Assembly: GCF_001641755.2 (NCBI RefSeq) | Contig: NZ_LRFG02000001.1 | Coordinates: forward strand, 372,001-436,000 | Direction: 5' to 3' | Source: Microbulbifer flavimaris | GTDB taxonomy: Bacteria > Pseudomonadota > Gammaproteobacteria > Pseudomonadales > Cellvibrionaceae | Length of the DNA: 64,000 bases | Shown here: positions 1-64,000 of the stretch, in pieces | Layout: each line of letters starts with the position of its first letter | How positions within the stretch are numbered: position 1 is the stretch's first letter | Made by a program: the position numbers and the translations under genes | Notes under the pieces: model-generated | Seen by the model: only the letters and a program-made list of their open reading frames with translations | What the model was told of the DNA's origin: nothing | Databases searched by the model: none

Positions 1-831
1 GAGCGACGGGAAACAAATTTTGTCGCCTATGTGGCCACTGGGGTCTGGCAGCACTACCTGATTTCCTCCAACCGCGTTTTTCTCGATGCACTCTGGCCCA
101 CGGTTGAGGCGGCCATTGAGTTCGTTTTGCGTCTGCAGACGGAAGAGGGCGAGATTCACTGGGCTGTCGATGGTGACGGCGCGCCGATGAAAGATGCGCT
201 GGTTACCGGTTGCTCCTCGGTTTACAAGAGCCTTGAATGCGCAGTGCTGATTGCGCAGGCTCTCGGCAAGGCGCGTCCGGCCTGGCAGCAGGGGCGGCGA
301 CGGCTTGGCGAAGCGCTGCGCAGCAAGCCCTACCGTTTTGACCGCACCTGGGAGAGTAAAGCGCGATTTTCCATGGACTGGTTTTATCCGGTGCTCACCG
401 GGGTGTTCAACGGCAGTGAGGCCCGCGCCCGGCTGGGTGCGCGCTGGGATGAGTTTATGGTGGCGGGACTGGGCTGTCGCTGTGTCAGTGACGAGCCCTG
501 GGTGACGGTGGCCGAGTCTTGCGAGCTGACCATGGCCCTGGTGGCTGCCGGGGAGAAAAAGCGCGCGGCGAAACTCTACCGGGGATTGCATCGCTGGGCA
601 GACAGCGACGGAGGCTACTGGACCGGTTACGTGTATCCAGACCAGGCAATCTGGCCTGAAGAGAAAACCACCTGGACTGTGGGCGCGATGCTGCTGGCTG
701 CTGATGCGCTGGCGGACCTGACTCCGGCCAGCACGCTCTTTACCAGCGTCAGCCAGGCATTAGAGCCGGCGCAGGATGCCGAGGGTATCCACCATCTCCA
801 CGGGTTCGAACTCGCCGGAGGCCAGGGCTAG
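1..831 (+). CDS. prenyltransferase-like alpha/alpha-toroid protein, 5' end outside the window
   Basis: The frame is open from the first base (ERRETNFVAYVATGVWQHY) and continues to a TAG at 829-831, so the first visible GTG at 31 is probably internal and the gene starts upstream. The residues resemble the helical toroid proteins often labelled prenyltransferase or squalene-cyclase-like that sit in LPS and polysaccharide gene clusters; repeated helical blocks ending in W or Y (WQHYLI, WESKARFSMDWFYPV, GGYWTGYVYPD) fit that fold. No catalytic signature is visible, and the real substrate is unknown. The last 72 bases overlap the end of the convergent methyltransferase gene. Neighbours (methyltransferase, acyltransferase) suggest a role in cell-surface glycan assembly. 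Confidence 0.6.
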   Translation, partial: ERRETNFVAYVATGVWQHYLISSNRVFLDALWPTVEAAIEFVLRLQTEEGEIHWAVDGDGAPMKDALVTGCSSVYKSLECAVLIAQALGKARPAWQQGRRRLGEALRSKPYRFDRTWESKARFSMDWFYPVLTGVFNGSEARARLGARWDEFMVAGLGCRCVSDEPWVTVAESCELTMALVAAGEKKRAAKLYRGLHRWADSDGGYWTGYVYPDQAIWPEEKTTWTVGAMLLAADALADLTPASTLFTSVSQALEPAQDAEGIHHLHGFELAGGQG

Positions 832-1377
832 CTGGTAGATCTCGTAGGGTGCCTGGCCGCCATCGGCCGGGTTGGGGAATATATCGTGAATGGCAAGGTA
901 GCCGCCGGGCACGATGTGCCTTGACCAGCTCCGATAGTCTGTCAGTGCCGCTTCGCGGGAGTGGCCACCATCGATAAAGACCAGGCCCAGGGGGGTATTC
1001 CAGCGGCGCGCGGCGACGGCGGAAGGGGCCACAACCGGCACGACATAATCTTCCAGTTCCGCCGCGCGCATATTGGTGCGGAAAGAGCGGAAGCTGTCCA
1101 TCAGCTGGGCACCGCTATCAAATAGTGCTGGATCGTGATATTCCTCTCCCGGCTGGTGCTCTTCAGAACCGCGATGATGGTCGACGGCAAAGAGAATATT
1201 GTCGGTATCGCGGCAGGCGGTGCCGAGATAAATCGAGGATTTGCCGCAGTAACTGCCAACCTCAAGACAGGCGCCGAGGCGCCCGGCCCGATGGGCGAGG
1301 TGGAAAAGAGCCTCCCCTTCGCTGGCGGCAAGGAAACCTTTGACAGTGTCGATATCGACGGGAAGTTGAATAGACAT
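760..1377 (-). CDS. class I SAM-dependent methyltransferase
   Basis: 205 residues from ATG at 1377 to TAA at 760-762. The Rossmann-type SAM motif is LEVGSYCGKSS near residue 38, followed by an acidic/histidine stretch FAVDHHRGSEEH and a later LVFIDGGHSREAALTDY block with the GYLAIHDIF strand, the pattern of the methyltransferase_24 family found in polysaccharide and LPS loci. The acceptor is unknown. It is convergent with, and overlaps by 72 bases, the toroid gene, and diverges from the acyltransferase gene. The length is normal for the family. Confident of the fold, not of the substrate. Confidence 0.75.
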   Translation of the reverse strand: MSIQLPVDIDTVKGFLAASEGEALFHLAHRAGRLGACLEVGSYCGKSSIYLGTACRDTDNILFAVDHHRGSEEHQPGEEYHDPALFDSGAQLMDSFRSFRTNMRAAELEDYVVPVVAPSAVAARRWNTPLGLVFIDGGHSREAALTDYRSWSRHIVPGGYLAIHDIFPNPADGGQAPYEIYQLALASGEFEPVEMVDTLGILRRL

Positions 1378-1424
1378 GGAAAATCAAAATCTTGGCGAGC
1401 GTGCGGCAACAGTAAACTGCCGGT

Positions 1425-2228
1425 TTGGTAAAAGCAATCGGGTCTTTGCGCGCTCTCCTTTCCCTGCTGAAGTGCGCGTGGAAAAGTCTGTTGGAGCAAT
1501 CCCTGATGCGTAAGGACCATCGGCCCTATTGGCTCAAACAGTGGCAGTTGCGCCTGCGCAAGTGGCGGGTACGGCATTTCCTGTTGCCGGAGTTTGATGC
1601 CATTGGCTGTGAGCCTGAGATTATGGATCCTGGCTCGGTGCGCCTTTTTGGTAAAAATATCTGCGTTGGAGATTACCCGCACCTGATTTCAACGCCGGAT
1701 AATTGCATCCGCCTGACCACCCTCGGGCACCGCGGCGGTGATGCATTTATCACTATCGGTGACTATGTCCTGATCTCACCGGGTGTGCGCATTTCCGCAG
1801 CCGAGTCCATCACCATTGGTGATGCCTGCATGATCGCAGCAAATGTCTATATCTCGGATTCGGACTGGCATGGCCTGTACAACCGCACCCGGCCATTTCG
1901 CTGCACGGCCCCCATCACGCTTGGAAACAACGTGTGGATTGGTGACAGCGCCATTGTTTGCAAAGGCGTGTCGATCGGCGACAATTCCGTCGTTGGTGCC
2001 GGTAGTGTCGTCACCAAAAGCGTGCCGGCCAATACTGTGGTAGCCGGCAATCCGGCCCGGGAGATCAAGTCCATCAATCCCCGTCGCCGCATGATCACGC
2101 GCGAGGCATTGTTCGCAGATGCCTTCCGCCAGAGTCACAATATGGATGGCCTGGATCGCATGCTTCTGGAAGGTAATTCGCTGCGCGGCTGGCTGCGGTC
2201 GGTATTTTTCCCCCGTCCGGGTGACTGA
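1425..2228 (+). CDS. hexapeptide-repeat (left-handed beta-helix) acyltransferase
   Basis: The C-terminal half carries hexapeptide repeats (ITIGDYVLISPGVRI, ITIGDACMIAANVYI, ITLGNNVWIGDSAIV, VSIGDNSVVGAGSVV) and ends with the usual VVAGNPAREIK block, as in WbbJ/LpxA-fold O-acetyl- or acyltransferases. SDSDWH is a likely active-site histidine region. The acceptor is probably a surface sugar. The first possible start is TTG at 1425; an ATG at 1506 has a better Shine-Dalgarno (GGAG, 9-base spacer) and would remove 27 basic and hydrophobic residues. I keep the longer form because the preceding helix reads like coding sequence, but the start is uncertain. Confidence 0.75.
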   Translation: MVKAIGSLRALLSLLKCAWKSLLEQSLMRKDHRPYWLKQWQLRLRKWRVRHFLLPEFDAIGCEPEIMDPGSVRLFGKNICVGDYPHLISTPDNCIRLTTLGHRGGDAFITIGDYVLISPGVRISAAESITIGDACMIAANVYISDSDWHGLYNRTRPFRCTAPITLGNNVWIGDSAIVCKGVSIGDNSVVGAGSVVTKSVPANTVVAGNPAREIKSINPRRRMITREALFADAFRQSHNMDGLDRMLLEGNSLRGWLRSVFFPRPGD

Positions 2229-2289
2229 GGGTTAGGCTAACGGCTACAGTCAGCCAGATGGTGTTGCATTGCAGTAAAAAGTAAGAGAA

Positions 2290-2799
2290 ATGAAAAATAA
2301 TAAAAGTATTGTCCTGATCGGCATGCCGGGTGCCGGCAAGAGCACGGTGGGCGTGTTGCTGGCGAAAGAGCTGGCGCTGGACTTTGTGGACACCGATGTT
2401 TTGATTCAAACCCGCGAGGGCAAGACCCTGCAGGAAATCATGAATGAGAGTGACTATCTCAACCTGCGGCGTATCGAAGGGGAGGTGATCGCAGAGGCCG
2501 AGCTTCCCGGTTATGTGATCGCCACTGGCGGCAGCGCCGTGTACAGCGAGGCGGGCATGGCCAACCTGGGACGCTTTGGCCCCATTGTGTTCCTGAACTG
2601 CTCGGCGGAAGAGCTGCGCCGCCGCATACACAACTATGAGAGTCGGGGTATCGCCAAGGCCCCGGGGCAGTCGTTTGCAGAGCTGTTCGAGGAGCGCCAG
2701 GCGTTGTACCGCAAGTATGCGGATATCACGGTCGAATGTGATGGCTGTGATCTGCAGCAGGTACTGGATGCTGTATTGAGAGAGCTGAAAGCACTTTGA
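2290..2799 (+). CDS. shikimate kinase-like protein
   Basis: 169 residues, the usual size of AroK/AroL. A Walker A loop GMPGAGKST lies at residues 11-19, followed by FVDTDVLIQ (shikimate-binding aspartate region), LRRIEGEVI, and the ATGGSAVY glycine loop. Shikimate kinases usually show an arginine-rich lid; here RGIAKAPGQSFAEL stands in its place and the canonical RPLL is absent, so it may be a second, divergent shikimate kinase-type enzyme rather than the main AroK (normally beside aroB). It would phosphorylate shikimate or a related small molecule with ATP in the cytoplasm. It lies alone between the acyltransferase and the convergent Lrp gene. Confidence 0.75.
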   Translation: MKNNKSIVLIGMPGAGKSTVGVLLAKELALDFVDTDVLIQTREGKTLQEIMNESDYLNLRRIEGEVIAEAELPGYVIATGGSAVYSEAGMANLGRFGPIVFLNCSAEELRRRIHNYESRGIAKAPGQSFAELFEERQALYRKYADITVECDGCDLQQVLDAVLRELKAL

Positions 2800-2856
2800 G
2801 CACAACAGTCCAGTGAAAGGTGTGCGGCGGCCTCTCGCCGCCGGCATCGATCACGC

Positions 2857-3327
2857 TCAGAGTGGCAGCTGAGTGGTGTACTTAACCTGCTTCAGGGCAA
2901 AGGTGGAATTGACGGAAGCCACGTTCGGCAGGTGCACCAGGGTGCGCTTCAGTAACTGCTCGTAATGCGCAACGCTGTCTACCACGACGCGCAGCAGGTA
3001 GTCCTTGTTGCCGCTGGTGGAATAGCACTCAACCACCTCCTGAACCCCCTGTACTGCGGACTCGAAGTTGTTCAGGGATTCCTCATCGTGGTTGTGTATC
3101 GTCACGTAGCAATGTACCGTGACCCCCAGGTCGAGTTTTTGCGGGTCGAGAAGGGTTACCCGGCCACGGATGATGCCCTCTGCTTCCAGGCGTTTGATGC
3201 GGCGCCAGCAGGGTGTGTGGGAAAGTCCCACTTTGTCTCCGAGTTCCGCCATGGAATAATCGGCGTTCTCCTGCAGCGCTCGCAGAATCTTGCGGTCAAA
3301 ATCGTCCAGGTCTGTCGAACGCTTCAT
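2857..3327 (-). CDS. Lrp/AsnC-family transcriptional regulator
   Basis: The protein has an N-terminal winged helix (DDFDRKILRALQEN, then SHTPCWRRIKRLEAEGII, the family recognition helix) and a C-terminal RAM/ACT-type effector domain (DYLLRVVVDSVAHYEQLL). ATG at 3327 was chosen because GGGAG sits 5 bases before it; an ATG four codons upstream at 3339 has no Shine-Dalgarno. It is transcribed away from the indolepyruvate ferredoxin oxidoreductase gene, and Lrp-type proteins beside such genes commonly respond to amino acids. I infer that it controls that divergent gene, perhaps through the palindrome at 3378-3397. Confidence 0.88.
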   Translation of the reverse strand: MKRSTDLDDFDRKILRALQENADYSMAELGDKVGLSHTPCWRRIKRLEAEGIIRGRVTLLDPQKLDLGVTVHCYVTIHNHDEESLNNFESAVQGVQEVVECYSTSGNKDYLLRVVVDSVAHYEQLLKRTLVHLPNVASVNSTFALKQVKYTTQLPL

Positions 3328-3377
3328 AAAAACTCCCATCCTACATAAACTATTCTAATCGAGATGACTGTCATAAT

Positions 3378-3397
3378 TTTACGCGCTTCTGCGTAAA
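3378..3397. promoter_or_regulatory. palindrome, candidate operator for the divergent Lrp regulator
   Basis: TTTACGC (3378-3384) and GCGTAAA (3391-3397) form a perfect 7-base inverted repeat with a 6-base spacer, in the region between the Lrp gene and the divergent oxidoreductase gene. Lrp/AsnC proteins often bind AT-flanked dyads of this kind. The link to the adjacent regulator is an inference. Confidence 0.4.
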
Positions 3398-3611
3398 TAA
3401 AGCAATGCTCTATTGCCCTTAAGCATCTAGTATGAACTGACCAGCCCGTCGCGGGTGAAGGCGAGGATTATCGCTTTCTGCGACCGGCGGGGGCAAGAGA
3501 GTCGCGCCAAAGAGGGCGCTACCCGCTCCCCGGGCGTGGCAGGAAAGCCGGAAGAATAATGATCAATAGTCCGAGATCAATCGAACTAGGGAAATAACCG
3601 GAAGTAGGTAT

Positions 3612-6600
3612 ATGAGTGAAGAAGTGCGCAACGCGCAGCAGCAGGAGTCTCCGCGCAGGAAGCAGGTCTCCCTGGACGACCGTTACACCACCCTGAAGGG
3701 GCGAGTGCTCCTCTCAGGCATTCAGGCGCTGGTTCGCCTGCCCATCGACCAAATGCGCATGGATCGGGAGCGCGGTCTCAATACGGCCACTTTTATCTCC
3801 GGTTATCGCGGCTCGCCGCTGGGCGGCTACGACCAGCAGCTTACCCGGGCCAAAAAACATCTCGAAGCATTCAATATCCGCTTTCAGCCCGGCGTCAATG
3901 AAGAGCTGGCCGCCACCGCCGTCTGGGGCTCCCAGCAGGTGGGCCTGTTTGATGGCGCCGAGGTCGATGGTGTCTGCGGCATCTGGTACGGCAAGACCCC
4001 CGGTGTCGATCGCTCCGGCGATGCCTTCCGCCACGCCAACGCGGCGGGTTCTTCCCCGAAAGGTGGTGCGCTGATCATCGCCGGTGACGACCACGGCTGT
4101 AAGTCCTCGTCCTACCCCGGCCAGTCCGAGTTCGCATTCGTTGATATGCATATTCCGGTACTGAACCCGGCGACGGTGCAGGAGGTACTGGACTACGGCC
4201 ATTACGGACTCGAGCTGTCACGCTTCAGCGGCTGCTGGGTGGCCATGATCACGCTGGCGGAAAATATGGACAGCTCCTCCACGGTGGAGGTAGATCCGGA
4301 TCGCGTGCAGTTCACTTATCCGGAAGTGGAGCGCCCCGAGGGCGGCCTCAATATCCGCAAGCAGGACAACCCGCTCGAGCAGGAAGAGCGCCTGTGGCGC
4401 TACAAGCGCCCCGCGGCACTGGCCTTCGCCCGCGCCAACCACTTGAACAAGGTGGTGCTGGAGAACCCACAGGCGACACTGGGTATTGTCAGCACCGGCA
4501 AGGCGCACCTGGATTTGATGCAGGCCCTGGAAGACATGGGTATCGACGAGCAACAGGCTCGCGACCTGGGTATCCGTATTCTGAAGGTAGGTATGACCTA
4601 CCCGCTGGATGTGCCCGGGATCCAGGAGTTTGCCCGCGGCCTGGATTACCTGCTGGTGCTGGAGGAAAAACGGAGCCTGATGGAGGTACAGCTGAAAGAA
4701 GAGCTGTACAACGTGCACCTGAAGGATCCGAACTTCCCACGCATCATCGGGAAGGTGGATGAAAACGACCAGCCGCTGATGCCCATGTACGGGGAGTTGT
4801 CCCCGGCAGTAGTGGCTCAGGTGCTGGGCAAACTGCTCGGCGACAAGCTCGATGAGCGCGCCGGCCACCGCCTGATGCGCCTCACCGCGCTGGCGGAGCG
4901 TATCTCCCGCCAGTCGGGATCCAGCGTATCCCGCCTGCCCATGTTCTGTGCCGGCTGCCCCCACAACCGCTCCACCAAAGTGCCGGAGGGCAGCCGTGCC
5001 CTGGCCGGTATCGGTTGCCACTATATGGCCCAATGGCTGGATCGCGAGACCTACACCTTTACCCAGATGGGTGGGGAAGGGGTGAGCTGGGCAGGGCAGG
5101 CTCCCTTCACCAGTGAAAAGCATGTATTCGTCAACCTGGGTGACGGCACCTATTTTCACTCCGGTATTCTCGCCATTCGCGCCTCTATTGCCGCGAAGGT
5201 AAACATCACCTACAAAATCCTTTTCAATGACGCCGTCGCCATGACCGGTGGCCAGCCCCACGACGGGGAGCTGCACCCGGACATGATCTGTCGCCAGGTA
5301 CTGGCCGAGGGCGTGCAGAAAGTGGTCTTGGTGATGGACAACAAGGACAAGTATCACGGCGCCCTGTCTTTCCCCCGTGAGGTTGAGATCCGCCACCGGG
5401 ACGAAATGCCTCGGGTGATGGAAGAGCTGCGGGAGGTAGCGGGCTGCACTGTCATCATTTATGACCAGACCTGTGCCACCGAGCTGCGCAGAAAGCGCAA
5501 GCGCGGGCTCCTGCCCAAGGCTGAGGGGCGGCCCTTCATCAATGAGCGGGTCTGCGAGGGTTGCGGCGACTGTGTACAGCAGTCCAGCTGTATCGCGGTG
5601 GAAAAAGTGGAAACCGCCCTCGGTGACAAGCGCAGGATTAACCAGACCGCCTGTAACCAGGACATGTCCTGCCTCAACGGTTTCTGCCCCTCCTTCGTTA
5701 CCGTCAAGGGCGGCCGGCTCAACAAGCGCGCCGGTGTCGGCGATGTGCTGCGCACCGAGGCGGAAAAACTGGATCGGCCACAGTTGCCCGGACTCGAGCA
5801 GCCCTTCAACCTGCTGGTGACCGGCGTCGGCGGTACCGGCGTCGTGACGATTGGTGCACTGCTGGCCATGGCCGCGCATATCGAAGGCAAGGCCAGTAGC
5901 ACCCTGGACCAGACCGGTCTGGCCCAGAAGGGCGGGGCGGTATACTCCCACGTGCGCTTTGGCGCCCGCCCGGAGGATCTGAAGGCGGTGCGGATCTCTG
6001 ATGGCCGTGCCGATGCTCTGATGGCCTGCGACCTGATTGCCGCTGGCAACCTGCCGGCGTGCCTGGCCAAGCTCGACGAGACCCACAGTCGGGCTGTGGT
6101 AAACACGCACCTGAGTCCCACTGCGGCTTCTGTTCTCGGCCGCGAGGATAGCCACTCTCCGCAGGCGGTACTGGATACCATTTCCGATGCGGTGAGCGAG
6201 ATGGAGACTGTCGAAGGGCACCGCCTCACCAGTGCGGCCCTCGGCGATACCCTGACTGCCAATATCTTTATGCTGGGCTTCGCCTGGCAGAAGGGCCTGC
6301 TGCCGCTGGAGCAGGAGTCCCTGCTGCAGGCCATCGAGCTGAACGGTGTGGCGGTGGAGGCCAACCTGCAGGGCTTTGCTGCCGGTCGCCTGGCCGCTGG
6401 CAACCGCCCGGCGCTGGACAAACTGCTCCACGCCGAAAAGCGTGGTCAGCAACTGCCTCAGGGGCTGGAAGCCCTGGTCGCACACCGCTCTACCCACCTG
6501 GCCGGGTACCAGAACGACGCTCTCGCCGTTCGTTATCGGGCACTGGTGGACCGGGTGAAATCCGCGGAGATCATCAAGGTCCCGGGCAGTGAAGCCCTGG

Positions 6601-7166
6601 CCGAGGTGGTTGCGCGCAACTATGCCAAGCTGCTCGCTTACAAGGACGAGTACGAAGTGGCTCGCCTGTATACGGATGGCCGTTTCATTCAGGAACTGAA
6701 AGAGAATTTCACCGGTGATTACGCCCTGGAGTTCAACCTGGCTCCGCCACTGCTGGCCCGCTTCGACAAGGGATTGGGGCGCCCGCGCAAGATGCAGTTT
6801 GGTGGCTGGATGTTCAAGGCCTTTGGCGTTCTCGCCAAGCTTAAGTTCCTGCGCGGCACGCCGCTGGATGTGTTCGGTTATACCGCCGAGCGCAAGATGG
6901 AGCGCGCGTTGATCGGGGAGTATGAAGCCCTGGTGGATCGTGTTATCGGTGGCCTAAATGCCGAGAATCATGCCGCAGCCATCGAGCTGCTGGGTTATCC
7001 GGACCTGATCCGTGGCTACGGCCCGGTCAAGGAGGAAAACCTGGTCAAGGCGCGAGCACTGCGGGACGCTGCACTGGAGCGGTTTGAAAACCCCCGTAGC
7101 GGTGCCGGCACTAGTGTGGGCAAGGTAGAGGTCTTCGACCCGGCTACCGCCCAGCAGGTTGGTTGA
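3612..7166 (+). CDS. indolepyruvate ferredoxin oxidoreductase, fused alpha/beta subunits
   Basis: 1184 residues, matching the long fused IorA-IorB proteins of proteobacteria. The N-terminal part is the pyrimidine-binding transketolase-like domain. Around residue 445 FCAGCPHNRST begins the thiamine pyrophosphate-binding domain, with GDGTYFHSG and LFNDAVAMTGGQP. A ferredoxin-like cysteine cluster (CEGCGDC, later CNQDMSCLNGFC) follows near 648-700, and LVTGVGGTGVVT near 737 starts the gamma/IorB-type domain. It decarboxylates aryl-pyruvates from aromatic amino-acid transamination to aryl-acetyl-CoA, reducing ferredoxin, in the cytoplasm. It is divergent from an Lrp regulator and followed by a strong terminator. 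Confidence 0.93.
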   Translation: MSEEVRNAQQQESPRRKQVSLDDRYTTLKGRVLLSGIQALVRLPIDQMRMDRERGLNTATFISGYRGSPLGGYDQQLTRAKKHLEAFNIRFQPGVNEELAATAVWGSQQVGLFDGAEVDGVCGIWYGKTPGVDRSGDAFRHANAAGSSPKGGALIIAGDDHGCKSSSYPGQSEFAFVDMHIPVLNPATVQEVLDYGHYGLELSRFSGCWVAMITLAENMDSSSTVEVDPDRVQFTYPEVERPEGGLNIRKQDNPLEQEERLWRYKRPAALAFARANHLNKVVLENPQATLGIVSTGKAHLDLMQALEDMGIDEQQARDLGIRILKVGMTYPLDVPGIQEFARGLDYLLVLEEKRSLMEVQLKEELYNVHLKDPNFPRIIGKVDENDQPLMPMYGELSPAVVAQVLGKLLGDKLDERAGHRLMRLTALAERISRQSGSSVSRLPMFCAGCPHNRSTKVPEGSRALAGIGCHYMAQWLDRETYTFTQMGGEGVSWAGQAPFTSEKHVFVNLGDGTYFHSGILAIRASIAAKVNITYKILFNDAVAMTGGQPHDGELHPDMICRQVLAEGVQKVVLVMDNKDKYHGALSFPREVEIRHRDEMPRVMEELREVAGCTVIIYDQTCATELRRKRKRGLLPKAEGRPFINERVCEGCGDCVQQSSCIAVEKVETALGDKRRINQTACNQDMSCLNGFCPSFVTVKGGRLNKRAGVGDVLRTEAEKLDRPQLPGLEQPFNLLVTGVGGTGVVTIGALLAMAAHIEGKASSTLDQTGLAQKGGAVYSHVRFGARPEDLKAVRISDGRADALMACDLIAAGNLPACLAKLDETHSRAVVNTHLSPTAASVLGREDSHSPQAVLDTISDAVSEMETVEGHRLTSAALGDTLTANIFMLGFAWQKGLLPLEQESLLQAIELNGVAVEANLQGFAAGRLAAGNRPALDKLLHAEKRGQQLPQGLEALVAHRSTHLAGYQNDALAVRYRALVDRVKSAEIIKVPGSEALAEVVARNYAKLLAYKDEYEVARLYTDGRFIQELKENFTGDYALEFNLAPPLLARFDKGLGRPRKMQFGGWMFKAFGVLAKLKFLRGTPLDVFGYTAERKMERALIGEYEALVDRVIGGLNAENHAAAIELLGYPDLIRGYGPVKEENLVKARALRDAALERFENPRSGAGTSVGKVEVFDPATAQQVG

Positions 7167-7182
7167 ATACGGTATGAAACAT

Positions 7183-7213
7183 AAAAAAACGGGGCCCTGA
7201 GCCCCGTTTTTTT
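7183..7213. terminator. bidirectional intrinsic terminator
   Basis: A perfect stem (ACGGGGC with GCCCCGT, 5-base loop CCTGA) is flanked by seven A on one side and seven T on the other. It lies between the converging oxidoreductase and porin genes and can serve both. Confidence 0.9.
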
Positions 7214-7241
7214 ATGTCGCCACTTCAAGCATGCTTTGAGG

Positions 7242-8519
7242 TTACCAGCTCATCTGCGCACGAATACCCAGCTGGTCGGTCCCATCACCGGTGAAATCAT
7301 TGTCGCCAAACCGGAGGTTGAGCATGAAGCGCACTTTCGGGTTGTGGTAGTAATTGATCCCCACAATCCAGCTGTCTGCCTCCAGGTCGGCGATCTCATC
7401 ATTCTGGATGCTTTCATAGCGCGCGGTGATCTCCCAGGCGCCCCAGGGACTGCTGGGCTTCGCTGACTTGAACACCCCTTTCTTGCTGTTATAGGGCTTG
7501 TGCTCGCCAGTGATCAGCCAGCTCCCCTGTATATACCAGGCATGCACATCCTGGTCGCCTATATAACAGCCAAAGTCCGCGTCGCATTCGAAGGTGGGCG
7601 GCGCGTCGAACAACTCTTCAAAAAACACCTCAGACAGGAAGTAGTCACCATCGTAATCGCCGTAAGCGTATTCCATCTGTGCATAGAAGGGCCCCCAGGT
7701 GCCCGCCAGTTCCAAGCCGGCAATACCCACTGAGCCCCCCTGACGTCCGAGGAAAAACTCCTCGTCGCCAAACTCACCGAAAAAGAACTCCTCATCTCCG
7801 GGGGTGAGGGCGATCAGCTGGCTGGGCCCCCGGCGACCGGCGTAGTCGGCGTCTGCCTCCAGTGGCTCGGAATCCCGGTTGGCGTTTTCATAGCTGTAGG
7901 AGAAGCCGAAATGGACGGTGCTATGTTCGTCATTGATCGGGGCCCAGGTAAAACGGCCTGCTGCCCCAACACCCTCATTCCTTGGTGTGGAGGCGTCACG
8001 TAAGTTGAATGCCATGACACCTGCGGTGTAGCAGTCCCAGTGGTTATTCCAGCCGATACCCTGTTGGAACTGGCGACCGTCGTACAACCCTGTTGGTGTG
8101 GTGAAGGGGCGCTCCAGCATGAGGATCTCGTTGGAGCTGGTGAGTTCTTCCATGGCGCGGAACGGCTTGAAGTGGCCGACCCGGATTGTGCCCCCATAGA
8201 AATCATGTCCAATCCAGACCTCGCGAAATCCTGCCCGGGTATCGCCGGACGTGAACTCCTGTTCCAGCTTGTACTGGAAGGTGTAGGCCTCTCCCTCGAG
8301 AGTGATCCGCGCGCGCCGGAATTCGGTGGCGCTGACCGGGTCTTCGATATCGGGATCGAACAGGTAGGTATCAAAATGGATGCGGCCACCGAGTTCGGCG
8401 GAGAAATTGCCGTCGTCAGAGACAATCTCGAGACGGCCTTTGGTCTTGGCCTCATCTCCCCAGCTGGATGCGCTGATGGCGGCGGCAAGAAGCACGCTGG
8501 CCGGAGTAGCGATGTTCAC
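7242..8519 (-). CDS. OprO/OprP-family (phosphate-selective type) porin
   Basis: 425 residues with an N-terminal signal peptide (SVLLAAAISASSWG) and the porin O/P pattern: GRLEIVSDDGNFSAELGGRIHFD at the start of the barrel, FRRARITLEGEAY, FKPFRAMEELTSSNEI, and a terminal aromatic strand ending in SW. It should form an outer-membrane trimeric channel. Anion or phosphate selectivity is a family label only; loops rich in acidic residues (DADFGCYIGDQD, GDEEFFFGEFGDEEFF) argue against assuming phosphate. No Pho-box was recognised. It stands alone, sharing the terminator at 7183-7213 with the oxidoreductase. Confidence 0.88.
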   Translation of the reverse strand: MNIATPASVLLAAAISASSWGDEAKTKGRLEIVSDDGNFSAELGGRIHFDTYLFDPDIEDPVSATEFRRARITLEGEAYTFQYKLEQEFTSGDTRAGFREVWIGHDFYGGTIRVGHFKPFRAMEELTSSNEILMLERPFTTPTGLYDGRQFQQGIGWNNHWDCYTAGVMAFNLRDASTPRNEGVGAAGRFTWAPINDEHSTVHFGFSYSYENANRDSEPLEADADYAGRRGPSQLIALTPGDEEFFFGEFGDEEFFLGRQGGSVGIAGLELAGTWGPFYAQMEYAYGDYDGDYFLSEVFFEELFDAPPTFECDADFGCYIGDQDVHAWYIQGSWLITGEHKPYNSKKGVFKSAKPSSPWGAWEITARYESIQNDEIADLEADSWIVGINYYHNPKVRFMLNLRFGDNDFTGDGTDQLGIRAQMSW

Positions 8520-8587
8520 AAAAACCTCCCTGTATCAACCGGAGCAAATATCCCGCTTCCTGCAGGATATTGGCAGTCTAGCAGTGA

Positions 8588-9508
8588 CTAGATCTCGGTA
8601 ATGCGAAAATGGCGTTTTTCCAGCTCCTTGAGCACGCTTTTTTCCCCGACCAGATGTCCCGCTCCAACAATGACAAAGAGGGTGTCATGCAATTTGCTGG
8701 CCTCGGCAATTCCAGCTGCCATATGACGGTTTCGTTTAAAAAACATGACTTCAAACAACGAGGAAAATTCCGGGTTTTCCTCGAGTTCATCGGCAATGAT
8801 GAGGCGATGCATGGCTTCCGCATCGCCACTTTTCCAGGCCGACATCATGCCGGGAATTACGGTGTCGATCTCCTCCAGCTGTTGCAGGGTCTGTTGTAGC
8901 AGGAGGTCGGGATTTTCCAGGTTATTCAAGAGAGCGAGCTGTTCCATCACCCCCTCGAGTTCGAGTACTTTTTTATCGCCCTGCCGGTGCGCTTTTTGCA
9001 GAAAGTGGCGGTCGATACCCAGCTGTGGATTCAGGCCGCGGGCCTGCAGCTCCACCATGCTGAGGGTGATCATGGCAATGGCAGGGCGCTGGCGGACGAA
9101 CATGGCCTCTGGCACTTGGCGGCTGCTGAGCCAGGCCTGCAATTGCTGATAGGTTTCCGGGGACAGCTCATCGCGCAGGCTCCTTCCGTCGGTGTACAGT
9201 GACTGCTGCATGATCTGTTGCTGAAGGGCAGGATTCTGTTCGGCTTGTAAAATGTCCGCTTCCACTGCAAGTGCCTCACTCTGCTCGTAAGCCTGGAGGA
9301 TGTCACCACGCAGTGGATAGAAGTCTGGCGTCGCCAGATGTACTGAACCGAGCAGGTAGATTCGCTGCCCATCCTTTTCTGCCATCCAGAAAAGGCCCCG
9401 ATCCTCCGCAGTTTGTGCCGCACCGGAAAAGAGCAGGAGCAGTAACAGGGTATACGCCGTGAAGAGTTTTCTGTGGGGCGAGCAGAGGTCTATTCGAGAG
9501 TGGATCAT
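8588..9508 (-). CDS. TraB/GumN-family protein, exported
   Basis: ATG at 9508 follows AGGAAG at 7-base spacing and is preferred to a TTG ten codons upstream. After a hydrophobic export signal (LFTAYTLLLLLLFSGAAQTA) the mature part begins with FWMAEKDGQRIYLLGSVHLA, the first conserved GxxH motif of the family, and ends with VIVGAGHLVGEKSVL, the second. TraB/GumN proteins resemble the Tiki metalloprotease fold, with the two histidine motifs as ligands, but bacterial members are mostly uncharacterised. It probably acts in the periplasm. It lies downstream of nothing obvious and upstream of the porin on the same strand. Confidence 0.88.
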   Translation of the reverse strand: MIHSRIDLCSPHRKLFTAYTLLLLLLFSGAAQTAEDRGLFWMAEKDGQRIYLLGSVHLATPDFYPLRGDILQAYEQSEALAVEADILQAEQNPALQQQIMQQSLYTDGRSLRDELSPETYQQLQAWLSSRQVPEAMFVRQRPAIAMITLSMVELQARGLNPQLGIDRHFLQKAHRQGDKKVLELEGVMEQLALLNNLENPDLLLQQTLQQLEEIDTVIPGMMSAWKSGDAEAMHRLIIADELEENPEFSSLFEVMFFKRNRHMAAGIAEASKLHDTLFVIVGAGHLVGEKSVLKELEKRHFRITEI

Positions 9509-9708
9509 GTTGAGGCTTCCTGCTGTTATTTGGGTCAAGTCCAGACACCCATCTTAACGGTGGACAGGCGGTGACAGCGAGTGTAAATAAACCCCTGGAA
9601 TGCGACATTGTGAAAATGTGGCGCATCACTCGGCAAATTTTGCTAGTTGACGCAGAATATGCCCCGCAGGTTGTCCGTAAATAATAAGTACAAAGGTTGA
9701 ACAGTATC

Positions 9709-10800
9709 ATGCGGGTTTTACAGGCGGTTCCGCGAATAGACGATTCGCCAGAGGGGCGCGCTGCCCTCGGGTTGGGCCAGGAGCTGGTGCGCCTGGGCCA
9801 TGAATCAATGGTTGTCTCTGCCGGTGGGGAATTAAAGGATCGCCTGGTGGTAAGGGGCTCCCAGCACCTGGACATGCCAATGGATCGCCGCAGTATCTGG
9901 TCGCTCAGGCTGGTGCGCCCATTGCGCCGGCTGCTTGTCGACCAGAACATAGACGTGGTGCATGCCCGTGCACCGCTACCCGCCTGGTTACTCTGGTTGG
10001 CAATCCGGGGGCTGCCTGAGACGCGGCGTCCGAGATTTATCACCTCGGCGCACCGGGTGTATGGCGGTGGCTTTTTCAACAGTATTATGGCTGCCGGCCA
10101 GCAGGTGATAGCGGTCTCCGAATTTGTCGCAGAACAGTTGCGGCGGAATTTCAGTAAGAAACTGGCAGCACCGCCGGAAATCGTGACCGGCGGCATCAAC
10201 ACCCGCGAGCTCGATCGGAACGCGCCGGTATCCGGACACTGGCACCAGCGGCTGCTCAATGATTTCCCACAGCTGGAGGGGCGCAACTGGCTGCTGATGC
10301 CCGCACCGCTGGCCCCGGGTAATGGACACCAGCAGTTTCTGGAGATGCTCTCTGCACTGGGCCGGGAGCGGGGCGATACGTTTGGCCTGATTGTGGGGGA
10401 AGTGCCAGCGGGAGGCGCCAGGTACGCGCGCAAGCTGGAGCGCCTCGCACTTGAGCTGGGGCTCAGCGACAAGGTGCTCTTTATGGGGCCGCGACGCGAT
10501 ATGCGGGAGCTCTATGCCAGCGCCCGGATTACCTACTGCCTTAACGAGAAGCCGCTGGCTTATGGTCGAATCGTGGCTGAGGCCCTGGCGATGCACTGCC
10601 CGGTTATCGCCTACCGGCTGGGAGGAGTCGCGGAGTTGCTGCAGCGATATTTCCCCCGCGGCCTGGTGGATGCCGGGGACAGGGAAGGACTTTTGCAGGC
10701 AACAGTCGACGTGCTCGATGGCCCCGCCCAGGTCGATTCCAGGGGGCTGAGCCTGGAGGATATGTCGCAGCAGGTGCTGTCGCTTTACGCGCGGGCCTGA
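9709..10800 (+). CDS. GT4-family glycosyltransferase (GT-B fold)
   Basis: ATG at 9709 is used rather than the in-frame TTG at 9697. The N-terminal domain starts MRVLQAVPRI and contains DVVHARAPLPAWL and FITSAHRVYGGGFFNS; the C-terminal nucleotide-sugar domain has KVLFMGPRRDMRELYASA and EKPLAYGRIVAEALA, the EX7E region. The first glutamate of EX7E aligns with leucine (LAYGRIVAE), as in some LPS glycosyltransferases. It probably adds a sugar to LPS core or a similar glycan at the inner face of the membrane. It is convergent with a second glycosyltransferase and sits in a surface-glycan region with a PagL-like gene. Confidence 0.85.
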   Translation: MRVLQAVPRIDDSPEGRAALGLGQELVRLGHESMVVSAGGELKDRLVVRGSQHLDMPMDRRSIWSLRLVRPLRRLLVDQNIDVVHARAPLPAWLLWLAIRGLPETRRPRFITSAHRVYGGGFFNSIMAAGQQVIAVSEFVAEQLRRNFSKKLAAPPEIVTGGINTRELDRNAPVSGHWHQRLLNDFPQLEGRNWLLMPAPLAPGNGHQQFLEMLSALGRERGDTFGLIVGEVPAGGARYARKLERLALELGLSDKVLFMGPRRDMRELYASARITYCLNEKPLAYGRIVAEALAMHCPVIAYRLGGVAELLQRYFPRGLVDAGDREGLLQATVDVLDGPAQVDSRGLSLEDMSQQVLSLYARA

Positions 10801-10864
10801 CCTGCGGCGTGTCCTGAAGGTGTGTCGTCTCCGGGGGCCGCCAGAGAGGTTGTTCAATAAGTTG

Positions 10865-11908
10865 TCACCCTGGTTTTTCACTCGCGTGTTTTCTCGACCC
10901 CTCCCTCACGACTCGCGTGTAGACCTCCCAGGTCGCACGCCCCATCGCATCCAGTGTCAGCTGGTCGCCAGCCCGCTCGAAGCTCCCTGTGAACTGGCTT
11001 TGCAGCAGCCCTAGGTTGCTCAGGGCCTGCTGTAGCTTCTGTTCGAGGCTAAGGGGGTGCACATTGTCCAGGATGAATTGCGGGGGAATGTACCGGTCTG
11101 CGTCGCCAGTGTTGGGTGTGATTACCGGGCAGCGGTGTAGCAGGGCCTCAATCCAGTCGAAGGGGGGATTGCCCGCGCAGCTGGTTATCACCAGCAGGTC
11201 CGTCTCCGAAAGCAGCCGGGCGGTCGATTGGCCGTCGCCGATAAATTGCACCCGCTGCGCCAGCCCCAGATCGCTGGCCAGCCGTTTCAGGGCATTGCCC
11301 TCGGGACCGTCGCCGGCAACGGTGAGTTCTGCCTCGGGGAGGCCCGGGAGCGCGTTCAGAAGGTGGTCGAGTCCGCAGAGTTTTACCAGTCGGCCTGAGA
11401 ACAGCAGTTGCGGCGCTTGTCGTCGCAGGGTCCCTGCGGGGCTGAGGGGGGCGCTGGCAGTTGCGCCATTGGGAATCACGTTCCAGTCGAGGCGGGAGTT
11501 CTCCACCACCGAGTGACTGACGGCAATTCTGGCATCGAAAGCGCTGGAGAGCTTGTCCCGAGGATGGCGCAAATTGTGCCGGGTGATCACCTGTCGGGCA
11601 CTGGAGTACTTCTGTACAGCTGCGAGCAGCTGGGCAGATTTGCTGCCGTGGCCGTGGGCGATCTGAAATCCGCCGCTCCTGAGGTGGCTCGTCAGCCGCC
11701 AGGCCAGGTTGGGATGGTGGCGGTTGCGATCCGTATTGAGAGCCAGGAAACGCACCGAGGGATCCAGGCTTTCCCGGTAGCGCGGATGGGCAATGACAGC
11801 GATCTCTGCCCCGGTGTTGCGCACCTGCCAGCGAGACAGCTCGGCGACATGACGAGCGAGGCCGTCGTGCTCACGGCTGGCGATGAGATGACAAATTTTA
11901 TCGATCAT
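10865..11908 (-). CDS. glycosyltransferase (GT-B fold, GT4-like)
   Basis: ATG at 11908 (MIDKICHLIASREHDGLARH) with GGAA eight bases before it is the likely start; upstream in-frame codons give an unlikely basic leader. Visible blocks are GGFQIAHGHGSKSAQLLA, QVITRHNLRHP, ARIAVSHSVVE followed by WNVIPNG, and the C-terminal LLFSGRLVKLCGLDHLL with AELTVAGDGPEGNALKRLA. The usual EX7E pattern is not clear: FDWIEALLHRCPVI carries only the second glutamate. It probably transfers a sugar in LPS or capsule synthesis, acceptor unknown. It follows the PagL-like gene on the minus strand and converges on the other glycosyltransferase. Confidence 0.85.
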   Translation of the reverse strand: MIDKICHLIASREHDGLARHVAELSRWQVRNTGAEIAVIAHPRYRESLDPSVRFLALNTDRNRHHPNLAWRLTSHLRSGGFQIAHGHGSKSAQLLAAVQKYSSARQVITRHNLRHPRDKLSSAFDARIAVSHSVVENSRLDWNVIPNGATASAPLSPAGTLRRQAPQLLFSGRLVKLCGLDHLLNALPGLPEAELTVAGDGPEGNALKRLASDLGLAQRVQFIGDGQSTARLLSETDLLVITSCAGNPPFDWIEALLHRCPVITPNTGDADRYIPPQFILDNVHPLSLEQKLQQALSNLGLLQSQFTGSFERAGDQLTLDAMGRATWEVYTRVVREGSRKHASEKPG

Positions 11909-12048
11909 TGGGTCAGTTCCATGCCCGGCGGTTTTTCTTCTATTGCCGGGATTATTGCGGCCGCTTTGGCGCGCTTTTTTATGGGCTGATGGTCCCAATA
12001 TGCGATGACAGCTGTTTGAATGGGGGATGACTGTTTGGTGACAGACCG

Positions 12049-12594
12049 TTAGAAGTTGAAGTGCCAGTTTAGCGAGGCGAAATCAAAACCTGGGTTGGGG
12101 GTATTGGTGTAGGCGTTGGAGAAGTGGCTGTAGCGCACCGTGGCAACGGCCCCGTTCTGCAGGCGATAGCCCGCCGCAAAATGCAGCGCGAAGTTGCCGT
12201 GGGTCGTGAGTTCGATATCGCCAAAGTTCTTTTCGCTCAAATAGGCGGCACCGACGCCGGCTTCACCGAACAGGCCCTCCGCCCTCGGCTTGGGATACCA
12301 GCGCAGCACCGGCTTGAGTTCAACTACATTCTGCTCCTGCCGCTCGCCGAGGTGATCCAGGCGCAGGTGTGAGTAGCTGCCCTGGGCCCACCACTGCCAG
12401 AGACCGGATGTCAGCGGGAATTCAGCGAAGTTGATTGCGTAATTGATGCCGGCCATTTCTGCACTGGAAATGGAGTCTTGCTGGATCAGTGCGTCTCCCA
12501 GGCCCTTGCCTGCACTGAATATCACTTCCTGTTCCCCACGGGCATCCGGGGCTGTAACCAATAGGCAAAAAAACAGGATGGATAGCAGTCGCAT
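12049..12594 (-). CDS. PagL-like acyloxyacyl hydrolase (lipid A 3-O-deacylase)
   Basis: 181 residues with a signal peptide (MRLLSILFFCLLVTAPDARG) and a small outer-membrane barrel. The C-terminal block RYSHFSNAYTNTPNPGFDF carries the HxSN motif of PagL (catalytic His and Ser), and the chain ends in alternating aromatic residues WHFNF, the outer-membrane C-terminal signal. PagL removes the 3-O-acyl chain from lipid A in the outer membrane, altering endotoxicity and polymyxin tolerance. It is on the same strand as, and upstream of, a glycosyltransferase, consistent with an LPS role. Confidence 0.88.
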   Translation of the reverse strand: MRLLSILFFCLLVTAPDARGEQEVIFSAGKGLGDALIQQDSISSAEMAGINYAINFAEFPLTSGLWQWWAQGSYSHLRLDHLGERQEQNVVELKPVLRWYPKPRAEGLFGEAGVGAAYLSEKNFGDIELTTHGNFALHFAAGYRLQNGAVATVRYSHFSNAYTNTPNPGFDFASLNWHFNF

Positions 12595-12719
12595 GATGGG
12601 CTGTGCAGGTTGTTATCGGTTGTTGCGCAGAGAGCAAATAACAGCCTAGCTGCTTGCGCGCACTTGGCAAGCCATGAGTTCTGGCATTCAGGTTTCGGCA
12701 GGGAGCGGGGCAGGGCGCA

Positions 12720-13895
12720 TCAGCGCCACTGCCGCCGCAGTTGTCGGATGGCATCGGAATGCAGCTGGCGGGCTCGCTCCTGGCTGAGGCCCAGCTGCTC
12801 CCCAATGACCCGGAATGAGCAGTCGCGATCAGACATCAGTCCGTAACGCAGGTTGAGCACGGTGCGCTGTCGCGGGGGTAGCCGGTCGACAGCCTCGCGC
12901 AGCCGCTGGGCCAGCTCCTGATTGGTCACCAGTTCATCGGTGTTATAAATCTCGTCCGCGGGCGCGTAGTCCAGCTTGGTGCTGCTCTGGTCTTCCGCCA
13001 CCGGATCGTCGAGAGAACCGGTAGGGCCGGGCAGCTTCAGCAGGCTCTGCACCCGCTCCAGGTCCAGACCGGCCTGAACGGCAATGTGTTCATCGGTAGC
13101 TGTAGCGCCCCTGGCGCGTAACTCGCTGATGGCGCGATAAATCGCCCGCAGGTCGTCCTGCACATTCGCCGGTTGGCGCACGATGTCGTCATTGCGGCGC
13201 AGGGCCAATTGGATTTCCTGTTGTATCCACCAATAGGCGTAAGTGGAAAACCGGTAGCCCATCTGTGGCTTGAAGCGCTCGATCGCTTTCATCAAGCCGA
13301 CATTGCCCTCCTGGATCAGATCGATAAAGGGCACAGCCGGATTGCGAAATCGCTTGGCGATGGCAATCACCAGGCGCAGGTTGCACTGGATGAGCTTCTT
13401 GCGCTGTTGCTGAAACCGGCGAAGTAAGCTGCGCAAGGCCGTGCGATCCCGTTGTGAAACCTTGCCTTTCTCCAGCAGGTTCTCAGCCTGGGCGATGATC
13501 AGGCCGTGGTCGTAGGCACCGGTGCTGCCTCGTTGCTCGACGCCCTCGCTGCGCAAGTCCACCAGCTCAATACCGCGTTTTTGCAGCAGCGCGATGATTT
13601 TGTCTTCCAGTTCCCGCAGCAGGCAGGTTGTGGTGTGTTCCTCCTCTGGTGTGAGCAGATCCAGCCGGTACAGATGCTTGAGATAACTCTGCATTGGCGT
13701 GCTGCCGGATTCGCCAGCCCGTTCCGCCGGCTCCTGTGTCTGTTCAGTCTCCGTAGAACCGTTATTGAGCGCCTTGTCGGGCCCGGTTCCGGAGACCAGT
13801 TCGTCTGTGTCCTTCAGCCATGCTTCATCCCTTGAGTAAGTGTTTTCTCGGGACAACTGAATACACCTTCTGTTGAGTACATCATCGCCATGCAC
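12720..13895 (-). CDS. divergent sigma-70 family (group 1/2, RpoS-like) RNA polymerase sigma factor
   Basis: GTG at 13895 has AGGGG five bases before it. The 391-residue protein shows a variable acidic N-terminus, region 1.2 (MQSYLKHLYRLDLLTPEEE), an insertion of about 70 residues, then region 2 (LRLVIAIAKRFRN, FIDLIQEGNVGLMKAIERF, YRFSTYAYWWIQQEI), region 3, and region 4 (LPPRQRTVLNLRYGL and a helix-turn-helix FRVIGEQLGLSQERARQLH). It directs core RNA polymerase to promoters. It is not next to nlpD, as a classical rpoS would be, and its -10 recognition helix differs (WWIQQEIQLAL against WWIRQTIERAI), so I do not assign the name rpoS. Confidence 0.85.
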   Translation of the reverse strand: MHGDDVLNRRCIQLSRENTYSRDEAWLKDTDELVSGTGPDKALNNGSTETEQTQEPAERAGESGSTPMQSYLKHLYRLDLLTPEEEHTTTCLLRELEDKIIALLQKRGIELVDLRSEGVEQRGSTGAYDHGLIIAQAENLLEKGKVSQRDRTALRSLLRRFQQQRKKLIQCNLRLVIAIAKRFRNPAVPFIDLIQEGNVGLMKAIERFKPQMGYRFSTYAYWWIQQEIQLALRRNDDIVRQPANVQDDLRAIYRAISELRARGATATDEHIAVQAGLDLERVQSLLKLPGPTGSLDDPVAEDQSSTKLDYAPADEIYNTDELVTNQELAQRLREAVDRLPPRQRTVLNLRYGLMSDRDCSFRVIGEQLGLSQERARQLHSDAIRQLRRQWR

Positions 13896-14098
13896 ACGGC
13901 TGCCCCTGTGCTTGGCGTCTCTTTCCTTTTGACTATAGGTGAAGGTAGAAATTCGCGCCGGGCAAATGCTGACCGACAGGTTTTCACTGAGGGGTACCGG
14001 GGGAGGACCCTGTGCTCGAATTTGCCGCCGGGGAGCTCATGTTTCCAGATTGATGCAAAAGGGTGATGGGGCGCCCCCGAATACAGGCCCGAATTTGG

Positions 14099-14788
14099 TC
14101 ACCTGGTGCGAATATCGAAACTGAAGTCGATCCGCTCGCCGACCCGCAGGGCTCCCAGAGCAACACTGAACGGCTCTAGGCCCAGCTGTGCGTGAGAGAG
14201 GCTAAAGCTGCCGCTGGCGCGCACGCTGCCACTGCTGACGGTAACGGTTGCGGGCAACCTCAGCGGAATGATCCGCCCCCGCAGGTGAAGCCTCGCGGCG
14301 ATCAGGACTTTCTGGGCGGCAGAGACATCGCTCAGCCTGGCCTTTCCGGTAAGGCGGATGGTCGGAAACCGGGAAGCCTGCAGCTGGCGCTCTCCGAGCA
14401 TATTGGCACGGGTCCCGGCAATATCCTCGCTGCTCAGCTGTGACGAGAACTCGCGTCCGTAGCGGCGCCGCAGTGCGGGTGGGTCAACCTCGAGGCGCTG
14501 CAGTGGAATCTCCAATGTAAATTCGGACAATTGGGTTGCGTCACGAAGTGTGACGCTGCCGCGAATATTTGTCGCGCGAATCACATGGTTGTGTCCCAGG
14601 TGGGCCATGGGCCCGCTGCGGTACACCCGCCAGTGAATGTCCGAAGCCGCAGAGAGCGGGAGTACCTGCTCCGCCACCAGGTGGCTGGAAAACAGGCCCA
14701 TGAACATTGCCAGGCTCAGGGGAAGGCCCAGGACCAGTTGGCGATAAAGGCAGGGGGGGTGACGAAGGCGAAGTAAACTGGAAACCAC
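14099..14788 (-). CDS. YceI-family periplasmic protein
   Basis: 229 residues from GTG at 14788, which has GAGG eight bases upstream. A long basic and hydrophobic leader (LVLGLPLSLAMFMGLFSSHLVA) precedes a lipocalin-like domain of the YceI type: SDIHWRVYRSGPMAHLGHNHVIRA, then a paired beta pattern FTLEIPLQRLEVDPPALRRRYG and RFPTIRLTGKARL. YceI proteins bind isoprenoid-like lipids in the periplasm; many bacterial copies have no proven role. It is transcribed towards the sigma factor gene with about 200 bases between them. Confidence 0.8.
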   Translation of the reverse strand: MVSSLLRLRHPPCLYRQLVLGLPLSLAMFMGLFSSHLVAEQVLPLSAASDIHWRVYRSGPMAHLGHNHVIRATNIRGSVTLRDATQLSEFTLEIPLQRLEVDPPALRRRYGREFSSQLSSEDIAGTRANMLGERQLQASRFPTIRLTGKARLSDVSAAQKVLIAARLHLRGRIIPLRLPATVTVSSGSVRASGSFSLSHAQLGLEPFSVALGALRVGERIDFSFDIRTR

Positions 14789-14881
14789 AGTGCGAACCTC
14801 CTGACGGCTGATGCAGCTGTGGTGTCCAGCATAGTGCGGGCTTACAGTCGGGAGTAAGCCGCAATGCAGCGAACGACCGGG

Positions 14882-15301
14882 TCAGCGTTCGCGCTTAACC
14901 CGGATCTTACGCCCCCCTCCAGTGGATTTCATGAAGAAAGAGCCGAACAGGCCGCGTTCCACCACGACACTGTCACCGGCATCCCACAAGATCCTGCCGC
15001 TGTCGTTCTGGCGCCAGACCTGGCCGTTGTCCAGAACGATGATGGCCTTGCCGTAAGCGCCTTTCTGGATCGCCTTCACCTGTGCTGTGATTTGCTCCGG
15101 TGCCTCTTCTACGATGCGCTTCTGTTCCTGGCCAAAAATGTCCTCCGCGCGGGCGTCGAGACTCTTGCTCAAGGCGTCGTAGCAGGCGAGCCGCTCATTA
15201 TCGGACTTGATCGATGCGCAGCCTCGCATCTGGTTTGTTAGCGAGTCCGCACTGGCGCCGCAAGCCAGTACGAACAGGGAAAGAAAGAGAGTTAATCGCA
15301 T
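14882..15301 (-). CDS. exported protein of unknown function
   Basis: 139 residues from ATG at 15301; longer in-frame starts lack a signal peptide. The leader MRLTLFLSLFVLACGASA is a secretion signal, perhaps also a lipobox (LACG). The mature part has a small cysteine motif MRGCASIKSDNERLACYDALS, common in proteobacterial exported proteins, and a beta-rich C-terminus (IIVLDNGQVWRQ, DSVVVERGLFGSFFM, RKIRVKR). I do not recognise a specific function; the CYDAL motif is seen in several periplasmic families. It diverges from the acidic membrane protein gene at 15457. Confidence 0.7.
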   Translation of the reverse strand: MRLTLFLSLFVLACGASADSLTNQMRGCASIKSDNERLACYDALSKSLDARAEDIFGQEQKRIVEEAPEQITAQVKAIQKGAYGKAIIVLDNGQVWRQNDSGRILWDAGDSVVVERGLFGSFFMKSTGGGRKIRVKRER

Positions 15302-15456
15302 ATTGACAGTTGACCTGATGGTTTTCGCATAATTTTGCCTCAGGGTTGTCCGGCGGACAAATAAAAACGTGCGGGTAGTCACGTTTTTGAACCCTGTCAC
15401 CATGGAACAATACTCGACTCTTATAACCATAAATTCACACTTTCAGGGGTTGGAAA

Positions 15457-15831
15457 ATGAAAAAAATCATTATTCCCGCAATCGTGATTGCCGCAGTCGG
15501 TGGTTACCTGTACTACCAGAATATGGAACCTGCGGGCAGCGAGGCTGAGATTGCCAGTGAGGTCCAGTCCGCCGTAGAGGAAGCTGGCGCTGCGGTAGAG
15601 GAAGCGGCTGAGGAAGCGGTTGTCGCAGCCAAAGACAGCGAGATGATGCCGACCGAGGGTGATGTCTTCGCCGATGCCCCCGAGCACATGATGGAGTCCG
15701 CCGAAGACATGGCGGAAGAGGTTGCAGACTCTGCCGAAGAGGCAATGGACACTGTGGCCGCTGAATCTGAAGAAGTGGCTGAAGAGGTTGCCGACGAGGT
15801 AGAAGAGGCCATTGATCACAGCGAGGAGTAA
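15457..15831 (+). CDS. small acidic, Ala/Glu-rich protein with one N-terminal membrane segment
   Basis: 124 residues with a single hydrophobic N-terminus (MKKIIIPAIVIAAVGGYLYY) and then a nearly uniform Ala/Glu/Val tail with EEA and EEV repeats (VEEAGAAVEEAAEEAVVAA; MAEEVADSAEEAMDTV), which would be strongly negative and probably helical or coiled-coil. The start follows the run GGGGTTGGAAA. A clear terminator follows at 15851-15879, so it is a single-gene unit. I know no characterised homologue. It could be a periplasm-facing acidic spacer or a membrane-anchored stress protein; both are guesses. Confidence 0.75.
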   Translation: MKKIIIPAIVIAAVGGYLYYQNMEPAGSEAEIASEVQSAVEEAGAAVEEAAEEAVVAAKDSEMMPTEGDVFADAPEHMMESAEDMAEEVADSAEEAMDTVAAESEEVAEEVADEVEEAIDHSEE

Positions 15832-15850
15832 TGCCTCCGGGAGTGATCAG

Positions 15851-15879
15851 ATACCCGGGCAGCGCCCGGGTATTTTTTT
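15851..15879 (+). terminator. intrinsic terminator
   Basis: ATACCCGGGC (15851-15860) pairs perfectly with GCCCGGGTAT (15864-15873) over a 3-base loop, running into a seven-T tract. It closes the acidic protein gene. Confidence 0.92.
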
Positions 15880-15924
15880 GCCTGTAATCTGGGCAGCCAG
15901 AATAGCTTACCGGGAGAGCGCCGC

Positions 15925-16305
15925 ATGAACCTGAATCAGGTCACCCTGCCGGTCCGCGATATGGCAGAGGCCGCGGCCTTTTACCGGCGGCTGGGTTTCG
16001 TCCAGATCGTGGACACGCCTCACTACGCCCGCTTTGAGAGTACAGACGGCGGGGCCACGTTCTCACTGCAACTGAGTGATGAGAAGTTCCACAATGGTGC
16101 GGTGATTTATTTTGAGCTCGAGGCGCTGGATACGCTGGTTGAGGAGCTGCAGCATCGGGGCGTGGAGTTTGCCCAGCTGCCGCAGGATATGCGCTGGCGC
16201 TGGCGGGAAGCGGTGCTGTTCGATCCTAGTGGAAACAAGGTAAAACTCTACTGGGCGGGGGAGGATCGCCTCCACCCGCCGTGGCGCACAGAAATCCGCG
16301 ACTGA
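15925..16305 (+). CDS. VOC-family (glyoxalase/bleomycin-resistance fold) protein
   Basis: 126 residues. The start MNLNQVTLPVRDMAEAAAFYRRLGF is the standard first beta-alpha unit of the vicinal-oxygen-chelate fold, and EAVLFDPSGNKVKLYWAGE is the C-terminal metal-side strand. The usual metal pattern of His and Glu is only partly present (HYARFES, DPSGN, KLYW), so the enzymatic role is unclear: it may be a dioxygenase-like, lactoylglutathione lyase-like or binding protein. GGGAG lies seven bases before the ATG. It converges with yciK, 15 bases away. Confidence 0.85.
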   Translation: MNLNQVTLPVRDMAEAAAFYRRLGFVQIVDTPHYARFESTDGGATFSLQLSDEKFHNGAVIYFELEALDTLVEELQHRGVEFAQLPQDMRWRWREAVLFDPSGNKVKLYWAGEDRLHPPWRTEIRD

Positions 16306-16320
16306 GCCGGCAGGGGATGC

Positions 16321-17076
16321 TCAGCCCTGTGCGTTGAACTGCTTGCCACTGACCCCGCGGCTATCATCGCCCATGAGGTAGAGGTAGGTGGGCATGATAT
16401 CTTCCGCGCTGGTGACCGTCCGCGGATCCTCGGCGGGATAGGCGGCGGCGCGCATATTGGTGCGGGTGGCGCCCGGGTTGATGCTGTTGACGCGGGTATT
16501 GGAAACGCCATCCAGTTCGTCCGCCAGTACCTGCATCAGTCCCTCGGTAGCGAACTTCGAGACCGCATATGCGCCCCAGAAGGCGCGTCCCTTCAGGCCG
16601 ACACCGGACCCGGTAAACACGACAGAGCCCGCTTCGGACTTCTCGAGCAGAGGCAGGAGTGTTTTCGTCAGGCCGAAAGCGGCGTTGACGTTAACCCGCA
16701 TCACCTGTTCCCAGGTGGCGAAATGGTAATTGGCGATGGGGGTGCGCTGACCGAGAACACCGGCGTTATGCAGCAGGCCGTCGAGCCGGCCGAACTCCTG
16801 ATCCACTGCCTCGGCAAAGTGCTCGAAGGTCTCGATCTGTGCCTCGTTCAGATCCATCGGAAAAATCGCCGGCTGCGGCCCCCCCGCTTGCTCAATTTCG
16901 TCGTAAACCGCCTCGAGCTTTGCGGTGGTGCGCCCGAGCAGTATCACCGTGGCCCCATGGGCGGCAAATGTCCTGGCGGCAATCCGGCCGATACCATCGC
17001 CGGCTCCGGTCACGAGAATGACCTTGTCCTTCAGGAGGTCTGGGGCAGGGGTGTAGTTACCGATGGTCTCAGACAT
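16321..17076 (-). CDS. YciK-like SDR-family oxidoreductase
   Basis: 251 residues. The NAD(P)-binding motif is VTGAGDGIG near residue 23, NAG is present (LLHNAGVLG), and the catalytic set is Ser in VVFTGSGVG with Tyr-Lys in AYAVSKFA. SINPGATRTNM follows the active site as in YciK. The physiological substrate is unknown. It stands downstream of mupP and ubiG on the same strand, the order found in Pseudomonas, so it is probably part of that operon. Confidence 0.9.
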   Translation of the reverse strand: MSETIGNYTPAPDLLKDKVILVTGAGDGIGRIAARTFAAHGATVILLGRTTAKLEAVYDEIEQAGGPQPAIFPMDLNEAQIETFEHFAEAVDQEFGRLDGLLHNAGVLGQRTPIANYHFATWEQVMRVNVNAAFGLTKTLLPLLEKSEAGSVVFTGSGVGLKGRAFWGAYAVSKFATEGLMQVLADELDGVSNTRVNSINPGATRTNMRAAAYPAEDPRTVTSAEDIMPTYLYLMGDDSRGVSGKQFNAQG

Positions 17077-17142
17077 GGGGTTCCTTTTGCTTCGTTGTTC
17101 CGTTCATGGGGCGCTTGGGGTGATGTCGTGCCCGGCGCGGCT

Positions 17143-17811
17143 TCAGTTGTCAGCCATGTAGTGCTCTTGGAGCAGGGGCCAGATCTGTTCAGCACGGTCG
17201 ACCAGGTGATCTGCATTCCAGTTGGCGGCGCTGTCACCGGCATCGATATAACCGTAGCTGCAGGCAATGGTTGGCATGCCCGCGGCCTTGCCTGCTTCGA
17301 TATCCCGCTCGTGATCGCCCACATAAACCGCCTGTTCCGGTGTGCAACCGATATGCGAGCAGGCGAGATAAATCGGCTCCGGGTGGGGCTTGCGGTTGGT
17401 GACATCATCGGGGCAGACGATGGCGCCGGGCTTGGGAAAATGGGAGAAAGCCTGCATTAGTGGAATCGTGTAGGCGGCGGGCTTGTTGGTCACGACACCC
17501 CAGGCGATATCGTGTGCGGCCAGCTTCTTGAGCAGGTCCTCGATACCGGGGAATGGCACGGTGTGCTCTGCCAGGTGGGCGAGATAGAGATCCAGGAACC
17601 GCTGGCGCAGGCCTTCAAACACCGGGTCATCCTCGTCGCGGCCAAAGGCCAGCTTGACCATGGCCCGGGCGCCATTGGAGACCACGGCGCGGATGGCCTC
17701 CCCCGGCAGGGGTGGCAGTTGTTCCTGGTGGCGCAACTGGTTCAGCACCACGATAAAGTCGGGGGCGGTATCGAACAGAGTGCCATCGAGATCGAATAAA
17801 ACTGCTTTCAT
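17143..17811 (-). CDS. mupP: HAD-family phosphatase, MupP-type (MurNAc 6-phosphate phosphatase)
   Basis: 222 residues with the four HAD motifs: DLDGTLFDT at residue 7, VVTNKP, a lysine in DVTNRKPHPEP, and GDHERDIEAG. By sequence it would be called a phosphoglycolate phosphatase, but its place directly between ubiG and yciK is that of Pseudomonas MupP, which dephosphorylates N-acetylmuramic acid 6-phosphate in peptidoglycan recycling and contributes to fosfomycin tolerance. The assignment therefore rests on synteny plus family. Only 15 bases separate it from ubiG. Confidence 0.82.
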   Translation of the reverse strand: MKAVLFDLDGTLFDTAPDFIVVLNQLRHQEQLPPLPGEAIRAVVSNGARAMVKLAFGRDEDDPVFEGLRQRFLDLYLAHLAEHTVPFPGIEDLLKKLAAHDIAWGVVTNKPAAYTIPLMQAFSHFPKPGAIVCPDDVTNRKPHPEPIYLACSHIGCTPEQAVYVGDHERDIEAGKAAGMPTIACSYGYIDAGDSAANWNADHLVDRAEQIWPLLQEHYMADN

Positions 17812-17826
17812 GCTACTTCCGTCGGA

Positions 17827-18528
17827 TCAGGGCGCCTTGGTGGCGTGCACCAGGTAGTTAACGTCCACATCCCGGGGGTCCAGTTTGTAGGTGCGGGTGA
17901 GCGGATTGTAGGTCATCCCGGTAATATCCCGCGTTTCCAGCCCCGCGGCCCGGATCCAGGCGCCCATCTCTGAGGGGCGGATGAATTTGCTGTATTCGTG
18001 GGTGCCCTTGGGCAGTAAACGCAGTACATACTCCGCGCCGACCACGGCAAACAGCCAACTTTTGGGCGTGCGGTTGATGGTAGAGAAAAACAGCTGCCCG
18101 CCGGGTTTGACCAGCGCCGCGCAGGCGCGGATGACAGAAGCCGGGTCTGGCACATGTTCCAGCATCTCGAGGCAGGTGACGATATCGAAGCTGGCCGGTT
18201 GCTCCTCTGCCAGGTCCTCGACGGACACCTGCCGGTAGTTGATCTGCAGCTCGCTCTCCAGCGCGTGGAGTTTTGCCACATTGAGGGGTGCCTCGCCCAT
18301 ATCAATACCGGAGACCTCGGCGCCTCGCTGGGCCATGGCTTCGGTGAGGATGCCGCCACCACAGCCCACGTCCAGCAGCTTCTTGCCGGCAACCGGTGCC
18401 CGCTGGTCGATATAGTTGGCGCGCAGCGGATTGATATCGTGCAGCGGCTTGAACTCGCCCGCACGGTCCCACCAGCGGCTGGCGAGTTGTTCAAACTTGG
18501 CGATTTCGGCCGGATCTACGTTGCTCAT
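17827..18528 (-). CDS. ubiG: 3-demethylubiquinone-9 / 2-polyprenyl-6-hydroxyphenol O-methyltransferase
   Basis: ATG at 18528 ([20 protein letters not shown]) starts exactly where UbiG proteins normally start; a TTG 11 codons upstream is less likely. The SAM-binding motif [16 protein letters not shown], the [16 protein letters not shown] block and the [21 protein letters not shown] stretch are characteristic. It carries out both O-methylations of ubiquinone biosynthesis at the inner membrane. It is the first gene of the ubiG-mupP-yciK set. Confidence 0.95.
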
Positions 18529-18627
18529 GGGATGTCCGTTTGCCCCTTGGTGGTTGCTCAAGGCCGGGAAGCGCAGTTGCGAAGGACATCCCGGCCCCTC
18601 TGGTCGACGTGTTTGCCTGTAAAGCGC

Positions 18628-19968
18628 TCAGGTCGACAGGCCGGCGATTCTAGCACGCCAGTCCTGCGCCCGTTGTACCAGCTCTGCCTCGTTGAGCGTG
18701 GTGAGCTGGCGCTGGTCCAGCAGTTGCCGGCCGGCGACCCACACATCGGTAACCAGGTGGCCGCTGCCGGTGTAGACCAGTTGAGAGATGGGGTCGTGCA
18801 GCGGCTGTTGCTCCAGTCCGCCCAGGTCGACGGCGGCCAGGTCCGCGTATTTGCCGGGTTCCAGGCTGCCGGTGCGATCTTCGATGCCCAGGGCCCGCGC
18901 GCCATGGATGGTGGCCATGGCCAGTGCCTGCCGGGCGGGCAGGGCGTCGGCGCGTCCGCTGACGGCCTTGGCGAGCAGGGCTGCCGTGTTGGCTTCGGCA
19001 AATAAGTCGAGGCCGTTATTGCTGGCGGCGCCGTCGGTGCCGAGGGCGACATTGATTCCTGCGTCCAGCAGATCGCTTGCAGGGCAGAACCCCGAGGCGA
19101 GCTTGAGGTTGGACCGCGGGCAGTGGGCCACGTGGGCGCCACTTTCCCGCAGCAATGCCACATCTCGATCCTCGACCGCGGTCATATGCACGCAGAGCGT
19201 TTGCGGCGAGAGGAGGCCCAGCCGATAGAGGCGCTCGGTCGGGCGCTCGCCGTGCTCATCAACTGCCCGCTCAACTTCCGCCGCCGTCTCGTGCAGGTGC
19301 ATTTGCACCGGGATCTGTGCCTCGGCGGCATAGACAGCAATTTTCTCCAGCGTTTCATCTCCCACCGTATAGGGGGCGTGGGGGGCGAACACCACGTCGA
19401 TGCGCTCATGGGCGCGGTAGTCGTCCCGAAGTGCCAGGCCCTTCTGCAGGGCATCCTCACCATTGCGACTCCAGGGGGTTGGCGCGTCGATGACAGGGAA
19501 GGCGATCTGGGCCCGCATACCGGTCTCCCGGGCCACCAGTGCGGTGGCCTCGGGGAAAAAGTACTGGTCGGAAAAGGTCGTGGTTCCGGAGCGGAGCATT
19601 TCTGCCACGGCGAGCCGGCTGCCGTCTGCCACAAAGGCCGGGTTCACCCATTTCTGCTCCGCCGGCCAGATATGCTGCTGCAGCCATTCCATCAATGGCC
19701 GGTCGTCGGCGTAGCCTCGCAGCAGTGTCATGGCGGCGTGAGTATGGGTATTGATCAGGCCGGGGATAAGGACGTGGTGATCCAGTTGCACGGTTTCGCC
19801 GGCCCGATAGCGCCGGGCTGCCTCTGCCGACGGCAGAATTGCCTGAATGCGTCCATCCCTGATTGCCAGTGCACAATTTTCGTACACCTTGTCGGCGGGA
19901 ACGACGGGAATAATCCAGCGGGCGTGGATCAGGGTGTCCACGTAAGGGGGTTGCTCGGGTGCGGGCAT
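18628..19968 (-). CDS. mtaD: TRZ/ATZ-family amidohydrolase, MtaD-type (5-methylthioadenosine/S-adenosylhomocysteine deaminase-like)
   Basis: 446 residues from ATG at 19968 (an upstream in-frame extension is low-complexity and rejected). Metal-site motifs: PGLINTHTHAAM, MHLHETAAEV, CVHMTAVED and GTDGAASNNGLD. In Pseudomonas the equivalent gene beside gyrA and ubiG (PA3170) deaminates methylthioadenosine, so the name is by synteny and family; other amidohydrolase substrates (guanine-like, adenosine) remain possible. It is divergent from gyrA with 247 bases between starts. Confidence 0.85.
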   Translation of the reverse strand: MPAPEQPPYVDTLIHARWIIPVVPADKVYENCALAIRDGRIQAILPSAEAARRYRAGETVQLDHHVLIPGLINTHTHAAMTLLRGYADDRPLMEWLQQHIWPAEQKWVNPAFVADGSRLAVAEMLRSGTTTFSDQYFFPEATALVARETGMRAQIAFPVIDAPTPWSRNGEDALQKGLALRDDYRAHERIDVVFAPHAPYTVGDETLEKIAVYAAEAQIPVQMHLHETAAEVERAVDEHGERPTERLYRLGLLSPQTLCVHMTAVEDRDVALLRESGAHVAHCPRSNLKLASGFCPASDLLDAGINVALGTDGAASNNGLDLFAEANTAALLAKAVSGRADALPARQALAMATIHGARALGIEDRTGSLEPGKYADLAAVDLGGLEQQPLHDPISQLVYTGSGHLVTDVWVAGRQLLDQRQLTTLNEAELVQRAQDWRARIAGLST

Positions 19969-20215
19969 AGTGCGCTCAGTGTCCGTTCTCGGGCGGTCGA
20001 CTTTAGCGGCGTGCCCGGGAAGGAACAAGTCGACCTCTGGGCGTCCTCCCCGGCGCCAAGTATGGTAACATTGCGCGCTTGATCGAATCCCGGGGTTCGG
20101 CCGGTAGCGCAAGCCATTAGGCTGAGCGGGTGTGGGGGCCGCACGGGCGGTGCAGTAACCGTCATAGCCGGTTCGGTTCGGCGGTAATAACGATTCTCAA
20201 GGAATGCCGGAACAT

Positions 20216-22777
20216 ATGGCCGAGTTAGCCAAAGAAATTTCTCCGATCAATATCGAAGAAGAGCTGAAGCAGTCCTATCTAGATTACGCCATGAGCGTGA
20301 TCGTCGGCCGGGCGTTGCCCGATGTGCGGGACGGTCTCAAGCCGGTGCACCGGCGCGTGCTCTTCGCCATGAACGAGCTGAAGAACGACTGGAACAAGCC
20401 GTACAAGAAGTCGGCTCGTGTCGTTGGCGATGTGATCGGTAAGTACCACCCGCATGGCGATTCCGCCGTGTATGACACCATTGTCCGTATGGCCCAGCCA
20501 TTCTCCATGCGTTATACGCTGGTAGACGGCCAGGGCAACTTCGGTTCCATCGACGGCGACAGCCCGGCGGCGATGCGTTACACCGAGATCCGCATGGACA
20601 AGCTGGCCCACGAGCTGCTGTCCGATCTCGACAAGGAAACCGTCAACTTCATCGACAACTACGACGGCTCCGAGCAGATGCCGGAAGTATTGCCGTCGCG
20701 GGTGCCCAACCTGCTGGTGAATGGTTCTTCCGGTATTGCCGTCGGTATGGCGACCAATATTCCGCCCCACAACATGGGCGAAGTGGTCAACGCCTGCCTG
20801 GCGCTGATCGAAAACCCGGAGCTCAGCGTCGATGACCTGATGGAGCATGTCCCGGGGCCGGACTTCCCCACCGGCGCCATCATCAATGGCCGCGCCGGTA
20901 TCCTGATGGCCTACCGCACCGGTCGCGGACGCATCTATGTGCGCGCTAAGGCCGAGGTGGTTCGCGACGACAAGACCAATCGCGAGACCATCATCATTCA
21001 CGAGATCCCGTACCAGCTGAACAAAGCGCGCCTGATCGAGCGTATCGCCGAGCTGGTAAAAGAGAAGAAGATCGAGGGTATCTCCGAGCTGCGCGACGAG
21101 TCCGACAAGGACGGCCTGCGCGTGGTGATCGAGCTCAAGCGTGGCGAGCTGGGTGATGTGGTCCTGAATAACCTCTATTCCCAGACCCAGCTGGAAAGCG
21201 TGTTTGGCATCAATATGGTGGCGCTGGTCGACGGCCAGCCCAAGGTGCTCAACCTCAAGGAGCTTCTGGAGCACTTCATCCGTCACCGCCAGGAAGTGGT
21301 GACACGCCGTACGGTCTACCTGCTGCGCAAGGCGCGGGAGCGGGGGCATATCCTCGAAGGCCTGGCGATCGCCATTGCCAATATCGACCCGGTGATCGAG
21401 ATGATCAAGGCCTCGGCCACGCCGGCAGATGCCCGCGAGGCCCTGTTGTCCAAGGGCTGGGCGGTTGGCGAGGTGCAGCAGTTCTTGGAGCGTGCCGGCG
21501 CCGACGCTTGTCGTCCGGACGACCTGCCGGAAGAATTCGGCATGCGCGATGGTTCCTATTACCTTTCCCCGGCACAGGCCCAGGCCATCCTGGAGTTGCG
21601 ACTGCACCGCCTGACCGGCATGGAGCACGACAAGCTGCTGGGCGAATACAGCGAGCGCCTGGAGCAGATTGCCGAGTACCTGCACATCCTTGGCAGCTTC
21701 GAGCGCCTGATGGAAGTGATTCGGGAAGAGCTGGAAGTACTCACTAAAGAGTTTGGTGACGAACGTCGCACTGATATCGTGGCCTCCCGCCAGGATCTGA
21801 CTGTGGAGGACCTGATCACCCCGGAAGACAAAGTGGTGACCATCTCCCACGGTGGCTATGCGAAGAGCCAGCCACTGACGGATTACCAGGCCCAGCGCCG
21901 CGGCGGTATGGGCAAGTCCGCGACCCAGGTAAAGGACGAGGATTTCGTCGAGCATCTGCTGATCGCGAATTCCCACGACACCATTCTCTGTTTCTCGAAC
22001 AAGGGCAAGGTCTACTGGCTCAAGGTCTATGAAGTGCCGACTGCCGGTCGCGCGTCGCGCGGGCGGCCGATGGTCAACATGCTGCCGCTGGAAGAAGATG
22101 AGCGCATCAGCAGCATGATGCCGGTTTCCGAGTATGACGAGGATCACTTTATTTTCTTTGCCACCGCCAACGGCACGGTGAAGAAAACCCCGCTGACGGC
22201 TTTCTCCCGGCCCCGCAGTGTCGGTTTGCGTGCGATTGAGCTGGAAGAGGGCGATCGGCTGGTGGCTACGGCGATTACCGATGGTCAACGTGACGTGGTG
22301 TTGTTCACCAGTGGCGGTAAGGCCGCACGCTTCGCTGAGAGCAACGTGCGTTCCATGGGGCGTATTTCCCGTGGTGTCCGCGGTATCCGCATGCCGGAAG
22401 GCAAGTACGTTATCGCCATGGTTATCCCGGAGGAGGGCGGTGCAGTGATGACCGTCACCGAGAACGGTTACGGCAAGCGCACCCGTCTCGAGGACTTCCC
22501 CACCAAAGGCCGGGGCAACCAGGGTGTAATCGCCATGGCCGAAAGTGAGCGCAACGGCGAGCTGGTGGGTGCCTGCCAGGTACACCCGGGCGAGGAGATT
22601 ATGTTGATCAGCGATCAGGGCACTCTGGTGCGTACGCGGGTCGATGAGGTCTCCGTTCTGGGCCGCAACACTCAAGGTGTTCGCGTTATCCGCCTGAAGG
22701 AGGGTGAGCATCTGGTCGGGCTGGCCCGTATCCAGGAGAGCGACGACGAGGATTCGGAAGAGGACAGCGGCGAGTGA
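20216..22777 (+). CDS. gyrA: DNA gyrase subunit A
   Basis: ATG at 20216 gives [20 protein letters not shown], aligning with other GyrA starts; an ATG four codons upstream sits against the AAGGA. The protein carries the tower and catalytic domain (AAMRYTEIR with the active-site Tyr), [19 protein letters not shown] with Ser and Asp at the quinolone-resistance positions (sensitive-type residues), the C-terminal beta-pinwheel and an acidic tail ([11 protein letters not shown]). The GyrA box reads QRRGGMG, with Met in the usual basic position. It forms A2B2 gyrase with GyrB and introduces negative supercoils. Confidence 0.97.
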
Positions 22778-22799
22778 GCTCACTATCCTAGTAACGAGA

Positions 22800-22827
22800 A
22801 AGGCTGCGAATATTCGCGGCCTTTTTT
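22800..22827 (+). terminator. intrinsic terminator after gyrA
   Basis: AAGGCTGCGAA and TTCGCGGCCTT form an 11-pair stem (one G-T) ending in a T-run. It lies 22 bases after the gyrA stop. Confidence 0.88.
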
Positions 22828-22983
22828 GACTGTGCCGCATTAAAACGTGCCTGGCAGTGTGACAGGCCTTTTGTGAATCGGGCGGTTGCGCGTCGTTTTA
22901 TCTCGACTTCGTTCAATCGCTGCAAAGTTCGGTGAGCTTGCCCGTTGCTCAGGCAAGTAGCTTTTCATTTGTGGAATTTGTCT

Positions 22984-24063
22984 ATGCGTAAGTTTAATTT
23001 CTGTGCGGGTCCAGCCGCGCTGCCCGAACCGGTGTTGCTGCAGGCGCAGCAAGAGCTGCTGGATTGGGGAGGGCGCGGTTGCTCGGTGATGGAAGTCAGC
23101 CATCGCTCACCGGAGTTTACCGAGGTGGCGGAGCGGGCTGAGCAGGACTTTCGCGATCTGCTGTCTATTCCCGATCACTACAAGGTCCTGTTCGTGCAGG
23201 GTGGTGCCACAGGACAGTTCAGTGCGATCCCCTGGAACCTGTTTGGCGGTGGGATCAAGCGCGCTGACTACATCCACACTGGCCAGTGGGCTGGCAAGGC
23301 GATCAAGGAAGCGAGTCGCTACGGTGAAGTCAATATTGTCGCGTCCAGCGAAGACCGCAATTTTTCCTATGCGCCGGCTGCAGACGCCTGGCAGGAGAGC
23401 GGGAGTTCTGCCTATTTCCACTACACGCCCAATGAAACGATCGGTGGAGTGGAGTTTAACTATGTGCCCGAAGTGAAGGCACCGCTGGTTGCGGATATGT
23501 CGTCGAATATCCTCTCGCAGCGAATTCCGGTGGAGAAGTTCGGCATGATCTATGCTGGCGCCCAGAAGAATATCGGCCCGTCCGGTATCGCCGTGGTGAT
23601 CGTGCGCGAGGACCTTCTGGATCGGGCGATGCCGGATATTCCCCGCAGCCTGAACTGGAAAATCGCCGCAGAGGCGGGTTCCATGGACAACACGCCGGCC
23701 ACGTTCGCCTGGTACCTCTCCGGGCTGGTATTCCAGTGGCTCAAGGCCCAGGGCGGCGTCGATAGCATGTACCAGCTCAGCCTGGAAAAGTCGGGCCTGT
23801 TGTACGATTTTCTCGACCGCAGCGATTTCTTCTCCAGTCCGGTGGACCCTGCCAGCCGCTCCCGCATGAACGTACCCTTCGTGCTGGCGGATGAGCAGCT
23901 GGATGCACGGTTCCTGCGAGAGTCTGAGGAGGCGGGGCTGCTCAACCTGAAGGGCCATCGCTCCGTGGGCGGAATGCGCGCTTCCATCTATAACGCGGTT
24001 CCGCTTGAGGCCGTCGAAGCCCTGGTGGCTTTCATGGCAGATTTTGAGAAGCGGGTTGCCTGA
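22984..24063 (+). CDS. serC: phosphoserine aminotransferase
   Basis: 359 residues from ATG at 22984 (MRKFNFCAGPAALPEPV), the standard SerC start. The pyridoxal phosphate lysine lies in IYAGAQKNIGPSG, with FVQGGATGQFSAIPWNL, and the end is YNAVPLEAVEALVAFM. It transaminates 3-phosphohydroxypyruvate to phosphoserine, and in many bacteria also 3-hydroxy-2-oxo-4-phosphonooxybutanoate in pyridoxine synthesis. It begins the serC-pheA-tyrA/aroA-cmk-rpsA run. Confidence 0.96.
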   Translation: MRKFNFCAGPAALPEPVLLQAQQELLDWGGRGCSVMEVSHRSPEFTEVAERAEQDFRDLLSIPDHYKVLFVQGGATGQFSAIPWNLFGGGIKRADYIHTGQWAGKAIKEASRYGEVNIVASSEDRNFSYAPAADAWQESGSSAYFHYTPNETIGGVEFNYVPEVKAPLVADMSSNILSQRIPVEKFGMIYAGAQKNIGPSGIAVVIVREDLLDRAMPDIPRSLNWKIAAEAGSMDNTPATFAWYLSGLVFQWLKAQGGVDSMYQLSLEKSGLLYDFLDRSDFFSSPVDPASRSRMNVPFVLADEQLDARFLRESEEAGLLNLKGHRSVGGMRASIYNAVPLEAVEALVAFMADFEKRVA

Positions 24064-24113
24064 CAACGATTTAAAAATTTGATAGTTATCCGACCGGGAG
24101 CAGTAGGCAGAGG

Positions 24114-25217
24114 ATGTCTAAACAACAGGAAAACAGCGACCAGCAATTGGCGCAGCTTCGAGATCGCATCGATCAGATTGATGGTGATATTGCTCGCCTG
24201 ATCAGCGAGCGCGCGGAGTGTGCGCTCCAGGTAGCCGAGGTCAAAAAAGCGAATGGCCAGAATGCGCTTTACTATCGCCCGGAGCGCGAAGCACAGGTGC
24301 TGCGCCGGGCGATGCAGCGCAACGAGGGGCCGCTGACCGATGAGGAAATGGCGCGCCTGTTTCGCGAGATCATGTCCGCCTGCCTGGCTCTGGAGGAGCC
24401 GGTCAAAGTGGCCTACCTGGGTCCGGAGGGAACCTTCACCCAGCAGGCCGCGCTGAAACATTTCGGCAACTCCGCCCAGAGTCGTCCACTGGCGGCCATC
24501 GATGAGGTGTTTCGCGAGGTAGAAGCCGGCGCGGTCAATTACGGTGTTGTGCCGGTGGAGAATTCCACCGAGGGCGTCATCAATCACACGCTCGATAACT
24601 TCATGAACTCGAATCTGCAGATCTGCGGCGAGGTTGAGCTGCGCATCCACCACCACCTGATGATTTCCGATGTCACCCGACCCGAGGCCATTACCCGGAT
24701 TTATTCCCACGCCCAGAGCTTGGCCCAGTGCCGCAAATGGCTCGACTCGCACTACCCGAACGTGGAGCGCGTGGCAGTGGCCAGCAACGCTGAGGCGGCA
24801 AAGCGGGTGAAGGGTGAGTGGAACGCGGCTGCAATCGCCGGCGATATGGCGGCGGATTTATATGGTCTGAAGGTGCTGGCGGAAAAGATCGAGGATCGCC
24901 CTGACAACTCCACTCGCTTCCTGATTATAGGTTCCCAGGCCGTGCCGCCGAGCGGCGACGATAAAACCTCCCTGATGGTGTCCATGCGCAATGAGCCGGG
25001 GGCGCTGCACGACCTGCTGGAGCCTTTCCGTCGTCACGGTATCGATCTGACACGGGTGGAGACGCGGCCCTCCCAGTCCGGCAACTGGACCTATGTCTTC
25101 TTCATTGATTTTGTCGGCCACCGGGACACGCCCAATATCGCCGAGGCCCTCAGGGAAGTGGGTGGGGGTGTCGCGGATATGAAAGTACTGGGTTCCTACC
25201 CTCGGGGGGTGCTCTGA
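24114..25217 (+). CDS. pheA: bifunctional chorismate mutase / prephenate dehydratase
   Basis: 367 residues. The AroQ-type chorismate mutase helices occupy about residues 1-95 (LAQLRDRIDQIDGDIARLI). Prephenate dehydratase follows (VAYLGPEGTFTQQAALKHF; VVPVENSTEGVINHTLD; with SRTF-type loop NSTRFLIIG). A C-terminal ACT domain (TSLMVSMRNEPGALHDLL, LTRVETRPSQSGNW) is the phenylalanine feedback site; the TRVETRPS motif is intact, so feedback inhibition is expected. The stop codon touches the GTG start of tyrA-aroA directly. Confidence 0.96.
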   Translation: MSKQQENSDQQLAQLRDRIDQIDGDIARLISERAECALQVAEVKKANGQNALYYRPEREAQVLRRAMQRNEGPLTDEEMARLFREIMSACLALEEPVKVAYLGPEGTFTQQAALKHFGNSAQSRPLAAIDEVFREVEAGAVNYGVVPVENSTEGVINHTLDNFMNSNLQICGEVELRIHHHLMISDVTRPEAITRIYSHAQSLAQCRKWLDSHYPNVERVAVASNAEAAKRVKGEWNAAAIAGDMAADLYGLKVLAEKIEDRPDNSTRFLIIGSQAVPPSGDDKTSLMVSMRNEPGALHDLLEPFRRHGIDLTRVETRPSQSGNWTYVFFIDFVGHRDTPNIAEALREVGGGVADMKVLGSYPRGVL

Positions 25218-27449
25218 GTGGCTGAACCATTGATTGGCCGGCTGGTGGTGATCGGGCTTGGCCTGATCGGCGGTAGTCTGGGGGTCGCGTTGAAAGCTGC
25301 CGGGGGCTGCAGGGAGGTCATCGGTGTGGCCCGCCGTGAAGGAACCGGGCAGCAGGCGGTTGAACTGGGAATCTGCAATCGGGCGACCACCAGTCTGGAA
25401 GATGTGCTGGCAGAGCTGGAAGCCGGCGACGTGATCTTCGTCGCGGTGCCGACGCTGGCGGTCGAGTCGGTGCTCGGTGAGATGAAGGGTCGACTGCCCG
25501 CCGGAGTGACGGTGACGGATGGCGCCAGCGTCAAGGGCAGTGTGGTCGAAGCGGCCCGCGCGGTCTGGGGTGAAGTGCCGGACTTTCTCGTCCCCGGCCA
25601 CCCGATTGCAGGCTCGGAAAAGAGCGGTGTCACCGCGGCCCGGGAGGATCTCTACCGGGATCATCGGATTATTCTCACACCGCTGGACAATACGGCAGAA
25701 GCCCATCTGCAGCGGGTTCGCGCCATGTGGCAGGCGGTGGGTGCCGAGGTGCTGGACATGCCGGTGGGCGAGCACGATGAGGTGCTGGCTGCCACCAGCC
25801 ACCTGCCGCACGTCATTGCCTACGGTCTGGTGGATACCCTGGCGCACGACTCTGAAAACGAAAATATCTTTCGGTACGCCGCCGGAGGTTTTCGCGACTT
25901 CACCCGGATCGCGTCCAGCGACCCGGTTATGTGGCGTGACATCATGCTGGCAAACCGGGATGCGATCCTGGAGGCGATCGACCTCTACCGCGGCAACCTC
26001 GATACCCTGCGCAGCGCCATCGACCGCGGCGACGGCGAATACCTGATGGGTGTCTTTACCCGGGCCAAGGCGGCACGGGATCACTTTACAAAAATATTGG
26101 CAAAAAAAGCGTACTCAGAAATCATGCAAGCCCAGGAAGTTACCTTTATCGCGCAACCGGGTGACACCGTCAGCGGAACGCTGCGGGTCCCCGGAGACAA
26201 GTCCATGTCTCACCGTTCCATCATGCTGGGCTCCCTGGCCGAGGGTGTTACCGAGGTGGAGGGCTTTCTCGAGGGAGAGGATGCGCTCGCTACCCTGCAG
26301 GCATTCCGGGATATGGGAGTGGTGATTGAAGGGCCGGTGGATGGCCGCGTGGTGATCCACGGCGTGGGCATGCACGGCCTGCAGGCACCTCCGGGGCCCC
26401 TGTATGTGGGTAATTCAGGCACCTCGATGCGGCTTCTGGCGGGACTGCTGGCGGGCCAGGAGTTCGATGTGACGCTCACCGGAGACGAGTCGCTCTCCAA
26501 GCGCCCGATGAACAGGGTCGCGACACCGCTGCGTCAAATGGGTGCTGTGATCGAGACCGGGCCAGAAGGGCGGCCGCCGCTGCAGATCAAAGGCGGGCAG
26601 CCACTCAAGGGGATTGATTACGAACTGCCAATGGCCAGTGCCCAGGTGAAGTCCTGTGTCCTGCTTGCGGGGCTGTATGCGGAGGGGGAGACCAGCACTC
26701 TGGAGCCCGCGTCGACCCGAGATCACACCGAGCGCATGCTGGCCGGCTTCGGCTACGAAGTACAGCGGGATGGCGCCCGGGCGAGTCTGCGCAGCGGCGG
26801 TAGCCTGAGGGCGACAAAAATTGATGTGCCTGCGGATATTTCTTCGGCCACTTTCTTTATGGTCGCGGCAGCGATTGCGCCCGGTTCCGATGTGATTCTG
26901 GAGCATGTGGGCATCAACCCCACCCGGGATGGCGCTATCAACATCCTGCGCCAGATGGGTGCGGATATTGAACTGGATAATCGCCGCGAAGTGGGCGGCG
27001 AACCGGTGGCGGACATCCGGGTGCGCTACGCTCCGCTGAAGGGAATCCAGATACCGGAAGATCAGGTGCCACTGGCAATCGATGAGTTTCCGGCCATTTT
27101 TGTGGCGGCGGCCTGTGCCGAGGGTGAAACGGTGCTTACCGGTGCGGAAGAACTGCGGGTCAAGGAAAGTGACCGGATCCAGGCGATGGCGGACGGCCTG
27201 AAAATCCTGGGTGTCAACGCGGAGCCCACAGCGGACGGAATCGTCATTCATGGTGCCGGCGAGGGCGCTGTATTTGGCGGCGGCACCGTCGACAGCCTCG
27301 GCGATCATCGTATTGCCATGTCCTTTGCGGTGGCATCTCTGCGCGCAGGCGATACCATTCGCATCCTGAACTGCGCCAATGTGGCGACCTCCTTCCCCAA
27401 TTTCGCCGACCTGGCAAAGCGGGCTGGACTGAAGCTACAGGTCGCCTAG
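25218..27449 (+). CDS. tyrA-aroA: fused prephenate dehydrogenase / 3-phosphoshikimate 1-carboxyvinyltransferase
   Basis: 743 residues starting with GTG directly after the pheA stop. Residues 1 to about 300 are the TyrA NAD domain (VVIGLGLIGGSLGVALK; PGHPIAGSEKSG; ATSHLPHVIAYGLV). From about residue 310 comes EPSP synthase (LRVPGDKSMSHRSIM; GNSGTSMRLLAGLLA; AMASAQ-type motif as ASAQVKSC; VKESDRIQAMADGL; GDHRIAMSFAVA). Pseudomonas has the same fusion. The EPSP synthase shows GDKS, SAQVK and NSGTSMRL, unlike the Pro-containing class I loop. It catalyses prephenate oxidation for tyrosine and the sixth shikimate-pathway step. Confidence 0.95.
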   Translation: MAEPLIGRLVVIGLGLIGGSLGVALKAAGGCREVIGVARREGTGQQAVELGICNRATTSLEDVLAELEAGDVIFVAVPTLAVESVLGEMKGRLPAGVTVTDGASVKGSVVEAARAVWGEVPDFLVPGHPIAGSEKSGVTAAREDLYRDHRIILTPLDNTAEAHLQRVRAMWQAVGAEVLDMPVGEHDEVLAATSHLPHVIAYGLVDTLAHDSENENIFRYAAGGFRDFTRIASSDPVMWRDIMLANRDAILEAIDLYRGNLDTLRSAIDRGDGEYLMGVFTRAKAARDHFTKILAKKAYSEIMQAQEVTFIAQPGDTVSGTLRVPGDKSMSHRSIMLGSLAEGVTEVEGFLEGEDALATLQAFRDMGVVIEGPVDGRVVIHGVGMHGLQAPPGPLYVGNSGTSMRLLAGLLAGQEFDVTLTGDESLSKRPMNRVATPLRQMGAVIETGPEGRPPLQIKGGQPLKGIDYELPMASAQVKSCVLLAGLYAEGETSTLEPASTRDHTERMLAGFGYEVQRDGARASLRSGGSLRATKIDVPADISSATFFMVAAAIAPGSDVILEHVGINPTRDGAINILRQMGADIELDNRREVGGEPVADIRVRYAPLKGIQIPEDQVPLAIDEFPAIFVAAACAEGETVLTGAEELRVKESDRIQAMADGLKILGVNAEPTADGIVIHGAGEGAVFGGGTVDSLGDHRIAMSFAVASLRAGDTIRILNCANVATSFPNFADLAKRAGLKLQVA

Positions 27450-27508
27450 GCGGCCGGAGAGAGCGGCTCGGGCAGACGCAATAATGGATAGAGGCAAAAA
27501 GATTGACT

Positions 27509-28201
27509 ATGAGTGAGACGAGCGACCGCCCGCCGGTGATTACCATCGATGGTCCCAGTGGCTCCGGCAAGGGCACCATCGCCCGGTTGCTGGCAGGCCG
27601 GCTGAACTATGCTCTGCTGGATTCCGGTGCCCTGTATCGGCTGACGGCACTCGCGGCACTGGAGCGGGGCGCTGATTTGACCGATGAGGCGACCCTGACA
27701 GAGATTGCAGCCAACCTCGATATCAGTTTTGAGCTGCGTGACGGCGAAGTGGCCGCGATACTGGCGGGGCGCGATGTGAGTCACGATATCCGCATGGAGC
27801 GGGTCAGCATGGCGGCGTCCAAAGTGGCTGCCATGCCCGGCGTGCGGGCGGCCCTTCTGCAGCGCCAGCGTGACTTCCGCCAGTCTCCCGGTCTGGTGGC
27901 AGACGGGCGCGATATGGGCACCACGGTTTTCCCCGACGCCCCGGTCAAGGTCTTCCTGACCGCCAGCGCCGAGGAGCGTGCCCGGCGTCGGGAGGCCCAG
28001 TTGCGGGAGAAAGGGGTTTCTGTTAGCCTCCGCGACCTGCTGGAGGACATCCGCGCCCGGGACGCCCGGGATATGAACCGCGAAACCTCCCCTCTGGCAC
28101 CTGCCGCGGATGCGGTGGAGCTGGACAGTACCGGTGTTGGCATCGATGAGGTCCTGCACACGGTTTTGCAGCTGGTACGTGAGCGTATCGGCCGCGCCTG
28201 A
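27509..28201 (+). CDS. cmk: cytidylate kinase
   Basis: The P-loop is [18 protein letters not shown], then [16 protein letters not shown] (substrate motif), [16 protein letters not shown], and [12 protein letters not shown] near the C-terminus. It phosphorylates CMP and dCMP. ATG at 27509 gives a typical N-terminus, but a TTG two codons earlier (27503) is at a better 8-base distance from GAGG, so the start is uncertain by two residues. It lies between tyrA-aroA and rpsA, the usual gammaproteobacterial order. Confidence 0.95.
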
Positions 28202-28371
28202 AGCGGGCGCAATACAAACTGACTTTTAACGACAGCGGCCGGGATCAGCCAGAATTGCCCGGCCGCTGTTGTAATCCGACCCGCGTACTGGCAGCGCGGT
28301 GGGGCTTGGGCTGGCGGTTGACTACACTTCAACGTTGCCACCGGCTTGAGTCCATATATATAGGTAATGTA

Positions 28372-30051
28372 ATGAGCGAGAGCTTTGCTGATTTATTTGA
28401 AGAGAGCCTGAAAAGCGTAGAGATGGCCCCCGGTTCCATTGTGACCGGTGTGGTAATCGACGTGGACAAAGACTGGGTGACCGTTCACGCGGGCCTGAAG
28501 TCTGAAGGCGTTATCCCCGCTTCCCAGTTCCTGGATGAAAATGGGGAAGTGAACCTGCAAGTGGGCGACGAAGTACAGGTAGCCCTGGAAGCAGTTGAAG
28601 ACGGTTTCGGTGAAACCCGTCTGTCCCGCGAGAAGGCCAAGCGCGCTGAAGCCTGGAAGATCCTCGACGCAGCACACGCTGCCGACGAAGTGGTCAAGGG
28701 TGTTATCAGCGGCAAGGTCAAGGGTGGCTTCACAGTCGACGTTGCCAACATCCGCGCATTCCTGCCGGGCTCCCTGGTTGATGTACGTCCGGTTCGCGAC
28801 ACCGCGCACCTGGAAGGCAAAGAGCTCGAGTTCAAGGTCATCAAGCTGGACGCCAAGCGCAACAACGTGGTCGTATCCCGCCGCGCTGTAATGGAAGCTG
28901 CCAACAGCGAAGAGCGCGAAGCTCTGCTGGCCAGCCTCCAGGAAGGCATGACCATCAAGGGTATCGTCAAGAACCTGACCGACTACGGTGCATTCGTAGA
29001 TCTGGGTGGTATCGACGGCCTGCTGCACATCACCGATATGGCTTGGAAGCGCATCAAGCACCCGAGCGAGATCGTGAACGTTGGCGACGAGATCGACGTA
29101 AAAGTCCTGAAGTTCGACCGCGAGCGCAGCCGTGTATCCTTGGGCCTGAAGCAGCTGGGCGAGGATCCCTGGGTATCCATCAAGCAGCGTTACCCGGAGA
29201 ACAGCCGCGTCAAGGCGACTGTCACCAACCTGACCGACTACGGCTGTTTCGCCGAGCTGGAAGAAGGTGTGGAAGGTCTGGTACACGTTTCCGAGATGGA
29301 CTGGACCAACAAAAACATCCACCCGTCCAAGGTTGTGTCTGTTGGCGACGAGATCGAGGTAATGATCCTGGATATCGACGAAGAGCGTCGTCGTATCTCC
29401 CTGGGTATCAAGCAGTGCCAGGAAAACCCGTGGGATGCCTTCGCGCGTAAATACGCCAAGGGCGACAAGATCTCCGGTAAGATCAAGTCCATCACCGATT
29501 TCGGTATCTTCATCGGTCTGGACGGCAGCATCGATGGTCTGGTACACCTGTCCGACATCTCCTGGAACGAAGCCGGCGAAGAAGCCGTGCGCAAGTTCAA
29601 GAAGGGCGACGAGATCGAGACCGTTATCCTGGGCATCGACTCCGACCGTGAGCGTATCTCCCTGGGTATCAAGCAGCTGGAGTCCGATCCGTTCACTGAC
29701 TACGTGGCCACCAACGACCGCGGTACCATCGTAACCGGTACCATCAAGGAAGTTGACGCCAAGCAGGCGGTCATCACCCTGGCGGACGAAGTGGAAGGTG
29801 TTCTGCGCGCATCCGAAATCAGCCGCGACAAGGTGGAAGACGCTCGCAATGTCCTGAAAGAAGGCGAAGAGGTCGAGGCCAAGATCACCAGCGTGGATCG
29901 CAAGAACCGCGTGATCAGCCTGTCCATCAAGTCCAAAGATCAGGAAGACGAGAAGCAGGCCATGAAGGATCACAGCAAGAAGCAGGCTGAGCAGGTTCAG
30001 CCGGCGACTATCGGTGACCTGATCAAGGCCCAGATGAACAACAAGGACTGA
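28372..30051 (+). CDS. rpsA: 30S ribosomal protein S1
   Basis: 559 residues from ATG at 28372 ([22 protein letters not shown]), with AGG seven bases before. Six S1 RNA-binding repeats occur, the typical unit reading [66 protein letters not shown] lysine-rich tail ends the protein. It binds mRNA on the 30S subunit and is needed for initiation at structured leaders. Two hairpins follow the stop. Confidence 0.97.
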
Positions 30052-30071
30052 TAGTTTTTCGTTGTTACAAG

Positions 30072-30131
30072 CCCCAGATTGATTGTCTGGGGTAATTCGA
30101 AAGCCGGACCGGGGTTGCCCAGTCCGGCTTT
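30072..30131 (+). terminator. tandem hairpins, probable terminator of rpsA
   Basis: CCCCAGA (30072-30078) pairs with TCTGGGG (30086-30092); AAAGCCGGAC (30100-30109) pairs perfectly with GTCCGGCTTT (30122-30131), followed by CTATTAG. The U-tract is short, so termination may be partial and allow some transcription into ihfB. Confidence 0.65.
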
Positions 30132-30193
30132 CTATTAGATGATTGCCGCTCTAATCTAGAATAATCAATGACTTACACAAGGTTGCGGGGCGC

Positions 30194-30502
30194 ATGACCA
30201 AGTCCGAACTGATCGAAAGGATCGCGTTGAGGCTGGACCAGCTGCCAGTGAAGGATGTGGAGCTGGCCGTCAAAGTGATGTTGGATTCCATGTCCGATGT
30301 CCTCTCCCAGGGGGAGCGCATCGAGATTCGCGGCTTTGGCAGTTTTTCCCTGCATTACCGGGCACCGCGCACCGGGCGCAACCCCAAGACCGGGGATGCG
30401 GTGCAGCTGGCGGGCAAGTATGTGCCCCATTTCAAGCCGGGTAAGGAACTGCGTGACCGGGTGAACCGGAGCATGCAAGACGAGACGGTAACCGAGGTAT
30501 GA
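30194..30502 (+). CDS. ihfB: integration host factor subunit beta
   Basis: 102 residues of the HU/IHF fold: [14 protein letters not shown], the arm with [25 protein letters not shown] (intercalating proline in NPKTG), and [13 protein letters not shown]. With IhfA (encoded at 47232) it forms the heterodimer that bends DNA by about 160 degrees. In gammaproteobacteria ihfB follows rpsA, as here. Confidence 0.95.
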
Positions 30503-30603
30503 TGCGCCGCCTCCCGACGGCGACGACTCCGATGGCCTGCCAGAGGTTTTGGCCGGGCTAAAGTTCTGAGAGAATCACTCCTTCCTGCAGGTGGAGGTCG
30601 ACC

Positions 30604-30912
30604 TTGTCTTTCTTACGCTGGTTATTGCGTCTTTTTTACGGCGTGCTGGCACTTCTCTGTATTGCCATTGGCGTCTACTTCGCGGTGGACAATCCTCAGC
30701 TGATCACACCCAGCTTTATCGGGCATGCCATGCCGGAGGGCAGTGTGGGCTTCTGGTTGATCGGCGCGCTGTTGGTCGGTGTGTTGCTCGGCTTTATTGT
30801 CAGTCTGCTGCCTTTCTACGGCGAGCGCCGGCGGGCTCGAGGGCTGGAGCGCCAGTTGCATCGCACTGAACAGGAACTCTACACGGTGCGTCGCAAGGTC
30901 TCCGGAGACTAA
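30604..30912 (+). CDS. lapA: LapA-family inner-membrane protein (DUF1049)
   Basis: 102 residues starting with TTG at 30604, six bases after a strong GGAGG. Two membrane segments are visible (FYGVLALLCIAIGVYFAV and FWLIGALLVGVLLGFIVSL), with a positive, coiled C-terminal tail (RRRARGLERQLHRTEQEL). LapA and LapB together control LPS assembly and LpxC turnover in Escherichia coli. The lapB start codon overlaps the end of this gene. Confidence 0.9.
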   Translation: MSFLRWLLRLFYGVLALLCIAIGVYFAVDNPQLITPSFIGHAMPEGSVGFWLIGALLVGVLLGFIVSLLPFYGERRRARGLERQLHRTEQELYTVRRKVSGD

Positions 30913-30913
30913 C

Positions 30914-32107
30914 TTGGCCGATCTCACTTTCTTCTTCTTCCTGCTTGCCGCCATTGCCATTGGGTGGTTGCTCGGGCGCAGGAGTGTCAAGAAAAAGAAG
31001 CCGGACTGCAGCGAGCAGCAGCAGTCGCTGGCACGTTCTTATGCCCAGGGGCTCAACTATCTCCTCAATGAGCGTCACGGTGACGCCATCGACAAGTTTA
31101 TCGATTCGCTGGAAGTCAGCAGCGCTACCTTTGACACGCACCTTGCGCTGGGGAACCTGCTGCGCAAGCGCGGCGAGCACGATCAGGCGATACGTGTGCA
31201 CCAGAACCTGCTGGCGCGGCCCAGCCTGGCGCGGGCCAGCCAGCAAAAAGCCCAGCTGGAACTGGCCCGGGACTATATCGCCGCCGGCTGGCTGGATCGG
31301 GCAGAGCGGTTGCTGCAGGAGCTGGTGGAAACATCATCGGACCTGCGCAATACCAGTCTGGAGCACCTGGTCGAGGTCTACCGGGATGAGCGCGAATGGG
31401 CCAAGGCCATTCATGCAGTGAACCTCCTGCACGGCCGTCGCTTCAAGCGGCTCTCCTCTGAGTGGGCGCCGGTACAGGCGCACTTCTGCTGTGAACTGGC
31501 CGAGGAGGCAATTTCCGGCAAGGACTACCTCAGCGCCCGCAAGCATATCGACTCGGCGCTGGGTTACGACCGCAACTCGGTGCGGGCCTGCCTGCTATGG
31601 GGCAGGCTGGAGTACCAGCTCGGTCGCCCACAAGAGGCGATCAAAGTCCTGCAGAGGATTCCCAAACAGAACCCGGACTATATTCCCGAGATTCTGGATC
31701 TGCTGATTACTAGCTACGAGGCAGTCGGGGATGAGGCGGGGCTGGACACTTACCTTGAAGCCCTGTTGCGCGAGCATCCTTCCAATAGCGTGCTGATCGC
31801 TCTGACCGAGCGCATCCACCAGCAGCGCAGTGAGGCAGAGGCTGCCGCTTTTATGGGTAAACAGCTGGCCCTGCGGCCGTCATTACGTGGCCTCGGGCAC
31901 TTTCTCGACCTGCATATCGATAGCACCCAGGGCAGGGCGCGGGAGAATCTCTCGCTGCTGAAGACCCTGGTAGACCAGTTGATTGCCAGTCGCCCCCACT
32001 ATCGTTGCAGCAATTGCGGCTTCTCCGGCAACCAGCTCCACTGGCTCTGTCCCAGCTGCAAGAGCTGGGACACTGTGCGGTCGGTGAAAGGTGTCGAAGG
32101 CGAATAG
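30914..32107 (+). CDS. lapB: LapB (YciM), LPS assembly/LpxC-regulating TPR protein
   Basis: 397 residues from TTG at 30914, with GGAG six bases before it, one base after the lapA stop. An N-terminal membrane helix ([16 protein letters not shown]) is followed by tetratricopeptide-type helices ([45 protein letters not shown]) and a C-terminal rubredoxin-like metal site ([18 protein letters not shown]). E. coli LapB is 389 residues with the same layout. It recruits FtsH to degrade LpxC, limiting lipid A synthesis. Confidence 0.94.
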
Positions 32108-32172
32108 GCACCGGTGATCGCTACCCACAGACACAACTGAATTGCTTTATCCCGCACCAGAGAGGTATCTCC

Positions 32173-32880
32173 TTGCAAGACAAAGTCTCATCCCCGGTCA
32201 TCGTTGCACTGGATTACGATAACGCTGAAGCTGCCCTGGCGATGGCGGAAAAGCTGGATCCGGCGCTCTGTCGGGTGAAAGTTGGCAAGGAACTGTTCAC
32301 GATTGCCGGCCCCGACGTCGTGCGGCAACTGGTGAGTAAAGGTTTCGAAGTTTTTCTGGATCTCAAGTTTCATGATATCCCCAACACAGTGGCCGCGGCG
32401 GTGCGCGCGGCAGCTGAGCTGGGAGTGTGGATGGTGAACGTACACGCCAGCGGGGGCTCGCGCATGATGAAGGCGGCTGGCGAGGCACTTGAGCCCTTCG
32501 GCGATCAGCGTCCACTGTTGATCGGGGTGACAGTCCTGACCAGCACGGCACCGGAGGAGCTGGCAGAGGCCGGCGTTACCCGACCGCTGCGGGAGCAGGT
32601 ACAGGCGTTGGCAGCGCTGGCGAAGGCCAGTGGTCTGGACGGTGTCGTGTGCTCCGCGCAGGAGGCTGAAACCCTGCGCGCTGAGTGTGGCCAGGACTTC
32701 GCCCTGGTGACACCGGGGATTCGCCCTGAGGGATCGGCGGCGGACGATCAGCGACGGATCGTTACCCCGGCCCAGGCCCTGGAGTGGGGATCCACCTACC
32801 TGGTCATCGGCCGTCCGATTACCGCTGCCCCGGACCCGGTGGCGGCCCTGGAGAAAATCATAGCTGAGCTTGGAAGCTGA
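32173..32880 (+). CDS. pyrF: orotidine 5'-phosphate decarboxylase
   Basis: 235 residues from TTG at 32173, seven bases after GAGG; the alternative in-frame ATG lies in the middle of the first conserved strand. The catalytic DxKxxDI motif is [16 protein letters not shown], with VKVGKELF earlier and TPGIRPEG near the C-terminus. It makes UMP from OMP, the last step of pyrimidine synthesis. pyrF following lapB is the E. coli order too. Confidence 0.95.
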
Positions 32881-33013
32881 TCTGACCTGTAATGGCGTGT
32901 AATCAATTGGCGCCCCAGCGGTCGCGTCAAGCTGGTAGAGTGGGCGCGTTTGGGGAAGTAGAAGCAGTCCCGACGTCACAATAACGAACCACAACGTCAT
33001 TGGGAGTCAGCTT

Positions 33014-33322
33014 ATGAAAGCCCTTCGTTTACCACTGATCGCCATCGTTACCGCATTCTTCCTCGCCCTGTCGGGCGCCGGCGCTTTCGCAGAGGATGGC
33101 CAGGCCAAGGATGTCGAGATGGCCTCGGTCACCGTCAACCTGAATAGCGCCACCGCCGAGGAGCTGGCGGAAAAGCTTGTTGGTGTCGGCGAGGTGCGCG
33201 CCAGGGAGATTGTCCAGTATCGCGAGGAGCACGGACCGTTTTCCTCGGTGGAGCAACTGCTCGAGGTGAAGGGGGTCGGTATGGCGACCCTGGATAAGAA
33301 CCGCGCCCGGATTCAGCTGTAG
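33014..33322 (+). CDS. ComEA-like helix-hairpin-helix protein
   Basis: 102 residues: a signal peptide (LIAIVTAFFLALSGAGAFA) and a C-terminal DNA-binding helix-hairpin-helix pair (VNLNSATAEELAEKLVGVGEVRAREIVQYR; LLEVKGVGMATL). The ComEA family binds DNA in the periplasm in transformable bacteria; small exported copies also occur in species without known competence, so the role is uncertain. GGGAG precedes the ATG. No other competence gene is nearby. Confidence 0.88.
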   Translation: MKALRLPLIAIVTAFFLALSGAGAFAEDGQAKDVEMASVTVNLNSATAEELAEKLVGVGEVRAREIVQYREEHGPFSSVEQLLEVKGVGMATLDKNRARIQL

Positions 33323-33330
33323 GGCGTAAA

Positions 33331-33377
33331 GCGGACACAGTCGGCAGTTCCCGGCGGAGCGGTCGGCTAGTGTCCGC
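33331..33377 (+). other. long-range inverted repeat between comEA-like gene and the epimerase gene
   Basis: GCGGACAC (33331-33338) and GTGTCCGC (33370-33377) are perfect complements 31 bases apart. There is no T-run. It may fold into a leader structure for the epimerase mRNA; function not shown. Confidence 0.35.
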
Positions 33378-33423
33378 ATATTGGATCTGGAACTTTCAAA
33401 GTACAGAAGGGTGTATAAGACAA

Positions 33424-34350
33424 ATGGCGCGATGGGTGGTTTTTGGCGGCACTGGGTATATTGGTTCTGCCCTCTGCAAGCAGCTCGTCGCTCAGGGGGA
33501 CACCGTCATTTCTGTCTCCCGAGCCAAAAGTGGGCCCGATGGCTGTGACCATCGCACCGTGGATTTGGCTGAAGTCACCGACTTCGACGCTCTCCTCCGC
33601 CCGGGAGATAACGTCGTTTACGCAGGGGGACTCGCCAGCCGCAAAAGCTGTGAGCGTTCTCCGGAATTGGCAAAGAGGTTAAATTGCGAGTGCCCGCTGG
33701 CGATTTTGCGTGTGGCTGAAGCGGCCGCGGCCAACTCCTTTACTTATCTCTCCAGCGTGAAGGCGCTGACACCTCCTGCCGGGGTGATCGCCTGCGAAAC
33801 TACTGGCCAGCCGGCGACGGATGCCTATGGTCACAGCAAATGGTGTGCCGAGCAGCATATCCTCTCAACGCGCGGTACATGCCGAGTCAACGTGATTCGG
33901 CCGGCGGTGGTCTACGGTGACGCCCAGTCTGGTGTCCAGGCAAGTAACAGCGCTGGAAAAATACATTCTCTCTTGCGGTTATTGGGCCGCAGTTTGACCG
34001 TGTTGCCGTCAAGCGGCAGACGCACGGTGGTGCACATCGACGATCTTGTGGCGGCCATCCTGGCTGTAGCAGGGAATTCTCTGTGTGATCGCCAGGTTTA
34101 CATCGCTGCAGAGCCTCGTTTTTACGATGTCGGCTCGATTGCCTCAGCCCTTAGTGGTCGTCAAATCCGGACAAGTCGAAGGCTGACGCGCTGGTTGCTC
34201 TCCCCGCTGCGTCCGTTGGCTTCTTTGCCGGCTGCTCGCCGCCTTCTTGAGGTAGAGCGGTGTGAGCTCTATAGTGCAGCGCGTCTTCGAGCGGCCCTGC
34301 ATTGGCGGGCCCATGCGCGCTATAGCGATTATTTACGAGGTGGAGTGTGA
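33424..34350 (+). CDS. NAD-dependent epimerase/dehydratase (extended SDR)
   Basis: 308 residues from ATG at 33424. The nucleotide-binding loop is VVFGGTGYIGSALCKQL, the catalytic region has Ser in YLSSVKAL and Tyr-Lys in DAYGHSKWCAEQHIL, and VVHIDDLVAAIL is a family marker. It should interconvert or dehydrate a nucleotide sugar. It ends by overlapping the GTG of the WecA-type gene by four bases (GTGA), so it is translationally coupled to it. A GTG at 33370 is a less likely start. Confidence 0.85.
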   Translation: MARWVVFGGTGYIGSALCKQLVAQGDTVISVSRAKSGPDGCDHRTVDLAEVTDFDALLRPGDNVVYAGGLASRKSCERSPELAKRLNCECPLAILRVAEAAAANSFTYLSSVKALTPPAGVIACETTGQPATDAYGHSKWCAEQHILSTRGTCRVNVIRPAVVYGDAQSGVQASNSAGKIHSLLRLLGRSLTVLPSSGRRTVVHIDDLVAAILAVAGNSLCDRQVYIAAEPRFYDVGSIASALSGRQIRTSRRLTRWLLSPLRPLASLPAARRLLEVERCELYSAARLRAALHWRAHARYSDYLRGGV

Positions 34351-35249
34351 CGGGTACAGAGGGGCTGCCCTTGGCCGACTGGGGCCTGCCGATGGTGTTG
34401 GCGGCAGCGGTGAGTCTGGGCACTATTGGGTTGCTGTTGTCCAAGCTGTTCGAATTCGCGCTGGATGTGCCCAATCACCGCTCCCTCCACTCTGCGCCGG
34501 TGCCGCGCACCGGCGGCTGGGCAATGATTGCCGGCATGGCGGCCGCTCTGGCCGCCAGCCCGCTGGCCTTTGTGCCGGCGCTTGCCGCGGCTTTTTTTCT
34601 GCTGATTGCTGTTTCCGCCGTGGATGATCTTCGCAGCGTGTCCGCCCGCGTGCGATTTGCGGTGCATTTGCTCTCGGTTTCGCTTCTGTTGCTTGCGCTT
34701 CCAGAGACGCTGAGCTGGTGGTGGTATCCATTCCTGCTGATCGGCGGGGTCTGGGTGATTAACCTGTACAATTTTATGGATGGCATGGACGGTTTCGCCG
34801 GCAGCATGACTGTTTTCGGGTTTGCGACCCTCGGTCTAGTGAGTGCTTGGCGCGGTCATGGCGAGTTGGCGGGAATCTGTGCGCTTTTGGTTGTCTGTGC
34901 ACTGGTGTTCCTGCGTTACAATTGGCCGCCTGCTCGCATCTTCCTGGGGGATGCTGGTTCCACGACGCTTGGGCTGGCCGCTTTTGCTATCAGTCTGTAC
35001 GGCTGGCTGGAGGGGGTTTTTGGCCTGCTGGTGCCGCTCATTGCATTTTCGCCTTTCTGGCTGGACGCAACAGTGACTCTGGCGAGGCGGGTGTTGAGTG
35101 GCCAGCGCTGGTGGGAGGCCCACCGGGAGCACTGGTACCAGCGGGCTGCGCTGCGATTTGGGGTGCGTCGTGCCTTGTTGGTGGAATTTACAGTGATGGG
35201 GTTGGCGTCAGTGATGGCGCTGTCTGCTGTAGCAGTAGGGTTGGCCTGA
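34347..35249 (+). CDS. MraY/WecA/WbpL-type polyprenyl-phosphate sugar-1-phosphate transferase
   Basis: 300 residues, about ten membrane segments. Landmark motifs: AVDDLRSVSARVRF (Mg-binding DD), NLYNFMDGMDGFAG, FLGDAGSTTLG, and a C-terminal HREHWYQRA. It starts surface glycan assembly by moving a sugar-1-phosphate onto undecaprenyl phosphate. GTG start with GAGG seven bases upstream, overlapping the epimerase stop. This and the WbpM-like gene downstream form an O-antigen/capsule initiation pair as in Pseudomonas. Confidence 0.9.
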   Translation: MTGTEGLPLADWGLPMVLAAAVSLGTIGLLLSKLFEFALDVPNHRSLHSAPVPRTGGWAMIAGMAAALAASPLAFVPALAAAFFLLIAVSAVDDLRSVSARVRFAVHLLSVSLLLLALPETLSWWWYPFLLIGGVWVINLYNFMDGMDGFAGSMTVFGFATLGLVSAWRGHGELAGICALLVVCALVFLRYNWPPARIFLGDAGSTTLGLAAFAISLYGWLEGVFGLLVPLIAFSPFWLDATVTLARRVLSGQRWWEAHREHWYQRAALRFGVRRALLVEFTVMGLASVMALSAVAVGLA

Positions 35250-35312
35250 AAAAGGCCTGATTGAGGAGTAACTTCGCTACTGGGGGCGAAGTGAGGGATA
35301 ACCAAACGGGGG

Positions 35313-37274
35313 ATGGCTGTGAAGCGAGTCATGCGCACAGTGCATAAAAACTACAAGCCGGCGCTGATGGTGGGTTTCGACCTGCTGATGCTGACTGTTG
35401 CCTTCGTCTCCGCGATGACGATCCGGTGGAACAGTACCTCCCAGCTCATGGAGAGAGAGGTGCTGCTCTGCCTCGCGTTCACTCTTGGCTCAAGCAGTTT
35501 TATTTTCCTTCGCCTCGGCCTGTATCGCACCGTCATTCGCTATATGGGGCAGCAGGCATTGGTCGCTGTGCTCCAGGGTGTGACCGCGTCCGCGGTGGTG
35601 CTGGCGGTGGCTTCCTATCTTACCTATGCGGGTGTTCCCCGTTCGGTCCCCGTTATCTACTGGTGCTTTGCCCTGATTGCTGTCGGTGGGTCCCGCTGGC
35701 TGGTGCGGATCTATTACCAGATGGCCCTGGAAATCCACAAGACCCGGGTCGCCATCTACGGAGCCGGCACGGCGGGGCTGCAGCTGTATAAAGCACTGGT
35801 GCACGGGGAGGTCTACAAGCCGGTAGCTTTCTTCGACGACAATGCCTCCAAGCAGAACACCCTGATTGACGGCGTGCTGGTCTACAACCCGGGCGATATC
35901 CTCGATATCGTCGCAGAGCGCGATATCTCCGAGATCCTCCTTGCCATGCCGGCTGTGCCCAAGCGGCGGCGCCGGGAAATTACCAAGGGGCTGCGCGACA
36001 GAGGGCTGGTGGTCAAGGTAATCCCGGGGCTGGAGGAGCTGGTCGATGGAGCGGGGCGGGGCACCGCCGATGTTTCGCAGATTTACGAAAACGTTTTGGG
36101 GCGGGCGCCGGTGGAACCGGAGAGATCGCTGGTTGCGTCCTCCATCAGTGGCAAGACCGTACTGGTGACGGGTGCGGGCGGCTCCATTGGTTCCGAGCTG
36201 TGTCGGCAGATTGTCCAGTGGGCGCCGGTCCACCTCGTTCTGGTGGAGTCCTCCGAATATGCGATCTATCAGATCGAGCGTGAGCTTTACCAGATCCAGC
36301 AGGACGAAGGATTGCAGGTCCCTGTGACGACGCTGCTGGGTGATGTGCGGGATCGCGCGCGGATGGCAGAGATTATCGAGAGCTTCTCGGTCCAGACCAT
36401 TTACCATGCCGCGGCCTATAAACACGTGCCCCTCGTTGAGCAGAATGTCGTCCTCGGAGCGGAGAACAATATCCTCGGTACCCTGGCGGTGCTGGAGGCG
36501 GCCGAGGCATTTGGGGTGGAGCAATTTGTGCTCATCTCCACTGATAAGGCGGTGCGCCCCACCAATGTCATGGGGGCGACCAAGCGCTTTGCGGAGCTGA
36601 TCTGCCAGGATTTCGGTCGGCGTTTTGGCCGCACGCGGGTCTGTATGGTGCGGTTCGGCAACGTACTGGGCTCCTCGGGCTCGGTGATTCCGCTGTTTAC
36701 GGACCAGATTAATGCGGGTGGGCCGGTTACTGTCACCCATCCCAAAGTCACCCGCTACTTTATGACTATTCCCGAGGCTGCCCAGCTGGTGCTCCAGGCG
36801 GGCAGTATGGGGCGCAATGGCGAGGTGTTTGTGCTGGACATGGGCGAGCCGGTGCGTATCTATGACCTGGCCCGCCGCCTGATTCAGATTATGGGGCATA
36901 CGGTCCGGGACGAGGAGAACCCTGAGGGGGACATCGAGATCCAGGTCACGGGTCTGCGCCCGGGTGAAAAGCTCTATGAGGAGTTGCTGCTGGGAGACAG
37001 TGTTGCTGGCACTGATCACCCCATGATTATGCGAGCCGAGGAAGAGCGGCTCACTAGCGAGCGGTTGCAGGTACTGGTTGGTGAGCTGCGAGAGGCCTGT
37101 GTCAGGCACGACTGTGAGGAGGTGCACCGGGTTCTGCGGGAGGCGGTCCAGGATTATGCGCCGAAGCAACATTTGGTGGACGCAGTCTGGGCTCAGCAGC
37201 GACAGCCGAAAGCACTGCCGCGCACGGGCCAGGTTGAGCGCCTGCCGACAGCGCGGGACACCGAAACAGGATGA
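35313..37274 (+). CDS. WbpM/CapD-type nucleotide-sugar 4,6-dehydratase, membrane-bound
   Basis: 653 residues. Four membrane helices at the N-terminus (LMLTVAFVSAMTI; SSFIFLRLGLYR), then a CoA-binding-like Rossmann part (AIYGAGTAGLQLYKALV), then the SDR domain (VLVTGAGGSIGSELCRQI; AAYKHVPLVE; TDKAVRPTNVMGATKRFA). The Tyr of the normal YxxxK is Met (MGATK), as in WbpM and FlaA1. It converts UDP-GlcNAc to a 4-keto-6-deoxy sugar for O-antigen. A terminator follows at 37302. Confidence 0.92.
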   Translation: MAVKRVMRTVHKNYKPALMVGFDLLMLTVAFVSAMTIRWNSTSQLMEREVLLCLAFTLGSSSFIFLRLGLYRTVIRYMGQQALVAVLQGVTASAVVLAVASYLTYAGVPRSVPVIYWCFALIAVGGSRWLVRIYYQMALEIHKTRVAIYGAGTAGLQLYKALVHGEVYKPVAFFDDNASKQNTLIDGVLVYNPGDILDIVAERDISEILLAMPAVPKRRRREITKGLRDRGLVVKVIPGLEELVDGAGRGTADVSQIYENVLGRAPVEPERSLVASSISGKTVLVTGAGGSIGSELCRQIVQWAPVHLVLVESSEYAIYQIERELYQIQQDEGLQVPVTTLLGDVRDRARMAEIIESFSVQTIYHAAAYKHVPLVEQNVVLGAENNILGTLAVLEAAEAFGVEQFVLISTDKAVRPTNVMGATKRFAELICQDFGRRFGRTRVCMVRFGNVLGSSGSVIPLFTDQINAGGPVTVTHPKVTRYFMTIPEAAQLVLQAGSMGRNGEVFVLDMGEPVRIYDLARRLIQIMGHTVRDEENPEGDIEIQVTGLRPGEKLYEELLLGDSVAGTDHPMIMRAEEERLTSERLQVLVGELREACVRHDCEEVHRVLREAVQDYAPKQHLVDAVWAQQRQPKALPRTGQVERLPTARDTETG

Positions 37275-37301
37275 GCTCCAGTTTGATCCCCCCCCTCAAA
37301 T

Positions 37302-37337
37302 AAAAAGGCCCCTCAGCTCTCGTTGGGGGGCCTTTTT
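37302..37337 (+). terminator. intrinsic terminator after the WbpM-like gene
   Basis: AAAAAGGCCCC (37302-37312) pairs with GGGGCCTTTTT (37327-37337) across a 14-base loop. The A and T runs make it usable on either strand. The 105 bases to the next hairpin show nothing recognisable. Confidence 0.85.
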
Positions 37338-37442
37338 GCTATCTGGTTTCTCCGTTCACCAACCATAGATTGTTGGCGTTGGGCTGAACACTGGATGTGC
37401 CGTCGAAGGTGTTTGCTTTATCCGGTCAGTGGGACCGCAAAC

Positions 37443-37473
37443 AAAAAAGCCCCTAGCTTTAGCTAGGGGCTTT
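37443..37473 (-). terminator. intrinsic terminator of tRNA-Asn
   Basis: A 13-pair perfect stem (AAAGCCCCTAGCT with AGCTAGGGGCTTT, 2-base loop); read on the minus strand it ends in six T. It lies seven bases past the tRNA 3' end. Confidence 0.88.
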
Positions 37474-37479
37474 CGTATT

Positions 37480-37555
37480 TGGCTCCGCCTGCTGGGCTCG
37501 AACCAGCGACCCAATGATTAACAGTCATTTGCTCTACCAACTGAGCTAAGGCGGA
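37480..37555 (-). tRNA. tRNA-Asn (GTT)
   Basis: Reading the minus strand, TCCGCCT pairs with the 3' GGCGGA side, the anticodon loop is CTGTTAA with anticodon GTT, the T-loop is GGTTCGAGCCC, and CCA is encoded at 37482-37480. All four arms form. Length 76. Confidence 0.97.
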
Positions 37556-37603
37556 ATTTCTTAGCGGCGGGCTTGTGTGCCGTGCCGTTCAGATGGCGCG
37601 TAT

Positions 37604-37630
37604 ATTATAGGCGGCCCCCGGGGTCGTCAA
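37604..37630 (-). promoter_or_regulatory. sigma-70 promoter of tRNA-Asn
   Basis: On the minus strand TTGACG (37630-37625) is followed by a TATAAT-type box (37609-37604); the spacer is 15 bases to TATAAT or 17 to TAATAT. A GC-rich start region (ACGCGCC) follows, as in stringently controlled stable-RNA promoters. Confidence 0.6.
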
Positions 37631-37809
37631 CCCCTTTTTTGCACTTTAACTTATTGATTTGTCAGGCATTACTTTTTTTGACCGACTTGATCAAAAAGGC
37701 GCCCAATTCAACGTGGACGGTACGGTCGCCGGGGTCGCAGTGATTTGTGGGGGGCGAGGGCAGGGCCTACAATCCCGGATTGCCCAAGGATCACAAGCGG
37801 TGGAAGTTT

Positions 37810-39822
37810 ATGGAGTCGCGCCCTTTCAAGGTGGCCAGTAAGTACAAACCGGCAGGCGACCAGCCGTCTGCAATCGAGGCGCTGGTGGAGGGGGTCGAGG
37901 ATGGTTTGAGCCACCAGACCCTGCTGGGTGTGACCGGGTCCGGTAAAACCTTCACCATGGCCAACATCGTCGAGCGCCTGCAGCGGCCCGCGATCGTGAT
38001 GGCTCACAACAAGACCCTGGCGGCCCAGCTTTACGGTGAGTTCAAGGAGTTCTTCCCCAAGAACGCCGTCGAGTACTTTGTCTCTTACTACGACTACTAC
38101 CAGCCGGAAGCTTACGTTCCCTCGTCCGATACCTTCATCGAGAAGGATGCCTCGGTCAACGAGCATATCGAGCAAATGCGGCTCTCGGCCACCAAGGCGC
38201 TGATTGAACGGCGGGATGTCATTGTGGTGGCCACTGTTTCCGCCATCTACGGTCTGGGCGATCCGGATAAGTACCTGAAAATGGTGCTGCATCTGGATCG
38301 CGGCGATCTGGTGGATCAGCGCACCATCCTGCGTCGCCTGGCGGAACTGCAGTACACCCGCAATGATACGGATTTTCGTCGCGCTACCTATCGGGTGCGC
38401 GGGGACGTGATCGACATCTACCCGGCGGACTCCGACCTGGAGGCGGTGCGGGTGTCGCTCTTCGACGAGGAGATCGAAGAACTAACCCTGTTTGACCCGC
38501 TGACCGGGGAAGTGCTGAGAAAAGTACCGCGCATTACCATCTTCCCCAAGTCGCACTACGTGACGCCGCGGGAGACGGTGGTGAGCGCAATCGACCAGAT
38601 CAAGGAGGAGTTGCGCGAGCGCCTCAAGCAGTTGCGTGACAACGACAAGCTGGTCGAGGCCCAGCGCCTGGAGCAGCGCACCAAGTACGATCTGGAGATG
38701 ATGCAGGAGCTGGGCTACTGCAACGGCGTCGAGAACTATTCCCGTTACCTGTCCGGGCGCGGGGCCGGGCAGCCGCCCCCCACGCTGTTCGATTATTTTC
38801 CCCACGACGCGTTGCTCTTTATCGACGAGAGCCATGTGACTGTGCCCCAGATCGGCGGCATGTATCGCGGCGACCGCTCGCGAAAGGAGACACTGGTGGA
38901 ATACGGCTTCCGCCTGCCGTCGGCTCTGGATAACCGACCGCTCAAGTTTGAGGAGTGGGAGAGGCTGGCGCCGCAGACGATTTTTGTTTCCGCCACGCCG
39001 GGCCCTTACGAAGAGGAGCATGCCGGAGCCGTAGTGGAGCAGGTGGTGCGCCCGACAGGGTTGGTGGACCCGGTGGTGGAAGTGCGACCCGCTTCCACCC
39101 AGGTGGACGACTGTCTGTCGGAAATTCACCGCTGTGTCGAGGCCGAGCAGCGCGTTCTTATTACCGTGCTCACCAAGCGCATGGCCGAAGATCTCACCGA
39201 GTACCTCAGCGAGAGCGGCGTAAGGGTTCGCTATCTGCATTCGGATATCGACACCGTGGAGCGCGTGGAAATCATCCGGGACCTGCGTATCGGTGAGTTC
39301 GATGTGCTGGTGGGCATCAACCTCCTCCGTGAGGGGCTGGATATGCCGGAGGTGGCCCTGGTTGCCATTTTCGATGCGGACAAGGAGGGCTTCCTGCGCT
39401 CGGATCGTTCGCTCATCCAGACCATCGGTCGGGCGGCCCGTAACCTGGAGGGGCGCGCGATCCTCTATGCTGACAAGGTGACGAACTCCATGCGCCGGGC
39501 GCTGGATGAAACCCAGCGCCGTCGTGATAAACAGCTGGAGCACAACCGGGAGCACGGCATCACCCCGAAGGGTATTCGCAAGAGCGTGGCGGATATCATG
39601 GAGGGCGCGATTGCCCCGGGGGTTCCCGTCAAGGGGCGGCGCAAGGTGGCTGAGGGGCAGGGCGCTTACAAGGCTCAGCCGGAGCCGCTATCCGACAAGG
39701 AGCGCTGGGCGAAAGTCGAGGCGCTGGAAGAGCAGATGTATAACCACGCCAAGAACCTGGAGTTCGAGGAGGCGGCCAAGTTGCGCGATGAAATCACCCG
39801 CCTGAAAGAGGGGCCGCAATAG
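37810..39822 (+). CDS. uvrB: excinuclease ABC subunit B
   Basis: 670 residues from ATG at 37810 ([21 protein letters not shown]). The Walker A loop is [17 protein letters not shown]; the beta-hairpin for DNA damage is the [12 protein letters not shown] block; helicase motifs include [15 protein letters not shown] and QTIGRAARN. The UVR domain near the end reads [20 protein letters not shown]. It works with UvrA and UvrC in nucleotide excision repair. Pseudomonas has an aminotransferase gene beside uvrB; here a tRNA lies there instead. Confidence 0.97.
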
Positions 39823-39891
39823 CCGCGACTGGAGGCTGTCAGCTCCCTGAGGTTGGCGCGAATTTTTTTGGTTTTGGGTTTCACTAAGTTG

Positions 39892-39920
39892 TTGAAAACA
39901 CTGAAAACGGGTGCTAAAGT
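39892..39920 (+). promoter_or_regulatory. sigma-70 promoter of tRNA-Val
   Basis: TTGAAA (39892-39897), 17-base spacer, TAAAGT (39915-39920), then TCGCGTCC, a GC-rich discriminator typical of stable-RNA genes. The tRNA starts about 35 bases after the expected start site. Confidence 0.65.
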
Positions 39921-39960
39921 TCGCGTCCTCTGCAGCAGGGTGCTCCCGCTGCAAGCCTCC

Positions 39961-40037
<77 letters not shown>

Positions 40038-40045
40038 GATTCTTG

Positions 40046-40070
40046 CCCGGCGCATCGCGCCGGGTTTTTT
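40046..40070 (+). terminator. intrinsic terminator of tRNA-Val
   Basis: CCCGGCGC and GCGCCGGG form an 8-pair perfect stem with a 3-base loop, then six T. It separates tRNA-Val from the thrS leader. Confidence 0.9.
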
Positions 40071-40071
40071 C

Positions 40072-40121
40072 TGGCCCATAGACTGGGCCACTGCCCGCAA
40101 GGCAGACTCTCCTTCGGGCAG
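40072..40121 (+). promoter_or_regulatory. two stem-loops in the thrS leader
   Basis: TGGCCCA/TGGGCCA (40072-40090) and CTGCCCG/CGGGCAG (40091-40121) lie between the tRNA-Val terminator and thrS. E. coli thrS has a tRNA-like operator in its leader bound by ThrRS; whether these stems do the same is unproven, as no threonine-anticodon-like loop is evident. Confidence 0.35.
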
Positions 40122-40170
40122 TTAATCACGCGGTCTTTCGTAGGGATCGCCACTGATAGAAGGACAGACA

Positions 40171-42105
40171 ATGCCTGTTGTTACTCTCCCCGATGGTTCT
40201 CATCGCGTCTTTTCCGAAGCTGTTAGCGTTCACGATGTGGCTGCCGATATCGGTCCCGGCCTGGCCAAGGCTGCGCTTGGCGGTGTGGTGGACGGCAAAG
40301 AAGTCGACACCAGCTACCTGATCGACAAAGATGCCCAGCTGGCAATCATCACCGACCGCCAGCCGGAAGGACTGGAAATCATCCGTCATTCTGCCGCGCA
40401 CCTGCTGGCCCAGGCGGTCAAGCAGCTGTACCCGGGTGCCCAGGTCACTATCGGCCCCGTGATCGAGGACGGCTTCTACTACGATTTCGCTTATGAGCGC
40501 CAGTTTACGCCGGAAGATCTGGAGAAGATCGAAAAGCGCATGGAGGAGCTGGCCAAGGAAGATATCCCCGTCAGTCGCCGCCTGATGCCGCGTAAAGAGG
40601 CGGTGCAATACTTCCGCGATATGGGCGAGGAGTACAAGGCGCAGATCATCGCCGATATCCCTACTGAAGAGGATATCTCCCTCTATCGCCAGGGGGATTT
40701 CGAGGATCTCTGCCGCGGCCCGCACGTGCCGTCCACCGGCCGCCTGAAGGCGTTCAAGCTGACCAAAGTGGCCGGCGCTTATTGGCGCGGTGATGCCAGC
40801 AACGAGATGCTGACCCGTGTTTACGGCACCGCCTGGGGTAACAAGAAAGATCTCAAGGCCTACCTGCGCCGCATCGAAGAGGCGGAAAAGCGCGATCACC
40901 GCAAGCTGGCCAAGAAGTTCGACCTGTTCCATATTCAGGAAGAGGCGCCGGGCATGGTGTTCTGGCACCCGAATGGCTGGACTATCTACAGCACCATCGA
41001 GCAGTACATGCGCGATCGCCAGCGCAAGGCCGGCTACAGGGAGATCAAGACACCACAGCTGGTGGACTTCACCCTGTGGGAGAAGTCCGGACATGCGGAC
41101 AAGTTTGGCGACGACATGTTCTCGCTGACTAGTGAGGAGCGCCAGTTCGCCATCAAGCCCATGAACTGCCCCTGCCACGTGCAGGTATTCAACCAGGGCC
41201 TGCGCAGCTACCGCGATCTGCCCCTGCGCCTGGCGGAATTCGGTTCCTGCCACCGCAGTGAGCCCTCCGGCTCCCTGCACGGCCTGATGCGTGTGCGTGG
41301 CTTTGTGCAGGATGATGGTCACATCTTCTGTACCGAAGACCAGATTCAGTCGGAAGTGTCCGACTTCATGGACCTGCTGCACGCGGTCTACAAGGATTTC
41401 GGTTTTGAGGAGGTGATCTACCGCCTCTCGACCCGCCCGGAGCAGCGGGTAGGGTCCGATGAGAGCTGGGACAAGGCCGAGAAGGCCCTGGCCGACGCCC
41501 TGGATGCCGCCGGTCTGCCCTGGGAGGAGCTGCCGGGCGAGGGTGCCTTCTACGGGCCCAAGATCGAGTTCTCCCTCAAGGATTGTCTGGGGCGCGTATG
41601 GCAGTGCGGCACCATTCAGGTGGATTTCTCCATGCCGGGCCGCCTGGACGCCCAGTTTGTGGCCGAAGATGGCTCCCGTCAGACCCCGGTGATGCTGCAT
41701 CGCGCGGCTCTGGGCTCTTTTGAGCGCTTCATCGGCATCCTCATCGAGAACTACGAGGGTGCCTTCCCCACCTGGCTGGCACCCCAGCAGGTGGCGGTAC
41801 TGAACATCACCGATCGCCAGGCGGACTACTGCCGCAATCTGGAGCAGCATCTCGGGGCGCTGAACTACCGCGCTGCAGCCGACTTGAGAAACGAGAAGAT
41901 CGGCTTTAAAATCCGCGAGCACACGCTTCAGCGTGTCCCTTATCTGCTGGTCATCGGCGATAAGGAAGTAGAGAACCAGACGGTCGCCGTGCGGACACGT
42001 AGCGGAGAGGACCTCGGAACCATGACTTTCGAGTCGTTCCTGGAGATCCTTGAGCAGGATGTCAGCCGTCGCGGCCGTACTGCTATTGAAGATTCTCGCG
42101 ATTGA
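40171..42105 (+). CDS. thrS: threonyl-tRNA synthetase
   Basis: 644 residues, full length. N-terminal TGS domain ([22 protein letters not shown]), editing domain with [16 protein letters not shown], and a class II core with zinc ligands in [17 protein letters not shown] and [14 protein letters not shown]; the C-terminal anticodon-binding domain ends the chain. AGGA lies seven bases before the ATG. It charges tRNA-Thr and clears Ser-tRNA-Thr. It starts the translation operon thrS-infC-rpmI-rplT. Confidence 0.97.
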
Positions 42106-42130
42106 TTATTGGTAACTGGAGACGATAGCT

Positions 42131-42670
42131 ATTAAACGAGACAGCAAGGGACGGTCCAAGAAGGCCCGCATTAATGATCAGATTGAGGCATCACAGGTAC
42201 GCCTGATCGGCGCCGACGGCGAACAGGTGGGGATTGTTTCCCTGGATGAAGCGCTTGATCTCGCTCAGCAGGCCAGTCTGGATCTCGTTGAAATCGCGCC
42301 GGATTCAGATCCGATAGTCTGTAAGATCATGGACTACGGAAAGCACATTTTTGAAGCCAAGAAGGCCAAAAATGCTGCCAAGAAGAAGCAGAAGCAGCAG
42401 CAAATCAAAGAGATGAAGTTCCGCCCCGGTACCGATATCGGGGACTACAACATCAAGCTGCGCAACCTGACCCGCTTCCTCGAAGCCGGGGACAAGGCCA
42501 AGATTTCCCTGCGCTTCCGTGGCCGTGAGATGGCCCACCAGGAGCTGGGGATGGAAATGATGCAGCGCATCGAGAAAGATCTCGAGGAGCTGGGTACGGT
42601 GGAGCAGCGGCCGAAGATGGAAGGCCGCCAGATGATCATGGTCATCGCGCCCACCAAAAAGAAGAAGTAA
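42131..42670 (+). CDS. infC: translation initiation factor IF-3
   Basis: The gene starts at ATT (42131), nine bases after GGAG; the first GTG at 42227 lies inside the conserved N-terminal domain. From ATT the protein reads [20 protein letters not shown], 179 residues, then [56 protein letters not shown] and a lysine-rich end. ATT as infC start is conserved in many gammaproteobacteria and lets IF3 repress its own translation by rejecting non-canonical starts. It follows thrS by 25 bases. Confidence 0.96.
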
Positions 42671-42742
42671 GGCTTCGGGAAGCGATTTCCGGGTCTGCTC
42701 AGGGAAGTGATTGGGCGACGGCTGCCTCCTCACTCCCTTAAT

Positions 42743-42792
42743 GCCGCCGCCAAGCCGGCGGCCAATACCGACCGGGCACCTGCCAGCAGGTG
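42743..42792 (+). promoter_or_regulatory. hairpins in the infC-rpmI interval, candidate L20-responsive leader
   Basis: GCCGCCG/CGGCGGC (42743-42762) and CACCTG/CAGGTG (42777-42792) fold upstream of rpmI. In E. coli L20 represses rpmI-rplT through structure in this region; that these stems bind L20 is an inference. Confidence 0.35.
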
Positions 42793-42817
42793 ACCTTAAT
42801 CAAAACTGGAGTACAAA

Positions 42818-43015
42818 ATGCCGACCAAAGCAAAGACTCACAGCGGCGCTGCCAAGCGCTTCAAGAAGACGGCTGCAGGCTACAAGCACAAGCACGCTAA
42901 CAAGAGCCACATCCTCACCAAGATGACCACCAAGCGTAAGCGTCAGCTGCGCGGCACCACGACTATGAACAAGTCTGATGCCACCCTGGTCGATCGTATG
43001 CTGCGCGCCAAGTAA
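42818..43015 (+). CDS. rpmI: 50S ribosomal protein L35
   Basis: 65 residues, strongly basic, [19 protein letters not shown] with the [21 protein letters not shown] core typical of L35. It is an assembly-stage component of the 50S subunit and sits in the universal infC-rpmI-rplT order, presumably co-translated with L20. Confidence 0.97.
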
Positions 43016-43051
43016 TTGGCTCCAATCGCAAAGAGTTAAGAGGATAGAGTT

Positions 43052-43411
43052 ATGGCCCGTGTAAAACGTGGTGTAGAGGCGCGTCGTCGTCACAAGAAGA
43101 TTCTGAAGCAGGCCAAAGGCTACTACGGTGCGCGTTCCCGCGTATTCCGCGTTGCCAAGCAGGCTGTTATCAAAGCTGGTCAGTACGCTTACCGCGACCG
43201 TCGTGTCAAGAAGCGTAACTTCCGTCAGCTGTGGATCACCCGCATCAACGCACAGTCCCGCGCTGAAGGCCTGAGTTACAGCCGCCTGATCGCTGGTCTG
43301 AAGAAAGCCGACATCGCCCTGGACCGTCGTGTCCTGGCCGACCTGGCTGTGTACGATAAAGCCGCTTTTGCTGCCGTAGTGGAAAAAGCCAAGGCAGCCC
43401 TGGCAGCTTAA
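43052..43411 (+). CDS. rplT: 50S ribosomal protein L20
   Basis: 119 residues starting [20 protein letters not shown], with [19 protein letters not shown] and [20 protein letters not shown], all diagnostic of L20. It is essential early in 50S assembly and in E. coli is the repressor of its own operon. GAGGATAG precedes the ATG. Confidence 0.97.
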
Positions 43412-43414
43412 GTC

Positions 43415-43483
43415 GTCTTTCAGTTGAAAGACTGAGCGCTATTAAAGATAGGGAAGGGCTGTAAAGTCCTTCCCTATTTTTTT
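43415..43483 (+). terminator. hairpin plus intrinsic terminator after rplT (possible pheST attenuator)
   Basis: GTCTTTCA/TGAAAGAC (43415-43432) is followed by ATAGGGAAGG (43448-43457) pairing with CCTTCCCTAT (43468-43477) and a seven-T tract. It may end the thrS-rplT unit or act as an attenuator for pheST as in enterics; no phenylalanine-rich leader peptide was seen, which argues against the second. Confidence 0.85.
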
Positions 43484-43556
43484 ATAGGATTTCCGGTGCC
43501 GCTCAGAATTAGTGGCGCCGAGGTGCCCCGGAAATGAAGCCCGGGCGATTCGCTAA

Positions 43557-44603
<1,047 letters not shown>

Positions 44604-44713
44604 CGCCCGGAAACAGAGACCAATGCTGATGCGCAGCCCCGAAATAACCGGGCAGCGCGGCGCCAGAAGATTGAATACCTGGTGCTCAAGGAAATAAGAG
44701 AAAGAGATCGATT

Positions 44714-47101
44714 ATGAAATTCAGTAATGCCTGGCTGCGGGAATGGGTCAGCCCGCAACTGACCGCACAGGAACTGGCCGACCAGATCACCATGGCCGGA
44801 CTGGAAGTGGATGGTATTGAAAAGGTCGCCGGGGAATTCTCCGGCGTGGTAGTGGGTGAGATTCTCGCCTGCGAGCAGCACCCCGATGCGGACAAGCTGC
44901 GCGTCTGTAAAGTTGCCGGTCACCCGGAAGGTGAGATGCAGGTCGTCTGCGGTGCGCCCAATGCCCGCGTCGGTATCAAAATTCCTTTTGCACTGGTCGG
45001 CGCCAAGCTGCCCGGTGATTTCAAGATCAAGAAGGCCAAGCTCCGCGGTGTCGAGAGCTTCGGCATGCTCTGCGCCCAGACCGAGCTGGAGCTGGGTGAA
45101 GACAGCGACGGTATCTGGGAACTACCCAGCGATGCGTCCACCGGCCAGGACCTGCGTGAATACCTGCAGCTGGAAGACGAGGCCGTTGAGGTGGACCTGA
45201 CCCCGAACCGCTCCGATTGCCTCGGCATCGCCGGTATTGCGCGCGAAGTAGGCGTACTCAATCGCTGCCCGGTACAGGGTCCGGAGATGGCGCCGGTGGC
45301 GGCCAAGCTGGATGACAGCGTACCTGTTTCCCTGATGGCCGGCGACGCCTGCCCGCGTTATGTGGGCCGTGTGATTCGCAACATCGATGTAAAGGCGGAA
45401 ACACCCCTGTGGATGCAGGAGCGCCTGCGTCGCAGCGGCCTGCGCAGCATCGATCCGGTCGTGGACGTGACCAACTACGTTCTGCTGGAGCTGGGTCAGC
45501 CCATGCACGCCTTCGACCTGGCCAAGCTGGATGGCGGCATCAAGGTGCGCTTTGCCGAGAGCGGTGAGAAGCTCACTCTGCTGGACGGTCAGGAAGTGGA
45601 GCTGAAAGAGGGCACCCTGCTGATTGCCGATGAGAAAAAGCCTCTCGCCATGGCCGGCATCATGGGCGGTGAAGAGTCTGCAGTTTCAGAACAGACCCGC
45701 GACATTTTCCTGGAGAGCGCCTTCTTCAATCCGCTGGCCATCGCCGGCAAGGCCCGCTCCTATGGTCTGCACACCGATTCCTCCCACCGCTTCGAGCGCG
45801 GTGTCGATTATCGCCTGCAGGAGCAGGCGGTCGAGCGCGCCACCCAGTTGCTCCTGGATATCGTCGGTGGTGAGCCCGGCCCCGTGCACCTGCGGGAGCT
45901 GGAAGAAGCCATGCCGGCCGAGCGCCACATCAACTTGCGCAGCGCGCGGGTTGCCGCTGCCCTGGGCATACAGATCGCCGATGACGAGATCGTCGATATC
46001 CTGACCCGTCTCGGCCTGCAGAAAATCGGTGAGGAGGCTGACAGCTGGACTTTCCTCGTGCCGAGCTTCCGCTTTGACCTGGCCATTGAGGCCGACCTGC
46101 TGGAAGAGCTGGCCCGCGTCTACGGCTACAACCGTATCCCCAGCGAAAGCTTTACCGCAGCCCTGGATATCGTGCCGCAGGAGGAATCCCAGGTAGACCT
46201 GGAAGCCCTGGAGCAGACTCTGCTGGCCCGCGGTTACCACGAGGCGATCACCTTCAGCTTTATCGACCGCGATTCCGCCGCACTCTTCGACCCGAAGGCA
46301 GAGCCGGTAGCCCTGCAGAACCCCATCAGCGCTGATCTGGCGGTGATGCGTACCAGCCTGATGCCGGGCCTGTGCAAGGCGCTGCAGTACAACCTTAATC
46401 GCCAGCAGAGCCGTGTGCGTCTGTTCGAAACCGGCCTGCGGTTTGTTCCGGGCGGCGTTCCGTCTGGTGAGGAGCTGCGTCAGGAGCCCATGATCGCCGG
46501 TGTGATCTACGGAGGTCGTCAGGGCGAGAGCTGGGCCGGTGGTAAGGACCTTGTCGACTTCTACGATATCAAGGGTGACGTAGAGGCCCTGTTGGCGCAC
46601 TTCGGCGAGGTGGAATTCCAGTTCCAGGCCGGCGAGCACAGTGCCTTGCACCCGGGCCAGACCGCGAGCATTACCCGCGATGGTCGCGATCTGGGCGTTG
46701 TCGGCGCACTGCACCCGCAGCTGCAAAAGAAGCTGGAGCTGCCAAAGACCGCGTACCTTTTTGAGCTGAGTCTCGAGGCCCTCGGCGAGGCCGCTCTGCC
46801 GGCATTCCAGCCGTTGTCGCGCTTCCCGGAGGTGCGTCGCGACCTGGCCCTGCTGATCGACGCCGATGTTCCGGCCGCCAGCATGGTGGAGACCGCGGCT
46901 GAAGCCGCCGGCGAAACTTTGACGGACCTCAAGATTTTTGACGTCTATCAGGGCAAAGGTATTGATTTCAATAGAAAAAGTGTTGCGATGGGCTTGACCT
47001 TTCAGCATCCGTCGCGCACCCTTAACGACGACGAAATCAATGCCGCCGTTGATGCGGTAGTCAAACAACTAGAACAAAAATACAACGCCAGCTTGCGCTG
47101 A
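44714..47101 (+). CDS. pheT: phenylalanyl-tRNA synthetase beta subunit
   Basis: 795 residues, full length. N-terminal tRNA-binding EMAP-like domain (VVVGEILACEQHPDADKLRVCKV), B3/B4 editing domains (DLTPNRSDCLGIAGIAREVG), B5 domain, and the C-terminal FDX-ACB fold (FPEVRRDLALLIDADVPAASM). It is 110 bases after pheS. It carries the editing of Tyr-tRNA-Phe. Confidence 0.97.
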   Translation: MKFSNAWLREWVSPQLTAQELADQITMAGLEVDGIEKVAGEFSGVVVGEILACEQHPDADKLRVCKVAGHPEGEMQVVCGAPNARVGIKIPFALVGAKLPGDFKIKKAKLRGVESFGMLCAQTELELGEDSDGIWELPSDASTGQDLREYLQLEDEAVEVDLTPNRSDCLGIAGIAREVGVLNRCPVQGPEMAPVAAKLDDSVPVSLMAGDACPRYVGRVIRNIDVKAETPLWMQERLRRSGLRSIDPVVDVTNYVLLELGQPMHAFDLAKLDGGIKVRFAESGEKLTLLDGQEVELKEGTLLIADEKKPLAMAGIMGGEESAVSEQTRDIFLESAFFNPLAIAGKARSYGLHTDSSHRFERGVDYRLQEQAVERATQLLLDIVGGEPGPVHLRELEEAMPAERHINLRSARVAAALGIQIADDEIVDILTRLGLQKIGEEADSWTFLVPSFRFDLAIEADLLEELARVYGYNRIPSESFTAALDIVPQEESQVDLEALEQTLLARGYHEAITFSFIDRDSAALFDPKAEPVALQNPISADLAVMRTSLMPGLCKALQYNLNRQQSRVRLFETGLRFVPGGVPSGEELRQEPMIAGVIYGGRQGESWAGGKDLVDFYDIKGDVEALLAHFGEVEFQFQAGEHSALHPGQTASITRDGRDLGVVGALHPQLQKKLELPKTAYLFELSLEALGEAALPAFQPLSRFPEVRRDLALLIDADVPAASMVETAAEAAGETLTDLKIFDVYQGKGIDFNRKSVAMGLTFQHPSRTLNDDEINAAVDAVVKQLEQKYNASLR

Positions 47102-47111
47102 TCCGGCATTA

Positions 47112-47149
47112 ACGCTCCGGGGTGCAGGTTGCATGGCACCCCGAGAGCG
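47112..47149 (+). other. strong hairpin between pheT and ihfA
   Basis: ACGCTC then CGGGGTGC (to 47125) pairs with GCACCCCG (47136-47143) then GAGCGT, one bulged base: about 14 pairs with a 10-base loop and no T-run. Placed in the pheT-ihfA gap it could be a processing or regulatory element; in E. coli ihfA has its own promoter in pheT. Confidence 0.5.
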
Positions 47150-47231
47150 TCTGCTACCGGGTTGAAAGCCGCCGCGGTTTGGGCCGCTTCCGATCTGGAG
47201 TCGACGCCTCTGAATTTATTGGTAGGAACCA

Positions 47232-47537
47232 ATGACAGAGGCACTGACCAAGGCCGGGCTCGCCGAAAAGCTGTACGAAGAGCTGGGCTTCAACAAGCGT
47301 GAAGCTAAGGAGATCGTCGAATTTTTCTTCGAGGAAATCCGCAATGCGTTGGAAAACAACGAACAGGTGAAGCTGTCCGGTTTCGGCAATTTCGACCTGC
47401 GGGATAAAAGCCAGCGGCCTGGCCGCAATCCCAAAACCGGCGAAGAGATCCCGATCTCCGCACGGCGCGTGGTGACGTTCAAACCGGGACAAAAACTCAA
47501 GGCGCGAGTAGAAGAGCATGCTGGAAGCGAGCAATAA
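47232..47537 (+). CDS. ihfA: integration host factor subunit alpha
   Basis: 101 residues of the HU/IHF family: [24 protein letters not shown], the arm [20 protein letters not shown] followed by [19 protein letters not shown], and [11 protein letters not shown]. It is the partner of IhfB encoded at 30194 in this window. It follows pheT as in E. coli, and its last 20 bases overlap the MerR-type gene. Confidence 0.96.
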
Positions 47538-47880
47538 CAGCGAACTGCCAACCATTCCTGGCAAGCGCTACTTCACCATTGGCGAGGTCAGTGAGCTCTG
47601 CGCAGTGAAGCCCCACGTACTGCGCTACTGGGAGCAGGAATTCCCCCAGCTTAGCCCGGTCAAGCGCCGCGGTAACCGCCGCTACTACCAGCACCAGGAC
47701 GTTATCCTGATCCGCCAGATTCGCGCACTCCTGTACGAGGAGGGCTACACCATCGGTGGTGCCCGCCTGCAGATGGAGACAGGCACCGAGAAGGTCCAGA
47801 CCGTGCAGCTGCAGCAGGTTCTGCCGCAGATGATCGCTGAATTGGAAGGTGTACTGGCCCTGCTGGAGACCCCCAACTAA
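47518..47880 (+). CDS. MerR-family transcriptional regulator
   Basis: 120 residues: winged helix ([26 protein letters not shown]) with the family wing [17 protein letters not shown], and a short C-terminal helix used for dimerisation. No cysteine pattern for metals is present. Coupling to ihfA is by overlap of 20 bases. Small MerR proteins after ihfA are common in gammaproteobacteria; targets are unknown. Confidence 0.92.
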
Positions 47881-47906
47881 AGTTTCGGAACGGCACAAAT
47901 CCGGGC

Positions 47907-47934
47907 TTGCATTCCCTGCCCACTGATGTATGAT
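47907..47934 (+). promoter_or_regulatory. sigma-70 promoter of tRNA-Pro
   Basis: TTGCAT (47907-47912), 16-base spacer, TATGAT (47929-47934), then TTGCGCC. The transcript would carry about 65 leader bases, including AATCAAGC/GCTTGATT complements, before the mature tRNA. Confidence 0.55.
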
Positions 47935-48008
47935 TTGCGCCTCATCGCAATGCGATGCCTTAAAAATCAAGCACTTAGCAATGTTTTAGGCGCTTGATTC
48001 CCCTTCGT

Positions 48009-48085
48009 CGGAGTGTAGCGCAGCCTGGTAGCGCACCACACTGGGGGTGTGGTGGTCGTCGGTTCAAATCCGGCCACTCCGACCA
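48009..48085 (+). tRNA. tRNA-Pro (GGG)
   Basis: Acceptor CGGAGTG pairs fully with CACTCCG; the anticodon loop CTGGGGG between CCACA and TGTGG gives GGG; T-arm GGTTCAAATCC; CCA is encoded at 48083-48085. Length 77. It marks the boundary between the conserved core and the catabolic cluster downstream. Confidence 0.96.
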
Positions 48086-48095
48086 TTTTCAGAAG

Positions 48096-48121
48096 AAGCC
48101 CGCTTTTAAGCGGGCTTTTTT
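48096..48121 (+). terminator. intrinsic terminator of tRNA-Pro
   Basis: AAGCCCGCTT and AAGCGGGCTT form a 10-pair perfect stem (2-base loop) ending in six T. Confidence 0.92.
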
Positions 48122-48657
48122 GTGTCTGAGACTTAAGTCCATATGTGGTCCAGAAGTTTGATCAGGCTTTGACTGGTGTTGTAAGTCACGATTGTTACTT
48201 TTAAGTGAGTTGGTGATTGTGCGAATCGGTTTGTTGGGTGGATGGTGGAGGCGGGGCACTCGCAAACTAGGGCGTTAGCTTGCTCGACTGTCTCGTTCCG
48301 AGATTCGTGGTCAGCTTTCGCAGTTCACCGGTCGATTTTGTTCTTTGCCTCAGCAGTCGCGGGATGTCAGTTGTTCCAGTTTCGACAGCTTTCCTGATTT
48401 CACTTTCGAATCGATTCTCTGTTATCGCCCTGGTTCTTGGCAATTTGTAACGGTTGCGCGGAGTGTCTTTGTCCTGCTCTAGCTTCGTCTTCGTCTCATC
48501 TGGGGCTTGGTGCCAGCACACAGAGGCGTCAGTGGCGGCGATAATGGGAATGCAACAGACTCTTTGCGGCAAGCGGGGCCTGATCGCCGGGACGCTGCTG
48601 GGCAAGTCGGCTCCTGACGTTCGCTGGGCCCGGGTTTTGGAATAAGATTAGCAAGAT
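48122..48657. other. 536-base stretch without a recognisable gene
   Basis: No reading frame here looks like a protein: the longest (minus strand, 48605-48267) is Arg/Thr/Lys-rich with no family resemblance and no Shine-Dalgarno. The base composition is lower in G+C than the flanks over about 48130-48450. It separates tRNA-Pro from the catabolic cluster and could hold remnants of an integration event, which I could not recognise. Confidence 0.5.
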
Positions 48658-48671
48658 TGACTTCGAATGCA
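48658..48671. promoter_or_regulatory. LacI-type operator a, upstream of the first SnoaL-like gene
   Basis: TGACTTCGAATGCA fits TG-N2-TTCGAA-N2-CA, with the central CG usual for LacI-family sites. It lies 63 bases before the start of the gene at 48734. The same motif recurs at 50812, 54203, 54293, 56713 and 59234. Confidence 0.7.
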
Positions 48672-48733
48672 AAATCCGCTTTGATAGCCGCCAAGCGATT
48701 GCCAATAAGATGTGTGAACAAGGGCAGGACAGA

Positions 48734-49741
48734 ATGAAAGGTTTCCAAGCTGAGAAAACACTGGTTCGCAAGTTCTTCGCGGAGATGGAGGCGGCGCCGG
48801 TGGATGGCGTTTCCGAAGTCTTGGGGCGCTATACCAGCGACGACTACCATCTTTACGGTGTCTACCCCTACAACGAGCTGGCCGGAGCCTCCGAGGTGGC
48901 GGAGCAGGTGTGGGCACCGCTCAAGCACTCGCTCGCGCGCATGCAGCGCCGCGAGGACGTGTTCATGGCCGGTGACAGCGAGATCGATGGTGACCGTTGG
49001 GTGATGAGTATGGGCCACTTCATGGGCCTGTTCGATGCGGACTGGTTGGGCATCCGCGCCACCCGCAAGCTGGCGATGTTGCGCTATGCCGAGTTCAACT
49101 GTGTGAAGGGCGGCAAGATTACCCGTTCCGGCCTTTGGATCGACATTATCGGCTTCATGCAGCAAGTCGGGGTCAATCCGCTGCCGCCGTCCACCGGCAA
49201 TTACTTTGTCTACCCGGGCCCCCGCAACCACGACGGCATTCTGCTCGACGAGTGCCCGCCCGAAGAGGCCACCCGGACCCTGGAGGTACTAAACCTGATG
49301 ATCGAGGACCTCAGTGGCCTCAACGTCTCGGGCAACGACCGCTGCCCACCGGATCTGCTGGCCAAGCGCTGGAGCGAGGACATGGTGTGGTACGGCCCTG
49401 CCGGTATCGGTGCATCCTATACTATCCCGCGGTACCAGGAGCAGCATCAGTACCCGTTTCGTGAGGGGCTAAAAGACAAGGTGTTCAACGGCCATGTGTG
49501 CCGCTTTGCCGAAGGCAACTTTGCCTGCTTCTTCGGTTGGCCGAACCTGTCCAATACGCCTACCGGGGGCTTCCTCGGCCTGCCCGGCGGCGAGTTGCGC
49601 GGTGACATGCGCGTAGTGGATGTGTACCGCCGGGAGGGCGGCAAGCTGGTGGAGAACTGGGTGCTGATCGATATCCCATATTGGCTGAAACAGCAGGGTC
49701 TGGATATCCTAGAGCGCACCCGATCAATCGCCAATCCCTAG
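48734..49741 (+). CDS. SnoaL/NTF2-like protein with two cystatin-fold domains (cluster copy 1)
   Basis: 335 residues from ATG at 48734, with AGGA five bases before; an earlier GTG-side extension lacks a good site. Two repeats of the SnoaL/NTF2 alpha-beta cone are visible: DDYHLYGVYPYNELAGA...YAEFNCVKGGKITRSGLWIDI and MVWYGPAGIGASYTIPRYQEQH...VYRREGGKLVENWVLIDI. Such folds act as polyketide cyclases, dehydratases or isomerases, using an Asp/His pocket. The role here is not known; it shares WYGPxGIG with copies 2 and 3. Controlled presumably by operator a. Confidence 0.82.
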   Translation: MKGFQAEKTLVRKFFAEMEAAPVDGVSEVLGRYTSDDYHLYGVYPYNELAGASEVAEQVWAPLKHSLARMQRREDVFMAGDSEIDGDRWVMSMGHFMGLFDADWLGIRATRKLAMLRYAEFNCVKGGKITRSGLWIDIIGFMQQVGVNPLPPSTGNYFVYPGPRNHDGILLDECPPEEATRTLEVLNLMIEDLSGLNVSGNDRCPPDLLAKRWSEDMVWYGPAGIGASYTIPRYQEQHQYPFREGLKDKVFNGHVCRFAEGNFACFFGWPNLSNTPTGGFLGLPGGELRGDMRVVDVYRREGGKLVENWVLIDIPYWLKQQGLDILERTRSIANP

Positions 49742-49775
49742 CGAATTCCCGATTTGCTCCCACGGGCTCCTCAGT

Positions 49776-49794
49776 GCGCGCCCTAGCGGCGCGC
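49776..49794. terminator. hairpin between two converging genes
   Basis: GCGCGCC (49776-49782) and GGCGCGC (49788-49794) with a 5-base loop; followed by CCTTATT rather than a T-run. It lies at the end of the SnoaL-like genes at 48734 (plus) and 50796 (minus), so termination on both strands is plausible but weakly supported. Confidence 0.35.
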
Positions 49795-50796
49795 CTTATT
49801 AAATTCCCGCAGGCGGGCGAAAACGTCTACGCCCAGTTGGTGGTAAACATCCAATAGGTCCACCAGAACCCAGTTTTCCCGAATCATGCCGTTTTCACAG
49901 CGCCAAAAATCCAGGCTGCGCATGGTGATTTCCCGGCCTGAAGGCGCGATACCGAGCCAGCCATCTCCGCTCACAGACATCTGCATGCCCGGCCAGGCTG
50001 TAAAACCGACATAGTCCCCATCGGCAAAGATATGGCCTTCCCCTGCATCTCCTACACGGTCGGGAAGGCCGTTGAGGAACGGGATTTGATGCCAGTTGCG
50101 AAAACCCTGGATCCCCCGACCTGTGCCGATGCCTGAGGGGCCGTACCAGCTGCACCGGGGGTGCCAATACTTATCTAGTTGCATCGCCTCCACGCCGCCA
50201 GTCGCATAGTTACCGAGGGCATCACACATGCTGTGGACCAGTTTCTGGCTGCGAGCTGCCCGGGCGGTGTCTTTTGAGTCGATGGCGAGCCCATCCTGAG
50301 TTGCTGGGCCGGGGACATGCCACTCACGCCCCAGACTTGGAGTCATCGGCCAAGCCTTCGCCTGCATCATTACTTCAGGGATGTCCCACAGCGCTTGCAC
50401 TTCGATTACCCGGCCGTTTTCAAACCGGTAGAATTCGTGAAAGCGCATGGCAACCTGATGGCCTGTGGCGGGAATGTCGAGCCAAGGTTTTTCAAAGGAA
50501 CCCGTGTAATAGCCACAGCAGCCGACCCAGTCTGCGCCAGCAGGTGTCTGACCTGCCATCACAATGGTGTCCCGGCGCTCAAGGTCGGGGATTGACTGAG
50601 CCAGGGGGCTGAGCGCTCTTTCAAACAGCTCGGCAGGGCCGGATAAGGTTTCAAAAGGATAAGCTAGCTGCACCAGAGCATCCATGGTCAGCAGTGCATC
50701 TAGCTGCTTTCTGACCTCCCTTGGCTCATAGTCGTATAGGGCAGCCCGGAGAGGGGCAAGCAGGGCCTTGTTATGTGTGTGGATGTTAGTGGGCAT
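49783..50796 (-). CDS. SnoaL/NTF2-like two-domain protein (cluster copy 2)
   Basis: 337 residues from ATG at 50796 (MPTNIHTHNKALLAPLRAAL), preceded by GGGAG at seven bases; the longer form is rejected because its leader spans the operator at 50812. The first domain has LAYPFETLSGPAELFERALSP and VQALWDIPEVM; the second has CSWYGPSGIGTGRGIQGFRN with WHQIPFLNGLPDRV and MIRENWVLVDLLDVYHQLG. It is about as similar in architecture to copies 1 and 3. The tandem NTF2 fold suggests a small-molecule lyase, isomerase or dehydratase, unproven. Confidence 0.82.
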   Translation of the reverse strand: MPTNIHTHNKALLAPLRAALYDYEPREVRKQLDALLTMDALVQLAYPFETLSGPAELFERALSPLAQSIPDLERRDTIVMAGQTPAGADWVGCCGYYTGSFEKPWLDIPATGHQVAMRFHEFYRFENGRVIEVQALWDIPEVMMQAKAWPMTPSLGREWHVPGPATQDGLAIDSKDTARAARSQKLVHSMCDALGNYATGGVEAMQLDKYWHPRCSWYGPSGIGTGRGIQGFRNWHQIPFLNGLPDRVGDAGEGHIFADGDYVGFTAWPGMQMSVSGDGWLGIAPSGREITMRSLDFWRCENGMIRENWVLVDLLDVYHQLGVDVFARLREFNKARR

Positions 50797-50811
50797 GTTG
50801 AAGCTCCCAAT

Positions 50812-50825
50812 TGAATTCGAATGCA
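50812..50825. promoter_or_regulatory. LacI-type operator b, between divergent genes
   Basis: TGAATTCGAATGCA is a perfect TG-N2-TTCGAA-N2-CA palindrome frame. It is 16 bases upstream of the minus-strand SnoaL-like start and 73 bases before the plus-strand hydrolase, so one site can serve both. Confidence 0.7.
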
Positions 50826-50897
50826 GAGGTGCTAGGATCATACCCGCTGGAGCGTCAGGGGAAAACCTTGTGAGGTTACGAATAATCGGGGAGGCGA

Positions 50898-51851
50898 GTG
50901 AGTGCGATGCTGGCGTTTAAAGGATGGGGCCCACTACTGGTGGGACTGCTTTATATTGTGAGTGCGCAAAGCGCACACGCTGCCGGTGAGGGTTTCTCCC
51001 TGAGTGAAAGGGAGCCCTCAGTCTCTGGTTTTCAGCGGCAGGTGGCAACATTTTCAGTGGATGGGTTACAGCAGCACGCGCTGTTGCTGTGGCCTGCCGG
51101 CGACGTTCCTTCCAGCGGGCACCCAGTTGTTCTTTTTGCGCATGGCTATCACCCTGATCCACCGAATTACGGGAGAATTGGGAGCGGAGAGACCTCGCGA
51201 CCGGGAGATTATTATCGGGGTTTGGTGGGCGCCTACGCAGCCGCTGGCTATGTGGTTGTGGTGCCGGATTATCGCGGTCACAACGAGTCTGCGGGCTTTG
51301 AATTCACCGAGCGATTTCTTGCCCCGCACTGGTATGCCCGGGACCTTCTGGGCGCGCTGAACGGGCTGCTCTCTCTCCAGGAAGTTGACGCTGACAGAGT
51401 GTTTGCGGTCGGCCATTCGATGGGGAGTACCGTGCTCCAGCTGGCGGCACCGCACATGGACGCGCGAGTGCGGGCGGTTTCTCTGTGGTCGACGGCCCGC
51501 CTGGATTATCGGGCCCGAATTCTGGCAAATGCTGTCAAGGCCCAGGGCGGGATGGACCGTCACTCATTGGGTAAGCCTGATCTGCGCCGCTTTGAGGAAG
51601 AGCTGCGGGCAGTGAAACCAATCGATTCCCGGGAGTTTGCTGAGCTCCAAGTGCCGGTGCTTATGCACCATGCAGAGGATGACCAGGTCACTCCGTTGGA
51701 AAATTCGCTTGTTATAGCAATGGACCGCTATTTGGCCGGTACTCCATACACGCTCCACACTTATGACTCCGACGCTCATCTCCTAAAGGGAGAGCAATTC
51801 GAGCAGGCTGTTTCTCGCGACCTGGATTTCTTCAGCGGCCTCTCTGATTAG
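50898..51851 (+). CDS. exported alpha/beta hydrolase (dienelactone-hydrolase/esterase type)
   Basis: 317 residues (GTG at 50898, or ATG at 50907 three codons later; GGGGAGG lies just before). Signal peptide LLVGLLYIVSAQSAHA. The nucleophile elbow is VGHSMGSTVL, the oxyanion region VLFAHGYHPDPPNYG, and the acid/base pair appears as LMHHAEDDQVTP with DSDAHLLKGE. It looks like a periplasmic or secreted carboxylesterase, so it may release acyl groups from the substrate outside the cytoplasm. Confidence 0.82.
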   Translation: MSAMLAFKGWGPLLVGLLYIVSAQSAHAAGEGFSLSEREPSVSGFQRQVATFSVDGLQQHALLLWPAGDVPSSGHPVVLFAHGYHPDPPNYGRIGSGETSRPGDYYRGLVGAYAAAGYVVVVPDYRGHNESAGFEFTERFLAPHWYARDLLGALNGLLSLQEVDADRVFAVGHSMGSTVLQLAAPHMDARVRAVSLWSTARLDYRARILANAVKAQGGMDRHSLGKPDLRRFEEELRAVKPIDSREFAELQVPVLMHHAEDDQVTPLENSLVIAMDRYLAGTPYTLHTYDSDAHLLKGEQFEQAVSRDLDFFSGLSD

Positions 51852-51865
51852 TATGGAGAGGCCGC
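51835..51865. terminator. convergent-gene hairpin
   Basis: GCGGCCTCTC (51835-51844) pairs perfectly with GAGAGGCCGC (51856-51865), an 11-base loop between, spanning the hydrolase stop. No T-run; termination is likely for both converging genes but not certain. Confidence 0.45.
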
Positions 51866-51880
51866 AGATCGAACTTGCAA

Positions 51881-52630
51881 CTACTGCGCGGTCCAGCCTC
51901 CGTCGACTTTAATACTGTCACCAGTGGTCAGACTGGATAAATCACTGGCAAGGTAAGTTACGGCGTTTGCGACTTCTTCTGTGTTTCCTACCCGCGCCAG
52001 CGGGATTTTACTGATTACTTCAGCGTAAAACTCTGGGTTCTCAAACATGGGGGCGGTGAGAGGTGTGCTGATAAAGGTTGGTGCGACGGAATTCACGCGG
52101 ATACCGTGGGGGGCCAGTTCAACAGCCATGGCTTTGGTTAGCCCTTCGATGGCGTGCTTGGTCATGCAGTAAACTGTGCGGTTGGCTGCACCGATATGAC
52201 CCATCTGTGATGTGATGTTGATGATTGAGCCTGCGCCGGCACGCTGCATGACTTCTGCTGCCGCTTGTGCTGACAGGAAGGCTGCACGCACGTTCAGATT
52301 GAGCATCAGGTCAAGGGTGTCTTCGCTAACCTCCGTAATTGGCATCGGCTTGTTGGTGCCGACATTGTTGACCAGGATGTCGAGGCACTTCAGGTCTCGA
52401 ATGCGACGAAGGAATTCCGGATTCGTGACGTCCATGGCCCAAGGCTCGATCCTGCCTCCGCTTTCTGCGACCAGCGTATCAAGGTCCCCTTTACTCCGCG
52501 CGACAGTGATCACATGGGCGTGACAGCTGGCCAGTGAGAGGGCGCAAGCTTTGCCGATGCCCTTGCTGGCACCGGTCACCAGTGCAGTTTTTCCGCGCAG
52601 GTCCAGAGAGGGGGCTTGGGGGTGACTCAT
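51881..52630 (-). CDS. SDR-family oxidoreductase (FabG/gluconate-dehydrogenase type)
   Basis: 249 residues. TGASKGIGKACALSLA binds NAD(P); NNVGTNKP, ITSQMGHIGA and VYCMTKHAIEG supply the catalytic Asn-Ser-Tyr-Lys; the end DSIKVDGGWTAQ is typical of sugar or polyol dehydrogenases. GGAGG lies seven bases before the ATG. The start overlaps the end of the lipoprotein gene (ATGA), so the two are co-transcribed. Probable role: oxidation of a hydroxyl of the cluster substrate. Confidence 0.9.
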   Translation of the reverse strand: MSHPQAPSLDLRGKTALVTGASKGIGKACALSLASCHAHVITVARSKGDLDTLVAESGGRIEPWAMDVTNPEFLRRIRDLKCLDILVNNVGTNKPMPITEVSEDTLDLMLNLNVRAAFLSAQAAAEVMQRAGAGSIINITSQMGHIGAANRTVYCMTKHAIEGLTKAMAVELAPHGIRVNSVAPTFISTPLTAPMFENPEFYAEVISKIPLARVGNTEEVANAVTYLASDLSSLTTGDSIKVDGGWTAQ

Positions 52631-54093
52631 GGGGTTGCCTCCGTTTTTTCCACTTGTTTAAAGTCTTTGCAGTTGCGCGCGTCAGGCCTATCGCCGTTGA
52701 ACAAAAGTGCATCTCTGGCCAGGGCGCAGGCGACGCCTGGCTGGGTTCCCGCAGGAGAGAACCAGTCATGTTGGCTCACCTTCAGGGAGTGTGTTGTTCC
52801 CGGGTACTCAAATGCATAGGCCATGCCGCCAGCTTTCAGGATGTTGTTCTGTAAGCGCTGATTCCACGCGGGGAGCGAATAGTAGTCCCGGTCAGAGAAG
52901 TGCAGGGCGAGCGGTACGGAGATGTGCTTTGCCGCGGGGTAGGCACTTACGGACGCCAGTGCGGTCGCGATCCTCGGGTCATGATCAATCTGCAGTTGGC
53001 CATTGTCGTCTCGGCTGATGGTGAAGGTCGCATCATCGATGTTGAGAACGTAGCGATTAATGGTCTCATACATCTGGCGGTATTTATCTGTGAGTGCCTT
53101 TAGCACTGTGCCCGTCGACCAGGTTTGCCGCTGCCAGGTCCACTCCGCTGGGTGCGGTGTGCCGATCCAGTCCGGCGGGAAGCCAAACACAAAGTCGGCA
53201 TTGGTGTGGCCGTTCCCGTCTGTGGCGGTGCCGTTCCAGCTGCCGTCGCCGGCGAGGAAGGCCTGTGGGCTGGCGCCCATGGGGCCAAAGGTATTGGCCT
53301 GGGTGAGCTTGTCAGGGATGTTGCCGGACCAGATGGAGGCAGCGTGGAATTGGCCGGTATTGGGATTGTCGCCGGTGATGGCAAGCGCGGTCAGCGCTGC
53401 GTCCCCGCCCTGGGAGTGGCCCAGCAGGTTGACCCGGTCGAGGTCGAGACGCGGCGTTTCGATACTGTAACTGGCCCATTCCAGAGCTGCGTAGCCGCGT
53501 AGTGCCGCCAGCAAGTTGACCAGGTCGATGGCGTAGAAGCTCGGCGACAGGTAGCTGCCGTTGTCCCAAACCTGCATGAATTCGTGGCCCTCAGCGGGGA
53601 CCCCACCCACCGTGCCGTGGCCACGAAAACCCGGGCTCAGAACCGCGAAACCGGCGCCTGTCAGCGCGGCAACGATTTCGCCGTAGAAGGAGTCGTGGTT
53701 GAGGCCAAACTGGTAACCGGGCGCGGCCTCGATGCCCACCCAGCCATGGCTGAAGATAGCAAGCGGGAAGCCTCCCTGGGGCGGTGTGCCGTGGGGGATG
53801 TCGATGCGCGTGTAGATCCTCAGACCGTCCGAATCATAACTGGCGAGCAGGGTGTCGGCGTGGGGCAGGGGGGCAGGTGCGGGCCGCTCGAGCAGTGCGA
53901 GTTTGCTCTGGTATGGGCGCGCACGCAGGCTATCGATACTGAGGTCTGCGAGGTCATCGATACACACGGCCGGGTTGCTGTGCGGACATTGGTCGTTGGC
54001 ACTTGCGTCTGGCCGCTCGCTGCGGCTGCTGTCGCCGGTGCCGCCGCAGCCGGCAGCGATCAGTACGATCACTGTCAGGAAAGCGTACTTCAT
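52627..54093 (-). CDS. lipoprotein alpha/beta hydrolase (esterase-like)
   Basis: 488 residues. The leader LTVIVLIAAGC is a lipobox with the modified Cys, so it is membrane-anchored. The esterase core shows HGWVGIEAAPGYQF, the nucleophile NLLGHSQGGDAALT, and late catalytic residues SDRDYYSLP and PGTTHSLKVS. Large insertions make it longer than typical dienelactone hydrolases. It is the first gene of the minus-strand pair with the SDR, divergent from the dehydrogenase gene across operators c and d. Confidence 0.82.
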   Translation of the reverse strand: MKYAFLTVIVLIAAGCGGTGDSSRSERPDASANDQCPHSNPAVCIDDLADLSIDSLRARPYQSKLALLERPAPAPLPHADTLLASYDSDGLRIYTRIDIPHGTPPQGGFPLAIFSHGWVGIEAAPGYQFGLNHDSFYGEIVAALTGAGFAVLSPGFRGHGTVGGVPAEGHEFMQVWDNGSYLSPSFYAIDLVNLLAALRGYAALEWASYSIETPRLDLDRVNLLGHSQGGDAALTALAITGDNPNTGQFHAASIWSGNIPDKLTQANTFGPMGASPQAFLAGDGSWNGTATDGNGHTNADFVFGFPPDWIGTPHPAEWTWQRQTWSTGTVLKALTDKYRQMYETINRYVLNIDDATFTISRDDNGQLQIDHDPRIATALASVSAYPAAKHISVPLALHFSDRDYYSLPAWNQRLQNNILKAGGMAYAFEYPGTTHSLKVSQHDWFSPAGTQPGVACALARDALLFNGDRPDARNCKDFKQVEKTEATP

Positions 54094-54202
54094 CTTATGG
54101 CCCGTTATTCTCGTTGAAATCTCTCCGCCTGCCGGGCGGTGCCCACGTTACTTCGGGGCATCATATCGCAGTGCCCGGCGAGCAGCCGACTTTGAAACAA
54201 AA

Positions 54203-54216
54203 TGATTTCGAAGTCA
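54203..54216. promoter_or_regulatory. LacI-type operator c
   Basis: TGATTTCGAAGTCA, a full TG-N2-TTCGAA-N2-CA frame. It is closer to the lipoprotein gene (start at 54093, minus strand) than operator d. Confidence 0.65.
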
Positions 54217-54292
54217 ATTTGTGCTGGATCCGCCTGCAGCGGGCCCTGACGGCAGGGGCGGAATGAGTCGCAATTCTTTCCACAATGAATAT

Positions 54293-54306
54293 TGCATTCG
54301 AAGTCA
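54293..54306. promoter_or_regulatory. LacI-type operator d
   Basis: TGCATTCGAAGTCA, the consensus-like site, 58 bases before the dehydrogenase ATG at 54364. The c-d centre distance is 90 bases, which would allow looping between them. Confidence 0.7.
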
Positions 54307-54363
54307 TTCAGGGTTTACCATCCGGTTTTCCCACATAAAAAGCACAATTCCGAGAGGCGAGTT

Positions 54364-55653
54364 ATGGCGAAGTACCTGAAACATGGCATGGATGCGGAAA
54401 CCGTACAGACGAACGACACCAAGGTGCGCGAGATCGTCGAGGGCATCCTGGGTGATATCGAAAAGCGTGGTGATGCCGCGGTGCGCGACTATTCCGGCCA
54501 GTTCGACAAGTGGGTGCCGGAGAGCTTCCGTCTGAGCGAGGAACAGATCAAGGCGTGCTACGAGCGCCTGGACAAATCCACCTTGGCGGACATCCGTTTC
54601 GCCCAGGATCAGGTACGCAACTTCGCTCAGATCCAGCGCGACTCCATGCTGGATGTCGAGCAGGAGACCCTGCCGGGCGTATTTCTGGGGCACAAGCACA
54701 TTCCCATGAACAGCGTTGGCTGCTACGTTCCGGGCGGCAAGTACCCGCTGGTGGCCTCCGCGCACATGAGTGTTGCCACCGCCAAAGTTGCAGGTGTGAA
54801 GCGAGTGATCGCTGCGGCACCGCCGTTCAATGGCGAGCCGAACCCGGCCATCGTTGTCGCCATGGATATGGCCGGCGCCGATGAAATCTATTGCTTCGGC
54901 GGCGTGCAGGCGATCGGTGCCATGGCGATCGGTACCGAAACCATTGCCCCGGTAGACATGCTGGTTGGCCCGGGCAACGCGTTTGTGGCCGAAGCCAAGC
55001 GCCAGCTGTTCGGCCGGGTAGGTATTGACCTGTTTGCTGGTCCTACCGAAACCCTGGTTATTGCCGATGACACTGTTGACGGCGAGCTGTGTGCCACTGA
55101 CTTGCTTGGCCAGGCCGAGCACGGTGTCAATTCCCCGGCGGTGCTGCTGACCAACTCCGAGAAGCTGGCACAGGATACGCTGGTGGAAATTGAGAAGCAG
55201 CTGCAGACCCTGCCTACCGCAGAAGTGGCCGGCAAGGCATGGGAAGATTATGGGCAGATCATCCTTTGTGACTCCTACGAAGAGATGGTGCAGGTGGCCG
55301 ACGAGATCGCTTCCGAGCACGTACAGGTCATGACCCGCGACCCGAACTACTTTCTCGAAAATATGACCAATTACGGGGCGCTCTTCCTGGGTGCGGAGAC
55401 TAATGTCTCCTACGGTGACAAGGTGATCGGCACGAACCACACTTTGCCAACGAAGAAAGCAGCGAGATATACTGGCGGTCTTTGGGTTGGCAAGTTCATC
55501 AAGACCTGCACCTACCAGCGCGTAACCCCTGAAGCTTCAGCCATGGTCGGTGAATACTGCTCCCGCCTGTGTGCCCTCGAAGGGTTTGCTGGCCACAAGG
55601 CGCAGGCAGACATCCGTGTTCGCCGTTATGGTAAAAAAGAAATCTCCGAATAA
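54364..55653 (+). CDS. histidinol dehydrogenase-like (HpsN/sulfopropanediol dehydrogenase-type) NAD enzyme
   Basis: 429 residues from ATG at 54364, GAGG six bases before. Motifs of the HisD fold: [78 protein letters not shown] and the [10 protein letters not shown] stretch. It is not in a his operon, and its family contains (R)-2,3-dihydroxypropane-1-sulfonate dehydrogenase (HpsN). None of the other hps genes is here, so the substrate may be another vicinal or primary alcohol oxidised in two steps to the acid. The LacI gene overlaps its end by 26 bases. Confidence 0.85.
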
Positions 55654-56677
55654 AGCATCTTCCCTGCAGGAAGCAGGTGCACATCGTGCGCGCGTGACGT
55701 CCTATGATGTTGCGGCGCACGCGGGTGTTTCCCAATCGGCGGTTTCCCGCTGTTTCAAACCTGGTGCGAGTGTGTCGAAAAAGATGCGCGACCGGGTGAT
55801 GAAGGCAGTGCAGGAGCTCGGCTACCGCCCCAATGCCATTGCACGCGGCCTGATTACAAGGCGCTCCAACATGGTCGGGGTGGTGGTTTCCAACCTGAAT
55901 TTCTACCCGGAAGTCCTGTCCGAACTCAACAAACGCTTTATTGCCCGCGGTGTACACGTGCTGCTGTTCTCCCTCGACCAGGAGAGCGATGTAGGCAGCA
56001 TTCTCGAGCAGATGTGGCAGTACCCCCTCGACGGCGTAATCGCCGCGGCGCACTTGGCGCCGGAGCAGATCGCCATGTTTGAAGAGCGCGGGGTGCCGCT
56101 GATTTTCTACAACCGTTCCTACCAGGATGTCCCGGTCAGCTCAGTGTGCTGTGACCAGACCGAGGGCGAGCGCATGCTGGTAAGCCAGCTGGCAGCCAGT
56201 AGCACGCACAAGCTGTACGGTATCGTTGCCGGTCCTAAGGATTCCGTGGTGAGTATGCAGCGTACCGAAGGAGCCAAGCAGCGACTGGCCGAGCTCGGCG
56301 TCACCGACGTGCAGGTCGTGCCAGGTGATTACACCTACGAATCCGGCCGCCGGGCGGTGTCCCGACTGGTGGAGGTGTGCGGGCGAGTTCCTGATGCCAT
56401 CGTATGTGCCAATGACATGATGGCGATGGGCTGCATGGACGAATTGCGCTTCAAGCACGACCTGGATGTGCCTGGGGATGTGTCAGTGGTGGGCTTCGAC
56501 GGTGTCAAGGCGGCGAGCTGGGCGAGCTTCAACCTCACCACTGTGGCGCAGCCGGTGGAGAGCATGGCCGAAGCGGTGGTGACCATGCTGCTGGAGCGGG
56601 TGGACAATCCGGAGATGCCCCCGGAGAAGCGCACCTTTTCCGGCGTACTGCGCGCGGGCGGTTCCATCCGGCGTTGA
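55628..56677 (+). CDS. LacI-family transcriptional regulator of the catabolic cluster
   Basis: 349 residues from ATG at 55628 inside the end of the dehydrogenase gene. The helix-turn-helix is [21 protein letters not shown] and the hinge helix [10 protein letters not shown] with the Leu that intercalates at a central CG. A periplasmic-binding-protein-like domain follows ([50 protein letters not shown]). It is the only regulator in the cluster, and the six TTCGAA-centred palindromes are its obvious candidate sites. The effector is probably the substrate or an intermediate. Confidence 0.92.
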
Positions 56678-56703
56678 TCGGTACCAACAGCGGTAAAAAA
56701 ATT

Positions 56704-57468
56704 ATGAACGAATGCATTCGAAGTACATTTGCCGGGCGCCCAGGCGGCGGGCTGCCGGTAGTGTTGCTGCCGGGCACCCTCTGTGACGGGCGTATGTGGA
56801 GGTACCAGCGCGCGGCGCTGGGTCAGCTGGCGCCGGTGCTGGTGGGCAGTATGACCGGGGCGGATTCCATGCGGGCCCTGGCCCGCGACCTGCTGGCGGA
56901 ACTACCGCCGCGCTTTGCTCTGGCCGGCTTTTCCATGGGGGGGATGGTGGCGTTGGAGGTACTGCGCCAGGCCCCGGAGCGTATCGCCGGCCTCGCACTG
57001 CTCGACACCAATTACTGGGAAGACCTGCCAGAGCGTGCCGCTGCCCGCGAGGTTCAGGTAGCGGGCGCATTGTCTGGCGGGCTCGCGAGGTTGGTGCGCG
57101 AGCAGTTGCTGCCGAATTACTTTGCTGCAGCCAATCGCGACAATCCCGCCCTCGCGCAGGAGGTGGTGGACATGGCGGAGGCAGTGGGTGAGCTGGCGTT
57201 CGCGCGTCAGGCGCGCGCGCTCGGTACCCGTAGCGAGAGCCTGGGCCTGCTGGGGGGCTTTGCCAGGCCGGCGCTGGTGCTTTGTGGGGAAGAGGATGTC
57301 CTGTGCCCGCCGCCGGCGCACGAGGCCATGGCTGAGGCGTTGCCAAGCGCGGAGCTGGTGGTGGTTCCGGATGCCGCCCACATGGCGCCCATGGAGCAGC
57401 CGCAGGTGGTGGCCGACGCCCTGTGCCGCTGGCTGGAACAAGTTTTACAAAGTGAGGTGGCGTCGTGA
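56704..57468 (+). CDS. alpha/beta hydrolase, cytoplasmic
   Basis: The nucleophile motif is LAGFSMGGMVALEVL, with VVLLPGTLCDGRMW (oxyanion side), LVLCGEEDVLCPPPAHEAM and VVPDAAHMAPMEQP (acid and His). No signal peptide. The start is uncertain: ATG at 56704 is used, but operator e (56713-56726) would then lie inside codons 4-8, and no Shine-Dalgarno is evident. An upstream ATG at 56674 overlaps the LacI gene end; a GTG at 56761 is also in frame. The stop overlaps the aldolase GTG by four bases. Confidence 0.8.
   Translation: MNECIRSTFAGRPGGGLPVVLLPGTLCDGRMWRYQRAALGQLAPVLVGSMTGADSMRALARDLLAELPPRFALAGFSMGGMVALEVLRQAPERIAGLALLDTNYWEDLPERAAAREVQVAGALSGGLARLVREQLLPNYFAAANRDNPALAQEVVDMAEAVGELAFARQARALGTRSESLGLLGGFARPALVLCGEEDVLCPPPAHEAMAEALPSAELVVVPDAAHMAPMEQPQVVADALCRWLEQVLQSEVAS
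56713..56726. promoter_or_regulatory. LacI-type operator e, at the 5' end of the hydrolase gene
   Basis: TGCATTCGAAGTAC, identical to f over 18 bases (TGCATTCGAAGTACATTT). It keeps the TTCGAA core but has AC for the last CA, so one half-site is shifted by a base. Confidence 0.6.
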
Positions 57469-58229
57469 GCCCACAACAGAATTTCAAGGAGCGGCTGGCG
57501 AGCAAGGCGCTGGTTGTCGGTACTTTCCAGAAAACCCCGTCTTCCATGGTGAGCGAGGTCCTCGGCCTGACGGACCTGGACGTAGTGTGCCTGGATGCGG
57601 AGCACTCGCCGTTTGACCGCATGGCCGTCGACCAGTGCGTGTTCGCGCTGCGTGGCGCCGGCAAGCCGTCACTGGTGCGGGTGCCGTCGACGCAGCCAGA
57701 GCACCTGCTGAACGCGCTTGATTGCGGCGCCACCGGGGTGGTGGTGCCCCACGTGACTTCTGCCGACATGGCCCGAGAGGTGGTGGCGACTAGCCACTTC
57801 GGCGCTGGCGGCCGCGGTTATGCGGGCTCCACCCGGGCAGCGGGCTATACCACCAAGCCGATGCCGGCGCACAAGCGCGATAGCGCGGCGCAAACAGTGG
57901 TGTTCGCGCAGATCGAGGATATCGAGGCGGTGGAGTGCATTGATGAGATCGCTGCGGTTCAGGGCATCGACTGCCTGTTCGTGGGGCGTATCGATCTGAC
58001 TGTGGCCTACGGGGCGGCGTCGCCGAAAGACGACGTTGTGCTCGAAGCGGTCGAGCGCATCTGTGCGGCCGGCGCCAGGCATGGCTGCCCGGTGGGCATG
58101 TTTGTCGGCGACCTGTCTGAAATTCCGCACTGGCGCGAGCGCGGCGCCAGCGTTTTCCTGCTGTCGTCCGACCACAACTTTATGCTGTCCGGGGCGGCGG
58201 CGCTGCGGGACAAAGTTGCAGGGGGCTGA
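57465..58229 (+). CDS. HpcH/HpaI-family aldolase (class II, pyruvate-type)
   Basis: 254 residues from GTG at 57465, overlapping the hydrolase stop. Motifs: VVCLDAEHSPFDRMAVDQC (metal-proximal His), VVPHVTSADMAREVV, AQIEDIEAVECIDEIA with the metal-binding Glu, and CLFVGRIDLTVAYGAAS with the metal-binding Asp. Members cleave 2-keto-3-deoxy or 4-hydroxy-2-oxo acids to pyruvate and an aldehyde. It is probably the carbon-splitting step of the pathway. No close named homologue can be assigned from sequence alone. Confidence 0.88.
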   Translation: MSPQQNFKERLASKALVVGTFQKTPSSMVSEVLGLTDLDVVCLDAEHSPFDRMAVDQCVFALRGAGKPSLVRVPSTQPEHLLNALDCGATGVVVPHVTSADMAREVVATSHFGAGGRGYAGSTRAAGYTTKPMPAHKRDSAAQTVVFAQIEDIEAVECIDEIAAVQGIDCLFVGRIDLTVAYGAASPKDDVVLEAVERICAAGARHGCPVGMFVGDLSEIPHWRERGASVFLLSSDHNFMLSGAAALRDKVAGG

Positions 58230-58278
58230 TCGCCCTCCGTGTTCTGCAGGCAGCTGGCCGCGGTGCCGTGATCAACGC

Positions 58279-59169
58279 TCAGTGATCGATACGGTAAAAG
58301 TGAGCGGCGTTGTCGAACAGCATCTGCTGGCGCGCGGTGTCACTGGTGTGCTCCAGCAAGCTGAAGTATGCCTGCCACAGTTCGGTGTAACTGCGGTACA
58401 GCTTGTCCACCGGGAAATTGGAGCCGAACATCACCCGCTGCTGGCCAAAGCAGTCGATGACATGACGGGTGATCGGGCGCAGGCTCTCAACAGTCCAGTC
58501 CGGTTTGAACATGCCCAGCCCGGAGATCTTGCAAACCACGTTGGGCAGCAGCGCCAGCTCACGCAGTCCCGTCTTCCAAGCCTCCCAGCCACTGCCGCTT
58601 TGCTCCCAGGGGGAGCCCGCATGGCACAAGGCCACCGGTAGTTGCGGCAGGCGGCGCAGCACTCGCAGTAGAGCCGGCATCTGCTGTGGCACCATCTGCA
58701 GGTCAAAGCTGAGCCCCATTTCCATCAATGCGCCAAGGTTCTGCTGCCAGCGCGGGCTGTCCAGCAGCTGCCCGCTGCCGTTGCGAGCATCCTCGGAGCT
58801 GTGACGCCCGACAATCTGGCGGATTCCGCGCATACCGGTGAACTGCCGCTGCGCCTCGAGCTGCGCGGGCGCATCGTCCGCATCGAGATCGCAAAAGGCG
58901 ATCAGTGCGGCGGGTTGTTGCGGCAGTCGGTTGAGCCAGCGGCTTTCGGCCAGCCCATCCGCCGCGCCCACCTGCACATGCACCGAGTGGGTGGGACGGA
59001 AGCGCGCCGACTCGCCGAGGAAATCCTCCATCAGGTAGTTTTTCTGGATAGGGGTCGGATCGCCGAAAAAGCGTTGCTCGCCGCGGGCCATCAGCCAGGG
59101 GTAGTGCACCGCCTGCAAGTCCCAGAGGTGATGGTGGGCATCGATGAATTTCGGGTTATCTAGGGTCAC
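58279..59169 (-). CDS. COG3618 amidohydrolase (L-fuconolactonase / pyrone-dicarboxylate hydrolase type)
   Basis: 296 residues from GTG at 59169 with GGAGG four bases before. FIDAHHHLWDLQAV holds the HxH metal pair; LICHAG-type motif as ALCHAGSPWEQ; KISGLGMF; and VMFGSNFPVDKLYRSY with the late Asp. Known family reactions are hydrolysis of sugar 1,5-lactones and of aromatic-derived lactones. With the SDR and aldolase this fits a lactone step after sugar oxidation. It is transcribed away from the cupin gene across operator f. Confidence 0.88.
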   Translation of the reverse strand: MTLDNPKFIDAHHHLWDLQAVHYPWLMARGEQRFFGDPTPIQKNYLMEDFLGESARFRPTHSVHVQVGAADGLAESRWLNRLPQQPAALIAFCDLDADDAPAQLEAQRQFTGMRGIRQIVGRHSSEDARNGSGQLLDSPRWQQNLGALMEMGLSFDLQMVPQQMPALLRVLRRLPQLPVALCHAGSPWEQSGSGWEAWKTGLRELALLPNVVCKISGLGMFKPDWTVESLRPITRHVIDCFGQQRVMFGSNFPVDKLYRSYTELWQAYFSLLEHTSDTARQQMLFDNAAHFYRIDH

Positions 59170-59221
59170 GGGGCCTCCGTCGCAATTCCTGAGGCGCAGC
59201 TTAGCGGATTACAAAAACATC

Positions 59222-59250
59222 TTGTATCAATTTTGCATTCGAAGTACATT
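59222..59250 (+). promoter_or_regulatory. promoter of the cupin-SnoaL-symporter operon, overlapped by operator f
   Basis: TTGTAT (59222-59227), a 17-base spacer, TACATT (59245-59250). Operator f sits in the spacer and -10 box, so a bound repressor would block polymerase directly. Confidence 0.5.
59234..59247. promoter_or_regulatory. LacI-type operator f
   Basis: TGCATTCGAAGTAC, between the divergent amidohydrolase and cupin genes and inside the promoter at 59222-59250. The same 18 bases occur at operator e. Confidence 0.7.
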
Positions 59251-59322
59251 TTGCCCTGACGCAATCAGAACTGTGCGGAGACAGGCTTCGCCGCCAGAAA
59301 AATAAGATGGAGTGAACAGACG

Positions 59323-60372
59323 ATGACGAACGTTTGGACAGTGGAAAAAATGGCCGCGGAGCGGCTGGTGCGCTACCAGGAGCTGAAGCCCTGCCGCAAC
59401 GCCTTCGTGGACACCTACACTCCGGGCAGCGATCAGAAAGAGAATTTCACCATCATCGGCCCCGGTGTGGCCGAGCATCCGGACCAGCACGTGCATATCG
59501 CCGAGCCTCACGGCTTTAACATTGGCGGCGCGCGCCAGCCGAACGGCTGCCTTAACTCCCAGCACAGCCACGAGACCGAGGAAGTGTTTATCGTGCACAG
59601 TGGCCGCTGGGCGTTCCGCTGGGGCGAGTACAGTCAGGACGGTGAGGCGGTGCTCGAGGCCGGTGACTGCATCAGCATCCCGCCGCGTGTGTTCCGCGGT
59701 TTTGAAAACGTCGGCGACGGCACCGGCTACCTGTTCGCGGTGCTGGGCCGCGATGACCCGGGCCGCGTGACCTGGGCCCCGGACGTGTTCGAAAAGGCCA
59801 GGGACTACGGTCTGGTGCTGCTGGAGGATGGCCGTCTGGTGGACACTACCAAGGGTGAGAAGGTCCCGGCCGGCGTGCAGGCGATGAAGCCAACCGACCA
59901 GGAGATGATCGACGCGCACCGCCGCATGACGCTGGTGGAAATGTCCAGCTGCGTGGTGCCCTATGCGGAGCAGACCCGCTTTGCCGGCTCCGACTTGGCC
60001 GCGCAGGGTGAGGGTATGAGCGAGAGCCCGCTGATCGGCATGTCCAACCCGGAAGAGGGCATTGCAGCACCCAAGCTGGCCTGGCGTCACGGCTTTGCCC
60101 TGCGCCGTTTCGATTTTGCTCAGGGCGGCAGCACTCCGACCTATAGCCGCGCGGAAGAAGAAGTGATCTACCTGTTCCGCGGCTCCCTGACGTTTGTCTG
60201 GGATGGTGGCGAACTGGCGCTGGAAGAGGGCGATGTGCTGACCGTGCCCAAGGGGCTGGCGCGCTCCCTGGCGAGCCCGGACTGCGAGTCGGTGGCTTAT
60301 ATTGTGCGCGGTGCGGATTACCCCGCAGCGGCGGCACTGCTGCCGGTTGAAGCCGAGGCCTCGGTGGCCTGA
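59323..60372 (+). CDS. bicupin protein of unknown function, metal sites degenerate
   Basis: 349 residues. The first cupin has SQHSHETEEVFIVHSGRWAF (HxH and Glu of motif 1) but AGDCISIPPRVFRGFENVG, with Arg in the usual motif-2 His position. The second cupin (YSRAEEEVIYLFRGSLTFVW) lacks the HxH. Length and two-barrel layout recall gentisate or other ring-cleaving dioxygenases, but with one full metal His missing the dioxygenase assignment is doubtful; it could be an isomerase or binding protein. It begins the operon with copy 3 and the symporter. Confidence 0.8.
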   Translation: MTNVWTVEKMAAERLVRYQELKPCRNAFVDTYTPGSDQKENFTIIGPGVAEHPDQHVHIAEPHGFNIGGARQPNGCLNSQHSHETEEVFIVHSGRWAFRWGEYSQDGEAVLEAGDCISIPPRVFRGFENVGDGTGYLFAVLGRDDPGRVTWAPDVFEKARDYGLVLLEDGRLVDTTKGEKVPAGVQAMKPTDQEMIDAHRRMTLVEMSSCVVPYAEQTRFAGSDLAAQGEGMSESPLIGMSNPEEGIAAPKLAWRHGFALRRFDFAQGGSTPTYSRAEEEVIYLFRGSLTFVWDGGELALEEGDVLTVPKGLARSLASPDCESVAYIVRGADYPAAAALLPVEAEASVA

Positions 60373-60402
60373 TCCAAGTCCCAGACTCGCGATGTACAGA
60401 CA

Positions 60403-61398
60403 ATGCATACAACAATAACGAAATTGTACGGGGCCGCGGCAGCGGCCGCTTCCAATAATGGTGATCTCGCCAACGCGATTGTCCCGCTGCTTACCGAGGA
60501 AGCGATCTTCTGCGCGGCTCACCCGATCAATGACCTGCAGGGGCCGGTGCAGGTGGCCGAGTACTTCTTCTCGCCGCTGCTGGCAGCCATGCCGGATCTC
60601 GAGCGAAAGGAGTACATTGCGGTCCCCGGTGAGTTCCAGGGGCAGCAGTGGGTGAACGGTACTGGCTACCTCGTGGGTACCTTCGCCGCGGACCTGTTCG
60701 GTATCCCCGCCAGTGAGGCGCCGGCTTACCTTCGCTATACCGAGATGGTGCGTTTCGAGGGCGAACGGATCGCTGAATACTATGTGATCCTCGATTTCCT
60801 CGACCTGATGGTTCAGGTGGGTGTGAATCCGCTGCGCCCGGGACTCGGTTTTGCCGGCTTGGTGCCGCCGCCCACTGATAGCAGCCTTGGACTGGTGCCG
60901 GGGTCGGAGGAAGAGGGCCGGGCCAGTATCGAGCTCATCGAGGCGATGCTCGACTGCCTCGGCGGGTATGACGGCAAGTCCCTGCACAGCATGGAGCTGT
61001 CCGAGTACTGGACACCCGACTTTATGTGGTACGGGCCGGCCGGTATCGGCACCACCCGCGGCATCGACGGTTTTCGTCGCCAGCACCAGGGACCGTTTCT
61101 GCGAGCCTTCCCCGATCGGGTCGTCGATCGCAAACAGAATCTGGTCGGCTGTGGCAGCTACGCCTCCACCGGCGGCTGGCCACACATGACCGCGACGCAC
61201 AGTGGCGAGGGCTGGCTGGGCCTCGCGCCCACCGGGCGCACCATCAAGCTGCGCGTGATGGATATCTGGCGTCGCGAGGGCAGCCTGCTCAAGGAAAACT
61301 GGGTGGGGATCGATATTATTCACATGCTCAAGCAGCTGGGGCTGGATGTTTTTGAGCAGGTGAGCCAGCTGCAGGAGCGGGGGCAGCGCTATGTCTGA
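60403..61398 (+). CDS. SnoaL/NTF2-like two-domain protein (cluster copy 3)
   Basis: 331 residues. First domain AAHPINDLQGPVQVAEYFFS; second domain FMWYGPAGIGTTRGIDGFRR with QHQGPFLRAFPDRV and SLLKENWVGIDIIHMLKQLG. It is closest in motif spelling to copy 2 (GTxRGIxGFR). No strong Shine-Dalgarno precedes the ATG, so it may depend on coupling to the cupin gene. The symporter ATG overlaps its end by eight bases. The function, as for the other copies, is not known; a cyclase, dehydratase or isomerase activity is likely from the fold. Confidence 0.82.
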   Translation: MHTTITKLYGAAAAAASNNGDLANAIVPLLTEEAIFCAAHPINDLQGPVQVAEYFFSPLLAAMPDLERKEYIAVPGEFQGQQWVNGTGYLVGTFAADLFGIPASEAPAYLRYTEMVRFEGERIAEYYVILDFLDLMVQVGVNPLRPGLGFAGLVPPPTDSSLGLVPGSEEEGRASIELIEAMLDCLGGYDGKSLHSMELSEYWTPDFMWYGPAGIGTTRGIDGFRRQHQGPFLRAFPDRVVDRKQNLVGCGSYASTGGWPHMTATHSGEGWLGLAPTGRTIKLRVMDIWRREGSLLKENWVGIDIIHMLKQLGLDVFEQVSQLQERGQRYV

Positions 61399-63001
61399 AT
61401 TTGGTTTACTCAACTGGGTAGTGCTTAGTGCCTACCTTGCGGTCAGCATCGGCATCGGTGCCGCGATGGGCCGCAAAGTGCATTCTTCGCAGGAGTTCTT
61501 CCTCGGTGACCGCAGCATCCCCTGGTGGGCGATTGGCATCTCCGTGGTCAGCACTTACGTCAGCGCCCTTACATTCCTCGGCGGGCCGGCCTGGGCCTAC
61601 ACCGATGGCCTGTCGGTGATGGCGATTCACCTGAACTACCCGCTGGTCATTTTCCTCGTGATCTGTTTCTTCCTGCCGTTTTTCTACAACAGCGGCGTGG
61701 CCTCTATTTACGAGTATCAGGAAAAGCGCTTTGGGCCCGCTTCCCGCTGTGTCATGGCGGGTGTATTCCTGATTTCGCAGACCCTGACCACTGCAGCGGT
61801 GCTCTATGCGACTTCGCTGGTGCTGGAGTTCATCACCGGCGTGCCGGTGGAGACCTGCATCGTGATTGTTACAGTGGCAGCGCTGCTCTATACCATGATG
61901 GGCGGTATCGCGGCGGTGATCTGGACCGATGTGCTGCAGGCCGCGATCCTGTTTATCGGCGCTTTCATCATTGTGTTTCAGCTGTTGGACGAGATGCCGG
62001 TGCCCCTGACTACCGCGCTGTTCGAGCTGAAAGGGCAGGGGATGACCAATGCCATCGTCACCGATCTGGATTTCTCCAACGTGACCACGGTCTGGTCCGG
62101 TGTGATTGCCATGACACTGTTCCACGTGACCATCTACGGTGCCAACCAGATGATGGTGCAGCGCACCCTGGCGGCGAAGAACATCGGTGATGCCAAGAAG
62201 TCGTTCATGATGATGGGCTACGGTGCCTTCTTCATCTACTTCCTGTTTATCTCCCTCGGTGTGTTGTTCTACTTTTTTTACCAGGGCAGGGAATTCGAGA
62301 ACGGCAACACCATCATCCTGCAGTTTGCGGCGGAGTATGGTTTTCCTGGCTTGATGGGCCTGATTGCGGCGGCAGTGCTGGCAGCCAGCATGTCGAGCCT
62401 CGACTCGGCGCTGAACTCCATGTCGACGGTTTCCACGCTGGATTTCTACAAGCGCTTTTTCCGCAAGGATGCGGACGATCGGCACTATCTGGTGGTGTCG
62501 CGCCTGTTTACCATTTTCTGGGCGGCGCTGATCATCATTCCGGCGATGATGTTTGCCTCGAGCAGCGGCAGTATCCTCGAGATTTTGAGTAAACTCGGCT
62601 CCTACTTCGTGGGTGCCAAGCTCAGTATGTTTGCCCTGGGCTTCTTCACCAAGAACACCACCGAACGCGGCCTACTGGTGGGCGTTGCGGTGGGCTTCGC
62701 GGTGCTGATCTACGTGGCCAACTTTACCGACGTGGCCTGGCCCTGGTATGCCGCTATTGGTGGGGTGGTGAACATGGTGGTTTCCTATGTGGCCAGCCGC
62801 GTCCTCGATGGCACCCAGGCGGAATACTCTGAGTACACCATCGCCGGCCAGAAGAAACTGTTCGCCGAGAGCGGCCGCGCGGAAAAAGAAGGCAACTGGT
62901 ATGTACTGCCAGGGAGGGTCGACCGCCAGGCATACGGGTTGCTGGTGTTCTTCGCCCTTTCGGTCGCCTTCCTAGTGTTGTTTAACCAGGCCATTTCCTG
63001 A
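61391..63001 (+). CDS. sodium/solute symporter (SSS family)
   Basis: 536 residues, about 13 membrane segments. Family signatures: the first helix block YLAVSIGIGAAMGRKVHSSQEFFLGDRSIPWW, ISVVSTYVSALTFLGGPAWAYTDG, YEYQEKRFGP, GGIAAVIWTDVLQAAILF, and AAVLAASMSSLDSALNSMSTV, which holds the Na-site Ser/Asp residues. Relatives carry sugars, sialic acid, proline or carboxylates; the motif set is of the sugar/organic-acid branch, but the substrate cannot be read from it. It should bring the cluster substrate across the inner membrane. Confidence 0.92.
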   Translation: MSEFGLLNWVVLSAYLAVSIGIGAAMGRKVHSSQEFFLGDRSIPWWAIGISVVSTYVSALTFLGGPAWAYTDGLSVMAIHLNYPLVIFLVICFFLPFFYNSGVASIYEYQEKRFGPASRCVMAGVFLISQTLTTAAVLYATSLVLEFITGVPVETCIVIVTVAALLYTMMGGIAAVIWTDVLQAAILFIGAFIIVFQLLDEMPVPLTTALFELKGQGMTNAIVTDLDFSNVTTVWSGVIAMTLFHVTIYGANQMMVQRTLAAKNIGDAKKSFMMMGYGAFFIYFLFISLGVLFYFFYQGREFENGNTIILQFAAEYGFPGLMGLIAAAVLAASMSSLDSALNSMSTVSTLDFYKRFFRKDADDRHYLVVSRLFTIFWAALIIIPAMMFASSSGSILEILSKLGSYFVGAKLSMFALGFFTKNTTERGLLVGVAVGFAVLIYVANFTDVAWPWYAAIGGVVNMVVSYVASRVLDGTQAEYSEYTIAGQKKLFAESGRAEKEGNWYVLPGRVDRQAYGLLVFFALSVAFLVLFNQAIS

Positions 63002-63011
63002 AATTGATTTT

Positions 63012-63041
63012 GCGGGGGCACCCGGTGGTGTACCCGCTTTT
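63012..63041 (+). other. hairpin between symporter and last gene
   Basis: GCGGGGGCAC and GTGTACCCGC pair with one mismatch and one wobble, followed by only four T. It may attenuate or protect mRNA rather than fully terminate. Confidence 0.35.
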
Positions 63042-63059
63042 GTGGAGTTCGTTCAAGCC

Positions 63060-64000
63060 ATGAAAGACTATTTTGACAATGCGCCCGCCAAGGGGCCCGA
63101 AGGCGACCTACGTGGATTCGACCCGGAATTCACCGACATCGTCGATTACATCCTGCGTATTACCTACCGTATCTGGGAGGGCAAGCAGGTTGGCCTGTGC
63201 CACGACTACTACTCGGAAGACTGCCCGGTATATACCCTGGGCGGTTATGTGGAGGGCGCCGAGGCAGTGATGCAGAACACCCTCAAGACCCTGTCTGGTT
63301 ACCCGGATCGCACTTTGCACGCGGACAACATCATCTGGGGTGGCGACGATGAGACCGGGTACCACTCCTCGCACCTGATCTGCTCTAACATGACCAATTT
63401 GGGACCGAACGAATTCGGCCCGGCCACTGGCAAGCGGGTGCAAATCCAGGTGATCGCGCACTGCGTGTGCAAAGGCAACAAGATTGTCGAGGAGTGGTTG
63501 GTGCGCGATAACTATTCACTGGCTGAACAGCTGGGCTACGAGCCATTGGAAGTGGCCAGCGAACTGGCGCAGAAGCCGCTGGACCCATCCGGTAAGTTTG
63601 CCAAGTGGCTGGTCAGCGAGCACAAGCGCGTTTCCGCTAGCGGCCGCGAGCGTGTGGCCTATCCGTCCGTGGCGGAGGACCGCGCCGCCTTCATCGAGAC
63701 TGCGCTGCACAATATCTGGAATGCGCGCATGCTCGGTGACTGCAATCTCGTGTATGCGGAGAATGCTCGCCTGCACGCCTCGGCCCGCGATGACCTCGAG
63801 GGCGTGACCAATATCTCCCGTTTCTACATGGAAATCCTCGGTGCCATGCCGGATGCGAAGATTTCTGCGGATTACAGTTGTGTGAATTCCATGAACGACA
63901 GCGACCCGCACGCGGCGGTGCGATGGGTGATCGCCGGCCACCACACCGGCAACGGCCGCTGGGGCGAGGCAACTGGTACGCCGCTGGTGATCCTGGGAGA
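63060..64000 (+). CDS. SnoaL/NTF2-like protein (cluster copy 4), 3' end outside the window
   Basis: Open from ATG at 63060 to the window end, 313 codons with no stop, so it continues beyond. The start reads MKDYFDNAPAKGPEGDLRGF, then YILRITYRIWEGKQVGLCHDYY, GGYVEGAEAVMQNTLKTLSGYP, WLVRDNYSLAEQLGYE, and a second domain ALHNIWNARMLGDCNLVYAENA with FYMEILGAMPDAKISADY. This is the SnoaL/ester-cyclase type of NTF2 fold, but it lacks WYGPxGIG in the visible part, so it is a distinct subtype. It follows the symporter by 58 bases on the same strand and is probably in that operon. Confidence 0.8.
   Translation, partial: MKDYFDNAPAKGPEGDLRGFDPEFTDIVDYILRITYRIWEGKQVGLCHDYYSEDCPVYTLGGYVEGAEAVMQNTLKTLSGYPDRTLHADNIIWGGDDETGYHSSHLICSNMTNLGPNEFGPATGKRVQIQVIAHCVCKGNKIVEEWLVRDNYSLAEQLGYEPLEVASELAQKPLDPSGKFAKWLVSEHKRVSASGRERVAYPSVAEDRAAFIETALHNIWNARMLGDCNLVYAENARLHASARDDLEGVTNISRFYMEILGAMPDAKISADYSCVNSMNDSDPHAAVRWVIAGHHTGNGRWGEATGTPLVILG

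Follow-up and report, generated by a model that had tools for sequence, protein, structure and literature searches.

Algae, cyanobacteria, and corals widely use mycosporine-like amino acids (MAAs) as UV screens. No description of genes for their breakdown was found in the part of the literature searched. Several described systems are the closest to the locus reported here. Single NTF2-like cones are found in the polyketide cyclases SnoaL, SnoaL2, AclR, and IdmH, and two cones per chain in the biosynthetic polyether epoxide hydrolases Lsd19, MonBI, and MonBII. We know of no NTF2-fold enzyme that hydrolyses an enaminone or an imine. LigI and the CHA/HMG aldolase, a member of the RraA family with the motif G-X20-R-D/E-X2-E/D, belong to the lower pathway of protocatechuate 4,5-cleavage. 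The class II aldolases of the HpcH/HpaI family use a catalytic His/Arg and a metal-binding Glu/Asp, the cupin dioxygenases that cleave rings or diketones have a 3-His or 3-His-1-Glu metal site, and the zinc methyltransferases of the MetE type bind their metal by an HxC motif, a Glu, and a Cys.

HpsN, the R-DHPS 3-dehydrogenase of Cupriavidus pinatubonensis, oxidizes a CH2OH group beside a C-OH to the acid. The sulfonate-recognition motif of DHPS 3-dehydrogenases is G-R-Y-A/S-H, and histidinol dehydrogenase has G-S-A-P-L at the same position (PMC11382572). Finally, according to a review, Vibrio harveyi was suggested to hydrolyse serine or threonine off shinorine and porphyra-334, giving mycosporine-glycine (PMC3083659).

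Organization of the locus

The window, that is, the whole 64,000-nucleotide stretch analysed, carries between positions 48734 and 64000 a coherent catabolic cluster. It is composed of four tandem SnoaL-type proteins (S1 to S4), a HisD-fold dehydrogenase, a short-chain dehydrogenase (SDR), a COG3618 protein, an aldolase, a bicupin, three hydrolases, a LacI-type regulator, and an SSS symporter. ORF and Pfam analyses found at its place every gene that an earlier sequence-only reading had named.

S1 (48734-49741, plus strand; ORF 48710-49741, likely start 48734), the query of our survey, is preceded by a putative LacI-type operator, TGACTTCGAATGCA, at 48658-48671. S2 (49783-50841, minus strand; start likely near 50796, by eye) and the alpha/beta hydrolase ABH1 (50898-51851, plus strand; N-terminus signal-peptide-like by eye) are divergent, and their promoter region holds an operator-like site, TGAATTCGAATGCA, at 50812-50825. 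Family models identify the SDR (51881-52630, minus strand). It is adjacent to ABH2 (52627-54093, minus strand), an alpha/beta hydrolase-like protein below the Pfam cut-off whose N-terminus resembles, by eye, a lipoprotein signal. Two putative operators, TGATTTCGAAGTCA at 54203-54216 and TGCATTCGAAGTCA at 54293-54306, lie upstream of the HisD-fold dehydrogenase gene (54364-55653, plus strand). Then come, all on the plus strand, the LacI-family regulator (55628-56677; ORF from 55550, start by eye), the PcaD-like alpha/beta hydrolase ABH3 (56704-57468; S77, D198, and H226 conserved), and the HpcH/HpaI-type aldolase (57465-58229). AmdH, the amidohydrolase/lactonase of COG3618 type (58279-59169, family models), is on the minus strand. 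The last genes, on the plus strand, are the bicupin (59323-60372), S3 (60403-61398, Pfam), the SSS sodium/solute symporter (61391-63001, family models), and S4 (63042-64000, continuing to 64118 past the window end). Past the window end, the contig encodes a TonB receptor and, at a greater distance, an operon of serine/glycine genes. An integrated island at tRNA-Pro (48009-48085) was considered and rejected: the 15-base tRNA pieces have no downstream copy in the window or in loci L003 and L004.

The tandem SnoaL-type proteins

All four S proteins score above the curated cut-off of the Pfam SnoaL family, and S1, S3, and S4 are not matched by any NCBIfam model. The AlphaFold2 models of S1 (pLDDT 93.3, pTM 0.91) and S4 (pLDDT 93.4, pTM 0.90) have a secondary structure with two repeats along the chain. 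The NTF2-like cone fold is thus assigned to S1 and S4 by confident predicted models and Foldseek, and to all four by Pfam, in agreement with the two-cone description given earlier. The size then proposed, about 310-337 residues for four proteins, holds for their number but not for their length, since the ORFs span 331-358 residues; S4, read from the contig (ORF 63042-64118), has 358. S1, S2, and S3 have one old internal duplication in common, whereas S4 has its own, its two halves being each other's best match.

The cones resemble those of SnoaL, SnoaL2, AclR, and IdmH by Pfam and Foldseek. In contrast with these cyclases, however, the S proteins have two cones per chain and a catabolic setting. 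Lsd19, MonBI, and MonBII are the best full-length Foldseek matches of S1, but with 9-13% identity and an rmsd of 16-18 Å over the whole chain. The S1 of the window and that of clostridia are about 65% identical. S1 conservation was computed from ORFs of 300-400 residues (86 rows, duplicates included) and its tree from ORFs of 320-360 residues (79 rows, duplicates included).

Recurrence, minimal form, and regulation

The scan with S1 gave at least 592 stretches, at least 518 of which were confirmed. The best 80 of these were read, so that the counts below describe loci chosen by S1 and its closest relatives. The gene set is found in other genomes, where the sequence-only reading had proposed to look for it: HisD and the bicupin occur together in 22 of the 91 fetched loci. 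Among these 22, LacI is present in 22, S4 in 21, an aldolase of either type in 21, the SDR in 20, S2 or S3 in 19, and AmdH in 11, some loci being cut. The set recurs across phyla, one archaeon having a variant of it, and is also present on Ruegeria, Paracoccus, and Octadecabacter plasmids. Some loci have sugar-type ABC carriers. Hosts include gut and soil bacteria. No characterised pathway with this gene set, which the earlier reading had put forward as a candidate for an undescribed one, was found in the part of the literature searched.

The LacI-type palindrome, with the putative operator sequence TGACTTCGAAGTCA, has 48 sites (44 distinct), of which 44 (40 distinct) precede cluster genes by at most 350 bp, against 0.4 expected from single-base shuffles. 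The cluster therefore looks like one LacI-type regulon. In HTCC2148, the only SdaA gene of the genome adjoins the operator. Recurrence and the common operator together mean that the gene set is not a chance row.

A minimal form, in which S1 and an MFS carrier are often joined by S4 and usually by SSS, is found in vibrios and anaerobes. Two of its hosts, V. variabilis and V. maritimus, reportedly came from the zoanthid Palythoa. The MFS gene is present in 18 of the 91 loci, none of which has HisD, the bicupin, S2, S3, MetE, or an aldolase. On the S1 tree, this exclusivity comes down to about two changes and hence not to 18 independent cases; a Fisher test (p 1.3e-5, 86 loci) is not taken as proof, since related loci are not independent. 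Inside the MFS clade, no MFS gene is found, within the stretch covered, in Rossellomorea aquimaris, placed by forks whose support is not firm, or in V. pelagius; both have genes of other kinds. At E 1e-10, S4 is absent from three of the six vibrio genomes searched, and a distant S4 is found elsewhere in the genome in three of the six.

A possible route for the breakdown of MAAs

The gene set, the operator, the S1 and S4 folds, the split between full and minimal forms, and the neighbouring methyl-transfer and serine/glycine genes form the observed base of our reading. From the genes and their neighbours, none of which points to MAAs directly, we infer both substrate and chemistry: the cluster may be a catabolic island under LacI control whose substrates are MAAs or closely related cyclohexenones, a reading that we hold at nearly even probability.

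In this scheme, uptake would use the TonB receptor and the SSS carrier, or a sugar-type ABC carrier. S1 and then S4 would hydrolyse the C-N bonds between the ring and its amino acids, S1 releasing serine or threonine and S4 glycine, to give 4-deoxygadusol. The freed serine and glycine would go to the SdaA and SHMT/Gcv gene products. In aerobes, the HisD-type enzyme would convert the CH2OH group adjacent to the tertiary OH into a carboxylate, a step proposed because HpsN, its nearest solved relative, oxidizes a CH2OH beside a C-OH. The methyl ether would be removed by the MetE-like protein, or by corrinoid enzymes in anaerobes, and the ring opened by the bicupin and/or the PcaD-like hydrolase. 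An aldolase of HpcH/HpaI or RraA type would then act on a 4-hydroxy-2-oxo acid and split it. Worked out on paper, the ring, once demethylated and carboxylated, would be cut oxidatively between C1 and C2 to 4-carboxy-4-hydroxy-2-oxoadipate, which would in turn give pyruvate and oxaloacetate. Vibrios and fermenters, without a ring-degradation step, would send the stripped ring out of the cell through the MFS carrier, the direction of transport being assumed. S2, S3, the SDR, AmdH, and the two hydrolases with putative export signals stand outside this scheme.

The earlier reading had suggested that one or more SnoaL-like proteins might fill dehydration or isomerisation steps. S1 is more likely to act at pathway entry, since 18 of the 91 loci have S1 and MFS without HisD, SDR, AmdH, ABH3, the bicupin, or an aldolase at the search thresholds used. 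The suggestion for V. harveyi (PMC3083659) supports the MAA reading, because the vibrio form with S1, SdaA, and MFS could do the same, and the three vibrio genomes without S4 fit it as well. Against this reading, gut and soil hosts have a less obvious supply of MAAs, and the distant S4 copies elsewhere in three of the six vibrio genomes also count.

A wider version of the proposal is conceivable, if rather doubtful. S1 and S4 would be a new class of enaminone/imine hydrolases and, with HisD, MetE, cupin, and aldolase, would make up a complete, horizontally spread marine mineralisation of MAAs, while the minimal form of vibrios and of fermenting gut and sediment bacteria would take the amino acids only and release the antioxidant 4-deoxygadusol or mycosporine-glycine. 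If the MAA reading is true, named genes, a marker protein (S1), an operator, and a simple assay become available for tracing what happens to a large marine pool of organic matter. Even with another substrate, the cluster would be an undescribed, partly plasmid-borne catabolic regulon of several phyla, with its archaeal variant.

Methyl-transfer and amino-acid genes

A MetE-like gene is found in 16 of the 91 loci, including 11 of the 22 full clusters. Its product matches Pfam Meth_synt_2 and has the HxC...E...C pattern of the catalytic domain of MetE methionine synthase, with H246, C248, E280, and C346 present in every one of 18 rows (16 distinct). It differs from MetE by its catabolic setting and by scores far below the cut-off of the NCBIfam methionine-synthase models. 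The genome that contains the window lacks a MetE-like gene (E 1e-5), which leaves methyl removal there unexplained. In three presumed anaerobes (L058, L083, and L089), the clusters encode URO-D-family proteins, two also having B12-binding domains and one a pterin-binding protein, a set of corrinoid methyltransferase type.

SdaA is present in 8 of the 91 loci. In a set of 26 loci, 6 occurrences (five in vibrios) were observed vs. 0.2 predicted from the overall frequency of such genes (about 44 in about 123 Mb). In the window's genome, the SHMT and SdaA genes near the cluster are second copies.

These neighbours also bear on a different substrate: another methylated compound containing glycine, sarcosine, or serine, such as an N-methylated amino-acid conjugate, a methylated aminocyclitol, or a betaine derivative. 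Release of the amino acid would remain the task of the SnoaL-type enzymes, and the later steps would be unchanged. Indeed, sarcosine oxidase and PurU adjoin both plasmid clusters of V. pelagius, with a serine ammonia-lyase beside one, and creatininase-family proteins occur in clusters of presumed anaerobes; gut and soil hosts fit as well. The sarcosine oxidase points to N-methylglycine and thus argues against MAAs, as we know of no release of N-methylglycine from the common ones. However, among annotated contexts the N-methyl enzymes are seen in V. pelagius only, and this alternative calls for an unnamed molecule, widespread in the sea, that also has a CH2OH beside a C-OH. We consider it unlikely.

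Aldolases, lactonase-type protein, and bicupin

The HpcH/HpaI-type aldolase retains the class II residues H47, R72, E151, and D177 in at least 97% of 24 rows. An RraA-like aldolase is found in 10 of the 91 loci; all eight distinct rows have R172-D173, four of the eight have the last acidic residue, and the spacing is one residue longer than in the CHA/HMG aldolase motif. A COG3618 protein, an RraA-like aldolase (in those 10 loci), and CHA as the proposed end intermediate are shared with the lower pathway of protocatechuate 4,5-cleavage. In contrast, a LigAB-type ring dioxygenase was not seen, and the RraA motif is only partly kept.

The bicupin has H81, H83, and E87 in 24 of 24 rows, but Phe127 takes the place of the third His in all 24, and its second domain is devoid of conserved His. 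Because the third His of known cupin dioxygenases is missing, oxidative ring opening is weakly supported. A gentisate- or quercetinase-like function was rejected on this misfit of the metal site and on weak matches to solved structures (best E 0.006).

The sequence-only reading had favoured a non-phosphorylative route for deoxy-sugars or uronates, with dehydrogenase, lactonase, SnoaL-type dehydratase, and aldolase. The SDR, AmdH (nearest to an L-fuconolactonase model), the GarL-like aldolase (both below the model cut-offs), the LacI regulator, and the sugar-type ABC carriers are consistent with it. Nevertheless, the aldolase, amidohydrolase, and dehydrogenase families are in use outside deoxy-sugar pathways too. 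As first noted, the window has no IlvD- or enolase-type dehydratase, which such a route needs, and none is found among ten proteins examined in the window and downstream of it. The possibility of one just beyond 64 kb was followed up in the same genome: the nearest enolase-type genes lie about 79 kb past the window end on one side and about 147 kb ahead of the cluster on the other, and IlvD-type genes are confined to another contig. Moreover, S1 is independent of the other steps in the 18 MFS loci, AmdH is in just half of the full clusters (some loci being cut), the dehydrogenase is nearest to HpsN, and HisD, the methyltransferases, and the serine/glycine genes would be left unexplained. The route is therefore rejected as the main reading, and we regard it as improbable.

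The HisD-type dehydrogenase

The nearest solved-structure relative of the HisD-type enzyme is HpsN (PDB 8v35, E 2.5e-120). Both have in common the positions of the zinc ligands and of the catalytic Glu, His, Asp, and Lys; in the cluster enzyme, the superfamily residues Q250, H253, D352, H411, E318, and H319 (zinc ligands and Glu-His pair) are found in 27 of 27 rows. The recognition motif is different. Instead of the G-R-Y-A/S-H of HpsN, the cluster enzyme has G-K-Y/F-P-L/M, with Lys/Arg, Tyr/Phe, Pro, and Leu/Met in 27 of 27 rows (23 distinct) and Lys in 26. The Ser and Ala of histidinol dehydrogenase are likewise replaced by Lys/Arg and Tyr/Phe in all 27. By this motif, the enzyme is assigned to a subfamily of its own. 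A sulfonate pathway (DHPS or a sulfosugar), suggested by the match to HpsN, is rejected on this motif as very improbable, since Leu or Met takes the place of the sulfonate-binding His126 in every row (27 of 27, 23 distinct) and no sulfolyase is found among the Pfam-searched genes. A DHPS paper (PMC11131964) mentions neither SnoaL nor ester cyclase. Whatever the substrate, the regulon has uncharacterised enzyme families at its core, together with a HisD-type subfamily whose members are labelled histidinol dehydrogenase in public annotation.

An operator-linked cluster and the genes downstream of it

The catabolic cluster described in the sequence-only reading is indeed present and occupies the last 15 kb of the window, immediately behind a tRNA-Pro gene (48009-48085), downstream of which no tRNA-Pro-derived repeat was found. 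No published account of the pathway emerged from a literature search that had most subscription journals outside its reach. A palindrome with a CG centre, typical of LacI operators, lies upstream of S1, the first tandem SnoaL-type protein, at S2/ABH1 (ABH1 to ABH3 being alpha/beta hydrolases) and, in two copies, upstream of the HisD-fold dehydrogenase (HisD). Built on the window together with the first relatives, the operator pattern was scanned over 1.85 Mb and gave 48 matches, of which 44 lie upstream of a cluster gene at a distance of at most 350 bp; as G139 and L049 come from one genome, four matches repeat sites already counted, and the distinct sites number 44, 40 of them upstream. Shuffled sets yielded 0.4 per set, in a test that is partly circular, preserves single-base composition only and is heavily weighted by close relatives (Colwellia). 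Sites precede S1, SSS (a sodium/solute symporter), HisD, SDR, S2, S3, S4 and others; they were seen in gammaproteobacterial loci and once in a locus titled Acidobacteria (L044), there not ahead of a cluster gene. In HTCC2148, one site lies between S4 and SdaA, the only SdaA-family gene of that genome. The cluster genes thus look like one regulon.

Like S1, the proteins S2 to S4 each carry tandem NTF2/SnoaL cones; S4 extends beyond the window end and was taken at full length from the contig. Downstream, Pfam identifies a TonB-dependent receptor, a TPR-sulfotransferase, a LysR regulator, SHMT, the L-serine dehydratase SdaA, and GcvT; GcvP, identified from its translation, is also present, and a 128-codon ORF separates GcvT and GcvP. 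SHMT and SdaA each have a further copy elsewhere in the genome (69% and 57%, respectively), so those near the cluster are regarded as a unit dedicated to serine/glycine. The SHMT promoter itself showed no operator; an operator-like site with one mismatch, past GcvP and near a second TPR-sulfotransferase/TonB-receptor pair, hints that this unit is located inside the island. The two TPR-sulfotransferase genes, each with its adjoining receptor (L003:5992-7857 and L003:16084-18027), bracket the serine/glycine operon just past the window end.

Folds of the SnoaL-type proteins

AlphaFold2 gave confident models for S1 (54 rows) and S4 (36 rows), and in Foldseek both match single SnoaL-type cones. Over its whole length, S1 also matches Lsd19 and MonBI/MonBII, epoxide hydrolases with two cones (9-13% identity, rmsd 16-18 Å); two-cone chains thus have a biosynthetic precedent. 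By sequence, S3 and S4 match single-cone SnoaL-type chains only, and weakly. In half-against-half profiles, the S4 halves match each other at E 7e-27 and the best of the remaining halves at E 1.7e-13; such comparisons suggest a single duplicated ancestor for S1, S2, and S3 and a separate duplication behind S4. Both S1 halves carry an E.W...D motif whose aspartates, D145 and D321, are invariant (54 rows) and probably correspond to the SnoaL catalytic aspartate.

Distribution, full and minimal forms

S3 matches occur in 7 of 274 genomes of the class, including the window's own. The S1 search confirmed at least 518 relatives among genome contigs and matched 23 plasmid records. The best 80 of these relatives were fetched and, with 11 plasmid stretches, make up 91 loci, collected via S1 and so enriched in S1-bearing loci: tblastn finds S1 in 90, the Halobellus locus being below threshold. 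Since many stretches are short or cut, absences are soft in the following counts for these 91: S4 53, LacI 47, SSS 37, S2 30, HisD 29, bicupin 28, SDR 28, ABH3 23, ABC binding protein 22, HpcH/HpaI aldolase 21, AmdH (a COG3618-type amidohydrolase/lactonase) 18, MFS 18, MetE-like 16, TonB receptor 13, S3 12, RraA-like 10, and SdaA 8. By record title, most hosts are gammaproteobacteria; the rest include roseobacters, SAR324, Chloroflexota, clostridia, spirochaetes, and desulfobacteria. A plasmid of the saltern archaeon Halobellus limi carries a variant (L041:12590-18983) in which four consecutive ester-cyclase (SnoaL) genes of ~330 aa and a short fifth one are accompanied by a MetE-like protein, an aminomethyltransferase-family protein, and an ABC carrier.

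Full clusters, defined by HisD and bicupin, number 22 among these 91 loci. They contain LacI (22), S4 (21), an aldolase of either type (21), SDR (20), SSS or ABC binding protein (20), S2 or S3 (19), and ABH3 (18); AmdH and MetE-like proteins are each present in half (11). The minimal form, S1 with an MFS carrier, is found at 18 loci, with SSS in 16 and S4 in 10, these ten belonging to clostridia and other Bacillota, Brachyspira, and Propionigenium. None of the 18 has HisD, bicupin, S2, S3, MetE-like, aldolase, or ABC binding protein, nor, at the thresholds used, SDR, AmdH, or ABH3; looser ORF clustering places an SDR relative near two vibrio loci (L061, L062). On the S1 tree the MFS group is nearly one clade; because the label needs only two changes, the split between MFS and ring genes reflects few events. 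Rossellomorea aquimaris, an aerobe, and Vibrio pelagius fall within this clade with other genes in place of MFS.

The HisD-type dehydrogenase

The cluster enzyme is nearest to HpsN (E 2.5e-120). According to a study of CpHpsN, HpsN carries a G-R-Y-A/S-H motif, whose His binds the sulfonate, and HisD a G-S-A-P-L motif (PMC11382572). The cluster enzyme reads K/R-Y/F-P-L/M at this place in 27 of 27 rows, 23 of them distinct, and the zinc and catalytic residues are conserved throughout. It accordingly represents a third subfamily beside HpsN and HisD, and likely acts on a non-sulfonated HOCH2-C(OH) group. Public annotation names the gene hisD/histidinol dehydrogenase in L038, L039, L126, and L127, three of which add a histidine-biosynthesis GO term; the motif of aligned relatives does not support this name.

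Methyl-transfer and serine/glycine genes

The MetE-like protein conserves HxC, Glu, and Cys in 18 of 18 rows (16 distinct); no such gene was found in the window's own genome. Clusters of three presumed anaerobes, judged by title (L058, L083, L089), encode URO-D-family proteins; two of these clusters also have B12-binding domains and one a pterin-binding protein, partners that suggest that the URO-D-family proteins are methyltransferases. The presence of two unrelated systems for methyl transfer in related clusters points to a substrate bearing a methyl group. Fucose-isomerase-like and creatininase-family proteins, with no obvious role, are common to these clusters and to L105, likewise from a presumed anaerobe.

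Among 26 loci with searched genomes, SdaA is nearby in 6, five of them from related vibrios, vs. 0.2 expected by our own estimate. It directly adjoins SSS in five vibrio genome contigs and one vibrio plasmid. Separate serine/glycine arrangements occur in vibrio contigs, on one V. pelagius plasmid, in HTCC2148, and in the window's genome; in Kineobactrum, GcvP lies at the locus edge. On the V. pelagius plasmid, L-serine ammonia-lyase adjoins the cluster (L129).

A possible mycosporine-like substrate

By elimination and fit, the substrates are tentatively assigned to the mycosporine-like amino acids (MAAs), a reading to which we give slightly less than even chances. The MAA ring bears a CH2OH beside a tertiary OH. 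A review mentions a cyclohexenone chromophore, substituents of the methoxyl type, and glycine subunits, as well as hydroxyamino acids on shinorine and porphyra-334, and it describes a cyanobacterium from a hypersaline saltern pond with one predominant MAA; it also reports a suggestion that hydrolysis by Vibrio harveyi removes the hydroxyamino acids from both compounds, giving mycosporine-glycine (PMC3083659). The vibrio form (S1, SSS, serine dehydratase, and a possible exporter) would suit the needs of such a hydrolyser. Vibrio variabilis and V. maritimus were reportedly isolated from Palythoa caribaeorum, a member of the genus after which palythine is named. The four-subunit sarcosine oxidase that, with PurU, adjoins the V. 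pelagius clusters (L037:1-7000, L129:1-7000) is not accounted for by the MAA reading.

On paper, CH2OH oxidation, methyl removal, and oxidative C1-C2 opening of the ring would lead to 4-carboxy-4-hydroxy-2-oxoadipate, a compound on which RraA-type aldolases act. The metal site of the bicupin is incomplete, which speaks against its being a standard dioxygenase. Alternatively, the PcaD-like hydrolase, with S77, D198, and H226 conserved, could open a diketone hydrolytically. A sulfatase gene lies within one cluster (G167, L027:673-2955), and sulfated MAAs are named in the review (PMC3083659).
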